A DNA stretch of 64,000 bases. Source: Plazaster borealis (taxonomy: Eukaryota; Echinodermata; Asteroidea; Forcipulatida; Labidiasteridae). The notes beneath the pieces were generated by a model, which made no database searches, was not told the origin of the DNA, and saw nothing but the letters and a program-made list of their open reading frames with translations. Positions within the stretch are counted from its first letter, which is position 1. The number at the start of each line of letters is the position of its first letter. Positions 1 to 64,000 of this stretch are shown piece by piece. The stretch spans positions 2,449,001 to 2,513,000 of the forward strand of contig CM037475.1 of NCBI GenBank assembly GCA_021014325.1. Direction: 5' to 3'. The translations under genes and the position numbers were made by a program.

Positions 1-51
1 GTTTGTGAGTGTGTAGTTTTACATTTATTTAGAATTACCATAACGATTAGC

Positions 52-153
52 TATGGTGGCCCTGGAGGGACATCAAACATATATATTTACGTGAATATTT
101 ACGTAAATATTCACGTAAATATATATGTTTGATGTCCCTTCAGGGCCACCATA
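52..153. repeat. 102-bp near-perfect palindrome (foldback MITE-like)
   Basis: Two 51-base arms meet with no loop. The left arm begins TATGGTGGCCCTGGAGGGAC and the right arm ends GGGCCACCATA. The centre is an AT-rich run of ACGTAAATAT type. I see one mismatch near the outer end (GGAGGGA against TCCCTTC). Its length and symmetry suggest a short inverted-repeat transposon remnant in an intron. No clear target-site duplication is visible. Confidence 0.8.
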
Positions 154-257
154 ATTAGCAGTATCAGCGTCGAGGATTGTGGTCACGGAGTGCTTTCGCC
201 TGTTGTGGTGGTCGACGAGTTTTATTCACACACAGCGCCCTCAGTGTTTAGCTCTCC

Positions 258-475
258 AGGGGCGGATCCAGGATTTTCCAAACGGGGGGGGGGGGCGTGA
301 AAATATTCCAAGCAGCAAAATGATAAATGAAGTTTGTTGCCCCATTTCTCCCTCCCCTTCTCTTTCTCTCCCTCTTTTTTTCTTTTCTCCCTCTTTTTTA
401 AAAATTTTTGTATATGAAAAGGGGGGGGGGGGCGTGCGCCCCCACGCCTCCCCCTGGATCCGCGCCTGCTCTCTC
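258..475. mobile_element. MITE-like element with GGGCGGATCCAGG ends
   Basis: The ends are inverted copies: GGGGCGGATCCAGGA on the left and CCTGGATCCGCGCCTG on the right. Each is followed internally by a long G run or its C-rich counterpart. The interior is pyrimidine-rich and non-coding. Related G-rich termini (GACCCAGGATTTTT and GGGGTCCAGGGG) recur near 4,317-4,660. It is probably a non-autonomous DNA transposon; the family is not identified. Confidence 0.55.
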
Positions 476-500
476 TTTTAAAAACGCAAAATTAATACAG

Positions 501-858
501 TTAAAGGTATCGTACACGTTTGGTAATGACTCAAAACAAAATAACATTAGCATAAAAATTTATATTTATGATAGTATAAAACATTGGAGGAAACGACTCC
601 CTCTGGAGTAACGTAGTTTTTGAGAAAGAGGTAATTTCTCACTAAAATAATAACAACTTCTTGCAAGAAGTTTTTATTCCTATCTGAAAGCACACAAATT
701 TGTACAACAAGGGTGTTTTTTCTTTCATCATTTTCTTGCAACTTCGATGACCAATTGAGCCCAAATTTTCACAGGCTTGTTGTTTTATGCATATGTTGGG
801 ATACACCAAGTGAGAACACTGGTCTTTGACAATTTCCAATCGTCTTCAGAGCCTTTAA
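501..858. mobile_element. MITE family A, TTAA-bounded, copy 1
   Basis: The element begins TTAAAGGTATCGTACACGTT and ends in an inverted, diverged partner finishing GAGCCTTTAA. The other copies show the consensus ends as TTAAAGGCACTGAACACG and CGTGTTCAGTGCCTTTAA. TTAA at both edges is what piggyBac-type transposition leaves, so a piggyBac-mobilised MITE is a reasonable inference. The interior has a short CTTGCAAGAAG hairpin and no coding capacity. Confidence 0.75.
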
Positions 859-1018
859 TGGCCTGAACTATTTTTCATTTCATTTCATTTTTTGGCGAAC
901 TTAATCACTGTATGGAGAGAAGACAAGGAAGGAAGTTTCAGTTTTAGGCTATGTGGAAAGAAAACCCCAGAAAATTATTCAAGTGAAAACCCACGCAGTT
1001 AAAAAGAGACTGAATACA
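859..1018. other. Unannotated intronic sequence
   Basis: AT-rich sequence between a MITE and a tRNA-like SINE fragment. I see a CATTTCATTTCATTT microrepeat and no reading frame or motif of note. Confidence 0.5.
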
Positions 1019-1112
1019 CAATCCACGTAGTGCCCCGGCGTGATTAGAACCGGGATCCTATAGAAGTGGAAGGCGAGGAAAGATACCACTACGCCAACCC
1101 GACCACCCAATT
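1019..1112 (-). mobile_element. tRNA-derived SINE fragment
   Basis: Read on the minus strand it has a tRNA-like head: GTCGGGTTGGCGTAGTGGTA resembles a polymerase III A box, and GATCCCGGTTCTAATCACG resembles a B box with TTCTAAT in place of TTCGAAT. The middle is not a convincing tRNA fold and the flanks are ordinary intron. I call it a SINE remnant and not a functional tRNA gene. Confidence 0.55.
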
Positions 1113-1228
1113 TTTGATTTATGCCATAGGTCATTTTGGTTGGTAAGCAGTTTGCAACAGCTAATTCTATCATTTTCTTTCTTCTTTTTTGTATGATCTC
1201 TGGACCAAGTTGAACATTGTATTTATAT

Positions 1229-1390
1229 TTTGGTAACTTGGATGGCGTCCTTGCTCGAGGTATATGGGTCCCTGCTCGCCTCTTGGCTGGAAGTCATTTT
1301 TGTAACTTGGATGGTGTCCTTGATCTCTGGTTTATGGGTCCCTTGTCGCCTCTTGGTAGTCTGGAAGCCAGGGCAGTCACGAATGATGTA
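1229..1390. repeat. Two-unit tandem repeat, about 77 bp
   Basis: The phrase GTAACTTGGATGG..GTCCTTG followed by TATGGGTCCC and TCGCCTCTTGG occurs twice in direct orientation with moderate divergence. It is intronic and I see no coding role. Confidence 0.7.
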
Positions 1391-1733
1391 CATTGTTGAT
1401 AGTTTGTGGTCTGCAACACTGACACACATTTGAGCTGGTAGCTGCAATGCTTTATTTCATTTTCTCTAGAAAAAAAACCCCTGCGTAGAAAGAAGAGCCT
1501 TTGCGCAGTGGCATTGTGGGCAGCTTCAGATCGATCACCCCCGGGAACGAGGTCGGGCCGCTTAAACCTTCAACCGAATACAGGCAAAGAAGAACTTCCG
1601 GTGACTTATTTTCAGCATTTCATTATTTGAGCATGGTATCAAAGAATTTGATCTTGGCTTAGGCCTGTATAGAAAATTATTCATTTTAACAGATAGAGTT
1701 GAATGATAAGAGACAGGTCACCCGGAGGTCGAC
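1391..1733. other. Unannotated intronic sequence
   Basis: Mixed-composition intron sequence. No reading frame, splice-flanked exon candidate or repeat is recognisable by eye. Confidence 0.4.
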
Positions 1734-1856
1734 CAACATCGACACATCCTTTGACTCTATAGAAGTGCACTGTTTGGTTTGGTGTATGCAGACACAACAT
1801 CGACACATCCTTTGACTCTATAGAAGTGCACTTTTTGTTTTGGTGTATGCAGACAC
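1734..1856. repeat. 61-bp exact-register tandem duplication
   Basis: Two adjacent copies each start CAACATCGACACATCCTTTG and run through GGTGTATGCAGACA. They differ at a few positions around a T run. This is a simple recent duplication. Confidence 0.85.
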
Positions 1857-2420
1857 AATTTACCCAAACCTAAATAGTGTCATATTGTGTCCACCATACC
1901 TCAAAATGGCGTTTAGCAGAAACGTCACGTTTTCAAGCATTCATCGCTTACACAACAAATCATGTGAGCGGAAATGGTGGCCATAAAGCGCACAGTTCCG
2001 CATGTAAGCAAATACAATTTCGTTTTTGGTGGAAAAGCACTTAGTCCAGTTTGTCAGTTTCAAAAGAACTTGCATAATGTTATGTTTGAAGAATTCAGCT
2101 TCATTTTTGGTTCAATGTATATATACATGTTTCTATTATCACTGTCTCATTGGCATGAAGGTTTAGGCCTCTTACCAATTAGAGACAATAATTATTAGTT
2201 GCCTCAAGCTTTCCGTCTTAAATGGCCCTCTGCAGATTTGCATTTGTTTTGTATCTGTAAATATTTGATTTCTCTGTTTTGATACGTGGACAATAAATGA
2301 ACCTTGCACTTTTGGCGATCAGGCCATATTTTTCGGATAACGATGAAAACAGAAAAGCACCTCGAACTCTGATAATTTTGTCCACTCGAGTTTGAACATT
2401 TATATGATTGTTTATTAGTA
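1857..2420. other. Unannotated intronic sequence
   Basis: No recognisable gene or repeat. It ends where a SINE body begins (ATTATATATTTCTGGTAAT). Confidence 0.4.
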
Positions 2421-2423
2421 TTA

Positions 2424-3010
2424 TTATATATTTCTGGTAATAAAACCAAGCATTATGAGTGAACTTAATCACTGTAGCTCTCAAGCCTGGGGAAACATTT
2501 AAACAAGCTTGTGCTTGCTAAATTATGTGAACCATGCAGAAACACCGGGGTTACTTAAACCCTTCTCTTCATAAGCGTACTTAGACTTGTGGACAAGTCG
2601 TACAATTTCTGTCGCGGTAATAGCGTAACGGGTTTCTCGCAACTCTAACTCGCGAGAGGGCTGCTCCGTGCGGGGAGACTACTGCTCTCACCGTAGTGGT
2701 GAGAGCAGTAGTCTCGCGCGAACAAGCAGTCTCGCGAGATAGTTGCGAGAGAGCCGTTTCAATATCACCGCAACAGAAATGTAACGACTTGTCCACAAGT
2801 CTAAAGTGATCGGGGTTCTTTAACGCGCACTACCAATCCTAGTACACGGGATCTACGGCATAATGTCCAATCCGAAGGACAAAACGATTTATGGTAACGC
2901 ATGTTGCTTGAGGACACCAAGTGCCACGACAGGGATTCGAACCCACACTCTGCTGATCAGAAACACCAGAGCTTGAGGTCCGGTGCTCTTAACTATTCAG
3001 CCACGACAAG
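2424..3010 (-). mobile_element. tRNA-Leu-like SINE, interrupted by a MITE
   Basis: On the minus strand the head at about 2,915-3,006 reads GTCGTGGCTGAATAGTTAAG (A-box-like), then a CCTCAAG anticodon-loop-like segment, then GGGTTCGAATCCCTG (B box). The body continues leftward to a 3' part shared with 9,606-9,820. At 2,581-2,804 a separate inverted-repeat element splits the body. The arm pairing is imperfect and there is a long non-tRNA tail, so this is a SINE and not a tRNA gene. Confidence 0.7.
2581..2804. mobile_element. MITE with TTAGACTTGTGGACAAGTCG ends, nested in a SINE
   Basis: The left end TTAGACTTGTGGACAAGTCG is matched in inverse orientation by CGACTTGTCCACAAGTCTAA at the right. The centre is a GC-rich inner palindrome, GACTACTGCTCTCACC..GGTGAGAGCAGTAGTC. 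The related SINE copy near 9,740-9,800 lacks this segment, which serves as an approximate empty site. Confidence 0.8.
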
Positions 3011-3355
3011 CCACACAACAATTACGAAATTTACGAAAATTACGGCAAATTGGGTACTCTATTAATGCGTTGTGTTTTCATTTGATGTAATCTGAGAAAG
3101 GGAATTGGCCTATTTGTTACTGAAAATGTTTAGGGAGAAATCGCTCGTCTTTTTCAACGAAAATGGAAAGGGGAGGTGCATAGCTCCAACCCACATCCTT
3201 AACACTGACCATCATTTGAAAGACTTTGTTCAGTGAAAGCGTCCCCATGAAAGAAATGTTGGTAAACACGTTTTAAGCCCCCCTCCCCCCAATAATCTCA
3301 TTTGCTTTCGGGCCTGTAACTAAAACTGATTGTATATTTTCCACAATTTTAACAG
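3011..3355. other. Intron 3' end upstream of the first visible SLC43 exon
   Basis: Intronic sequence ending in the acceptor TTTCCACAATTTTAACAG at 3,355. No further repeat is recognised. Confidence 0.6.
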
Positions 3356-3641
3356 GCTCTGTACGAAAACATAAACGTTTCAGTTCAATCGATTTTCTAC
3401 GTGATGACCGGGACGACTTTCTTCTTCACCTTCAACACTTTCTTCTTGTTGCCGAAGAGGGCGCACATCCCCTGGCCACCACTCCAAGGTGAGTGCCACG
3501 AATCACCAGGAACTACGCGGGAGTTAGACGCCGGTGAACCGAAGCACGTGTACAGCATTGATGTCAATATGAATGACGACAGCCTCAGAGAACGATACTT
3601 TCATAAAACCGCCGAAACTGACCACCATGATCAAGTTAAAG
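3356..3641 (+). CDS. SLC43-family transporter, internal exon (TM segment plus cytoplasmic loop)
   Basis: The first coding exon of this gene visible here. It opens at phase 0 after TTTTAACAG with ALYENINVSVQ, continues through a hydrophobic stretch rich in Phe, and reaches LLPKRAHIPWP. That matches the position of the LLMPRxHIPYPLP segment that follows a mid-protein transmembrane helix in SLC43A1-A3. After it comes a polar loop of about 50 residues with no stop codon. The exon closes at phase 1 before GTAGGG. An internal GTGAGT at 3,489 is a stronger donor in the same phase. The N-terminal third of the protein must be encoded upstream of the window. Family members carry neutral amino acids or purine bases across the plasma membrane; the substrate here cannot be told. 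Confidence 0.85.
3489..3494 (+). promoter_or_regulatory. Alternative in-frame splice donor inside an SLC43 exon
   Basis: CTCCAAG|GTGAGT is a near-consensus 5' splice site. It cuts at phase 1, the same phase as the downstream site CAAGTTAAAG|GTAGGG. Using it would remove exactly 51 codons of the polar loop without a frameshift. Both isoforms are compatible with the next exon. Confidence 0.55.
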
Positions 3642-4041
3642 GTAGGGTCATATATTGGTACATACTCTAAAATTAATGACCATATAAAATTACTCGAATG
3701 GTGAGAAGCACTGCAGCTGTTAGTATTAAACTATGTTGAGATATGATTCCCTTCGAAGTAATATGGTTCAGATAATTTTTCACCCAAAAACATTTGAATC
3801 TGAGAAACGATTCATGTATGAATCGTTTCTCAGATGTTTGAGGGTTGGTGTCCGTTCGCGAAATCTGCGGCCAGATATGCGTTTGTTATTTTCTTGTGAA
3901 AATACCGTGACAGTTTTTTTGCTGTTATCACAGGTGACTTATATTCACGCGTATACCGAGGTTGATGACAAAAGATCGTCACAAAAAAAGAACGTTTTAA
4001 CCAGAATGACTAAATGCAGGCACGTAGGAAGATGACTTTAA
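3636..4041. mobile_element. MITE family B copy overlapping the exon's splice donor (putative)
   Basis: From TTAAAGGTAGGGTC onward the sequence resembles, in order, the inverted right half of the element at 9,819-10,214: the TCTAAAATTAATG segment, GAAGCACTGCAGCTGTT, CTTCGAAGTAAT, then a central palindrome at 3,798-3,835. The left edge begins 6 bases before the 5' splice site. The right edge at GACTTTAA is a guess based on length (about 400 bp). Similarity is patchy, so this is an old copy. Confidence 0.5.
3798..3835. repeat. 38-bp palindrome at MITE centre
   Basis: ATCTGAGAAACGATTCAT is followed by GT and then its perfect reverse complement. The same AATCTGAGAAACG palindromic centre occurs at about 10,009-10,042 in the better preserved family B copy. 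Confidence 0.85.
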
Positions 4042-4740
4042 CAGGGGGGGGGGGGGCAGGTTATTTCTGTGAAATATCCCTGGTCATTCACCTTAATTAT
4101 TAAACACTTTACCCACATCCCCAGATCACCAGAATTGCATAAAATCGTTCAATGTACTATCAGTTAAAATCCGCGATGTAAAACATGAAGTTAAAATAAT
4201 TATTTAAAAAAATAAAACTGACACGGTGTAAAGTTGATGATGGTAGAAACATCCCTAGAAATATTGATGCTAAAATACTGTTCAATGCTATCTTTTTTAA
4301 GAAATGAGCATGCGCGGACCCAGGATTTTTTCGAACCGGGGTCATAACAGTGCACTCAGGCTTCTCCATTTGTGGCTCAAATAAATTTCAGGGTTGGGGT
4401 CCAGGGGCCGGCCGCGAATTTTTTTTCCCAAACGACATTGCTATGATGACCTTTTTTGATTTTTTTGTTTTCAATCGGAATGCGGATGTTGGAAAGAAAT
4501 AAAATATATAAAAAGGTAAATAAAAAAAAGTTTGGAAAAAAAAATCGCGGGCCGGCCTCACGGCCCCTGGTGGGGTCCCGGGGCGAAGCCCCGGTGGGGG
4601 TCCAGGGGGCGAAGCCCCGTGGAGCTCTGAGCTTTTGGCATTTTGGGGTCGAAAAATCAAGCTTCCGTGTGCCTAAATACACAGGAAAAGAGCACTTCTG
4701 ATCAATATCAATCGTCTAATTTTACAGGAAAATTTCCTGT
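4042..4740. repeat. G-tract and GC-rich foldback cluster
   Basis: A 13-base G run at 4,044 is followed by A/T-rich sequence. A GC-rich block at about 4,390-4,630 has inverted pieces (GGGTCCAGGGGCCGGCCGCG against CGCGGGCCGGCCTCACGGCC) and the repeated phrase GGGGCGAAGCCCC. This looks like an inverted-repeat transposon with G-rich ends like the one at 258-475. No protein is encoded. Confidence 0.5.
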
Positions 4741-5390
4741 AACATCAACGAAGGACTCCTAGAAAATGTTAATCCCACGCTGGCTTTTGTATACACGCAT
4801 AAGGAATGGGCGCCTCCTAGGATCCCTTCACTGTTGACCCACTACACATACTGTGTGGTACAAATTAAAAAAAATTGGGGCCGGGCGTTTCTGCGCACGT
4901 GTTCAATTTGCGTCTGTTGCATGGGCGGAAGCACCGACGAAGAAACTTCAAGATTCCGTGAGCAAATGTATTCAAACAGCCACTTTGTCAATGTGATCTG
5001 ATTAAATGGCCTACAGACTGCAGCAGGGCCATTCTCTGAAAAGTGAGCCTGAACCATCAAAATTTAAACCGTACATTTGTGCAGTAATATTATTGGTTTC
5101 ACCTTGTGGCAAAATGACTGAATTTAGTAATTCTGAAAAGAAAATGTAAAAAAGTGTGGTTTGAGTCAGAAATCATCAATTTCCGTGAAAATCTTTTTTT
5201 TTTCAAAAAATGTTACCAAAAGTTGTAGTTTCTTGTTTTGTATGTAATTTTTTTCAAATAATGCATTTCTTTTAGGTAGAGGTAAAAAAAATTTCTTTTA
5301 GGGTATTTTAAATTGTTTTTCCCATACAAAAAGTTTTAAAAATCAAAATGGGGTGTTTACGGCCTCTTCAGTTTTTGTTCCAAAACACAC
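4741..5390. other. Unannotated intronic sequence
   Basis: AT-rich intron. I see no exon-like frame flanked by splice sites and no assignable repeat. Confidence 0.4.
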
Positions 5391-6354
5391 GTCACACACG
5401 TAACAAAAATACATAAAAGTTTTAATCTAAACAAAACTGAAAAAGAAAAAACAGTCTTACTTTATATTGTAAACAAGTTTGATAGTCCCTAAATTATTAT
5501 TACAAAAACTTTTTCAAAAAATCACAACATTCAGGAAAATACAGAAAAATAAGGGGTCACACACGTAACATTTGTGTTACGTGTGTGACCAAATGTTACG
5601 TGTGTGACCTTCAGTAACTCATTGTCTATGCACAATTTTTTTAAATTTTATTTATTTGTTATTTTTTTTGTGGACTTCAGATCAAATTAAAAAAAATCAT
5701 GAAGAAAACCATTTAGAATGCACCAGATTGCATAAAAGGGCTTTTAAACCAAGAAAAACACCAAGTAGAAAACATTCTGAGGACCTCGTTTCAATTCAGT
5801 GTTCTTTAGGCCAAACTTCAGAAATTTGGGTCCAGAGTGCCCCACAGTTTTGAAAAATCCTGGGGAAACACTGACTGCATTGCTCTTTTTGTTAGCAGTC
5901 ATAATTAAACTGTGTTTAGGACAACATTCCTGATTAAAAACAAGTGAGCCAATTGTCACACACGTAACAGAGTTTCCAGTCACACACGTAATGCCACTTT
6001 TTATATCGCCACATGAAAAAAACAAAAAATCTTCTCAGATGACCGTTGCCATTATTATGGGGCCAAGTTTATTCTCACTGTCTATATAGGTTTTAAGAAA
6101 TAAAGCTCAACCAAATCACATAGTTTTAAGAAACAAAATGACGAGTCAAATATTTGTAGTTGTCTGATGTCACACATGTAACAGACAAACTTTTTCCTGT
6201 AAAATTAAACCACCAGATAAATTTGTACTAAATGTTTTACTATTAAATAAGGTGCAGTTGACTTGTATACTATATTAACACAAAATAATTCAAAAGCAGA
6301 AAAAATATTCCAAACAGTTCGCTTAAGGCTTCCAAATGTCACACACGTCAACAT
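5391..6354. repeat. Cluster of dispersed GTCACACACGTAAC motifs
   Basis: The 14-mer GTCACACACGTAAC or a close variant occurs at 5,391, 5,556, 5,955, 5,979, 6,169 (ACATG variant) and 6,339 (CGTCAAC variant). Inverted copies lie at 5,575-5,589 and 5,594-5,608. Copies at 5,555-5,570 and 5,575-5,590 form a perfect 16-bp stem with a 4-base loop. The spacing is irregular, so this is not a simple tandem array. The surrounding sequence is AT-rich intron. Confidence 0.75.
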
Positions 6355-6359
6355 TTGTT

Positions 6360-6445
6360 TAGGGGGGCCCGGCCCCCCTCATATTTTTCAGCATGTTTTC
6401 AGCGGGGGCCAGTGCCCCCCCGGCCCCCCGGTTCCTACGTGCCTG
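6360..6445. repeat. GC-rich G/C-tract repeat end
   Basis: Runs such as GGGGGGCCCGGCCCCCC and CGGGGGCCAGTGCCCCCCCG form short foldbacks. They resemble the G-rich termini of the transposon-like elements at 258-475 and 8,775-9,594. Probably a truncated copy. Confidence 0.4.
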
Positions 6446-6545
6446 AAATGGCCAAGGCATACCCTGGTTGCCGGTGTTCTCTGGGCTAATTCGTGGCTAT
6501 TACCGGACGTATACAAAGACTGTATCATATTCTTTTTACAAAAAG

Positions 6546-6668
6546 TGACAAATACGATTGTTTTGTTTAACCTAAATACAGCTATACCTGGAACAAATTA
6601 TAGTTGATGACAAATACGATTGTTTTGTTTAACCTAAATACAGCTATACCTGGAACAATTTATAGTTT
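6546..6668. repeat. 62-bp tandem duplication
   Basis: Two nearly identical adjacent copies begin TGACAAATACGATTGTTTTG and run to CTATACCTGGAACAA. Intronic, recent, no other role seen. Confidence 0.85.
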
Positions 6669-6806
6669 ACCAACTCTAAGTTGTAGTACAAGAAAATTGC
6701 ACTCTAGTTTTTACTACAGATTTGTAAAGCAATGCAAGAAGCTGTGCTGTGTTTTTGTCAAATAAGTTATCTATAACAATGTATATTTTCTTGGTCTATT
6801 TTAAAG

Positions 6807-7040
6807 GAGCTACAAACCAGACGACCAATGGGACGCCACCGACTTTTTCTGGCACAGACACCGAAATCATAGAGCCCAACCCACTCTCTAAGGACTTTCC
6901 ATCGTTGAGATCGTGTTTCTTCTCCCTGTCCTTCCTTTTCTTCTACTTCTGGTTTTCCATTCTTCAACTCAATGTCTTGTTCTTTGTCAGCACCCTGAAT
7001 CCAGTGTTGACGAGACTTGCCGATAACGATGAAACGATTA
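6807..7040 (+). CDS. SLC43-family transporter, exon encoding loop end and transmembrane helix 7 region
   Basis: Acceptor TCTATTTTAAAG, phase 1 entry, about 78 codons, exit at phase 1 before GTGAGT. The first 30 or so residues are polar. SLRSCFFSLSFLFFYFWF then starts a hydrophobic helix, followed by QLNVLFFVSTLNPVL. This matches the conserved SLC43 pattern in which SLRxCxxSPxFxW precedes a helix ending QLRxxFYxGTLNxML. The exit phase fits the next exon at 8,108. Confidence 0.88.
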
Positions 7041-7238
7041 GTGAGTTTTTTCCCTCAGCATTTTTCATTAGGTAAAACAGTGATAATTTTAGAGCTGAGT
7101 ATAGGTCTGTATGGCTGTACAATTTTGTGCACAAATATATGGGTGAAAATATTTTCAGCCCCTAAAACATCCTACACAACTCTTGGACCTGATCCTCCAC
7201 TTAGATGTGGAATGCTCCAGTCTATTATCAAGGAAAGG

Positions 7239-7420
7239 CTTCAGGCATGAAGCCTTTCTCAGACAAAAACACACATTTTATGCAACAAGGGTGTTTGTTT
7301 CCTTCATTATTTTCTTGCAACTTCGATGACCAATTGAGCCAAAATTTGCACATGTTTGTTATTTTAAGCATTTGAGGGTACTGGTCTTTGACAATTACCA
7401 AAAGTATACCCTGCCTTTAA
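7239..7420. mobile_element. Truncated MITE family A-related copy
   Basis: The right part matches family A: TTCTTGCAACTTCGATGACC, CAATTGAGCC, then CTGGTCTTTGACAATTACCA and an end at CCTGCCTTTAA. The left part is replaced by a small AAGGCTTCAGGCATGAAGCCTT foldback that gives no full left terminus. Confidence 0.6.
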
Positions 7421-7537
7421 ATTTACCAGTCAATATTACTCATGATTTATTGAATAATTGCCAGAGGCAAAATTGCATTGAATCGTACATAATTTTGTTT
7501 AAATATAACTGGTGCGAAATCCCTAAAGCAGATGCGC

Positions 7538-8107
7538 TGTTGATATCCACAGTTTCTATAAGTACACCAACGCATTTACTTTGTTGATATCCACAGTAAC
7601 TTCTAAGTACACCAACGCATTTACTTTGTTGATATCCACAGTTTCGAAGTACACCAATGCCTTACTTTGTTGATATTCACAGTTTCTAAGTACACCAACG
7701 CATTTGTTGATATCCACAGTTTATAAGTACACCAATACATTTACATTTTTGATATCCACATAAGTACACCAGTGCGTTGATATCCACAGTTTCTAAGCGC
7801 ACCAACGCCCTAGCATTCACAGTTGATACCCACAGTTTCTAAGTACACCAAAGCATTTATACTTTGTTGATATCTATCACAGTTTCTAAGCACACCAGTG
7901 TATTTACTTTGTTGGTGTCTACAGTTTCTATTCCACCAACGCAATTTTAATACTTTGTTAATATCCACAGTTTCTATATAAGCACACCAACGCATTTACT
8001 TTGTTGATATCCAGGCCCACAGTTTCTAAGCTCACCAACGCAAGTTACTTTGTTGATATCCACAGTTTCTAAGCAAACCAACGTATTTACTTTTTTAATA
8101 TCCACAG
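7538..8107 (+). repeat. Intronic minisatellite of duplicated splice acceptor plus exon start (about 13 copies)
   Basis: The unit is about 42 bp: GTTGATATCCACAG, then TTTCTAAGTACACCAACGCA, then TTTACTT. It is repeated about 13 times directly upstream of the real exon, whose own 5' border is AATATCCACAG|TTTCTAAGTACACC. Most units keep the CACAG acceptor. Some drifted: one lost the G (CCACATAAG, near 7,760), and one gained a GGCCC insertion near 8,015. The copy near 7,790-7,815 extends further into exon-like sequence (CACCAACGCCCTAGCATT). So the array was seeded by duplication across an intron-exon border. Confidence 0.85.
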
Positions 8108-8233
8108 TTTCTAAGTACACCAACGCCCTAGCATTTATCCAGCTTGGAGGTCTTGTTTGTGCTCCGTTCAGTGGTCTTCTTCTCAGCAGGAATAAAAGCC
8201 GAATTAGGTGCAAGAATAAGGAGAAAGAAACAG
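8108..8233 (+). CDS. SLC43-family transporter, exon with the YTNALAFIQLGG signature
   Basis: Enters at phase 1 (A|TT) after TATCCACAG and reads SKYTNALAFIQLGGLVCAPF, then SGLLLSRNKSR and a basic tail. SLC43 proteins have SSYTNAFAxxQxxGVLCAPW followed by NGLLMDR here, a loop and helix near the major-facilitator signature. It leaves at phase 1 before GTATGAG. An upstream duplicated acceptor at 8,065 is in frame with this exon and would add 14 residues with no stop codon. Confidence 0.9.
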
Positions 8234-8299
8234 GTATGAGTCCAGCCATTACGGAACAGTGACTTCAATTACAAACCATTCAACTGTGGCTATAAAAAC

Positions 8300-8445
8300 T
8301 AATTTAGAAGATAAACATCAATCAAGTAAGGCTTGCGGTAATCCGGAGGTCGTTGGTTCAAACCCCGCTCTAGTCAATTTTGTTCAACCCCAAATTATTC
8401 AAAGATACCCAGTCCGCTTCCCTTGTGGTTTATTATCTTGATATT
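8300..8445 (+). mobile_element. tRNA-derived SINE fragment
   Basis: CGGAGGTCGTTGGTTCAAAC contains a B-box-like GGTTCAAACCC. It is followed by TTGTTCAACCCCAAATTATT and ACCCAGTCCGCTTCCCTTGT. The last two segments recur in altered form at about 58,325-58,385 inside the 57-61 kb transposon, which marks a shared SINE tail. The A box is not evident. Confidence 0.55.
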
Positions 8446-8473
8446 AATTAAATGGTTCCTTCTTTTGTAACAG

Positions 8474-8669
8474 AAAGACTCAGGCGGCGTGGGCCTTACA
8501 GTGATCTTGAAGACGCTTCTCTCGTCTACGCGGTCAGCACGTCCATTGTCATCGTCTTCTATACCTGCAGCGTCATACCTATCCTAGATGTCCAGTACGC
8601 AACATTCGTTTTGTCTGTCTTCAGCAGATCATTCGTCTACAGTCTGACTGCTTCCGGAACAAATCTTCT
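8474..8669 (+). CDS. SLC43-family transporter, exon with the PILDVQYATFVLSVFSRSF helix
   Basis: Acceptor TCTTTTGTAACAG, phase 1 entry giving a Glu codon, then a basic and acidic linker RLRRRGPYSDLEDASLVYAV. A hydrophobic helix follows, then IPILDVQYATFVLSVFSRSF. The family motif is IPILPLQYLTFVLQVISRSF, so the match is close. The exon ends at phase 2 before GTAAGA. Confidence 0.9.
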
Positions 8670-8774
8670 GTAAGAATTATACCTGCAGTATGAGATCTGC
8701 TTTTATTAAATGTGTGGACTGGTCAACCTCCGTAAACTGACACTGGCATGCGCGTAATGAGTTATATTGATTCA
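8670..8774. other. Intron start, nothing recognised
   Basis: Short intronic stretch between the donor and a nested transposon. Confidence 0.4.
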
Positions 8775-9594
8775 GTGGCGTAACTAAGGGGGGGGCACGT
8801 GCCCCCCCATTGATGTCCGTGCCCCCCCCGGCCCCATTTGAAATCTGGACTTTTGTGATTGGAAATTTCCAGAGTAATACTTACATTTTATACGCTTTGA
8901 TGAGATAATTTCGAAGTTTTTAAAACTATTTTTCCATTTACATGCAGAAAATATATATTCTTTTACACTCATGCCAGAATATCTTATGAAAAAATAGTTA
9001 GTAACATAAACAAGGCGATGAAAAAGAGGGTTTGTTCAGGCCCGTAACCAGGATTTTTTTTTTTTGGCGGGGAGGGAGGCGAATATGAAAGAAAATGTAC
9101 ATCGGCGCGTTAGCGCCGCCCGTCACGTAGCGACGCAGGGGGGGAGTTGGGGGAGTTGGAAGAAGTTCGAAATTTTGTAAAAAAAAGAATGCCCAATTCA
9201 AGCCATTTGGTGCACCATTTTTGCGCTATGATTTTGGTTATTATACAACTCAATTACAGTTTTGTATCAGTATTATTTCTGCATATATAATGCTTAGACG
9301 GCGTATGCCACCCATTGCGTCCTCTATTTACATTTTTGTAAATTATTGAATGTTATAAATATCATAATTTAACGATAATAAGTCACAATTAAGATGCAGA
9401 ATTTTTTAATTAATTATTTTTGGCAGGCTTTTTCATTTTATTTTTTTAATAGTTTATTTTTTTTATTTTTTTATTTTTTAAGGGGGGCCGTCCGACCCCC
9501 CCCCCCGCCCGATTACGGGCATCGGCTTGTTTTAAAGAAAAAGGTAAACGGAAACTTACCCCCCTGAAATTTTACCGGAGTTACGCCGCTGTAT
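8775..9594. mobile_element. Inverted-repeat DNA transposon remnant with a second element nested inside
   Basis: The outer ends are CAGTGGCGTAACTAAGG and the inverse TTACCGGAGTTACGCCGCTG. Inside, at about 9,038-9,525, lies a second pair, CAGGCCCGTAACCAGG and CGATTACGGGCATCGG, each next to G- or C-rich tracts. CAGTGGCGTA-type ends are common on non-autonomous DNA transposons of animals. Nothing coding survives. Confidence 0.6.
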
Positions 9595-9599
9595 TGTTT

Positions 9600-9818
9600 A
9601 CTTTTATTTTGTATTATATATTTCTGGTAATGAAACCAAGGATGTCTCGTAAGTGAACTTAATCACTGTAGCTCTCTAGCCTGAGGAAACCTGTAAACAA
9701 GGGTGCTTGCTATGTGAACCAACAAACACCGGGGTTAACCCCTGCTCTTCCACGATAAGTGTTTCTGTGTTCTTTTACGTGCACTTATACCAATCCTTGT
9801 ACACGGGTCCTACGGCAT
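9600..9818 (-). mobile_element. SINE body copy, uninterrupted
   Basis: Matches 2,424-2,580 and 2,805-2,880 (ATTATATATTTCTGGTAAT, GTGAACTTAATCACTGTAGC, CACCGGGGTTA, TGTACACGGGTCCTACGGCA). It lacks the nested MITE. The tRNA-like head is missing because the next MITE starts at 9,819. Confidence 0.65.
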
Positions 9819-10214
9819 ATAGGGTTGTATACGTTTGGTAATTGGAATCCACTGTTTGTTTCAATCCTACATAGTTGTAGATATATACCATAAAACTAAC
9901 CTGTGAAAATTTCATTTCAAAAGATGGTAGCGTTTTTGAGATATTGCCAAAAATCTGGAGCGGTTAGTGTCCACGCAGGAAGAATAATCTGCAATTGGAA
10001 TACACAATCTGAGAAACGTTACTGCAGTAACGCTTTTCAGATTCAAATTTGTGGGGATAAAAAGTGATATATTTGTCCATAACCGCACTACTTCGAAGTG
10101 AAAAGTTTCTCAAAATGCATTATACTATCCAAAGCTGCTGTACTTCTTACAAAGTAAGTTTTTATTGCCATTAATTTTCAGAGTCATTACCAAAAACGTA
10201 TACAGACCCTTTAA
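9819..10214. mobile_element. MITE family B, well preserved copy
   Basis: The ends are imperfect inverted repeats: AGGGTTGTATACGTTTGGTA on the left and TACCAAAAACGTATACAGAC followed by CCTTTAA on the right. A central palindrome AATCTGAGAAACGTTACTGC is paired with its complement near 10,042. It ends only 50 bases before the acceptor of the SLC43 exon at 10,264. Confidence 0.7.
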
Positions 10215-10263
10215 GCGTCAAATTTGCTTACGTCTCGAATGTTATTTTTCGTTTACAATTCAG

Positions 10264-10387
10264 TTTCCCTGGGGAGTATTTTGGTGCCGTGTACGGATTG
10301 ATGATTGCACTTTCGTCCGTCTTCAGTCTTCTTCAATATCCTCTCTTCATTGTTACTCAAGACGTCTTCGATGGCGATGATTTTTGG
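10264..10387 (+). CDS. SLC43-family transporter, exon with FPGEYFGAVYGL
   Basis: Acceptor TTTTCGTTTACAATTCAG, phase 2 entry. It reads FPGEYFGAVYGLMIALSSVF, then SLLQYPLFIVTQDVFDGDDFW, and leaves at phase 0 before GTACGC. SLC43A members have FPxEHFGKLFGLxMALSAxV followed by SLLQxPIFxL at this point, the penultimate helix pair. One of the most diagnostic segments of the gene. Confidence 0.92.
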
Positions 10388-11234
10388 GTACGCACATCTT
10401 ATAGACACCGTCAAAGGCGTGCAATAAAACAAGAACAAACAAACAAACCAACGGACTGACGGGAAAGCAAAGTACACACAAAGAGACTACAACACACACA
10501 AAGCACACAGCTCTGTGTTGCAGTCACTTTGGACATCCTATACTTCAACACAGTAATAAAACACTGTGTGGACGTGTGTAAGTCCACATAGTGTTTCAAG
10601 CCCATACATTATGTGGGCTTCTTTTGTTCTCAGATCCACGAACTCACAAGTAATAATCACAAAGACTATCATTAAAAAGGCCAATAAAACACGAAACACG
10701 TATTCAAAACGATTGTTGCAAAATGTACAACATTGCATAATCTACATAACTTAAATTTAACTTTAATAAATCTATAAAATCTAATGATGAATGCTGTTCG
10801 AAACGTCGAGTAAACCACCGGTCGTTTTCAGAACCACGACTCAGAACAAAGATTGTACAAACCTGCAGCTCATATAGTGAGTCAGACAGGGGAATCAGTT
10901 CGGGGAACTGTGCCTTGGTGATACAAACATGGAATTTGGCACACAGTCAGAGTATGTCATGAGAAATATATCTGGGTATAGGGCCATCGCAGATTTATCC
11001 TTTGAAATTTGTTTAGGAAGAATAACAAGTAGTTTGCAAAACTTTCAAAACGACTGCCATTGCTTGTTATTCTACCTATATATTTTTTCAAAGGACGGTG
11101 GCCCCACAGCCAATTTGTTGTTCATGACTTAGGCCTACTCTGAGTGTGTGTGCAAATTCCACGCTTGTATCATCAAATGCACAATCCCATCACCTTCCTA
11201 CTGTAAATGTACTTTCACAATGCACATGCACCTT
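10388..11234. other. Intron, repeat-poor part
   Basis: Begins at the donor GTACGC. It includes an AAACAAACAAACC microrepeat near 10,435 and CA-rich sequence near 10,490. No exon candidate is seen. Confidence 0.5.
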
Positions 11235-11593
11235 TTAAAGGCACTGAACACGTTTGGTAATTGTCAAAGACCAGTGTTCTCACTTGGTGTATCCCAACAT
11301 GAAAATTTGGGCTCAATTGCTCATCGAAGTTGCAAGAAAATGATGAAAGAAAAAACACCCTTGTTGTACAAATTTGTGTGCTTTCAGACAGGAATAAAAG
11401 GCTTCTTGCAGGAAGTATTTTATTATTTTAGTGAGAAATTACCTCTTTCTCAAAAAACTACGTTGCTTCAGAGGGAGTCGTTTTTCACATGGTGTTTTAT
11501 ACTATCAACAGCTCTCCGTTGCTTGTTAGCAAGTAAGTTTTTATGTTAATATATGTTTTGAGTAATTACCAAACGTGTATACAGTGCCTTTAA
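11235..11593. mobile_element. MITE family A, TTAA-bounded, copy 2 (reverse orientation)
   Basis: Starts TTAAAGGCACTGAACACGTT and ends AACGTGTATACAGTGCCTTTAA-like, with family A interior in the order opposite to the copies at 501 and 12,639. Both edges are TTAA. An open frame of about 130 codons that runs through it is shared sequence from the repeat and not a gene. Confidence 0.85.
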
Positions 11594-11869
11594 AGACCTT
11601 CTTGAACAAAAACGGCAACAGTGATATTTGCTGAAATTCGTTTAAAATGTTTTCAATCAATAAGGAAATTGAGTTCACATGAAATTAAACAAATTTTGAT
11701 TGTGTAAAAAACAATCATTTTGAAAACCCATCTCCGGTACTTTACAAAAAGATTCGCGAAAATCCCTGTTACGTCATCCCCCATGTTACGTCATAAAAAT
11801 TATGTGGGTGCTCCGTTTTGTTCCAGCATGGAGGTATAACAAAGCAGCATTCCACACATGACGTCAAAG

Positions 11870-12090
11870 TATTGTAATTTTGACGCATGCCGTCGACGGC
11901 AGAAGTGTTTCTAGTTTTTCAAAACCTTGAGGTTGGGGTCTAATGTTTTGATCGATAATTACGAAAAATTCAGAAGTGTACACAAAATCAGAATTACATT
12001 TAAAATGATAAACAAACGTCATTATAAACCAGTTTAAGTAGCATTCCCGTTAACATTTTTTTCGCTGAAGTACCGGTAGCTGTTTAATAT
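11870..12090 (+). repeat. Intronic segment homologous to the interior of the type A Helitron-like copies
   Basis: GGCAGAAGTGTTTCTAGTTT, AACCTTGAGGTTGGGG, CAGAAGTGTACACAAAATC, AACAAACGTCATTATAAACC and TAGCATTCCCGTT appear in the same order at about 41,655-41,810, 48,595-48,760 and 53,735-53,895. In the intron they end about 55 bases before the last SLC43 acceptor. Either the elements picked up this intron piece or both contain the same older repeat. Confidence 0.75.
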
Positions 12091-12144
12091 TATTTCTATA
12101 TATTTTAATCAATCTAAGTGTGTTCCCGTGGTTGTTTTCCGTAG

Positions 12145-12309
12145 GTTAAGATTGGCTTACTGAGTGCCAGTGTTCTGACGTACTCTCTTCCGATCTTCAT
12201 CTTTTTCCATTCAAGAAGAAAAGAGAAAACACTGAAGGACCAACCAAACGAAGAAGACTCACTGGTTAAGGACGCCGGCGACCAAGAATACCACAGCGTT
12301 TATCTTTGA
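12145..12309 (+). CDS. SLC43-family transporter, last coding exon with stop
   Basis: Acceptor GTTGTTTTCCGTAG, phase 0. VKIGLLSASVLTYSLPIFIF forms the last transmembrane helix. A cytoplasmic tail FHSRRKEKTLKDQP continues with acidic residues and ends EYHSVYL before TGA at 12,307-12,309. In SLC43 proteins the last helix is likewise followed by a short basic tail. The six exons together give about 376 residues against roughly 490-570 for family members, so some 120-190 N-terminal residues lie upstream. Confidence 0.9.
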   Translation, partial: VKIGLLSASVLTYSLPIFIFFHSRRKEKTLKDQPNEEDSLVKDAGDQEYHSVYL

Positions 12310-12638
12310 ATCGGATGAATTATATTGTCAAAGCTATTTTGGACGTCGATTTGTGCCGTGACTGTTATGTGGTTTTTTTCTGCTGTAGAGTCCAATCTGT
12401 CCGAGGCCTTCAGAAGGCGACCCTGGACATTTCTTCCTACGATGCAAGTCAATTTTGTGAGATTTCGAGATCAAGCTATTTCTCATAAAGCGAGGAAGTT
12501 ATTTTCAATTTTAAAACTATCATTATCAGACATTGCTTCGTTTCGGATATACACTGTGTATGTCAGCCTGCAAAAACACAAAGTTTGTGCCTTTACATGT
12601 CACGCTTACATTATTTTATTTGGAAAGCTGGAAATAAG
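12310..12638 (+). other. Probable 3' untranslated region of the SLC43-like gene
   Basis: Follows the stop codon directly. No clear AATAAA lies before the MITE at 12,639. The first AATAAA (12,731) is inside that MITE and another occurs near 13,164, so polyadenylation might use a transposon-derived signal. This is inference. Confidence 0.4.
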
Positions 12639-13014
12639 TTAAAGGTATTCTACACGTTTGGTAAAGACTAAAAACAAATATTAGCATAAAAACGTACTTG
12701 GTAACAAGCAACGGAGAGCTGTTGATATAGAATAAAACATTGTAGGAAACGACTTCCTCTGAAGTAACGTAGTTTTTGAGAAAGAGGTAATTTCTCACTA
12801 AAATAATAAAAACTTCTTGCAAAAAGTTTGTGTTCCTATCTGAAAGCACACAAATTTGTACAACAAGGGTGTTTTTTCTTTCATCATTTTCTTGCAACTT
12901 CGTTGACCAATTGAGCCCAACTTTTCACAGGCTTGTTATTTTATGCATATGTTGGGATACACCAAGTGAGAACACTGGTCTTTGACAATTACCAAACGTG
13001 TTCAGTGCCTTTAA
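12639..13014. mobile_element. MITE family A, TTAA-bounded, copy 3
   Basis: Starts TTAAAGGTATTCTACACGTT and ends ACGTGTTCAGTGCCTTTAA, with the same interior order as the copy at 501. Includes GGAGAGCTGTTGATA and the TTTTGAGAAAGAGGTAATTT segment. It carries an AATAAA that could serve the gene just upstream. Confidence 0.85.
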
Positions 13015-13620
13015 AGTGACGTATCTCTCTGACATACACCACTTTAGCAAATTAGTCAACATCCTTTCTGAGTAAGCTATTGTTATGCATCAGTTTGACG
13101 AGTTAAGTTTTCCTGTGTTAATACTTTCAGCGTGTTGTATCTCGGTGTAATGATGTATCCTCGAATAAATTGCCTCAGTTTCTTCAATAATGTTCAAAAA
13201 CTGAAATAAAAAAAATAAAACAAATAATGGAAATCCTTCTTCAGTGATTAGATAAATGAAAAAACAAATAAATTCACGATCCCGTAATAAAAAAAAACAA
13301 ACCCCAAAACCCAAGGCAGTTATTCATTCTTAGAACCCATTTTTCTAAAAGTGGTCTTTTTCAGATACATCATTTTACCAAAACAGGGCCTCGCGTTATG
13401 AGGATCCCATTGTTTTATCTATACAAATAGATCTTAAAACAAACAATTTTAAAGCCTATTTATCTTAGTAGGCCCACAGCTATAGCCAAGCCAGTAGAAA
13501 CTAATATTTAAAAGCCGCGCCCGGTTTGAATTTCCCGCCGAGATTCACTCGTCGTACACAATGACACTGATAGTTGGAATTCTCAATTTAAAAAACGGAA
13601 CCAGACTATTAATTTTTCTT
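13015..13620. other. Unannotated boundary between the gene and the Helitron-like array
   Basis: AT-rich sequence with A-rich runs near 13,205 and 13,285. No gene or family recognised. The satellite of the first array member starts at about 13,635. Confidence 0.4.
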
Positions 13621-13634
13621 CCAGCCTCAGCTTG

Positions 13635-14641
13635 GTTACATAACTCCTGAACCACACATTGGATATTTACAATCCATACATCACCTGAAAGGTCTTAATA
13701 CACCTAACACGCGCTACACAAAGTGTGACCCTGTTTGACCTTGAATTCCGGTTCAAACCGGAAAGAGATATTTAATATTTAAAACAATCTTAACTTTTGC
13801 ACAACTCATTCGATTTTTACAATTTATTCATCATTGGGAAAGTATGTAACAATTTTAGAAACTATATACAGAATGTGACCTTTACTTACTGTTTAAACCG
13901 GAAGATGAAATTTAATATTTGAAAAAATCAGAACTCCTGAACCACACACTGGATTTTTATCATCTATACATCATTAGAAAGGGCTCCAAAGATTTAAGAA
14001 ACGCTACACACTGTGACCTCATTTGACCTTGACGTCGGGTTCAAACCGGAAAGTGAAAGTTAATGTATCAACAAAATGTAACTTCTAAACAACACATTGG
14101 ATTTTTACAATCTATACATTATTGGGAAAGTATGTAACAACTTAAGAAACAATACACAGAATGTAACTTCATTTGACCTTGACTTCCCGTTCAAACCGGA
14201 AGATGAAATTGAATACTTGAAAAAATCATAACTCCTGTACCACACAATGAATTTTTACAATCTTTACATCATTAGAAAGGTCTTTAAAATTTCAACAAGC
14301 GCTACACAAAATGTGACTCTTTAGACCTTGACTTTCGGTTCAAATTGGAAGTTGAAGTTTAATATCTTAACCAATCATCACTTCTTAATCAGACATTGGT
14401 TTTTAAAATGTATACATCATTGTTAAGGTCTTCAAAAAGTCAACAAACGCTGCACAAAGTGTGAACCCATTTAACCTTGACTTCCAGTTCAAACCGGAAG
14501 TTGAATTTTTATAAATCTAACTCCTGAACCAGACGTTGGGTTGATAAGGTAACTTGTCGACACCAAATCATTCACTCATAATTTGATGACATTACTCTCG
14601 AACACCTTGTTTTTGTAACCAACAAAAACTGAATCTCTAGT
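13635..14641 (+). mobile_element. Helitron-like copy H1, 5'-truncated, with about six 150-bp satellite units
   Basis: Six units (period 140-150) each contain TAACTCCTGAACCACACATT, GGATTTTTACAATC, an ACATCAT box, GCTACACAAAGTGTGACC and the palindromic pair ACTTCCGGTTCA/AACCGGAAGT preceded by TTTGACCTTG. The copy ends CGAACACCTTGTTTTTGTAA, CCAACAAAAACTGAATCT, CTAGT. The GTTTTTGT/ACAAAAAC hairpin followed 7 bases later by CTAG fits a Helitron 3' end. No Rep/helicase gene is present, so it would be non-autonomous. A close relative lies at 62,245-63,272. Confidence 0.65.
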
Positions 14642-14663
14642 TTCATATTAAATTTAACTCTTC

Positions 14664-14812
14664 GTCGGTCTCGACCGTCGGATTGACGGATGTTTTAAAA
14701 TATGTTTTCTAGTCTCGAACGTCGGATTTACAGAGGTTTGAAAAGATGTTGAAGTCTCGTTTGTCGTCCGGATTTACAGACGTTTGAAAAGATGTTTTGT
14801 AGTCTCGACCGT
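14664..14812. repeat. Three-unit tandem repeat, 45-60 bp
   Basis: TAGTCTCGACCGTCGGATT and ACAGACGTTTGAAAAGATGT alternate three times with small indels. Not seen elsewhere in the window. Confidence 0.65.
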
Positions 14813-14819
14813 TTTAATT

Positions 14820-14875
14820 GCCGCACTTTTGCCGTGCGAAAATCATTGAGTTCGTCACGGCAAAAGTGCGACGTT
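14820..14875. repeat. Inverted repeat around a short loop
   Basis: GCCGCACTTTTGCCGTG is matched by CACGGCAAAAGTGCGACG after a loop of about 20 bases. It may be the terminus or centre of another element. Confidence 0.7.
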
Positions 14876-15597
14876 AGCGCAGGCTACTAGGAGTACAAGC
14901 CGCAGAGAATGCGAGAGTCTCCAAAGACTCAACCTGATACAAAGAAGGAAGGCAGAAGGCAAGTAACTGGAATTAATTCACAAAGACATAAAAAGGTCAT
15001 TAAAAGTTATAAACCGGTTTCATGATCATTACCTATGCTAACTCCTGGCCCGCCTTTCACGCACCACGTGGACAGAAAGGCGGCAAGAGGCAGTCGGTCA
15101 AAGAAAGTCAGCTCTGATCTGACCCCGACTGATATGTCCTTTCTCTATGCTCCAACATCCGGTGATCCCTGGTGGAGCACCACATTCTTATCAACCTTCC
15201 TGCATGATTCAAATAATGACCATTCTGTAAACATATAAACATATTGATAATTGTCCCTTTAAAATGCATTACACGAACAATTGGAAGTTGAATAAATTCA
15301 TTATCTTTGTTTCATGTTAAAGAGAAGCTGTAAAAAATCCAATTTGTTTGCCTGCTGAGTCTTCCTATAGTCTGCCCGTTCTCTATGCTCTTAAGGAATT
15401 CCCCAATTGAAATTAGTCCTATTAATTGCTCTAAAATATTAAGTCCTGTGGTATTTTTCCGCCAAACGAATCCACGTACATACTCTGCCAGCACCCGCCC
15501 GCTGACAGTGATTTTATATTGGTGCCGACGAACGCTAGCGTTTTCTCTTTAAGTTTGCGCGGACGTGTTAAAATAATTTGTGTACATGTAAATTTTA
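14876..15597. other. Unclassified stretch with a GC-richer open frame
   Basis: From 15,035 to 15,238 a frame of 67 codons runs from MLTPGPPFTHHVDRKA to NDHSVNI. Its base composition is less AT-rich than its surroundings. It could be a degraded exon or retroelement piece, but I recognise no domain and see no splice sites that force it. The remainder has no identifiable feature. Confidence 0.3.
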
Positions 15598-15950
15598 TTA
15601 GGTGTTCGGGCAATCCCCCCGGAACACCTCTTGTTTTTGTTCGTTTTTTTTGTTTTTATTTTTTTTACGTGTTCGGGCAATCCGCCCGGAACACCTCTTG
15701 TTTTTGTTCGTTTTTTCTTCTTTTTTCTAAGGTGTTTGGGCAATCCGCCCGGAACACCTCTTGTTTTTGTTCGTTTTGTTTTTTGTTTTTTAGGTGTTCG
15801 GGCAGTCCGCCCAGAACACCTCTTGTTTTTGTTCGTTTTTATTTGTTTTTTTAGGTGTTCGGGCAATCCGCCCGGAACACCTCTTGTTTTTGTTCGGGGT
15901 TTTTTAGGTGTTCGGGCATTAAGCCCGAACAACTCTTTGTTATTGTTCGG
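15598..15950 (+). repeat. Hairpin minisatellite, six units (array A)
   Basis: Unit of about 60 bp: AGGTGTTCGGGC, loop AATCC, GCCCGGAACACCT, then CTTGTTTTTGTTCG and a T run. The last unit is GGGCATTAAGCCC with AACAACTC. Each unit folds into a 12-bp stem, usually with one bulged G. It lies at the 5' side of the next Helitron-like copy. It produces long but meaningless open frames on both strands. Confidence 0.85.
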
Positions 15951-17827
15951 TTTTTTTTTTACTTATTTGTTTTGCTTATTCTTCTGATAGTCGTTGGTCC
16001 GCAAAAAAACCACACTTGCAAACCTTTGATCAACTTGAAACTTAATGTGACGTTAGAAAATAACAAACAGATTGTGTGAGCAATAACGTCATAATGACGT
16101 CATCGGGTGTCAAGTTACAAGCAATTTTAGGTCAAAAAGTGCCCTCATGCCAATGCCTGTCTCTGAATATTACAGCTATGGTATTTATATTTGTGCATAT
16201 GATAGATCAAGACACGGGCAACATTTGAAAAGTTAACGCCAAATTCACATGACCTTTACTTCCGGTCGTACTGAAGGGTCAAAGTTTGCCTTTGTGTAAT
16301 TCTTTAAAAATAACTTTCCCGGCAAAAACATTAACTTCTGTATATCAGATCGACTTCAAATTTACACCATGTTAGGACCTTGATAAAACCTCCATCAAGT
16401 AGTTGTGACGTCATGATGACGTCATCAAGTGTTAAAATACAATAAATCAAAGTTTAATCCTCTAAAAATTCATAACTCAAGAAGTACAAAAGCTATTCTA
16501 ACAATCTGCACATCATCGGAGAGGTCTTGAAAAATTAAGCAAATACTACACAGAGTCGTATACCGTTTGACCTCGCTTCCTGTTCAAACCGGAAGTTGAA
16601 AAGTTCACAATTCATACTTTAAGAAATATTTATACATTTTACAAACACCTTACTCACAATTTTAACATCAGGTTGTATGTCCTTAAGTCCTCTCAAACTT
16701 TTCCACAGACATGTTACCTATTTGACCTTAACTTCCGGTTGAAATCCGGTATCGAATGACTCGTTCTATAAATTAAATTGTGTGTGAAAAGAATTGCACT
16801 GAAAACACATACAACGCGCTACAGTGTTGGGAGCGTTCCGGGTGTTATCACGTGTTGCATACATGCGAGTAGCGTGATTAGTTATGCACACATATTATAG
16901 AACAGTCTGTCATGCGCAGTAGTTAACACATTAAATGTGTGTAAGTAATAGGCCCAGGTTTTCACCCCATAGGTTTAGAGTAAAACCCGAAGAATAGGTC
17001 ATATCAAAACTTACTTGTTAACAAGCAACGGAGAGCTGTTGATAGTATAATACTTTGTAGGAAACGACTCCCTCTGAAGTAACGTAGTTTTTGAGAAAGA
17101 GGTAATTTCTCACTAAATAATAAAAACTTCTTGCAAGAAGTTTTTATTCCTATCTGAAAGCACACAAATTTGTACAACAAGAGTGTTTTTTCTTTCATCA
17201 TTTTCTTGCAACTTCGATGACCAATTGAGCCCAAATTTTCACAGGCTTGTATTTTTATGCATAATGTTGGGATACACCAAGTGAGAACACTGGTCTTTGA
17301 CAATTTCCAAACGTGTTCAGTGCCTTTAAAGGTGCAGTTTAACTTGATCTATCTAAAGTTTAATATTTCGAAAAATCATATCTTGAGAAATATATCTACT
17401 ATGATTTTAAGCTTTGCATTTGTTGTGAATGTATTATGTATGAAAGTTCTGTATAATTGATAATGACATGATTTGACCTGGCTTCCTGTCCAACCGGAAG
17501 TAAAAGAAATTTACATTAAGAGGCTCTTTTGTGAATTGTCAGTAAAAGTCTTGTATACAGTACAGTTTATGAATATTTACATGAAAACTGTCACAGATGT
17601 TCAATTAATACACGTTCTAGAGCTCAAGCAGTCTTAAGTAGGAACGTTAGCATTTATTTTCCGTGTAAACTAAAAGTATACACGTAATTGATTTACACTT
17701 TGCAATTTCACAAGCTATCAACAATCTTTTCATCGACTCAATAAAATAGTTCACACATTGACACAACACTGACCCCGATGAAATCCGAACACCTTGTGTT
17801 TGTTCCAACAAACACTAAATCTCTAGT
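15951..17827 (+). mobile_element. Helitron-like copy H2, with a MITE inserted
   Basis: Opens with a T-rich lead and GATAGTCGTTGGTCCGC. It carries two CRE-type blocks (AATGACGTCATCGG near 16,095, GATGACGTCATCAAG near 16,415), ETS-like pairs near 16,590 and 16,735, and ends ATCCGAACACCTTGTG, TTTGTTCCAACAAACA, CTAAATCTCTAGT. The family A MITE at 17,004-17,329 interrupts it. The stretch before that insertion matches 45,625-46,019. Confidence 0.65.
17004..17329. mobile_element. MITE family A, copy 4, left end missing
   Basis: Starts within the family at ACTTACTTGTTAACAAGC and ends CGTGTTCAGTGCCTTTAA. Left flank AAACCCGAAGAATAGGTCAT is the same as at 46,000-46,019, where this element is absent. 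Right flank AGGTGCAGTTTAACTTGATC matches 46,427. The insertion therefore also removed or replaced about 400 bp relative to that copy. Confidence 0.8.
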
Positions 17828-17922
17828 TAGGTGTTCGGGCATTAAGCCCGAACAACTCCTTGTTAGGTGTGAGTGCAATATGTGCACGAACACCTCTTGA
17901 TTTTGTTCTGTTTTTTTTTCTT
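17828..17922 (+). repeat. Hairpin minisatellite, two units (array B)
   Basis: Directly follows CTAGTT. Unit 1 is AGGTGTTCGGGCATTAAGCC with CGAACAACTC. Unit 2 is AGGTGTGAGTGCAATATGTG with CACGAACACCT. The inner stem changed from GGGC/GCCC to GTGC/GCAC. Confidence 0.8.
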
Positions 17923-19408
17923 CTCCATCTTCTTCCGCGGAACTCTTCTCTACAACATAACTCAAGATTGAAACTGAATTGAACCTTGAAACTCATCAGA
18001 CATTTGAACCTTAATATAAAGACGGCACAATAGTCTTGACGTAATGATGACGTCATCAGGTGTCGAATTACAAGGTTTTTAAAGTTGAAAAATGACCATT
18101 TGGTATTTGCTGTATCTCATTGAATATGAAAGCTAAGATGTTCATAATTGGGCATGTGATAGATCAAGACTGGGGCTACATTTCAAAAGTTATCGTCAAA
18201 ATCGTATGACCCCTTTCTTCAAGGTCATGCCCCTAGGTCAAAGTTTGCCTTTGTTTTTTTTCTTGAAAAACATAATTTTCGGGCTTATCTACGGCATAAC
18301 TCAAGATTGAAATTGAATTTTACATTGAAACTCATCAGACATTTGAACCTAAATATCAAGACGACACAAACTTGATGATGTCATGATGACGTCATCAGGT
18401 ATTGAATTACATTAAATCAAAGTTTAATATTTGAAAAAAATCATAACTCATGAACGACATGTTGGATTTTTACAATCTATACATCATCGGAAAGTTCGTT
18501 AAAGGTCCAACAGACGCTGCACAGAAAGTGACCCCATTTGACCTTGACGTCCGGTTCAACCCGGAAATTTAAAATTTCACAAAATTTGTATCTCAAAAAC
18601 TATTTATCATTTCAGCATAATTTTTGCATCAGGTTGTAGAACGTTGAGCCTGCTCAAATTTTTGCACAGAAATAACAACATTTTGACATTTACATCTTGT
18701 CTTATAACCACCGGCATTAAAGCGCACGTTTGTGTTGACCCACTTTGATAACGCGAGATAGTGTAATAGCACGTGTACAGATACGACTACATTGAACGTG
18801 TAGTTCGGTTTACATCAACTACATGTAGGAATACATTTAGCATCGCTGTTACCTTGTGTATTGCGCACCGCGGCATAAAGATAATCCATCTAATACTTGA
18901 AAAATTCGTAACTCCTGAACCACACATTGGATTTTTACAATCTATACATCATCTGAAAGGTCTTTATAAAACCTAACATACGCTACACTTATTGTGACCC
19001 CGTTTGACCCTGACTTCCGGTTCAAAGCGGAAGTTGAAATTTAATGTTTCAAAATTCATAATTCCTGAACCACACGATGGATTTTTACAATCTGTACATC
19101 ATTGGACAAGTATTTAACAACTTAACAAACGATATACAGAATGTGACCCCAATTGACCTTTACTTCCTGTTCAAACCGGAAGATGAAATTTAATATTTGA
19201 AAAAATCAGAACTCCTGAACCACACATCGGTTTTTTATCATCTATACATCATCAGTAAGTGCTCCAAAGATTTAAGAAACGCTACACACTGTGACCTCAT
19301 TTGACCTTGACTTCCGGTTCAAACCGGAATATGAAAGTAAATGTTCCAACAAATTGTTGGAGGTTTACAATCCATACATCATCTAAATCATCTTCATAAC
19401 TTTTTTTT
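17923..19408 (+). mobile_element. Helitron-like copy H3, 3' end missing
   Basis: 5' lead TTCTTCTCCATCTTCTTCCG, CRE blocks near 18,045 and 18,385, ETS-like pairs near 18,550, then three 150-bp satellite units near 18,900-19,400. No CTAG terminus is seen before the next minisatellite, so the 3' end was lost. A close relative is 23,891-25,592. Confidence 0.6.
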
Positions 19409-19626
19409 AGGTGTTCGTGCAATACAAGCACGAACACCTCTTGTTTTTGTTCTGTTTTTTTTTTAGGTGTTCGTGCAATATGAGCACGAACACCTCTTGT
19501 TATTGTTCTGGTTTTTTTTTTTTAGGTGTTCGTGCAATATGAGCACGAACACCTCTTTGTTATTGTTCCGGTTTTTTTTAAGTGTTCGTGCAATATGAGC
19601 ACGAACACCTCTTTGTTATTGTTCCG
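19409..19626 (+). repeat. Hairpin minisatellite, four units (array C)
   Basis: Units of about 55 bp: AGGTGTTCGTGCAATATGAG then CACGAACACCTCTTTGTT and a T run. All four units use the GTGC/GCAC inner stem, so this array is homogenised separately from arrays A and E. Confidence 0.85.
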
Positions 19627-21764
19627 TTTTTTTTTTTGGTTTTTTTTTTCTTTCTTCTCCTTCTTCTTCTTCCACTCAACTCATCTCTGGATCATAACTC
19701 AAGATTGAAACTGAATTGAACCTTGAAACTCATCAGATAATTGAACCTTAATAAGAAGACGGCACAGTTGTCATTACGTCATGATGACGTCATCAGGTGT
19801 TGAATTACAGGGTTTTTAAAGTTGAAAAATGACCTTTTGCTTTTTGCTGTATCTCAACGAATATGAAAGCTATGATGTTCAAAGTTTTTGCATCTGATAG
19901 ACCAAGGTTGGGGCAACATTTGAAAAGTTAACGCCGAAATTGTACGACCCTAGCTTCCGGGTCGTTACCCTGGGTCGAAGTTCACCTTCGTTTTTCGTCA
20001 AAAACAACTTTCGAGCTTATCTACGGAATAACTCAAGATTGAGATTGAATTGAATATTAAAACTCAATAGATAGTTGAACTTCAGTATCGAGACAACACA
20101 TACTTAATTACGTCATGATGACGTCATCGGGCATTAAATTACAATAAGTCAAAGTTTAATATTTGTAAAAATCATAACGCAAAAACTATAATTCGGATTT
20201 TGGCAATCTACACATCATCGGATAGGTCGTCAAAAGTTTGACAAACGCTTCACAAAACCCGTACAATATTTTAACTTATTTTTGGTTCAAAACGGAAGTT
20301 TAAAATTTCGTAATATCTTATCGTATTCATATCTTTAAAACTACTGATCATTTCAGCATAATTTTTGTATCAGATTGTAGAACAGCAATCCCTCTTAAAC
20401 TTTTGCACAGAGATAACAACATTTTAACCTTGAACATCTTGTCAAAAGCGGACAACGATGGGCACCTTCCCACTCGTACCCCCCTCCACTTTAATTGACA
20501 AAGCATTATGTACCCATAACGTTAAAACTCATGCAAGCTACAGTTCACGCACTGACTGTGTGTACTGTCGCCGTCCTTGTTTGTTAGATGTGGCAGCGGC
20601 AAACAACATAATCAACAGCGCCCTCTTTCGTTGAATATTAAATAAACAGCGCTGATAATAGAATCGTTTTGGGGGGCTTATCTACGAAATAACTCAAGAT
20701 TAAAATTGAATTGAACATTGAAACTCATAGGATAGTTGAACCTCAGTATCAAGACAACACAAACTTAATGACGTCTTGATGACGTCATCGGGCATCGAAT
20801 TATAATAAATCAAAATTTTATATTTGTAAAATTCATAATTGACAAAGCATTACGTACCCATAACGTTGAAACTCATGCAAGCTACAGTTCCTGCGCTGAC
20901 TGTGTGTACTGTCGCCGTCCTTGTTTGTTAGATCTGGCAGCGGCAAACAAAATATTTCAACAGCGCCCTCTTTCGTTGAATAAACAGCGCTGATAATAGA
21001 ATCGTTTTGGGGGCTTATCTACGAAATAACTCAAGATTGAAATTGAATTTAACATTGAAACTCATAGGATAGTTGAACCTTAGTATCAAGACAACACAAA
21101 CTTAATGACGTCTTAATGACGTCATCGGGCATCGAATTATAATAAATCAAAATTTATCGTTATAAAATTCATAACTCGGGAACCATTTATTTGATTTTTA
21201 CTATCTACACATCATCGGATAGCTCATTTAAAGTTCGACGAACGCTACACAACACCTTACACTCTTTGACCTTGACTTCCGGTAATATCTTATCTTATTA
21301 ATTATCTTTAAAACTACTGAACATTTCACGTTCCCAACAACATATATAATTTTCATGGCCAGAAACTTCTTTAAATAAAAGTACTTGACTAAAAGAAAAT
21401 CCGGCCCACGTAAAACTCCTTAAGGTTGGGACCACAATGGTCCCAGATGTTCGAATACGCGTGAGACTTGCACAGTCTATAAGTAACAACGTCTTGCACC
21501 AACACTACCATATCAGCTGCATTCATGATCAATGTAAAAAAACCTAAACCATCTAAAAGGTAGTCAAAAACTAATCACGCGCTATAAAAAATGTGACCCT
21601 ATTTGACCTTGACTTCCGGTCAAAACCGGAAGTTGATGTTTAATTTTTGAAAAATTCATAACTCCTGAACCAGGAATTGGATTGATAAGGTATAATGACC
21701 TATTCATTCAATCACTCACCACGAACACCGTGTTTTTGTAGTAGACAAAAACTCAAGGTCTAGT
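19627..21764 (+). mobile_element. Helitron-like copy H4
   Basis: Starts with TTTCTTCTTCTCC-type lead, contains CRE blocks near 19,780, 20,112, 20,775 and 21,115, and ends CACGAACACCGTGTTTTTGT, AGTAGACAAAAACTCAAGGT, CTAGT. It is about 2.1 kb and almost identical to H5 (offset 2,126-2,128 bp). An internal direct duplication of 344 bp starts at 20,493 and 20,837. Confidence 0.7.
20493..21165 (+). repeat. 344-bp internal tandem duplication inside H4
   Basis: Two successive copies start AATTGACAAAGCATTA and share GACTGTGTGTACTGTCGCCG and CAGCGCTGATAATAGAATCG. The same pair occurs at the equivalent place in H5 (about 22,623 and 22,962), so the internal duplication predates the H4/H5 duplication. 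Confidence 0.8.
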
Positions 21765-23890
21765 TTTTTTTTCGTTTTTTTCTTCTTCTTCTTCTTCTTC
21801 CACTCAACTCATCTCTGGATCATAACTCAAGATTGAAACTGAATTGAACCTTGAAACTCATCAGATAATTGAACCTTAATAAGAAGACGGCACAGTTGTC
21901 ATTACGTCATGATGACGTCATCAGGTGTTGAATTACAGGGTTTTTAAAGTTGAAAAATGACCTTTTGCTTTTTGCTGTATCTCAACGAATATGAAAGCTA
22001 TGATGTTCAAAGTTTTTGCATCTGATAGACCAAGGTGGGGGCAACATTTGAAAAGTTAACGCCGAAATTGTACGACCCTAGCTTCCGGGTCGTTACCCTG
22101 GGTCGAAGTTCACCTTCGTTTTTTTCGTCAAAAAACAACTTTCGAGCTTATCTACGGAATAACTCAAGATTGAGATTGAATTGAATATTAAAACTCAATA
22201 GATAGTTGAACTTCAGTATCGAGACAACACATACTTAATTACGTCATGATGACGTCATCGGGCATTAAATTACAATAAATCAAAGTTTAATATTTGTAAA
22301 AATCAAAACGCAAAAACTATAATTCGGATTTTGGCAATCTACACATCATCGGATAGGTCGTCAAAAGTTTGACAAACGCTTCACAAAACCCGTAAAATAT
22401 TTTAACTTACTTTTGGTTCAAAACGGAAGTTTAAAATTTCGTAATATCTTATCGTATTCATTTCTTTAAAACTACTGATCATTTCAGCATAATTTTTGTA
22501 TCAGATTGTAGAACAGCAATCCCTCTTAAACTTTTGCACAGAGATAACAACATTTTAACCTTGAACATCTTGTCAAAAGCGGACAACGATGGGCACCTTC
22601 CCACTCGTACCCCCCTCCACTTTAATTGACAAAGCATTATGTACCCATAACGTTAAAACTCATGCAAGCTACAGTTCACGCGCTGACTGTGTGTACTGTC
22701 GCCGTCCTTGTTTGTTAGATGTGGCAGCGGCAAACAACATAATCAACAGCGCCCTCTTTCGTTGAATAAACAGCGCTGATAATAGAATCGTTTTGGGGGG
22801 CTTATCTACGAAATAACTCAAGATTGAAATTGAATTGAACATTGAAACTCATAGGATAGTTGAACCTCAGTATCAAGAAAACACAAACTTAATGACGTCT
22901 TGATGACGTCATCGGGCATCGAATTATAATAAATCAAAATTTTATATTTGTAAAATTCATAATTGACAAAGCATTATGTACCCATAACGTTGAAACTCAT
23001 GCAAGCTACAGTTCCTGCGCTGACTGTGTGTACTGTCGCCGTCCTTGTTTGTTAGATCTGGCAGCGGCAAACAAAATATTTCAACAGCGCCCTCTTTCGT
23101 TGAATAAACAGCGCTGATAATAGAATCGTTTTGGGGGGCTTATCTACGAAATAACTCAAGATTGAAATTGAATTTAACATTGAAACTCATAGGATAGTTG
23201 AACCTTAGTATCAAGACAACACAGACTTAATGACGTCTTAATGACGTCATCGGGCATCGAATTATAATAAATCAAAATTTATCGTTGTAAAATTCATAAC
23301 TCGGGAACCATTTATTTGATTTTTACTATCTACACATCATCGGATAGCTCATTTAAAGTTCGACGAACGCTACACAACACCTTACACTCTTTGACCTTGA
23401 CTTCCGGTAATATCTTATCTTATTAATTATCTTTAAAACTACTGAACATTTCACGTTCCCAACAACGTATATAATTTTCATGGCCAGAAACTTCTTTAAA
23501 TAAAAGTACTTGACTAAAAGAAAATCCGGCCCACGTAAAACTCCTTAAGGTTGGGACCACAATGGTCCCAGATGTTCGAATACGCGTGAGACTTGCACAG
23601 TCTATAAGTAACAACGTCTTGCACCAACACTACCATATCAGCTGCATTCATGATCAATGTAAAAAAAACCTAAACCATCTAAAAGGTAGTCAAAAACTAA
23701 TCACGCGCTATAAAAAATGTGACCCTATTTGACCTTGACTTCCAGTCAAAACCGGAAGTTGATGTTTAATTTTTGAAAAATTCATAACTCCTGAACCAGG
23801 AATTGGATTGATAAGGTATAATGACCTATTCATTCAATCACTCACCACGAACACCGTGTTTTTGTAGTAGACAAAAACTCAAGGTCTAGT
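21765..23890 (+). mobile_element. Helitron-like copy H5, near-identical to H4
   Basis: Follows the CTAGT of H4 directly with a TTC-rich lead. It aligns with H4 along its whole length with a handful of substitutions and single-base indels by eye, and ends with the same hairpin and CTAGT. A 63-codon minus-strand frame conserved between them (21,298-21,489 and 23,423-23,614) reflects the recent copying and is not taken as a gene. Confidence 0.7.
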
Positions 23891-25592
23891 TTTTTTCTTC
23901 TTCATCTTCTTCTTCCGGGGAACTCTTCTCCAGAACAGAACTCAAAATAGAAATTTAATTGAACCTTGAAACTTGGCATATACTTGAACCTTAACATGAG
24001 CACGGCACTTGCACAATTTCGTCATGATGACGTCATCAGTTGTCGAATTACAAGGTTTTTAAAGTTGAAAAAATGATCATTTGGTATTTGCTGTATCTCA
24101 TTGAATATAAAAGCTATGATGTTCATAATTGGGCATGTGATAGATCAAGACTGGAGCTACATTTCAAAAGTTAACGTTAAAATCGTATGACCTTTTCTTC
24201 AAGGTCAAGCCCTAGGTCAAAATTTGCCTTTGTTTTTTTTCTTGAAAAACATCATTTTCGGGCGTATCTACGGCATAACTCAAGATTGAAATTGAATTTT
24301 ACATTGAAACTCATCAGAAATTTGAACCTGAATATCAAAACGACACAAACATGATGATGTCATGATGACGTAATCAGGTATTGAATTACATTAAATCAAA
24401 GTTTAATATTTGAAAAAAAATCATAACTCATGAACGACATGTTGGATTTTTACAATCTATACATCATCGGAAAGTTCGTTAAAGGTTCAACAAACGCTAC
24501 ACAGAAAGTGACCCCATTTGACCTTGACTTCCGGTTCAACCCAGAAATTTAAAATTTCATAATATTCGTATCTCAAAAACCACTTATCATGTCAGCATAA
24601 TTTTTGCATCAGGTTGTAGAAAGTTGAGCCTGCTCAAACTTTTGCACAGAAATAACAACATTTTGACATTTACATCTTGTCTTATAACCACCGGCATTAA
24701 AGCGCACGTTTGTGTTGACCCACTTTGATAACGCGAGATACTGTTATAGCGCGTGTACAACAGAAACATGCATTTTGAACGTGTAGTTCAGTTTACATCA
24801 ACTACATGTAGGAATACATTTAGCATCGCTGGATGTTACCTTGTATATTGCGCACCCCGGCATAAAGATAATCCATGTAGTACTTGAAAAATTCGTAACT
24901 CCTGAACCACACATTGGATTTTTACAATCTATACATCATCTGAAAGGTCTTTATAAAACCTAACATACGCTACACTTATTGTGACCCCGTTTGACCCTGA
25001 CTTCCGGTCAAAGCGGAAGTTGAAATTTAATGTTTCAAAATTCATAATTCCTGAACCACACGATGGATTTTTACAATCTATACATCATTGGACAAGTAAG
25101 TAACAACTTATACAGTATGTGACCCCAATTGACCTTTACTTCCTGTTCAAACCGGAAGATGAAATTTAATATTTGAAAAAATCAGAACTCCTGAACCACA
25201 CATTGGATTTTTATCATCTATACATCATCAGAAAGGGCTCCAAAGATTTAAGAAACGCTACACACTGTGACCTCATTTGACATTGACTTCCGGTGCAAAA
25301 CGGAATTTGAAACTTTATAGTTGAAAAAATCATAACTTCTGAACCAAATATTGGATGTTTACAATCCATCCATCATCTAAAAGGTCTTCATAAACTAATC
25401 CCGCCTACACAAAATGTGACCCTACTTGACCTTGACCTCTGGTCCAAACTGGAAGTTGATGTATATGTTTTGTAAAATTCATAACTCTTGAACCAGGCAT
25501 TGGATTGATAATGTTAAATGTCGTTACGTATTCAATCAATCGCTCACCACGAACACCTTGTTTTTGTAGTAAACAAAAACTCAATGTCTAGT
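23891..25592 (+). mobile_element. Helitron-like copy H6
   Basis: Lead TTCTTCTTCATCTTCTTC, CRE blocks near 24,022 and 24,362 (the second changed to GACGTAATCA), ETS-like pair near 24,530, 150-bp satellite units from about 24,895, and end CACGAACACCTTGTTTTTGT, AGTAAACAAAAACTCAATGT, CTAGT. Parallel in content to H3. Confidence 0.7.
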
Positions 25593-26850
25593 TATTTTAT
25601 TAGGTGTTCGGGCATTCAGCCCGAACAACTCTTTGTTATTGTTCGTTTTTTTTTTTTAGTTCTTCTTTTTCTTCTGATAGTCGTTTGTCCGCAAAAAAAA
25701 CCATAGATGCGAACCTTGGATGAACTTGAAACTTTGCATGTAGTTAGATTACAACTGGGAGATGCCAAGTGAGTTGTGACGTAATGATTACGTCATCAGG
25801 TGTCGAATTACAGTAAATCAACGTTTAATATTTCAAAAAATCATAACTCGATAACAAATTAATGGATTTCAACAATCTATGCATCATCGGACAGGTCTTT
25901 TAAAACTCAACAAACGCTACACAAAGAGTGACCCCGTTTGACCTTGACCTCCGGCTCAAAATGTAAGTTGAACATTTCGTTAGTAATAGCCCTCGGAAGC
26001 ACGTTCCGCTCCATTGATCACGAGGTCCAAAGCCTACGTGTACTGTAGTGGCATGATTTCCGTGCAAGTTTTGACGTGTCGCAGTTCAACGCACTTATAA
26101 CGCAAGCTTATCAATGGCGCAATAGCACTGCAGAATTGAATTCCGCTCAACCTGTGCCATGTTCAGCGTCAAATTGTTCCCCTATTCGCCCTTTTGGTGG
26201 CTCAATGGTGAACACGGAATCGAAGACGAAGTTTCACTGAGATGGTCACCTGCTTCAGTGATTCGTATGGCTTTTAATTATGTGAGAAAATGCAAGCAGA
26301 AAAAGACGAACATTGGTTATGTTTTGATCAAACACCGAGACCAGAGACCTGACATCATCAGCTCATGAAGGGTGTTTCAGACGGCCTCTACGGCAGAGGT
26401 TATAGATGCTATATCGGTGCTACACGGTGATAAATCGGTAAGCTTAGTGTGAAAATCATTGCTTTTCAAAATGAGTATTAATGCACAATTATGTTATAAA
26501 GTTTATCCTTAATCATCAAGTGGTGGCGTTGGTGATGTTTTTAAACCTAAGGAACGTTTAGTATGATCGTCGAAGAGGTAGAATTGGGCAATGAGGGATT
26601 GGTATGATTGTTGGCTGTGTCACTAAAGTCAGAAAATGGTCCGATTGATGAATGTTTTTCGGCAACTTTGTATTATGACATGCATAATTATCTTTAAAAA
26701 AAACTTTTTTAAGCTTGTGTTGATTAAGTAGGTTTTGTTTATAAGTTATTCACTTCAAAAACAATATGGGCACCTTCCACTAACTTTTTCTTGTGCAATT
26801 TCCTCAACTTGAATTTTGTTATTATAGTTTTGACCCCCACCCCTTTGGAC
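25593..26850 (+). mobile_element. Helitron-like copy H7, left part, with hairpin unit and captured segment
   Basis: One hairpin unit (AGGTGTTCGGGCATTCAGCC then CGAACAACTC) at 25,601-25,655 follows the previous CTAGT. The lead CTTCTTTTTCTTCTGATAG and a variant CRE (GATTACGTCATCAGG) follow. The part near 26,159-26,455 holds the divergent captured segment described separately. The copy is then cut by the foldback element. Its 3' half may be 29,647-31,019. Confidence 0.55.
26159..26456 (+). other. Captured exon-like segment, divergent copy 1
   Basis: Related to segments in the three type A copies: TTTCACTGAGATGG.CACCTGC, ATTCGTATGGCTTTTAAT, CAAACACCGAGACC, and an end at ACACGGTGATAAATCG|GTAAGC. 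A frame of 69 codons from MFSVKLF runs to TGA at 26,368. This is the most diverged of the four. Confidence 0.5.
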
Positions 26851-26989
26851 TATGGGGCGCCGTTTGTCAATTAATTGTTTAGCGTTTTTTTGACATGTTT
26901 TAACCATGGTTTGTAACAATTGGATGTAAACCATAGAAATTGCTGTATTTTTTTTGTGGTTTACATACCATGAATATACAATCAAAGCT

Positions 26990-27850
26990 TATAAATTATG
27001 GTTTATAAACCATGTAAAACTGAAGCCTCAGAAAACATGGTTTATAAACCATGATTTGTAAACCATGAAATTGTAAGCACCTTAAAAACATGGTTTATAA
27101 ACCAAGAAATTTTAAGCACCTTCAAAACGTGGTTTATAAACCATGAATTTTCTAGCATCATGATTTACAAATCATGGTTTATAAACCATGAAAATTTGAA
27201 CACCTTCAAAACATGGTTTATAAACCATGATTTTGTAAACCATGAAATGTTAAGCACCTTAAAAACATGGTTTATAAACCATGACATTTTAAGCACCTTA
27301 AAAACATGGTTTATAAACCATGAAATTTTAAGCACGTTTCAAAACATGGTTTATAAACCAAGAAATTTTAAGCACCTTCAAAACGTGGTTTATAAACCAT
27401 GAATTTTCTAGCATCATGGTTTACAAATCATGGTTTATAAACCATGAAAATTTAAACACCTTCAAAACATGGATTATAAACCATGAAAATTATAGCACCT
27501 TCAAAACATGGTTTACAAATCATGGTTTGTAAACCATAAAAACGTGTGTTCAAAAATCATGGTTTGTAAACCATAAAAAAACGTGTGTTCAAAAATCATG
27601 GTTTATAAACCCAAAAAAACCGTGTGTTCAAAAATCATGATTTATAAACCATAAAAAACCGTGTGTTCACAAATCATGGTTTATAAACAATAAAAAACCG
27701 TGTGTTCAAAAATCATGGTTTATAAACCATAAAAAAACGTGTGTTCAAAAATCATGGTTTATAAACCATAAAAAACCGTGTGTTCACAAATCATAGTTTG
27801 TAAACCATAAAAAACCGTGTGTTCAAAAATCATGGTTTATAAACCATAAA
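26990..27850. repeat. Left-arm palindrome minisatellite of the foldback element
   Basis: More than 20 copies of ATGGTTTATAAACCAT or close variants at a spacing of about 36-45 bp. The switch from the AAGCACCTT spacer type to the CGTGTGTTC spacer type occurs near 27,530. Confidence 0.85.
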
Positions 27851-28694
27851 AACCGAACGTTGTTTCATCCAACCTCCTTCCCAAGCACCGAACTGAAGCT
27901 AACAAAGTATTGGCCCGAAATAGCCAGCCGCGTATTTGGCTCATTTCTGTCGTTGAATCCGTTACAATTTATCCCGACGAAGACTTAAATAGCTTTACGG
28001 AATTGGAAAGCAACAAAGAAACAAAAAATCGGTAGTTAGAAAATAAGCCGCAAGCACGGAGACAATAATGCGTGTATACCGAAGCTAACAAAGTATCATT
28101 GGGCCCGAAATAGTATTCGCGGAATTCGCGGAATGGCCAGCCGCGTATTCAGAAAAGTAGAACGCATGCAGTACAAGGAGGTGACAAAATGGCTAATTTG
28201 GCTCATTTCTGTCGGTGAATCCATCATTTCATCGGGACGAAAATTGAAAACTGTGGCAGGAGATTCTGTGTGGTCCCCCCCCCAAGATTCTGTCCACCCC
28301 CCCCCCCACCCCGGCGAACTGTTCTTCTGAGCGCCCTCTACTCTTTTGAATCACCCTTTTCTAAATTAGCCAGCCCAAAAATTTGGTGTGCCCAGTGTAA
28401 CAGTCTTAGATTATGGGCTTAAACTTACACTTTTACTCATCAAATTCTTTTCAAAATTAGTTTTAGTATTTTACTAAACAGCGTAAAGCTGACATCTTGC
28501 ATACAAGGATATTGTCTACGTGTTTGCGGCTTATTTTCTAATTAACGATTTGTTTTATTTCAGTCTTCGTCCGGATGAATTTTAACGGATTCAACGACAG
28601 AAATGAGCCAAATACGCGGCTGGCTATTTCGGGCCCAATACTTTGTTAGCTTCAGTTCGGTGCTTGGGAAGGAGGTTGGATGAAACAACGTTCG

Positions 28695-29500
28695 GTTTTT
28701 ATGGTTTATAAACCATGAATTTTGAACACACGGTTTTTTATGGTTTATAAACCATGATTTTTGAACACACGGTTTTTTATGGTTTATAAACCATGATTTT
28801 TGAACACACGGCTTTTTATGGTTTATAAACCATGATTTTTGAACACACGGTTTTTTATGGTTTAAACCATGATTTGTGAACACACGTTTTTTTATGGTTT
28901 ATAAACCATGATTTTTGAACACACGGTTTTTTATGGTTTATAAACCATGATTTTTGAACACACGGTTTTTTATGGTTTATAAACCATGATTTTTGAACAC
29001 ACGGGTTTTCATGGTTTATAAACTCATCATTTGTAAACCATGATGCTAGAAAATTCATGGTTTATAAACCATGTTTTGAAGGTGCTTAAAAAATTTTGGT
29101 TTATAAACCATGTTTTGAAACGTGCTTAAAATTTCATGGTTTATAAACCATGTTTTGAAGGTGTTTAAAATTTCATGGTTTATAAACCATGTTTTTAAGG
29201 TGCTTAAAATTTCATGGTTTACAAATCATGGTTTATAAACCATGTTTTGAAGGTGTTCAAATTTTCATGGTTTATAAACCATGATTTGTAAATCATGATG
29301 CTAGAAAATTCATGGTTTATAAACCACGTTTTGAAGGTGCTTAAAATTTCTTGGTTTATAAACCATGTTTTGAAACGTGCTTAAAATTTCATGGTTTATA
29401 AACCATGTTTTTAAGGTGCTTACAATTTCATGGTTTACAAATCATGGTTTATAAACCATGTTTTCTGAGGCTTCAGTTTTACATGGTTTATAAACCATAA
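28695..29500. repeat. Right-arm palindrome minisatellite of the foldback element
   Basis: Inverse of the left arm, with the GAACACACGG spacer type first (to about 29,005) and the AAGGTGCTTAAAATTTC type after it. Copy numbers differ slightly from the left arm, so the arms vary independently in length. Confidence 0.85.
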
Positions 29501-29646
29501 TTTATAAGCTTTGATTGTATATTCATGGTATGTAAACCACAAAAAAAATTGACAGCAATTTCTATGGTTTACATCCAATTGTTACAAACCATGGTTAAAA
29601 CATGTCAAAAAACGCTAAACAATTAATTGACAAACGGCGCCCCATA

Positions 29647-30360
29647 TTGAACAGGCTGGTCCTGAAAGAGCGCATTATAAATTCAATAAATTAGTAATAT
29701 TATTGTATAATTATGAAACGTTTTAAGTCTTGATTTTTGTTTATTTTAACAGTTTCAGCTTGACTTAACTTTCCTTGAGTCATAACTTTGCTCATTTTTA
29801 ATATTGTTTTTTTCTTCTTCAGCATACAGCATATCCACCAGAATGGTCTTGGATCCAGTGACATATTTTCAACTTCTGTTGCATTCCTTATTTCCTGTAT
29901 GAGGCACCATACAGGTAGAAATAGAACTTAAATCATTATGTTATTAGTCGAAATTAGTCATTATGTTATAGGCCTAAGTCAAAATTCACGATAGACTTAG
30001 ATTTGCCGTCCACATGATTTGCCTTCGTTTTGCATTATGACTTGAAACAAATGAATTTTTCAATAGTCTAAAAATTAACAAACTGTTCTGTAGGAAAATC
30101 AATATCTAAAAATCAAGCAAGCCTTTTATAAAATACAACTTCCAAATCGCAATTATTTTAGCGACATCATCATCAGTGTTTTTGTATTACACAATCAATG
30201 TTTCCTGAACCGAGTATCCACCTCCCTGGATTTGAAACCCTGTTAAAAACTTTTCTGAATTGTAACCTAATAACATCAACATGAATGGCATTTAGTGTGG
30301 GTTTTTTTAATCAACAAAGAATCGATAACCATCAAAAAATAAATAAACTTTATTGAATGG
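29647..30360. other. Unclassified AT-rich stretch
   Basis: Follows the foldback element. No gene is recognised. It may be part of the interrupted copy H7, but I see no clear match before about 30,370. Confidence 0.35.
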
Positions 30361-31019
30361 AATACATGATATTAATAGTTGTATATTTACGGCAGATTTA
30401 TATTTACGGCAAAAATGCGTGATTAAAGCTAAAACCTTGCATGTGATCAAGCCGGGATTTGTAACATCCAAAATTTGAGATCCTGTTCAAATGACGTCAT
30501 CAATTGTCATATAATTATGAAGTCACCTTAAAGGTGCAGTTTAACTTGATCTATCTAAAGTTTATTATTTCGAAAAAAAAAAAAAAAATCTATTATGATT
30601 TTAAGCTTTGCATTTTTTGTGAATGTTTTATGTATGAAAGTTCTGTATAATTGATAATGACATGATTTGACCTGGCTTCCTGTCCAACCGGAAGTAAAAG
30701 AAATATATATTAAGAGGCTCTTTTTGAATTGTCAATAAAAGTCTTGTATACTAACTATTAGTGCAGTTTATGAATATTTACATGAAAATTGTCACAGATG
30801 TTCAATTAATACACGTTCTAGAGCTCTTAAGTAGGAACGTTAGCCTTAATTTCCCGTGTAAACTAAATGTATACACGTAATTGATTTACACTTTGAAATT
30901 TCAAAAGCTATCAACAAACTTTTCATCGACTCAATAAAATAGTTCACACATTGACACAACACTGACCCCAATGAAATCCGAACACCTAGTGTTTGTTCCA
31001 ACAACACTAAATCTCTAGT
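30361..31019 (+). mobile_element. Helitron-like 3' part (H7 right end)
   Basis: Closely matches 46,285-46,928: TTTACGGCAAAAATGCG, GGATTTGTAACATCCAAAAT, AAATGACGTCATCAATTGTC, TGACCTGGCTTCCTGTCCAA with CCGGAAGT, and the 3' end ATCCGAACACCTAGTGTTTG, TTCCAACAACACTAAATCT, CTAGT. Confidence 0.7.
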
Positions 31020-32689
<1,670 letters not shown>

Positions 32690-32916
32690 CGTTCGAGGTC
32701 GCAACACGTATGCCAACTTCGCTCCCGCAAAATCATCGTTTTCATCGTTTCTACTGCAGCTGTAATAACTGTGAGTAAATAGGGTGTTTCATCTAAGTAG
32801 TAGGATTCTTCCTACCTTTTCAGACACAAATTCAGTGTTTTTCTGAGGACTATTGAGGAAATTCAGTTTTCATCAGGGCTGGCAGCCCAAAGACGCCATC
32901 TTTTAAGGGTGGCGCC

Positions 32917-34369
32917 ATGTCTCACAACACCCTGAGGAGACCAAACACCGTTCGCTTCTCTATCAGGCACAATAGACCAACAGCAAAGCAAGTCAATGAT
33001 GCGGTGAAGAAAGATTTGAATACGGAAAATGCAGTGGTATGCATTGCAGAGCTGGACAATAGCTGGTTTAACGTGACGCTTACCAATGAACACCTATGTG
33101 AAAGAATTGCAACAAGTGGACTTCATTTAAATGGAATGATAATAGAATGTGAAAGAGCTGAATTGATCAACTCAGTCGTGGTGTATGTAAAGGCTCCTTC
33201 GAAATGCAGGACAACATCGTCCAAAATGCGTTAATGCAGTATGGAACAGTGGTCAACGTCAGACGACAGTATCATTATTTTGATAAGAAAATTGAAAACG
33301 GAGTCCGCAGTTTGCTTATCAAACACGTCAAAACCAATCCCAAGTTTTATCAGGGTTGGAAACTTCAACTTACCTGTACGACATCGAGGACAAGAAAAAA
33401 CATGCAAAATTTGTCAACAACCAGGGCACATGGCCAGAGACTGTAACCAGCGAGGACGTTGCTTCGTCTGTGGGTCTAGAGAACACCGATCGGACTCGCA
33501 TGACAAATTAGAGCAACTTCAAAACATGCCTGCAGTAGACCAAGTTTTGAGTCAAACAAGCATCATAGACGGTGGAAATGAAGAAGAATATGATGCTAGT
33601 ACAGAAGATGTTGAAGAAGAAACAGAAGACATTGCCGACAATGAACCACATTTCACAGAAGAAGAATGGGACAACGATGAAATTCTTATTAGAGAGATTC
33701 CAAACAGAAAGGAAGAAGCAAAATCAACTGTAAAAGAGAAAACAGGCACCGAAGAAAACATAGAAAGTAGAGAGCATGACACTGATGACGAAGGGAAACA
33801 GACGAAGAAAACAACCACACCAAGGGAGACGAGGCAAAAGGAGACACTGCTCTCGCCCAAAAGGCTGGCAAAGGTTTTTGGGATGAAGCAGTGAAAGGGG
33901 GCGAGATTAAGAAGAAACAGCAGGGAGAAACCTTCAAACAAACAACTAAGGAGACCACTGCAGAGAACACCGACCTGGCCAGTCAGGAAGAATCAGATGA
34001 GCAACATAATACTACACAAGAAACTGAAATACTGTCCAGCATGGTGCCTGAAAAGGGATCAATAAGAATTTTGATTGGGCTCAAGCTGTCAAGAAGAACT
34101 TGGTAGAGAATCAACAAACAGCAAACGCAACAACACACAATGAAGAAATGGAAGACATGAACCAAGATAGTCAGGGCCAGGGAGACGAGCATGAAACAAC
34201 TCAAGAAACTGAACAAGATCAAACTCAAGAAAAATGGGTGCCTTATGTCAGAAAAGGTGTTCAACGTTTTAGGAAGAAACGCGGAAGTGGAAATGCCCAC
34301 TACCGAAAAGAACCATATCAGATCGGCCAAGTCAGACATGACACGAAAGGAAAAGCAAAACAGAAATAA
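32917..34369 (+). pseudogene. LINE ORF1, gag-like RNA-binding protein, frameshifted
   Basis: Starts MSHNTLRRPNTVRF. A frameshift near 33,198 moves the reading to another frame, and a second near 33,340 returns it. Two zinc knuckles follow at 33,403-33,501: CKICQQPGHMARDC (CX2CX4HX4C) and CFVCGSREHRSDSH (CX2CX4HX4H). The C-terminal half is very rich in Glu, Thr and Lys, shifts frame again near 33,890 and 34,090, and ends at TAA 34,367-34,369. ORF1 of such elements coats the RNA template. At least four indels mean no single product is made. Confidence 0.75.
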
Positions 34370-34444
34370 TCCTTTTTATAACTGTAAATGTTGAAGTACC
34401 AAGTTTCTCATAAATTGTTGTTTGGCATCGCTGTTTGTTTTCTG

Positions 34445-37400
34445 ATGGCATACACAATTGCAACGCTCAATGTCAATGGGCTTAGAAACCCACAAAAGCG
34501 GGAAATTGTCTTTGAATACCTTTTAAGGAAAAAGTGGCTATTGTGTTCCTTCAGGAGACTCATAGTGAGGTTGGGGATGAGTCAACATGGCGCAGACAGT
34601 GGGGTGGGCAAATCGCCTTCAGTCACGGGAAAACAAATAGTTGCGGAGTTGCCATTCTTATTTCCCAAAAGAGCGGCCTTCATCTCATCAATTTTAAAAA
34701 TGATTCCAATGGCAGATGGGTTAAAGGTGATATTGCTATGGGAGGCGAGGTGATTAGTCTCATCTCACTGTATGCGCCAAATAATGCGACTTTTCGCAAG
34801 CATTTTTATGAGAGAATTGGTAGGTCTCTTTCAGATATTATTGAGGACTATAACTGTATAATCGGTGGTGATTTTAACTGTGATATAAATGCTGACATTT
34901 ATGATCAAAGCAGAACGTGTTTTCTCAATGTCATTCAGGAAAATGATTTAATTGACACGGGGGGATTACTGAGTAAAGAAAACAATCCGGGTTTTACTTT
35001 CTATCACAAAGGGATCAAACGACCAAGCAGAATTGACTATGTCCTCATTTCGAACTCTCTAAGCAATCAGCTGAAAGAGATTAGCATTGATTCATCCGGG
35101 TTATCAGACCATAGTACAGTTATAGTCAGGTTAGATAATCAAACAGTGCCCACCGGGAAAGGAAGATGGTTTTGTAATAATGAAATTCTTAAAGACAGCC
35201 AATGTAAACAAAGACTGGATATGTTTTGGAATTTTTGGAAAACCCAGAAAATTCTGTATGATTGTCCTCTTTTATGGTGGGATATAGGAAAGAATAGGTT
35301 AAAGGAAATCATTAAAGATTATGATGGAGAAAAATGTACAAAGAACGTAAAGAAGAAGAAAAGTTAAAGAAAAGGTACCAGCAAATCATTACTAACACCT
35401 CTGAAGACGTTTCTTGTGAACTTGAAGAAATAGAGAGTAAAATTAAAGAATACGAGACTACTAAATGGGAAAAAGTTAAGGTCAAAGTTCACATAAAAAT
35501 AAGTGTGATATGGAAAACCGAGCAAATACTTTCTTTCAACTGAAAAGCAACAACAGAAAAACAATCTCATTAAAGAATTGAAAAATACGGATGGGCAAGT
35601 TACTAATGAACCTTCTCAAATGGTGGATATTGTTCGGAAGTTTTATAACAATCTTTTTCTTCAGAGGGAATTATCAATTTCCATTTGCAGAAAATTTTAA
35701 AAACGGTCTCGACGTATTGTTTTGAAGAAGACGTTGTCCAAGACATAGAGAAATCGATCACTGAGGAAGAGTTGTTTTTAGCGCTCAAAGATATGGCGAA
35801 AGACAAAGCGCCTGGTTCAGACGGTCTAACGGTCGAATTCTATTTAAGTAACTGGTATCTCATAAAGAGTGATTTTCTTGATTTGGTAAATTACTGTTTC
35901 AAAAAAGGTCGATTACCAGACTCTATGAATAGAGCCTTAATTAGGTTAATTTTTAAAAATAGAGGTGAAAGAAGTGATCTGAAGAATTGGAGGCCAATCA
36001 GCCTACTGAACGTTGACTATAAAATAATTTCTAAACTCATCACTAAACGTCTTAGAATCATTCTACCTAATTTAATCAATGAAGATCAGACCTGTGGTGT
36101 TCAAGGGAGAAATATTCAAGACAATTTGATGATTCTTAGAGATGTCATTGATTATGTGAATTTACATAATAAAGAAGCAGCCATTGTTAGCATTGATCAA
36201 GAAAAGGCTTTTGACCGTATTGAATGGAAATATATGTTTGCCATGATGCAAAAATGGGAATTCGAGGTTTTGAGAAGGTGGATTGAAATTTTATACAGCA
36301 ATCCCACGGTTACCATCAATGTCAATAATTTCATTACCGAGCCCTTTCAAGCGACCAGAGGTATAAGACAGGGGTGCCCGCTTTCCCCTCTTTTATATGC
36401 CATATGTGTTGAAGGCCTAGCTAACTTGATCAGAGGTAACAATGGAGTTAAAGGTGTGATCCTTCCAGGGCAACTTGTTCAATATCAAATTATTCAACAC
36501 GCTGATGACACCAGTATTCTTATTACTGACAACACAGAGTTCAATGCATTACGAAGATTGTTTTACAGTTATGGAGAAGGGTCAGGCTCTATAATAAATG
36601 TTTCTAAAACTCAAGGATTGTGGCTTGGTGCGTGGAAAAACAGAACAGATAAGCCAGGGAATTTCAATTGGAATAATCAAAAGATTAAAATTCTTGGCAT
36701 TTATTTTGAAAATGGTGTCAAACCAGAAGACATTTGGTTGGAACGGGTTAACAAAACGAAAAATGTTCTGAATAGATGGACAGAAAGGTCACTGACTATG
36801 AAAGGGAAAGCTGTTGTTGTGAATAGTTTCATTGGTAGCAGCTTAGCGTATTATGGTTCAGTGGTCCCTTGCCCCAAATATCTGAAAGACGAATTGGATA
36901 GAAGTATTTTTGATTTCTATTGGTCTTCTAAACCTAACAAAATAAGAAGAGACACTATCAGAGGTCCATCAGAATTAGGTGGAACTGGTTTAATCAACAT
37001 TTCATGTAAACTTGATGCTTTGTTATTAAAGTGGCTTCAGAAATACAGCTCGAGACCTGGGAAATGGAAATTCCTTTTCGAGTTTTGGATCAAACAGGCG
37101 AACACCGATCAATCACTCGGGTGGTTTGTCTTTAACAATGCTAAACTGATTGGCTCTAAATTGCCCTTTTTTTATAGAGAGCTTGTGCTGGCCTTTCAAA
37201 AGGCCAATGGTGTGATGAAACCAAACGTGACTTGTATTAATGTAGCCATTGAGATACCTTTGTGGAACAATACTGTCATTACCAATACAGACAAAAAAAT
37301 GGATACTAAAATCTTGAAACAGCATGGTATGGTATGTCTGAAACATGTCATGAATAATGGCAATCTTCTAACTGCTCAGGAATTGGCCAAGAAATGTCAC

Positions 37401-38208
37401 ATCAAACCAATTAATGCAGGAAAAATTATGTCAGGTTTAAGGAAACATGTCAGTGATGATTTGTTAACAGAAAGCAGAGAAGGTCCAGCACGTCACGTCA
37501 GTAGTATGTTGCATTTTGAAAATAATGATGAGAGTGTTCGTGTTTCAGATACTACTGTGAAAACTATTTATAAGAGCATGGTTATAGACCGCTTTGTTCA
37601 GCCAACTGTTGAAAAGACCTGGCCAATTAAGCTTAACATTCGTCAAAACATTATTGACTGGAAAGAGGTTTGGAAAAAGCTAACACCCAAAGTATTGATT
37701 TTGACGATAGAGATCTCTGGTTTCGGTTGCGACATCGCATTCTTCCTACTTGTGATGTTTTACAGAAAATGAAAAAATAGAACCTAAGGACAATCAATGT
37801 GGTTTATGTAAACAAGAGGAAGAGACTATAGAACACGTTTTTATATATTGTAAATGTACTTGGACTTCTTGGTTATTTTTGGAATATGTTCTTCGTAAGT
37901 ATAGGGGTAATAAACACTTTTATCTCAACGACAGTAACAAAATATTGGGATACGGCAAACAAATTGACAACATATGTTTGTTCCTAATAGCTAAACTTCA
38001 CAGAACTATCTGGAACTCCAGATGCAGAAATCTCCCTGCAATCAATCCGGTTTCTGATAATAAATTGTTGAAGTTGTTCCAGCACAAACTTAAACGAATG
38101 ATTCTTTTGGAAAAACAAAGACTTAATGATGATGATTTTGTTGAATTGTTTTGTAAAAACCAGGCTTTGTGCCACATGATTGGGGAAAAAGTTGTATTTT
38201 CGTTCTAA
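34445..38208 (+). pseudogene. LINE ORF2: APE endonuclease, reverse transcriptase, C-terminal zinc motif; frameshifted
   Basis: MAYTIATLNVNGLR opens the endonuclease. After a frameshift near 34,533 come FLQETH, GGDFNCDIN, SRIDYVLIS and SGLSDHS, the Glu, Asp-Asn and His positions of APE nucleases. More frameshifts lie near 35,360 and 35,510. The longest clean part, 35,685-37,772 (695 codons), holds the reverse transcriptase: KAPGSDG (41-47), IDQEKAFDR (170-178), GIRQGCPLSP (226-235) and HADDT (272-276), so the catalytic aspartates persist. A frameshift near 37,690 precedes CGLCKQEEETIEHVFIYC at 37,798. The last frame ends at TAA 38,206-38,208. ORF2 nicks target DNA and primes reverse transcription there; this copy cannot make the full protein. 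Confidence 0.85.
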
Positions 38209-38373
38209 GTCCTCTTGTTTTGTTTTGTTTTCTTTTAGTTTTGTATATATAATGGTCTTTTAATCATTGATCTGTTATGTAGTGTTGTTGTTTTTTGTTG
38301 AAAGGGTTTTGATTGAATGTAATAAAAGGAGATGTGTGTCTCCATTGCAGCCAAAAAAAAAAAAAAAAAAAAA

Positions 38374-38441
<68 letters not shown>

Positions 38442-38460
38442 TAATAATAATAATAATAAT
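38374..38460. repeat. (AAT)n microsatellite, 3' side of the LINE
   Basis: About 29 repeats with one ATGATA interruption near 38,440, directly continuous with the LINE A tail. Together with 32,481-32,688 it is the split target. Confidence 0.95.
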
Positions 38461-39179
38461 TTTTGTAATGCGCACATATCCACCCTGCTGGGTGTTCAAA
38501 GCCCATGTACACATCAGTGTCTAGACTCCGAGGTTTTATGTATTGCATACATTGTATGAGACAATTAACCATTGCAAGCAGTCATGCGAGAAGTCATGAA
38601 TGCTTACTTTCGAGACACATTTTGTCAATGTAGCTGTAACAATCAAAACGTCACTGAGGCCACACACACGTAGATCCCAGTGAAAAGTAACAATCGGAGA
38701 AAAAATGTTCAATGTTGAGCGTTTTTTAAAATCCCGTTTACCTTCAAAACACCTGAGTAATTTTACTGGTTTTCTTACAGCGGAGACTTGATGCTTTGAT
38801 TTTCATTTTTATGGCGCTTTTGACTGCTTTTCGTCCTAAATTTGTTCAAGGTTCACGCAACCTGATTTGGCATTACGCATTGTTAGTCTCTAAAACAGCC
38901 GTCCGTGCAAACCTCGCTAATAATCAAATGTCAGACTTTGGACAAATTCATAACTCAAGAACTACACAATGAATTTGTACAATCTATACATCATCGGACA
39001 GGTCTTTCAAAACCCAACAAACGCTACACAAAGTGTGACCCCATTTGAAATGGAATTCCGGTTCAAAATTCAACAATCTTTTCATCGACTCAATAAAATA
39101 GTTCACACATTGACACAACACTGACCCCAATGAAATCCGAACACCTAGTGTTTGTTCCAACAAACACTAAATCTCTAGT
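38461..39179 (+). mobile_element. Helitron-like copy H8, 3' part
   Basis: After a repeat unit shared with 31.3-32.4 kb, the sequence enters the AACTACACAATGAATTTGTA, ACATCATCGGACAGGTC, TGTGACCCCATTTGA block and ends ATCCGAACACCTAGTGTTTG, TTCCAACAAACACTAAATCT, CTAGT. The 5' limit is unclear because the LINE and older repeats intervene. Confidence 0.55.
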
Positions 39180-39192
39180 TTTTTTTATTTTT

Positions 39193-39770
39193 TAGGTGTT
39201 TGGGCCAACAGCCCGGAACACCTCTTATTTTTGTTCGTTTTGTTTTCTTCTTTTTAGGTGTTCGGGCCCACAGCCCGGAACACCTCTTATTTTTGTTCGT
39301 TTTTTTTTCTTTTTAGGTGTTCGGGCCAACAGCCCGGAACACCTCTTTTTTTGTCGTTTTTTCTTCTTTTTCTTAATTAGGTGTTCGGAGAGCTTGCTCC
39401 AAACACCTCTTGTTATTGTTCGTTTTGGGGTTTTTTAGGTGTTCGGAGAGTTCCGAACACCTCTTGTTATTGTTCGGTTTTTTGGGTGTTCGGGCTAACA
39501 GCCCGGAACACCTTTTGTTTTTGTTCCGTTTTTTTTGTTTAGGTGTTCGGGCACTCCGCCCGGAACACCTCTTGTTTTTGTTCTGTTTTATTATTAGGTG
39601 TTCGGGCATTCCGCCCGGAACACCTATTTGTTTTGTTCGGGGGGTTTTTCTTTTTAGGTGTTCGGGCATTCCGCCCGGAACACCTCTTGTTTTTGTTCCG
39701 TTTTTTTTTTTAGGTGTTCGGGCAATCCGCCCGGAACACCTCTTGTTTTTGTTCGGTTTTTGTTTTTTCT
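39193..39770 (+). repeat. Hairpin minisatellite, ten units (array E)
   Basis: The largest array. Seven of the first to last units have GGGC..GCCC inner stems with loops CAACA, CCACA, ACTCC, ATTCC or AATCC. Units 4 and 5 have GGAG..CTCC and GGA..TCC. All keep outer AGGTGTT/AACACCT, followed by TTGTT(A/T)TTGTTC and a T run. Long frames of 142-159 codons on both strands are by-products. Confidence 0.88.
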
Positions 39771-40594
39771 TAATACTTCTTCTTCCTCTTCTCCCCGTCG
39801 CTTTTCCGCTAACAAAAGCACACTTCCCAAGCACATAAACTTGAAACTTCACATATAGTTACATATCTATTAGGAGATAAAACCGCTTCAGTTACGTCAT
39901 GATGACGTCATCAGGTGTCGAATTACGTTAAATCAAAGTTTAATATTTGAAAAAATCATAACTCATGAACCACACAGTGGATTTTCACAATCTATACGTC
40001 ATCGGAAAGGCCTTTGCAAACTTAAAAAACGCTACACAAAGTGTGACCCCATTTGACCTTGACTTCAGATTCAAACCGGAAGTTGAAAATTTCAAAAAAT
40101 CATATCTCAAGAACTACTTATACTTAAGTCACAATTTTTACATCAGGTTATATGTTGTTTTTTCTCCGCAAACTTTTCCACAGAAATGTTACCAATTTGA
40201 CCCTAACTTCCCGTCGAAATCGGACGTTAACGCTCACGTATTAAAAACAACTGCACTGAATCTATCCAATAGCACGTGGCTGGCTGTGCGCTCCAAACCT
40301 GCATACTGACATGCAGCCACGTATTGTGTGCAGGTTTAGACGTGTCAAAGTTCATTGAACGTCATTACGTTGTTGTTGTATAGTACACGCGTTCAAATCT
40401 CAAATCTCAAACTCATTCAAAGTTCAGCATAGATTTACTTTCGTTTTGCACGTCTGATGGCGTAGTGGAAACCAAGGGATATAAGAGGAGGCTTCACTGA
40501 GATGTCCACCTGCTCTAGTGATTTGTATGGCTTTTAATAACTGACTAAAATTCAATCTGAAAAAGAACAACACTGTTCGCTTAAATTCCTCACA

Positions 40595-40686
40595 CACCGA
40601 GACCGTGTCACGCTGATCGTCGTGACCATGCCGGCCAACGGCGTTCTAGGCACGCTAAGTATGTCCTTCAGACATGGTGACTAAAA
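40595..40686 (+). other. Captured exon-like segment, copy 2
   Basis: Reads TLIVVTMPANGVLG, TLSMSFRHGD in one frame, then a TAA and AAATG|GTAAGC. It is preceded by the shared TTCACTGAGATGTCCACCTG block. Same position in the element as copies 3 and 4. The parent protein is not recognised. Confidence 0.55.
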
Positions 40687-41152
40687 TGGTAAGCTTTATT
40701 CCAATAGCATTCATTCAATGATTAAAACAATAATTGTTTGTTCATTTGATGTCAGCCAACGAAGACACTTCCCAAGCTCACATAACCTTCAAACTTCGCA
40801 CATAGTTAGCTCTTGACTAGTACAAGACACCACTTTAATGACGTCATCGGTTGTCAAATTAAATTTGATTTACGTTTGATTTTAGAAAAAATCATACCTC
40901 AAGAACCTCGCAATGGACTTTTAAACTGTATACATCATCAGAGAGGGCTTCAAACAATTATCAAATGCTACAGAGGGTGTGACCTTTCTTGACCTTGTCT
41001 CCCGGACAAAACCGGAAATTGAAGTGAAGACAATATTCCTGCGCCTCGTTTTGAGGTCTGCAAACAATATCATCGTAATTTTCGACATTTTCTCTCTGTG
41101 TGAAATAAAATTTGACCCCTTTTGAACCAAATATTATTAGGGGGAAAAAATA

Positions 41153-41377
41153 ATGTTACTCTTTCTTAACAAAATGTTCAAGTGTTTAGCTGATGATATC
41201 ATTCTCCAGTTGAAAAATCACAAACTTGAACTAATAAACTTAAAAATGTTTTTTCATGACTTGTTAACAATACTATACATCATCAGTTGTTTGCCAACCG
41301 TTCAGATGGTGTACATATACTTTAAGATTGAACACAGATGCCTGTACGGAACAACTAATAATTTGTCAAGATTTTAA
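41153..41377 (+). other. 74-codon frame shared by type A copies
   Basis: MLLFLNKMFKCLADDIIL to GTTNNLSRF, end TAA. A matching 74-codon frame lies in H12 (48,091-48,315), with most residues identical. In H17 (from 53,226) an indel breaks it. Nucleotide identity between the copies is high throughout, so frame conservation is weak evidence for a real product. Confidence 0.25.
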
Positions 41378-42211
41378 AGTATAAGTTGAGAATAAAAATT
41401 GTATACAATTTTCCAAAACTAGCATTGCCTCCATTTGTCTATGATTCGGATATATTCCCCGTAGGCCTACACCCACCAACGGCACACAGGAGAATGCTGG
41501 CATATTATCCCAGCACACAAGAAACTTTGTTAATTAACTAAATTCGTTTGCAAACTATCGAATTCCCATCCACAAAAAACGCCGTTTACGTTAAAAGCTA
41601 ACTCCTAGTCTTAAGCTAATTTCCACAAATGACGTCACACGGAAGCGCACCGCAAACAGCAGAAGTGTTTTTAGTTTTTCAAAAACTTGAGGTTGGGGCC
41701 TAACTTTTTGGTTGATACGAAAAATCCAGAAGTGTAAACACATCAAATTTACAATTAAATGACAAACAAACACATTATAAACAAGTTTAAATAGCATCCC
41801 CGTTCAAAAATTCTCGCTCAAGTAACTGTTTGAACTTACCATGTACTTAGACCGTAGTGTGTCAATGAAACTGCAAAGGTTTTGGGATGATGACGTCATA
41901 ACATTAAATCAATGTTTAATATTGAAAAAAATTCACATCTGAAGAACCATAATTGCTACACACAAGATCTTTGGATCATGTGAAAGACCCTGTAGTATTT
42001 TTAAAATCGTACACAAAGTTTGACCCCCTGTGATCTTTACTTCCGTTTAATTGTTTTTAATTTATGTTTTTTTGTGGGGTTTTTTGTGCAAAACTCGCAA
42101 AAGTACTGAGTATACAGTGCTTCAAACAGATCGGGAAAGGGTTAAAACCAAATTATAAAAACAAACCGAACACCGTTTGTTTGTAATTTACAAACAAGAT
42201 AAGTCAAGTTT

Positions 42212-42390
42212 TTAGGTGTTCGGGCAATCCGCCCGGAACACCTCTTGTTTTTGTTCCGTTTTTTTTTTTTTAGGTGTTCGGAGAGCTTTGCTCCGAACAC
42301 CTCTTATTATTGTTCGGTTTTTTTCTTTTTAGGTGTTCCGGGCATTCAGCCCGGAACACCTCTTATTTTTGTTCGTTTTTTTTTTTTTAC
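42212..42390 (+). repeat. Hairpin minisatellite, three units (array F)
   Basis: Unit 1 GGGCAATCCGCCC, unit 2 GGAGAGCTTTGCTCC (perfect 12-bp stem with the outer part), unit 3 GGGCATTCAGCCC. Follows the 3' end of H9 after two T bases. Confidence 0.85.
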
Positions 42391-45304
42391 TTCTTCTGCT
42401 TCTCTTCGTCCCTTGTCCGGTAACTAAGACACCTTTCCCAACATCACATGAACTTGAAACTTCACATATGATTAGATATTCATTAGGAGATGAAACCGCT
42501 TTAGTTACGTCATGGTGACGTCATCAGGTATCAAATTACAAGCCATTTAAGGGGAAAAAGTGACCATATGCCAATGCCCGTATGTCTCTGAATATTACAA
42601 CTATGGTATTCATATTTGGGCATATGATAGATCAAGACACGGGCAACATTTAAAAAGTTAACGTTATGACCTTAACTTCCGGTCGTACCGGAAGGTCAAA
42701 GTTTGCCTTGGTGTAATTCTTCAAAAAAACACTTTCCCGGCAAAAACATTAACTTCTGTTTATCAGATCAACTTCAAATTTACACCGTGTAAGGAACTTG
42801 ATAAAACCTCAATCAAGTAGTTGTGACGTCATGATTACGTCATCAAGTGTTGAAATACAGTAAATCAAAGTTTAATCATTTAAAAATTCATAACGCAAGA
42901 AGTACATATGCTATTATAACAATCTATACATCATCGGAGAGGTCTTGACAAATGTAGCAAATACTAAACAGAGTCTTATACCGTTTGACCTTGTCTTCCT
43001 GTTCAAACCGGAAGTTGAAAACTTCACAATTCAAACTTTAAGGAATACTTGTACTTTTTACATACACATTACTCACAATTTTTACATCATGTTGTAGATT
43101 TTTAAGCCTTCTCAAACTTTTCCACAGAGATGTTACCTTTTTGACCTTCACTTATGGTTGTAATTGGGTATACATTGACCCGCTGTCAAACCGCGGGAAT
43201 AAACTGCATTGAAAACACACACAATACGCGATATAAACCAGTTAGACGGTGAGCGGCTGCTTGCTCCATTGAATCAAACCGCAAGGTTCAAAGTCCTTCA
43301 AACATGCTTGTAGTCTAGTCTCTTTTCAAGGTTCGCGCAACCTGATTTTGACATTACGCTTTGTTAGTCTCTAAAACAGCCGTCCGGACGGCTGTCCGTG
43401 CAAACCTCGCTAACAATCAAATGTCAGATTTTTTAAAAATTCATAATTCAAGAACTACACAACCGATTTTCAAACTTTGTTCAGTTATAAAATCCTTGGG
43501 CATTGGAGATTAGCCTTGGGTAAACGTGACCCCATGTTGACCTTTACTTCCGGGTCAACCGGAAGTAAGACCATATCTCAAGAACTACACAACCGATTTC
43601 AAACTTTTTTTCAGTTATAGACTCCTTGGGCATTGGAGATTAGCCTTGGGTAACCGTGACCCCATGTTGACCCTTACTTCCGGGTCAACCGGAAGTGGGA
43701 CCATATCTCAAGAACTCGCTATCAATCAAATGTCAGATTTTAAAAAAAAATCATAATTCAAGAACTACACAACCGATTTTCAAACTTTTTTCAGTTATAA
43801 ACTCCTTGGGCATTGGAGATTAGCCTTGGGTAACCGTGATTCCATGTTGACCTTTACTTCCGGGTCAACCGGAAGTGGGACCATATCTCAAGAACTACAC
43901 AACCGATTTTCAAACTGTTTTCAGTGATAGACTCCTTGGGCATTGGAGATTAGCTTTGGGTAACCGTGACCCCGTGTTGACCTTTACTTCCGGGTCAACC
44001 TGAAGTAACAACATATCTCAAGAACTACTAAACCGATTTTCAAACTTGTTTCAGTTATAGACTCCTTGGGCATTGGAGATTAGCCTTGGGTAACCGTGAC
44101 CCCATGTTGACCTTTACCTCCAGGTCAACCGGAAGTGAGATCATATCTCAAGAACTACACATCCGATTTTCAGACTGTTTTCAGTTATAGACTCCTTGGG
44201 CATTAGAGATTAGCTTTGGGTAGCCGTGACCCCATGTTGCCCTTTACTTCCGGGTCAACCGGAAGTGACACCATATCTCAAGAACTACACAACCGATTTT
44301 CAAACTGTTTTCAGTTATAGACTCCTTGGGCATTAGAGATTAGCTTTGGGTAACCGTGACCCCATGTTGACCTTTACTTCCGGGTCAACCGGAAGTAACA
44401 CCATATCTCAAGTACTACTCAACCGATTTTCAAACTTTTTACAGTTATAGACTCCTTGGGCATTGGAGATTAGCCTTGGGTACCGTGACCCCATGTTGAC
44501 CTTTACTTCCGGGTCAAACGGAAGTGACACCATATCTCAAGAACTACTCGCCCGATTTTCAGACTGTTTTCAGGTATAGACTCCTTGGGCATTGGAGATT
44601 AGCCTTGGGTACCGTGACCCCATGTTGACCTTTACTTCCGGGTCAAACGAAAGTGGCACCATATCTCAAGAACTACTCAACAGATTTTCAAACTGTTTTC
44701 AGGTATAGACTCCTTGGGCATTGGAGATTGGCCTTGGGTAACCGTGACCCCTTGTGACCTTTACTTCCGGATCAACCGGAAGTGACACCATATTTCAAGA
44801 GCTACAGTTGGTTTTGTCGAAGCATGGTCATGGGACATGGACTCGGACATGTTGGAGGTTCTGGTACTTTGTATGACTAGTGGTACTTACAGTTGAGATG
44901 TGTCGACGTTACGTGAACAGAGACTCATTCACTAACTTTTGATGAAAACTTATCGTCATGTTTACGAAATATTTTTCAATTACATTTAAGCAACTGCTAG
45001 TTCGTACAACAAGTATAAGCACAGAACAACTTTAGTAATCAAGCTGAAACTTTGCATGTATCCAAGTTGGGATATGTTACATCCAAAAAAGTGGTTCACA
45101 CCACGATGACGTCGTCAAGAGTAACATGACATCACCTTGAAGGTGCAAGTTCAAAATCTATATAATGAGTAGGATACTTGGTCAAGCAAAAATGTAGCAT
45201 GCCATTTCAAGCAAAACTATTTCAATGGAAGTTTAAACCCCTTCCAAACTTCCGAATCCGACCGAACACCTTATTTTTGTTATCAACAAAAAGTTAAGTC
45301 TAGT
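42391..45304 (+). mobile_element. Helitron-like copy H10, type B (130-bp satellite x10)
   Basis: Lead TTCTTCTGCTTCTCTTCG, CRE blocks near 42,513 and 42,832, ETS-like pairs, then the 130-bp satellite, CRE near 45,104, and end GACCGAACACCTTATTTTTG, TTATCAACAAAAAGTTAAGT, CTAGT. Outside the satellite it is nearly identical to H18. Confidence 0.72.
43435..44815 (+). repeat. 130-bp satellite inside H10, ten units
   Basis: ACTCCTTGGGCATTGGAGAT recurs at 130-bp steps (43,494 to 44,712; one step is 180 because of an inserted AATCAAATGTCAGATTTT piece). Each unit has GTAACCGTGACCCCATGTTG, ACCTTTACTTCCGGGTCAAC with CGGAAGT, and ATATCTCAAGAACTAC. Confidence 0.92.
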
Positions 45305-46928
45305 TAGTTTTTATTATTTTTCGGAATCTCGTTTGTCCGCAAGCAAACGCATAGTTGCAAAATTTATATTAACTTGAAACTTTACATGTAGGTAGACCAT
45401 AACTTGTAGATGATTCTAAAAGTTGTTACGTCATGGTGACGTCATCAGTTTTTGAAAAACAATAAATCAAAGTTTATTATTTCAAAAAATCATAACTCAA
45501 GAATTATAGAAGCTATTTCAACAATCTATAAATCATCGGATAGGTCTGGCAAAATGTAGCAAACGCCACGCAGAGTGTGACCCCATTGGACCTCAGCTTC
45601 CTGTTTAAACCGGAAGTTGAAAAGTTCACAATTCATACTTTAAGAAATATTCATACATTTTACAAACACCTTACTCACAATTTTAACATCAGGTTGTATG
45701 TCCTTAAGTCCTCTCAAACCTTTCCACAGACATGTTACCTATTTGACCTTAACTTCCGGTTGAAATCCGGTATCGAATGACTCTTAAATTAAATTGCGTG
45801 TGAAAAGAATTGCACTGAAAACACATACAACGCGCTATAGTGTTGAGATCGTTCCGGGTGTTATCACATGTTGCATACATGCGAGTAGCGTGATCTAATT
45901 AGTTATGCACACAAATAGAACAGTCTGTCATGCGCAGTTGTTAACACATTTAATGTGTGCAAGTAATAGGCCCAGGTTTTCACCCCATATGTTTAGAGTA
46001 AAACCCGAAGAATAGGTCATTGGAGCAAAGTGGAACGTTGACGGTCGGTTCTACAACTTGCTCTGTGAGCTTTGTAGAAGATTGACGTCATCAAAAATTA
46101 ATATCGCCGTGGATCGCGTGAAATACAAGATGCAGAAATACAAGATTGATAAAATGCAGGAAAAATGTGGAATCAAGCTGAAACCTTGCATGTATTCAAG
46201 TTAGGATGTGTTACATCTAGAATTTAATGTCGCATTACGATGACGTCATCAAGCTTTACGTGAGTCGACTTAAAGGTGCACTTTTCATAGATGTATGTTT
46301 ACGGCAAAAATGCGCGATTAAAGCTATAACCTTGCATGTGTTCAAGCCGGGATTTGTAACATCCAAAATTTAAGATCCTGTTCAAATGACGCCATCAATT
46401 GTCATATAATTATGAAGTCACCTTAAAGGTGCAGTTAAACTTGATCTATTTAAACTTTATTATTTCGAAAAATCATATCTTGAGAAATATATCTATTATG
46501 ATTTTAAGCTTTGCATTTTTTTGTGAATGTTTTTACGTGCTTAAGTTCTGTACAATTGATAATGACATGATTTGACCTGGCTTCCTGTCCAACCGGAAGT
46601 AAAATAAATATATATTAAGAGGCTCTTTTTTGAATTGTCAGTAAAAGTCTTGTATACAGTACAGTTTATGAATATTTACATGAACATTGAAACAGAATGT
46701 TCAATAAATACACGTTCTAGAGCTCAATGCAGTCTTACGTAGGAACGTTAGCATTTATTTCCCGTGTAAACTAAATGTATACACGTAATTGATTTACACT
46801 TTGAAATTTCAAAAGCTATCAGCAATTTTTTCATCGACTCAATAAAATATTTCACACATTGACACAACACTGACCCCAATGAAATCCGAACACCTAGTGT
46901 TTGTTCCAACAAACACTAAAGCTCTAGT
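45305..46928 (+). mobile_element. Helitron-like copy H11
   Basis: Lead AGTTTTTATTATTTTTCGG and CGTTTGTCCGCAAGC, CRE block GGTGACGTCATCAG near 45,433, a part homologous to H2 without its MITE, CRE near 46,242, and end ATCCGAACACCTAGTGTTTG, TTCCAACAAACACTAAAGCT, CTAG. The next copy begins at once with TCTTAATACTTC. Confidence 0.7.
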
Positions 46929-49171
46929 CTTAATACTTCTTCTGCGTCTCCCCGTCGTGTTTCCGCTAACAAAAGCACACTTCCCAAGCACATATAAACT
47001 TGAAACTTTACATATTACATATAGTTAGATATCTATTAGGAGATGAAACCGCTTCAGTTACGTCATGATGACGTCATGAGGTATTGAAATACATTAAATC
47101 AAAGCTTAATATTTGAAAAAATCATAACTCAAGAACCCCATTTTGGATTTGTACAATCTATACATCATCGGAAAGGGCATTGAACACTGAACAATAAATA
47201 CATTGAGTGTGACCCCGTTTGACCCCGACTTCTGGTTTAAATCGGAAGTTGAACATTTCAAAAATTCATAATCTCAGCCAATACCTAGCGCACAGTGTGG
47301 CATCCACTTAACAACTAATCCAGGATGACGTGCACACATAGCCATACATTGTGCAAAAGGCATCTTCCATACGTTGTGAAAATTTTGAAAGTCCATTGAA
47401 CATCATTGCGTTGTTTATTCTTGTACGTATTAACAACACGTTGTCGCGAACATACAATCTCAAACTCATTCAAAGTTCAGTGTGAATTTATTTATGTTTT
47501 GCCCGTCTGATGCCTTAATTGAAAATAAGGAATAGAAGAGGAGGTTTCACTGAGATGTCCACCTGCTTTAGAGATTTGTATGACTTTAAATAACTGACAA
47601 ATAGCTAAACCAAAAAAGAACGACATTGATTCGCTTCTCATCAAACACCGAGACCCACATTACGTTGATCGACGTGACAATGCCTGCCAAAAGCTCTTTA
47701 GGCCCGCTGAGTTTACCCTTCAGACATGGTGATTACACTGCGGTAAGCTTTATTTCAAAATCATCGTTAAAAAAGAGGGGGCATTCTTTTTTTCGTCTAC
47801 AATCATGTTGATATGTTTCATCCGTAAACTTGCCAAGTGGTATTTTTTTTTAACTTACAAAAGAGTTTATTAATTTGATCATGGTATGAATTCTAACTGT
47901 CGGATTTGAATTGATGCTAACCGTTGAGGTATTTGTAGCCTACATGTACTGTGTGGCAAAAATCTTATCGCGTGAATCAAAAGGGTTTTGACTTTAACGA
48001 AGTACTTGAACGAGAGCAAAGAATAAGTAATATTTGCTGAAATTAATTTACAAGTGGTCATAGATCCAGACATACGGTTCACATCCTATAATGTTTTTTT
48101 TTAAGTACCACGAAAAAATAATTTTAGCTGATGATATCATTCTCCAGTGGAAAAATCACAAACTTGAACTAATAAACTTAAAAATGTATGTTTATGACTT
48201 GTTAACAATACTATACAGCATCAGTTGTTTGCCAACCGTTCAGATGGTGTACATTTTCTTTAAGATTGAACACAGATGCCTGTACGGAACAACAAATAAC
48301 TTGTCAAGATTTTAAAGTATATTGAGAATAAAAATTGTATACAATTGTCAAAAACTAGCATTGCCTCCATTTGTCTATGATTCGGATATATTCCCCGTAG
48401 CCCTACACCCACCAACGGCACACAGAATGATGGCATATTACCCAAGCACACAAGAAACTTTGTTAGTTAACTAAATTTGTTTGCAAACTATCGAATTCCC
48501 ATCCACAAACAACGGTGTCCTAGTTGTTTATGTTAGAAGCTAACTCCTAGTCTTAAGCTAACTCCCACTTAATGACGTCACATGGAAGCGCACCGCAAAC
48601 GGCAGAAGTGTTTTTATTTTTTCAAAACCTTGAAGTTGGGGCCTAATTTTTGATTGATAATTACGAAAATCCAGAAGTGTATAAAACACATCCAAATTAC
48701 AATTAAATGACAAACAAACACATTATAAACAAGTTTAAATAGCATCCCCGTTCAAAAATTCTCCCTCAAGTACCTGTTTGAACTAACCATGTACTTAGAC
48801 CGTAGTGTGTCAATGAAACCGCAAAGGTTTTGGGGATGATGACGTCATCGATAACGTCATAACATTAAATCAATGTTTAATAATTGAAAACAAATCTTAT
48901 CTGAAGAACCATAATTGCTACACACAAGATCTTTGGACCATGTGAAAGACCCTGTAGTATTTTTTAAATCTTACACAAAGTTTGACCCCTGTGACCTTTA
49001 CTTCCGTTTAATTGTTTTTATTTTATGGTTTTTTTTATAGTTTTTTTTTACAAAACTCGCAAAAGTACTGAGTATACAGTGCTTCAAACAGATCGGGAAA
49101 GGGTTAAAACCAAATTATAAAAACAAACCGAACACTGTTTGTTTGTAATTTACAAACAAGATAAGTCTAGT
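46929..49171 (+). mobile_element. Helitron-like copy H12, type A
   Basis: Begins TCTTAATACTTCTTCTGCG directly after CTAG, the cleanest junction in the window. CRE near 47,063, captured segment to 47,741, 74-codon frame, CRE near 48,840, end ACCGAACACTGTTTGTTTGT, AATTTACAAACAAGATAAGT, CTAGT. Confidence 0.72.
47640..47741 (+). other. Captured exon-like segment, copy 3
   Basis: Reads TLIDVTMPAKSSLG, PLSLPFRHGDYTA up to GCG|GTAAGC with no stop before the donor. Substitutions against copies 2 and 4 are mixed silent and replacement. Confidence 0.55.
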
Positions 49172-49177
49172 TCTTAA

Positions 49178-49208
<31 letters not shown>

Positions 49209-49907
49209 CCCCGTCGCGTTTCCGCTAACTAAACCTTTGTTCAGTTATAAAATCCTTGGGTATTGAGTTTTTACAACTTCACAAGCGCTACACAGAGTGT
49301 GGCCCCATTTGAACTGGACTTCCGGTTCAAACCGAAAGATGAACTTTTACATTTCATTTTGTTTTCTTTTTTTTCTTAATACTTCTTCTTCTTCTTCTCC
49401 CCGTTGTTTTCCGCTAACAAAAGCACACTTCTCAAGCACATATAGACTTGAAACTTCACAAACTTCACATATAGGTTTTCGGGATGGTGACGTCATCAAT
49501 GATGTTATAACATTAAATCAATGTTTAATATTTAGAAAAATCATATCTGGAGAACCATAATTGCTAAACACAAGATCTTTGCACCGTGTGAAGGACCCTG
49601 GAGTATTATTAAAATCTTACACAAAGTGTGATCCCTGTGACCTTCACTGCCGTTTTTTTAATACTTCTTCTTTTTCTTCATATCCCCGCGAGTTTTCGCT
49701 AATTGGACAAGTCTACCAATCACATTCTTTTTGTTACAACAAAAAGTTAAGTCTAGTTTATGGTTTTTTTTTTAGTTTTTTTTTTTACAAAACTCGCAAA
49801 AGTACTGAGTATACAGTGCTTCAAACAGATCGGGAAGGGTTAAAACCAAATTATAAAAACAAACCGAACACTGTTTGTTTGTAATTTACAAACAAGATAA
49901 GTCTAGT
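49172..49907 (+). mobile_element. Compound of short Helitron-like pieces (H13-H14)
   Basis: Contains 5' starts at about 49,171, 49,373 and 49,655 and 3' ends at 49,757 and 49,907. The piece 49,655-49,757 has a TTAATACTTCTTC start and a TTTTTGTTACAACAAAAAG hairpin with CTAGT only about 100 bases apart. The whole block is repeated at 51,176-51,842. Confidence 0.6.
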
Positions 49908-49916
49908 TTTTCTTAA

Positions 49917-49948
<32 letters not shown>

Positions 49949-51696
49949 CTTCTCCCCGTCGCGTTTCCGCTAACAAAAGCACACTTCCCAAGCACATATA
50001 AACTTGAAACTTCACATATAGTTAGATATCTATTAGGAGAAGAAACCGCTTTAGTTACGTCATGATGACGTCATCAGGTGTTGAATTACGTTAAATCAAA
50101 GTTTAATATTTGAAAAAAATCGTAACTCTTGAACCACCCAGTGGATTTTCACAATCTATACATCATCGGAAAGGCCTTTGCAAACTCAAAAAAACGCTAC
50201 ACAGAGTGTGACCCCATTTGACCTTGACTTTCGATTCAAACCGGAAGTTGAAAATTCAAAAAATCATATCTCAAGAACTACTTATACTTTAGTCACAATT
50301 TTTACATCAGGTTATATGCTGTTCTTCCTCCGCAAACTTTTCCACAAAAATGTTACCTTTTTTACCTTCACTTATGGTTGAAATCGGGTATACATTGACC
50401 CGCTGTCAAACCGCGGGAATAAAACTGCACTGAAAACACACACAATACGCGATCTAAACCAGTTAGAGGGTGAGCGGCTGCTTGCTCCATTCAATCAACC
50501 GCAAGGTTCAAAGTCCTTCAAACATGCTTGTAGTCTAGTCTCTTTTCAAGGTTCGCGCAACCTGATTTTGACATTACGCGTTGTTAGTCTCTAAAACAGC
50601 CGTCCGTGCAAACCTCGCTAACAATCAAATGTCAGATTTTTTAAAAATTCATAATTCAAGAACAACACAACCGATTTTCAAACTTTTTTCAGTTATAAAA
50701 TCCTTGGGCATTGGAGATTAGCCTTGGGTAACCGTGACCCCATGTTGACCTTTATTTCCGGGTCAACCGGAAATGGGACCATATCTCAAGAACTACACAA
50801 CCGATTTCAAACTTTTTCAGTTATAGACTCCTTGGGCATTGGAGATTAGCCTTGGGTAACTGTGACCCCATGTTGACCTTTACTTCCGGGTCAACCGGAA
50901 GAGGGATCATATCTCAAGAACTACGCAACCGATTTTCAAACTGTTTTCAGTTATAGACTCCTTGGGGCGTGACCCCATGTTGACATTTACTTCCGGATCA
51001 ACCGGAAGTGACACCATATCTCGAGAACTACAACCGATTTTCAAACTTTTTTCAGTTATAGACTCCTTGGGCATTGGAGATTAGCCTTGGGTACCGTGAC
51101 CCCATGTTGACATTTACTTCCGGATCAACCGGAAGTGAGACCATATCTCAAGAACTACAACCGATTTTCAAACTTTGTCCAGTTATAAAATCCTTGGGTA
51201 TTGAGTTTTTACAACTTCACAAGCGCTACACAGAGTGTGGCCCCATTTGAACTGGACTTCCGGTTCAAACCGAAAGATGAACTTTTACATTTCATTTTGT
51301 TTTCTTTTTTTTCTTAATACTTCTTCTTCTTCTTCTCCCCGTTGCTTTTCCGCTAACAAAAGCACACTTCTCAAGCACATATAGACTTGAAACTTCACAA
51401 ACTTCACATATAGGTTTTCGGGATGGTGACGTCATCAATGATGTTATAACATTAAATCAATGTTTAATATTTAGAAAAATCATATCTGGAGAACCATAAT
51501 TGCTAAACACAAGATCTTTGCACCGTGTGAAGGACCCTGGAGTATTATTAAAATCTTACACAAAGTGTGATCCCTGTGACCTTCACTGCCGTTTTTTTAA
51601 TACTTCTTCTTTTTCTTCATATCCCCGCGAGTTTTCGCTAATTGGACAAGTCTACCAATCACATTCTTTTTGTTACAACAAAAAGTTAAGTCTAGT
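49908..51696 (+). mobile_element. Helitron-like copy H15, type B variant
   Basis: Lead TCTTAATACTTCTTC with a long CTT run, CRE near 50,065, ETS-like pair, about five 130-bp satellite units (50,640-51,180), then the second copy of the compound block ending TTGTTACAACAAAAAGTTAA, GTCTAGT. Confidence 0.62.
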
Positions 51697-51842
51697 TTAT
51701 GGTTTTTTAAATTTTTTTTTTACAAAACTCGCAAAAGTACTGAGTATACAGTGCTTCAAACAGATCGGGAAGGGTTAAAACTAACTTATAAAAACAAACC
51801 GAACACTGTTTGTTTGTAATTTACAAACAAGATAAGTCTAGT
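51697..51842 (+). mobile_element. Helitron-like 3' remnant (H16)
   Basis: About 146 bp with GTACTGAGTATACAGTGCTT and the 3' end GAACACTGTTTGTTTGTAAT, TTACAAACAAGATAAGT, CTAGT. Matches 49,758-49,907. Confidence 0.6.
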
Positions 51843-54308
51843 TCTTAATACTTCTTCTTCCTCTTCTCCCCGTCGCTTTTCCGTTAACAAAAGCACACTT
51901 CCCAAGCACATATAAGCTTGAAACTTCACATAGAGTTAAATATTTATTAGGAGATGAAACCGCTTCAGTTACGTTATGATGACGTCATCAGGTGTCACAT
52001 TACGTTAAATCAAAGTTTAATATTTAAAAAAATCATAACTCATGAACCACGCAATGGATTTTCACAATCTATACATCATCGGAAAGACCTTTGGAAACTC
52101 AAAAAAAGCTACACAAAGTGTGACCCCATTTGACCTTGACTTCCGATTCAAACCGGAAGTTGAAAATTTCAAAAAATCATATCTCAAGAACTACTTATAC
52201 TTAAGTCACAATTTTTACATCAGGTTATATGTTGTTCTTCCTCCGCAAACTTTTCCACAGAAATGTTACCGATTTTTCCCTTACTTCCCGTAGAAATCGG
52301 ACGTTAACGCTCACGTATTAAACTATCCTGATCTTTTCAATAGAACGTGGCTGGCTGTGCGCTCCATTGATTACAAGGTCACCAAACCTGCATACTGACA
52401 TGCAGCCACGTATTGTGTGCAGGTTTAGACGTGTCAAAGTTCATTGAACGTCATTACGTTGTCGTTGTGTAGTACACACGTACAAATCTCAAATCTCAAA
52501 CTCATTCAAAGTTCAGCATGAATTTACTCCCGTTTTGCACGTCTGATGGCGTAGTGGAAACCAAGGAATATTAGAGGAGGCTTCACTGAGATGTCCACCT
52601 GCTCTAGTGGTTTGTATGGTTTTTAATAACTGACTAAAATTCAATCTGAAAAAAAGAACAACACTGTTCGCTTAAATGTCTCAAACACCGAGACCGTGTC
52701 ATGCTGATTGTCGTGACCATGCCGGCCAACGGCGTTCTAGGCCCGCTGAGTATGTCCTTCAGACACGGTGACCAAAATGGTAAGCTTTATTCCAATAGCA
52801 TTCATTCATTGATTAAAACGATAATTGTTTGTTCATTTGATGTCGGCCAACAAAGACACTTCCCAAGCTCACAAAGCCTTAAAACTTCGCACATAGTTAG
52901 CTCTTGACTAGTACAAGACACCGCTTTAATGACGTCATCAGTTGTCAAATTAAATTTGATTTACGTTTGATTTTAGAAAAAAACACCTCAAGAACCTCGC
53001 AATGGATTTTTAAATGGTATACATCATCAAAGAGGGCTTCAAAACATTATCAAATGCTAATGACCTTGTCTTCCGAACGAAACCGGAAATTGAAGTGAAG
53101 AAAATTATCCTGCGCCTCGTTTTGAGGTCTGCAAACAATATCATCGTAATTTTCGACATTTTCTCTCTGTAAGAAATAAAATTTGACCCCTTTTGAACCA
53201 AATATTATTAGGGGGAACAAAATAATGTTACTCTTTTTTAACAAAATGTTCAAGTGTTTAGCTGATGATAGCATTCTCCAGTTGAAAAATCACAAACTTG
53301 AACTAATAAACTTAAAAAATGTATTTTCATGACTTACAATACTATACAGCATCAGTTATTTGCCAACCGTTCAGATGGTGTACATACTTTAAGATTGAAC
53401 ACAGATGCCTGTACGGAACAACCAATAATTTGTCAAGATTTTGAAGTATAAGTTTAGAATAAAAATTGTTTTCAATTTTCCAAAACTAGCATTGCCTCCA
53501 TTTGTCTATGATTCGGATATATTCCCCGTAGGCCTACACCCGCCAACGGCACACGGGAGAATGCTGGCATATTATCCCAGCACAAAAAACTTTGTTAATT
53601 AACTTAATTTAATTTGTTTGCAAACTATCGAATTACCATCCACAAACCACGGTTTCCTTGTTGTTTACGTTAGAAGCTAACTCCTAGTCTTAAGCTAACT
53701 CCCACAAAAGACGTCACATGGAAGCGCACCGCAAACGGCAGAAGTGTTTTTCAAAAATTTGAGGTTTGGGGCCTAATTTTTTGATTGATAATTACGAAAA
53801 ATCCAGAAGCGTATAAAACACATCAAAATTACAATTAAATAACAAACAAACACATTATAAACAAGTTTAAAAAGCATCCCCGTTCAAAAATTCTCGCTCA
53901 AGTAACTGTTTGAACTAACCATGTACTTAGACCGTAGTGTGTCAATGAAACCGCAAAGGTTTTGGGGATGATGACGTCATCGATGACGTCATAACATTTA
54001 ATCAATGTTTAATATTGAAAAAAAACTTATCTGAAGAACCATAATTGCTACACACAAGATCTTTGAACCATGTGAAAGACCCTGTAGTATTTTTAAAATC
54101 TTACACAAAGTTTGACCCCCTGTGATGTTTACTTCCGTTTAATTGTTTTTAATTTATGTTTTTTTTAATTTTTTTTAATTTTTTTTTTACAAAACTCGCA
54201 AAAGTACTGAGTATACAGTGCTTCAAACAGATCGGGAAAGGGTTAAAACCAAATTATAAAAACAAACCGAACACCGTTTGTTTTTATTTACAAACAAGAT
54301 AAGTCAAG
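51843..54308 (+). mobile_element. Helitron-like copy H17, type A
   Basis: Begins TCTTAATACTTCTTCTTCCT as H9 does. CRE near 51,982, captured segment to 52,778, CRE near 52,928 and 53,970, end ACCGAACACCGTTTGTTTTT then CAAACAAGATAAGT and CAAGT. Shares the CAAG terminus with H9. Confidence 0.7.
52684..52778 (+). other. Captured exon-like segment, copy 4
   Basis: Reads LIVVTMPANGVLGPLSMSFR, HGDQN and then GGTAAGC, with no stop before the donor. Closest to copy 2. Confidence 0.55.
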
Positions 54309-56664
54309 TTTTTTTTACTTCTACTTCTTCTTTTTCTCGCCGGCGATTGTCCGCTAACAAAGACACACTTTCGAAGCTCACATAAACTTGAAACTTCACA
54401 CATAGTTAGATATTCATTAGTAGATGAAACCATTTTTAGTTTCGTCATGATGACGTTATCAGGTGTCAAATTACAAGCCATTTAAGGTGAAAAAGTGACC
54501 ATATGCGAATGCCTGTATGTCCCCGAATATTACAGCTACAGTATTTATATTTAAGCATATGATAGATCAAGACACTGGCAACATTTGAAAAGTTAAGGCC
54601 AAATTCACATGATCTTTACTTCCGGTCGTAACGAAAGGTCAAAGTTTGCCTTGGTGTCATTCTTCAAAAAAACACTTTCCCGGCAAAAACATTAACTTCT
54701 GTTTATCAGATCAACTTCAAATTTACACCATGTAAGGAACTTGATAAAACCTCAATGAAGTAGTTCTGACGTCATGATGACATCATCAAGTGTTGAAATA
54801 CAGTAAATCGAAGTTTAATCATTTAAAAATTCATAACTCAAGAAGTACATAAGCTATTATAACAATCTATACATCATCGGAGAGGTCTTGACAAATGTAG
54901 TAAATACTACACAGAGTCGTATACCCTTTGACCTTGTCTTCCTGTTTAAACTGGAAGTTGAAAACTTCATAATTCAAACTTTAAGGAATACTCGTACTTT
55001 TTACATACACATTACTCACAATTTTTACATCATGTTGTAGATTTTTAAGCCTTCTCAAACTTTTTCACAGAGATGTTACCTTTTTGACCTTCACTTATGG
55101 TTGAAATCGGGTATACATTGACCCGCTGTCAAACCGCGGGAACAAACTGCATTGAAAACACACACAATACGCGATATAAACCAGTTAGACGGTGAGCGGC
55201 TGCTTGCTCCATTGAATCAAACCGCAAGGTTCAAAGTCCTTCAAACATGCTTGTAGTCTAGTCTCTTTTCAAGGTTCAGGCACCTGATTTTGACATTACG
55301 CTTTGTTAGTCTCTAAAACAGCCGTCCGTGCAAACCTCGCTAACAATCAAATGTCAGATTTTTTAAAAATTCATAATTCAAGAACTACACAACCGATTTT
55401 CAAACTTTGTTCAGTTATAAAATCCTTGGGCATTGGAGATTAGCCTTGGGTAACCGTGACTCCATGTTGACCTTTACTTCCGGGTCAACCGGAAGTAAGA
55501 CCATATCTCAAGAACTACACAACCGATTTCAAACTTTTTTCAGTTATAGACTCCTTGGGCATTGGAGATTAGCCTTGGGTAACCGTGACCCCATGTTGAC
55601 CCTTACTTCCGGGTCAACCGGAAGTGGGACCATATCTCAAGAACTACACAACCGATTTTCAAACTGTTTTCAGTTATAGACTCCTTGGGCATTGGAGATT
55701 AGCTTTGGGTAACCGTGACCCCATGTTGACCTTTACTTCCGGGTCAACCGGAAGTAACACCATATCTCAAGAACTACTAAACCGATTTTCAAACTTGTTT
55801 CAGTTATAGACTCCTTGGGCATTGGAGATTAGCCTTGGGTAACCGTGACCCCATGTTGACCTTTCCTTTCAGGTCAACCGGAAGTGAGACCATATCTCAA
55901 GAACTACACAACCGATTTTCAAACTTTTTACAGTTATAGACTCCTTGGGCATTGGAGATTAGCCTTGGGTACCGTGACCCCATGTTGACCTTTACTTCCG
56001 GGTCAACCGAAAGTGACACCATATCTCAAGAACTACTCAACAGATTTTCAAACTGTTTTCAGGTATAGACTCCTTGGGCATTGGAGATTGGCCTTGGGTA
56101 ACCGTGACCCCTTGTGACCTTTACTTCCGGATCAACCGGAAGTGACACCATATCTCAAGAGCTACAGTTGGTTTTGTCGAAGCATGGTCATGGGACATGG
56201 ACTCGGACATGTTGGAGGTTCTGGTACTTTTTATGACTAGTGGTACTTACAGTTGAGATGTGTCGACGTTACGTGAACAGAGACTCATTCACTAACTTTT
56301 GATGAAAACTTATCGTCATGTTTACGAAATATTTTTCAATTACATTTAAGCAACTGCTAGTTCGTACAACAAGTATAAGCACAGAACAACTTTAGTAATC
56401 AAGCTGAAACTTTGCATGTATCCAAGTTGGGATATGTTACATCCAAAAAAGTGGTTCACACCACGATGACGTCGTCAAGAGTAACATGACATCACCTTGA
56501 AGGTGCAAGTTCAAAATCTATATAATGAGTAGGATACTTGGTCAAGCAAAAATGTAGCATGTCATTTCAAGCAAAACTATTTCAATGGAAGTTTAAACCC
56601 CTTCCAAACTTCCGAATCCGACCGAACATCTTATTTTTGTTATCAACAAAAAGTTAAGTCTAGT
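54309..56664 (+). mobile_element. Helitron-like copy H18, type B (130-bp satellite x6)
   Basis: Lead ACTTCTACTTCTTC, CRE-like blocks near 54,450 and 54,775 (both altered by one base), ETS-like pairs, satellite at 55,375-56,160, CRE near 56,466, and end GACCGAACATCTTATTTTTG, TTATCAACAAAAAGTTAAGT, CTAGT. Confidence 0.72.
55375..56165 (+). repeat. 130-bp satellite inside H18, six units
   Basis: Same unit as in H10, spaced 119-130 bp (55,434, 55,553, 55,683, 55,813, 55,943, 56,072). Four units fewer than H10 with nearly identical flanks. Confidence 0.92.
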
Positions 56665-57050
56665 ACTTCTTCTTCTTCTCCTTCTTCTTCTTCTTCTCAG
56701 TGTCCCTTGTCCGCTAACAAAAGCACCTTTCCCAAACTCGTATGAACTTGAAACTTCACACACAGTTAGATATTCATTAGGAGAAGAAACCGTTTGAGTT
56801 ACGTCATGATGACGTCAGTCTTTCTTGATTTATTAAAATTCAAAGTTTATAATTTCAAAAAATCATAACTTTTGATCTACAAAATGGTTTCTTACAATCG
56901 ACACATCATCGGAAAATTCGTTAAAAACTCCGTTAACGCCTCGCAGACATGACCCCATTTTGATCTCGTCTTCCGGTTCAATATCGAGGTTGAAAATTTG
57001 AAAATTCATATCTAAAGAACTCGTAATGCATAAAAAATAGAACGTACATG
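56665..57050 (+). mobile_element. Helitron-like copy H19, 5' part only
   Basis: Starts ACTTCTTCTTCTTCTCC after CTAGT, includes CCGCTAACAAAAGCACC, CRE block GATGACGTCAGTC near 56,803 and CGTCTTCCGGTTCAATATCG. It fades out before the CGGCCCCAGCGCCTGGCCGC foldback at 57,067 and has no 3' end. Confidence 0.55.
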
Positions 57051-57449
57051 TACGTGTGGTTCACTCGGCCCCAGCGCCTGGCCGCTGGGGCAAACCAAAT
57101 AGGCTGTAGCGCCCGCTAGTGTTAGCTTTAGGAACGACAGTCTGATTCAACTCAAGAAATTGTTTTACGCGTACAGGGGGGTGTTTCATAAAGCTTTACA
57201 ATTAATCTTATCTCCAAATAATCAATCTTATCTACAAACAATCAATCTTAAACTCCTCAAATTTACAATTAATCTTATCTCTGTTTCATAAAGCAAGTTA
57301 AGCTTGATATCAACCTTAACTTACTCTTCAATCGATCTTAGTCTTACACTTGATCCAAATCAGTTGTAGAAGCAAATTAATCAATCTTAAGTCTGAAATG
57401 TGGTTTTCGCGAAAAATTAAAAGATTTCAGTTTATTTATTGATTCAATA

Positions 57450-57840
57450 AGCATGCCTCTCCAAAAGCTTTTATTAGAGAACTGTCGCACTTTACGTGGG
57501 AAGAGAATATGTAGAGATACAGAGAACCCTCTTGATCATTGAACGAGGCTTAACATTTACAAGAAAAGGGTTCTTTTTCGTCAATGACAAAAACAAATAA
57601 TATTTTTAATTTATAAACTTTGATTTAATTTTTTTATTTTGTGGAATGAAGGATTTATTCAAGCAGGTCACAGCAGAAATTGCAGTGTGCCACTTCCTTT
57701 TTGTTCGAAATTTTTTCAACTTTACAAAGTTTTATATTCTTTTCCATGGAATTTTTACCAGTGAAGCCAAGGGGAAAATGTTCATTCAAGTGTCCCAAGA
57801 CCTGCTAAGCCAGCCCAACAAGCGAAACTTAAGGGACTGA
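57450..57840 (+). pseudogene. Possible transposase remnant
   Basis: LLLENCRTLRGKRICRDTEN then PLDH* on the + strand, followed after an AT-rich gap by KDLFKQVTAEIAVCH (57,649-57,693). Harbinger nucleases have an RxxRxRxNPLD segment and later a FQxVxxxxAGV helix in this order. Stops and missing catalytic regions show heavy decay. Low certainty. Confidence 0.25.
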
Positions 57841-58699
57841 AATATTGGCATTAACCAATTAGGAGATTTATGGACGTTTTCCAGAACAGCAACTATATTT
57901 TGAGTTTAATTAGTATACTAAATAATTTCTGCATTTATGAAATCTTTAGACGACATTGTAAGACAATAATTACAAACATTACTGATGCATTGAATGTCAA
58001 ATTGGAACAGGGGACAGCAAAATTTGGACATTAAAAAGCAGTTGCAGAATATAGCCAAAATAGTAAAAACTGCCTATAAAACATAAACATTCAACTCATG
58101 ACAAATTATTTACTGAAGTCCAATTTTTATTTTATTTTATGAGGACAAATTAAACTATAAAAACATTGACAAGTTTGCTTTAACATTATCATATCTTCAA
58201 TACATCATATCATTATAGCAAGTTAATTCAATTTAATTGGCAAGAATTTAAACTAACAAATAGTTAGATGTGAGATTAGTTATAAAAAGAAAATAGGTCA
58301 ATTTAAGTCACAGCCATTTTGTTTTCTTTGTTCAACCCAAAATTAAATTAAAATATACCCAGTAAGTTTACCTCGTGGTCTATTACTTGAAATAAAGTAA
58401 GCATACAATTTGTAACAATTCAGCCTCAACAATAAATTAAGTGCATTTTAAAAAATTGACAAAATTAATTAAATATTTATTTTTTTGTCATACTGATTGG
58501 CACTTACCTCACATAACATGTACGGTTTTGAAATTTGACATAATCAAGAGAGCTTGATTCAAGAACAATTTTTTTTAAACAATGTTAAATAAATGTTTTT
58601 GGTGGGGGAACAACATATGGGCAAAAGAGTTAGAATTTTAAACTTTAAAAAATACACAAGAAAGATGAACATGTAAAAATAACCTTAGGGTACTGAAAA

Positions 58700-59350
58700 C
58701 ACAAGTGCATAAAATTTGTTGAAATAAAATTTGTTGATATAAAAATTGCCAAACATTGCATTAAAAATGACTGAAGATGTTAAAGACTGGAGGCAAATTA
58801 AAATGCCTCTCTGGACAACTGGGCCTTCCTTCAAGAAGTCCATCTTAATGTTTTCAATCCTCAATAGCTCTTTTTCCACTTCCAAATGTCTGATGTTTGC
58901 TGTCCTTAGACTAGGTCATCACTGTTCTGAGAGCATGTTATTGTTGTTGCTGCATGCTGTTGACATTGTTGTTGCTGTTATTGAGATTGCCGCTGCTTTT
59001 GATGACATTGCTACTGCTGCTGCTTATCAAGTTACAGGTTGTCTCATCCACCTGTGAGTCTGAATCCTGTAGTTTTGATTCCTGCAAGTATTAAAAAATG
59101 CTGAAATATGATTAAATTCATATTTACTGAGTGCTGAGTGATTCAGCTAGACCTTTCAAAGATTTGTTCTTTGGTTCTAAGGCTACACTTACAAAAACAA
59201 TATTTGTTAATGAACTTACCCAACTGTACCTCAAGTGATAAAGAATTGGTCTCTGCACCCTGCCCATCAATCCCATGTTTCAAATGTGGTGCCAGGGCAT
59301 CCTGAACACTTGCTCAAGTGTTGGATTTATCGGAGGTACTGGTCCACCAC
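58700..59350 (-). pseudogene. Eroded Myb/SANT-type accessory protein, two exons on the minus strand
   Basis: Exon 1 (59,220-59,350) follows AATTGTTTCAG and reads GGPVPPINPTLEQV, then after one frameshift HGIDGQGAETNSLS, ending at GTAAGTT. Exon 2 starts at 59,081 after AATACTTGCAG with ESKLQDSDSQVDETTCN and an Asn/Gln/Ser-rich stretch. Past a stop it reads LEVEKELLRIENIKMDFLKE, a coiled-coil-like tail. GGGPxPP, an IxGGID-like segment and a C-terminal coiled coil are typical of Myb/SANT-like proteins linked to Harbinger transposons. The SANT domain itself was not found. Confidence 0.35.
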
Positions 59351-61082
59351 CTGAAACAATTTAGGAAAATTATAATCATGTCATTTATTTCTTAAAAACA
59401 AAAAAACATTAAGTTGACTAGTTGGATTAAAGCTTAAAACAGGGAAATCATTTAACAAGTTTTTAAAAAATGAACATAGATCCAGTCATCCGATTGTGTA
59501 CACTTTGTACACGTTATGGGGTTGATAATCAAGCTTAAAAAGTGAGCAGCTATGTGTGGTTTTTTGTTATTATTTTTTTTTATTACAAGGATAACATTTT
59601 TTTTTACCAAATGTAAATTTAGAATGACTCAACTTAATGTTTACCTTTTTTAGCAGTGTTTTGCTTTCCCAAATAGCTTGGGAGAAGTGCTTTCAAAAAA
59701 TCTGCCAGTACCATGCAGCTCAGTAGCAGCTGAAAGTTGTACTTGTAGACCTGTTGCCTTTGTCAACAAATAAAAGAAGTGGAAAGTTTTAAAAACAAAT
59801 GTTTTAAAAATGCAGTAAAAATTGTCATTGGTTTTAACAAAATATTGACTGCCAAACATGTATAGTAAAATGGTGAAAATCAGACAATTAAGATAATTAT
59901 AAAAACATTGTAAAATTTGAATGAAGATGTGTATTTACTATTGCATACAGTTAACAGAATTAAAAATTAAGGCCTCAACAAGACCCCCCCAGCCCACACA
60001 CAGGAAAATAAACACTCCATTCCCAACAAACAAACAAAAACAAAAAACAAAAAACACACACAACACTAACAAAACATTGATCTATAAAAAAAAGTTTAGT
60101 GACTCAACTAAAATTAATGTACCATCTGGAACTAAGGAAATGCTGTGGGGTGCTCTGCCAATGCCGAGTTTGCAATAACAATATTTCCCCGAATACAAAT
60201 TATTTCAATTAAAATATATATAAATTTAATAAAATATTATTATGATTTTGGTTAAAACATCTTTAAAACCAAGAGGATTTGATGTTGAAAATGATCTTTA
60301 GATTTTTCTAGTCACAATAGGCAGTGTACCTTGAATTTTATATTTTACTTTGGTGAATATATTTTTGGCCTTTTTTGTTTCATTGAATTAAACTGCATGT
60401 GTATGCCAAATTATCAATGACTGATGCTCTATTTCTTCACAAAGAGAGCAGTTTCATGTACGAAATTTTCACATTTTGTGTAGTGTATTAGTTACTCCTT
60501 ACATTAGTGAAGTATCCCTTTTTTATTTGAAGGAAATTGGATAAAGCAGAAGAAACAAAATTGGTTACAAAAACGCTAACCACTGCCCTCGTGCATGCAC
60601 CGTGACAGCACCACTATTTTGATGGGGAAATGGACGCAGTTGCACCGTTGCTGTCACTCCATGATTCACGCTATGACCATAACTGTGTCTAGTGACCAGA
60701 AAATTGCCACTTTATTTACACATGAAAGTCATGACATCTTCAATTACTGTACTGTCTAACCAAGAAAGAAAACACAAAAAACAACAACAAACGTAGAAAA
60801 TCTACTCACCACTCACGCTGAAAAACAAGATGGCCGACTTGAGAAAAGTTTTGACAGCTAAAAGTTGCTCTCTGTGTCAAAGGTCGCGCTTTAGCCTCTG
60901 TCAATAATATTGAAGTCTTAAGATACAATTAATATTATTCTTATCTTAAACTCGATCGATCTTACGCTAAGATTGATTTTATGAAACAGAATTTAACAAT
61001 TAATTGTAGACTAAGATTGATTCAGACTTAAGATTAATAGTTAAGATTAATTGTTTAATGTTCTTTATGAAACACCCCCCTG

Positions 61083-62244
61083 GAGACAGATTAAGGGTGA
61101 TATGCTTTCTAAAATCATCCGCTCCTTTACTCGTTAGTTTCTATATTCATCACATGTGAACAATCTTTAAGTCGTTAGCAAATTTGTGTTGCAAAACAAA
61201 ACTTAATACATTTGAATGACTGTCCTGTTGTTAAGAACCATATCTAACATGTTTCTTCAGTTCAAGCTGTCAAAATCCCCGTGTATCCGAGTATGGCAAT
61301 TTCAGTCGTTATATTGACATCATTTAACCTAAGTACTACCCATCTTTTTGTCAGCGTAAATCAAGTGGGAGACAACACATAGTAACATTACAAAATTATA
61401 AAAGCAAATCATAAGCATTTCACATTCTTTTTATTTCTTTATTATCTAGACTTGTTTTACATATATGACAAGAACTATTTCACAGAAGAAATTCATAACA
61501 CTGTTTTTTTAATTTGGTAAATAGTTCAGTGACTTATATCACATTTACAAGCAAGGAAAGTGCTCTTTAGTTTTAAATTCTCCTTAACATAAAGTCATAA
61601 AATCAGAACATGGTTTTAATTTAAACAACTGAGAGTATAATATAACACCCAAGCAGATCCCTGCTATTTGATCACTAAATCTCTCCCCTTTAGCAAGACA
61701 CTTACTTGTAATTGTAAACCTTCACCCAAGGGGGTAAATGGAATATTATTGGAAAGCAGAGAGGGGTTTTCTGTCAATGCTTCATTTCAGTTCAAAAATA
61801 TGGAAACATGTTCCACACATTGAATAAAATGTTCAACAGTTTCAAGCAAATCCTTAAAAAAAAAATTCACTTGTATACTATAAAATTACAAAACAATGAA
61901 AGCACATGCACAACAAAGTGACATAACAAATAACTTTAAGTATGTACAATGGCTTAGTACAAATCTTAAATTTTGAACATAATAAACACTGTCGTTTTCA
62001 ATGCCTCTGCTTTTATTTTTTAGACTGCTACTCTCTTTCCAAATAGCACTTCTTTAACTTTGAATGAAACTCATGACTTAACCCAAGTCCTTTCACAATA
62101 TCAATTGAAATCCTGTAAGCAGCATATCCCAATTATGTTAAACGTATCCTAAGAAGCACTAGTACGATTAATTAGCATATAGTGGTAGTCAATAGTACTA
62201 GGAATCTTGAGTCTGCCTTGATCCAAACCTGAACTGAACAACGC
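61083..62244. other. Unannotated AT-rich stretch
   Basis: No gene, repeat family or splice-flanked frame recognised. It could be ordinary intergenic DNA between the transposon and the next Helitron-like copy. Confidence 0.4.
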
Positions 62245-63272
62245 ACACACACATTGGATATTTACAATCCATACATCACCTGAAAGGTCTTAATACACTT
62301 AACACGCGCTACACAAAGTGTGACCCTGTTTTACCTTAAATTTTGGTTCAAACCGGAAAGAGAAATTTAATATTTAAAAAACTTAACTTCTGAACAACTC
62401 ATTCGATTTTTACAATCTATTCATCATTAGGAAAGTATGTAACAATTTTAGAAACTATATACAGAATGTGACCCCAATTGACCTTCACTTCCTGTTTAAA
62501 CCGGAAGATGAAATTTAATACTTGAAAAAATCAGAACTCCTGAACCACACACTGGATTTTTATCATCTATACATCATTAGAAAGGGCTACAAAGATTTAA
62601 GAAACGCTACACACTGTGACCTCGTCTGACCTTGACTTCCGGTTCAAACCGGAAAGAGAAATTTAATATTTAAAAAAACTTAACTTCTGAACAACTCATT
62701 CGATTTTTACAATCTATTCATCATTGGGAAAGTATGTAACAATTTTAGAAACTATATACAGAATGTGACCCCAGTTGACCTTTACTTCCTGTTCAAACCG
62801 GAAGATGAAATTTAATACTTGAAAAAATCAGAACTCCTGAACCACACACTGGATTTTTATCATCTATACATCATTAGAAAGGGCTCCAAAGATTTAAGAA
62901 ACGCTACACACTGTGATCTCGTTTGACCTTGACTTGACTTCCGTTTCAAACCGGAAAGTGAAAGTTATTGTATCAACAAATTGTAACTTCTAAACAACAC
63001 ATTGGATTTTTACAATCTATACATTATTGGGAAAGTATGTAATATCATTGTTAAGGTCTTCAAAAAGTCAACAAACGCTGCACAAAGTGTGAACCCATTT
63101 GACCTTGACTTCCAGTTCAAACCGGAAGTTGAATTTTTATAAGGAACAAATCTAACTCCTGAACCAGACGTTTGATAAGGTAACTTGTCGACACCAAATC
63201 ATTCACTCATAATTTGATGACATTACTCTCGAACACCGTGTTTTTGTAACCAACAAAAACTGAAGCTCTAGT
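62245..63272 (+). mobile_element. Helitron-like copy H20, related to H1
   Basis: Same order of 150-bp satellite units as 13,655-14,641 (CATTGGATATTTACAATCCA, ACCTGAAAGGTCTTAATACA, ETS-like pairs) with one unit pair extra and one partial. Ends TCGAACACCGTGTTTTTGTA, ACCAACAAAAACTGAAGCT, CTAGT. The next copy begins TCTTAATACTTC immediately. Confidence 0.7.
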
Positions 63273-64000
63273 TCTTAATACTTCTTCTTCTTCTTCTTCT
63301 TCTCAGCGTCCCTTGTCCGCTAACAAAAGCACCCTTTCCAAGCTCATATGAACTTGAAACTTCACATAAAGTTAGATACCTATTAGGAGATGAAACCGCT
63401 TTAGTTACACCATGATGACGTCATCAGGTGTCAAATTACTAGCCATTTAAGGTAAACAAGTGACCATATGCAAATGCCTGTATTTCTCCGAATATTACAG
63501 CTATGGTATTGATATTTGGGCATATGATAGATAAAGACAAGGGCAACATTTGAAAAGTTTACGCCAAATTCATATGACCTTTACTTCTGGTCACTTCGAA
63601 AGGTCAAAGTTTGCCTTTGTGATTTTCTTTAAAAACACATTATCCGGCAAAAATTCAATTTTCTGAATATCAGATCAACTTCAAACTTACACATGTAAGG
63701 AACTTGATAAAACCTCAATCAAGTAGTTGTGACGTCATGATGATGTCATCAAGTGTTGAGATACAAGAAATCGAAGTTTAATCATTTAACAATTCATAAC
63801 TCAAGAAGTACATAAGCTATTATAACAATCTATACATCATCGGAGAGGTCTTGACAAATGTAGCAAATACTACACAGAGTCTTATACCGTTTGACTTTGT
63901 CTTCCTGTTCAAACCGGAAGTTGAAAACTTCACAATTCATACTTAAAGAAATACTCATACTTTTTACATACACATTACTCACAATGTTTGCATCATGTTG
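63273..64000 (+). mobile_element. Helitron-like copy H21, 5' part, runs off the window
   Basis: Lead TCTTAATACTTCTTCTTC, CCGCTAACAAAAGCACCC, CRE block GATGACGTCATCAGG near 63,415, a decayed CRE near 63,733 (GATGATGTCATCAAG), and the ETS-like pair near 63,905. Follows type B order as in H10 and H18. Confidence 0.68.

Follow-up and report, generated by a model that had tools for sequence, protein, structure and literature searches.

In the window (the whole 64-kb stretch of DNA analysed here), about 34 kb is made up of non-coding Helitron-like elements that all run in one direction within a 50-kb stretch and mostly start where the previous element ends. We give an about even chance to the explanation that different families inserted repeatedly beside resident copies, probably at their 3′ ends, and that homologous exchange followed. 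The head-to-tail arrangement proposed by an earlier, sequence-only reading is borne out by a model of the 3′ ends and by the element boundaries, whereas its continuous 40-kb array is not, since the tract is interrupted by array-unrelated DNA, a LINE, and a foldback repeat.

The array occupies four blocks (13638-14640, 15600-31018, 38845-57050, and 62248-64000), with a combined length of 36.4 kb, which drops to 33.6 kb once the foldback repeat at 26851-29646 is subtracted (Table 1). The stretches at 14641-15590, 31019-38844, and 57051-62247 match nothing in the array. LINE reading frames with zinc-knuckle, endonuclease, and reverse-transcriptase domains occupy 33235-38208 and mark the window as eukaryotic; among at least 120 relatives listed for the LINE, a single one carries a name ("hypothetical protein"). 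A dispersed repeat may resemble echinoderm DNA. By our own count, 14 of the 18 3′ ends adjoin the next 5′ end directly (17823, 21760, 23886, 25588, 39175, 42205, 45300, 46924, 49167, 49903, 51838, 54305, 56660, and 63268); two meet DNA without array match (14637 and 31015), and two that are copies of one another (49753 and 51692) meet a 5′-truncated remnant. Under random insertion, a single orientation would have a probability of 2.4e-4 for 13 ends, with five sister copies dropped, and of 0.06 if only five groups are counted. Neither a Rep nor a helicase domain was found in 10 of the 16 array ORFs of at least 85 codons, with no match above the Pfam cut-off, the remaining six lying in minisatellites or the foldback repeat; an autonomous partner is expected elsewhere in the genome.

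Table 1. Elements and hairpin minisatellites of the tract, with positions in the window
Feature	Positions	Strand
Element F, lacking its 5′ part, with 148-bp repeats in the centre, CTAG end 14637	13638-14640	+
Hairpin minisatellite, 6 units (HINE-like 5′ subTIR + inverted repeat), beside DNA unmatched in the window	15600-15959	+
Element e2, 5′ part like family B, body and 3′ end of family C, with a dispersed repeat near 17003-17300	15960-17826	+
Element D, 5′ hairpin units, 3′ terminus lost	17827-19399	+
Hairpin minisatellite, 4 units, GTG type	19409-19639	+
Element E, CTAG end 21760	19640-21763	+
Element E′, 99.2% identical to E, directly downstream of E	21764-23889	+
Element D′, CTAG end 25588	23890-25591	+
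Element e7, a single 5′ hairpin unit, 3′ end of family C, foldback repeat 26851-29646 inside	25592-31018	+
Element remnant, family-C 3′ end	38845-39178	+
Hairpin minisatellite, 10 units	39194-39767	+
Element A, TCTTAATACTTC start, CAAG end 42205	39768-42208	+
Hairpin minisatellite, 3 units	42214-42376	+
Element B, 130-bp central repeats, CTAG end 45300	42377-45303	+
Element C, CTAG end 46924 joined directly to next TC	45304-46927	+
Element A2, family A	46928-49170	+
Composite X1, several 5′ starts, two CTAG ends (49753, 49903)	49172-49906	+
Composite X2, related to X1 but longer, common part 99.1% over 671 aligned bases	49911-51841	+
Element A′, CAAG end 54305	51843-54308	+
Element B′, CTAG end 56660, last 714 bp 99.2% identical to B	54309-56663	+
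Element C′, 5′ part only	56664-57050	+
Element F′, 5′ part missing, CTAG end 63268	62248-63271	+
Element G, TCTTAATACTTC start, family-B-like, runs off the window	63273-64000	+

The 3′ termini share one layout, in which CGAACACC or a variant is followed by a 7-10 bp hairpin and then by CTAG (16 of 18) or CAAG (42205 and 54305). A covariance model built from the 18-sequence alignment of these ends and run on both strands of the 64-kb window without filters returned 18 strong matches, all on the + strand (53.7-67.6 bits), while every remaining match on either strand reached at most 19.6 bits. This agrees with the earlier count of 18 ends in one orientation, as do the details given for them, namely the hairpin (eroded, we find, in two ends), the AACACC motif eroded in two remnants (49753 and 51692), and the two CAAG variants. 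Because the model was trained on its own 18 matches, what it adds is that a nineteenth strong match is lacking, as is any strong one in reverse. The best matches on the − strand (at most 19.6 bits) are partial and fall on the hairpins of the 18 ends read in reverse, and the best end-to-end match on that strand has 16.1 bits (E 0.12). CTRR after a hairpin, the canonical Helitron1 criterion, is found here. A looser scan, with a grammar derived from the 3′ ends themselves, gave 16 matches on the + strand and one on the − strand, the latter within the foldback repeat, against one + match in 60 dinucleotide shuffles of the + strand; it misses the ends at 31015 and 54305 because their hairpins are damaged.

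Pairing in the 3′ hairpin is well preserved, with 97.3% of cells paired, compared with 50-59% when the arms are slid, and none of 500 shuffles reached this value. Eleven cells are changed on both sides, giving a covariation score likewise reached by none of 500 shuffles, in a test that comprised 14 distinct, mutually related rows. These both-side changes are confined to two of the eight pairs (1 and 3), a number that is not unusual (435 of 500 shuffles reach it); five pairs are invariant, and the number of pair types was reached by 183 of 500 shuffles. Searches of the window against Rfam at the gathering threshold and for tRNAs gave no match, and one 3′ end pattern searched in viral contigs gave none.

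Homology between copies stops at CTAG in families C and B and, where the upstream contexts differ, at TC in family A, as anticipated by the sequence-only reading. Among the four family-C copies, identity is 96-98% over the last 100 bp up to CTAG and 36-43% over the next 40 bp, where chance gives 44%. By the same measure, B and B′ fall from 0.99 to 0.49, and in a longer alignment from 99.2% (708/714) up to CTAG to 74.2% beyond it. At the 5′ boundary of family A, the start at 39768 compared with those at 46928 and 51843 shows identities of 0.83 and 0.92 after TC and of 0.42 and 0.40 before it. The remaining pairs have blurrier boundaries, as their flanks resemble one another in kind: at the 3′ end, identity goes from 0.98 to 0.60 for F, from 1.00 to 0.60 for E/E′, from 1.00 to 0.77 for the remnant, and from 0.93-0.98 to 0.37-0.86 for family A, and the 5′ pair 49172/51843 shows 1.00 before TC and only 0.60 after it. 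These comparisons mark CTAG and, in family A, TC as true boundaries of what are Helitron-like elements.

At 46,924-46,931, CTAG is followed at once by the next copy's start, as had been reported, and CTAG/TCTTAATACTTC at 46924 is the only exact match to that joint in the window; the single T between CTAG and TC that had been described for several copies occurs at 49167, 51838, and 63268, and the spacers overall are 0, 1, 1, 1, and 4 T. A T stands directly after CTAG or CAAG in 18 of 18 ends (T makes up 31% of the window), in runs of 1-9 T, all within or beside the array, where the T-rich target of variable T number that is typical of HINEs is found as well. A scan for TCTTAATACTTC with up to two mismatches yielded eight exact starts among the matches listed and two more with one mismatch; four + matches with two mismatches (7945, 13116, 13693, and 52877) were dropped because no CTT run follows them. 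The base before TC in these 10 starts, all inside the array, is T in nine and G in one, and never A among the matches listed. Insertion at A/T, as assumed earlier, is thus not borne out by these ends and starts, which show the T (18/18) but not the A (0/10, all inside the array). Sites inside an array are poorly suited to a test of the A/T rule, and the published maize joint, in the text available, likewise has no A (PMC2267711). The TCTTAATACTTC starts were boundary-checked where upstream contexts differ; the other elements start with T-runs or hairpin units.

Comparison of the last 300 bp separates four groups, namely C, A, B, and F together with E and D′, plus a short remnant. Between these groups mostly only the terminal 14-43 bp align, the exceptions being two remnants: the one ending at 39178 has 61-123 bp in common with F, E, and D′, while about 150 bp of the short one ending at 49756/51695 are also found in A. 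Within the last group, F is 55-60% identical to E or D′ over the last 100 bp by a global measure and 77-82% over 196-285 bp locally. The 5′ parts are more mixed: local alignments among the first 250 bp of 20 starts extend from fewer than 20 to about 250 bp, and nearly all elements with a 5′ part match others there in blastn (66-99%). Near-identical tandem units (99%) occur only at 19640-23889, where E and E′ are adjacent with element-exact limits (2101/2117, 16 gap columns), and in the block 49172-51841 (X1/X2, 665/671), and both may equally reflect unequal exchange. Chimeric elements occur as well, such as e2, which is B-like over its first 800 bp and C-like thereafter, and X2, which is A-like and then B-like. 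D, C′, and the initial portion of X2 have no 3′ terminus; inner copies that are truncated have likewise been described in tandem Helitrons, in the text accessible to us (PMC7492417). Taken together, the different families, the near-identical tandem units, and the chimeras require both the insertion of different families and later exchange. Duplication of A and B as a single composite, read through the damaged CAAG end, was also considered. Its limits fit, but A and A′ agree at 94.9%, the B start at 81-99% in 100-bp tiles, and the B end at 99.2%, and with such unevenness exchange is as likely.

According to the proposed mechanism, the tract would be a nest of non-autonomous Helitron-like elements belonging to several 3′ groups, on which a rolling-circle transposase acting in trans would recognise the common 3′ terminus of about 45 bp (CGAACACC, hairpin, and CTAG). 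New copies would insert repeatedly and immediately next to a resident copy, with its 3′ terminus as the most likely site; there the resident CTAG/T would be cleaved or serve as target and become linked to the TC or T-rich 5′ end of the newcomer, giving CTAG/TC or CTAG-T-TC joints indifferent to family. As such joining has one strand polarity, every copy would come to lie in the same direction. Homologous parts would afterwards recombine, producing the near-identical tandem blocks and the chimeric elements. We infer the use of the resident 3′ end itself as target and of a Rep/helicase as agent, whereas the termini, their boundaries and adjacency, the single orientation, the mixed-family neighbours, and the mosaics are observed. 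Most neighbours belong to different 3′ groups, so that most joints, such as those of B with C and of C with A2, need separate insertions. Several observations count against this explanation: where an element carries a 5′ hairpin minisatellite, no TC start stands at the joint; some joints can arise by recombination alone, as the near-identical tandem blocks demonstrate; and two starts, both present as duplicated pairs (49374/51312 and 49656/51595), are located in T-runs remote from any CTAG.

Unequal crossing-over with gene conversion, by which a founder element or founders multiplied in place through homologous 5′ modules and central repeats, would likewise predict one orientation and apparent end-to-end joints. 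The near-identity of E/E′, of the X block, and of the B end, the mosaics e2 and X2, and the mutual similarity of the 5′ parts all agree with it. We nevertheless consider it unlikely, since recombination cannot derive from one founder the four or more 3′ groups whose matching termini are intact, and the B/B′ identity drops just past CTAG.

Canonical insertion on the 5′ side, in which each newcomer enters between the host A and the T of the leftmost TC and only the outermost copy keeps the A, would yield the same CTAG/TC joint without A at inner positions and was named as an alternative for a maize pair, in the portion of that report available (PMC2267711). Inner joints are alike under this route and under insertion at the 3′ end, and therefore do not tell the two apart. 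However, joints with one or four extra T fit 5′-side growth inexactly, and these spacers slightly favour 3′-end insertion; A precedes none of the 10 TC starts among the matches listed, and the left ends of the blocks have no TC start. Growth on the 5′ side is accordingly regarded as improbable.

In Helraiser, the 3′ hairpin signals termination, and in the circles CTAG is fused exactly to TC. Circles joined in this exact way are described as Helitron intermediates in the excerpt at hand (PMC4778049). Rolling-circle concatemers, formed when the transposase runs past the terminator on a circle and inserts multimers, would match the joint at 46924, which equals a circle joint, and the adjacent, nearly identical E and E′ with their element-exact limits could be one such product. 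Concatemers predict like next to like, however, and fail for the joints of B with C and of C with A2, the latter being the very joint at 46924; most neighbours differ. As a general account they have a low probability, and the earlier alternative of concatemers or repeated insertion is narrowed to separate insertions for most joints, with a concatemer possible for the single pair at 19640-23889. It is scarcely likely that target polarity alone, with insertion into any T-run (T/T) and orientation fixed by the one-strand T-runs of the first minisatellite, produced the array. In its favour, T follows the terminus in every end, the minisatellite stretches begin and end in T-rich DNA, and HINEs insert at T-rich sites with variable T number, in the text available (PMC4067079), yet two array blocks hold 61 A-runs of at least six bases against 87 such T-runs with no reverse terminus, and 14 of the 18 ends mark the joint, not T-runs at large.

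Repeated insertion beside resident copies has precedents. In maize, two different Helitrons are joined CTAG/TC, which the authors read as consecutive insertion, and a G/T joint there was attributed either to insertion at the resident 3′ end or to canonical insertion at A/T before the resident 5′ end; the same report, as far as its accessible text goes, cites adjacent head-to-tail Helitrons in the bat Myotis (PMC2267711). As in the present tract, CTAG is joined there to the TC of a different element with no A between, but the maize case comprises two elements, whereas here there are 14 joints, several families, and 5′ hairpin minisatellites. Two further papers cite, in their available parts, head-to-tail joints and tandem arrays of Helitrons from plants and bats (PMC5876387, PMC5148889), including tandem truncated Helitrons of plant centromeres that were ascribed to a circular intermediate (cited in PMC5148889); the present copies are also in tandem, but of mixed families and with mostly intact 3′ ends. 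FoHeli of Fusarium resembles the tract in that a short 5′ terminal sequence is repeated before one element, although its multiple 5′ termini differ in sequence and, in the text at hand, it is not described as a long array (PMC5148889). A mixed-family array of such length and with such a combination of ends was not found in the open-licence literature, which is weak evidence of newness; as CTAG/TC joints are already published for maize and bats, the novelty is only moderate.

While the elements proved to be Helitron-like as first read, that account had missed the HINE-type 5′ hairpins of several of them. A hairpin minisatellite comprises 25 units at six places, each before a 5′ end (in order, 6, 1 plus a deviating GTG-type unit, 4, 1, 10, and 3 units); no unit was found in the remaining elements, many of which start at TC or a T-run. 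Each unit forms a 12-bp stem in which, with the best pairing chosen per unit and without a control, 7 of 300 cells are broken and three of the 12 pairs occur in alternative standard forms (21 G-C and 4 T-A; 22 G-C and 3 A-T; 21 C-G and 2 G-C). The left arm of the unit is an inverted repeat of a 3′ subterminal motif, over 10 bp in e2, E, e7, and B, where the motif lies 31-34 nt before the terminus; the match is 9 bp for D, testable only against D′, and only 6 bp, located elsewhere, for the first unit of A. Among 20000 random 64-nt windows drawn from this sequence, units and ends included, 114 reached a 10-bp match.

The HINE plan, in the sections accessible, consists of a 5′ subTIR with complementary repeat, a microsatellite, central repeats, a 3′ subTIR, and a palindrome (PMC7492417, PMC4067079). 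Its palindrome is present in the 3′ ends, its microsatellite as CTT runs at many 5′ ends, and its central tandem repeats as 130- and 148-bp repeats in several elements; not all three occur in each element. The tract resembles HINE / DINE-1 non-autonomous Helentrons in this 5′-to-3′ plan, its 5′ subTIR match varying between elements as given above, and in its T-rich sites, and whole elements of that kind may also lie in tandem; it differs from them, as they are described in the same excerpts, in its CTAG ends, several TC starts, and 5′ hairpin units that number up to 10 and are absent in many copies (PMC4067079, PMC7492417). We tentatively suggest, as a possibility that is more doubtful than not, that the chromosomal CTAG/T of a resident is the preferred integration site of the transposase, to which any family with the common terminus can be added one-way, and that the elements represent a hybrid class. 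Its members would combine Helitron1 ends with 5′ hairpins of HINE type, and the hairpins would have been amplified into a minisatellite in which paired changes preserve the stem.

Head-to-tail Helitrons have so far been explained both by rolling-circle concatemers and by consecutive insertion, and several families with a common terminus in one array separate these two explanations. The array makes targeting of a resident end directly testable and could show how landing sites are chosen; its mixture of Helitron1 ends and HINE 5′ hairpins bears on the kinship of the two rolling-circle lineages and on how such elements seed minisatellites. A minisatellite that was already present as a target on which the elements landed was considered as well; e2 and e7 have the same unit subtype and a related 5′ module, which favours the unit as part of the element, although family A occurs both with and without a minisatellite unit.

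Similarity between F and F', two Helitron-like elements whose 5' part is missing, ends in both at an almost identical internal point of the 148-bp repeat (13638 and 62248, respectively), where each is adjoined by unrelated DNA. This near-common left limit is either an alternative 5' end that the two elements share or the outcome of chance truncation.

In e2, an element in which a family-B-like 5' part is joined to a body and 3' end of family C (one of the 3'-end groups of the array), the family-C body is broken into by a copy of a dispersed repeat of ~300 bp, to which the other copies are 85–96% alike. Element e7, which also carries a family-C 3' end, contains a large foldback repeat made up of 39-bp units with CATGGTTTATAAACCATG palindromes, and its inverted arms (~1.2 kb each) share 86% identity across 1234 aligned bases.

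A LINE is also present, with CCHC, endonuclease, and reverse-transcriptase frames distributed among several ORFs; its reverse-transcriptase frame is 97% identical to a 456-aa protein, with 39% of the frame covered. A perfect ATA microsatellite of 209 bp lies a short way upstream of these frames. Outside the Helitron tract, a 42-bp unit occurs in ~14 tandem copies.

Positions of the repeats and the LINE
Feature	Position	Strand
Dispersed repeat	569-829	
Dispersed repeat	7266-7371	
Dispersed repeat	11264-11544	-
Dispersed repeat	12686-12985	
Dispersed repeat (in e2)	~17003-17300	
42-bp tandem array	7538-8126	
Foldback repeat (in e7)	26851-29646	
ATA microsatellite	32480-32688	
LINE	33235-38208
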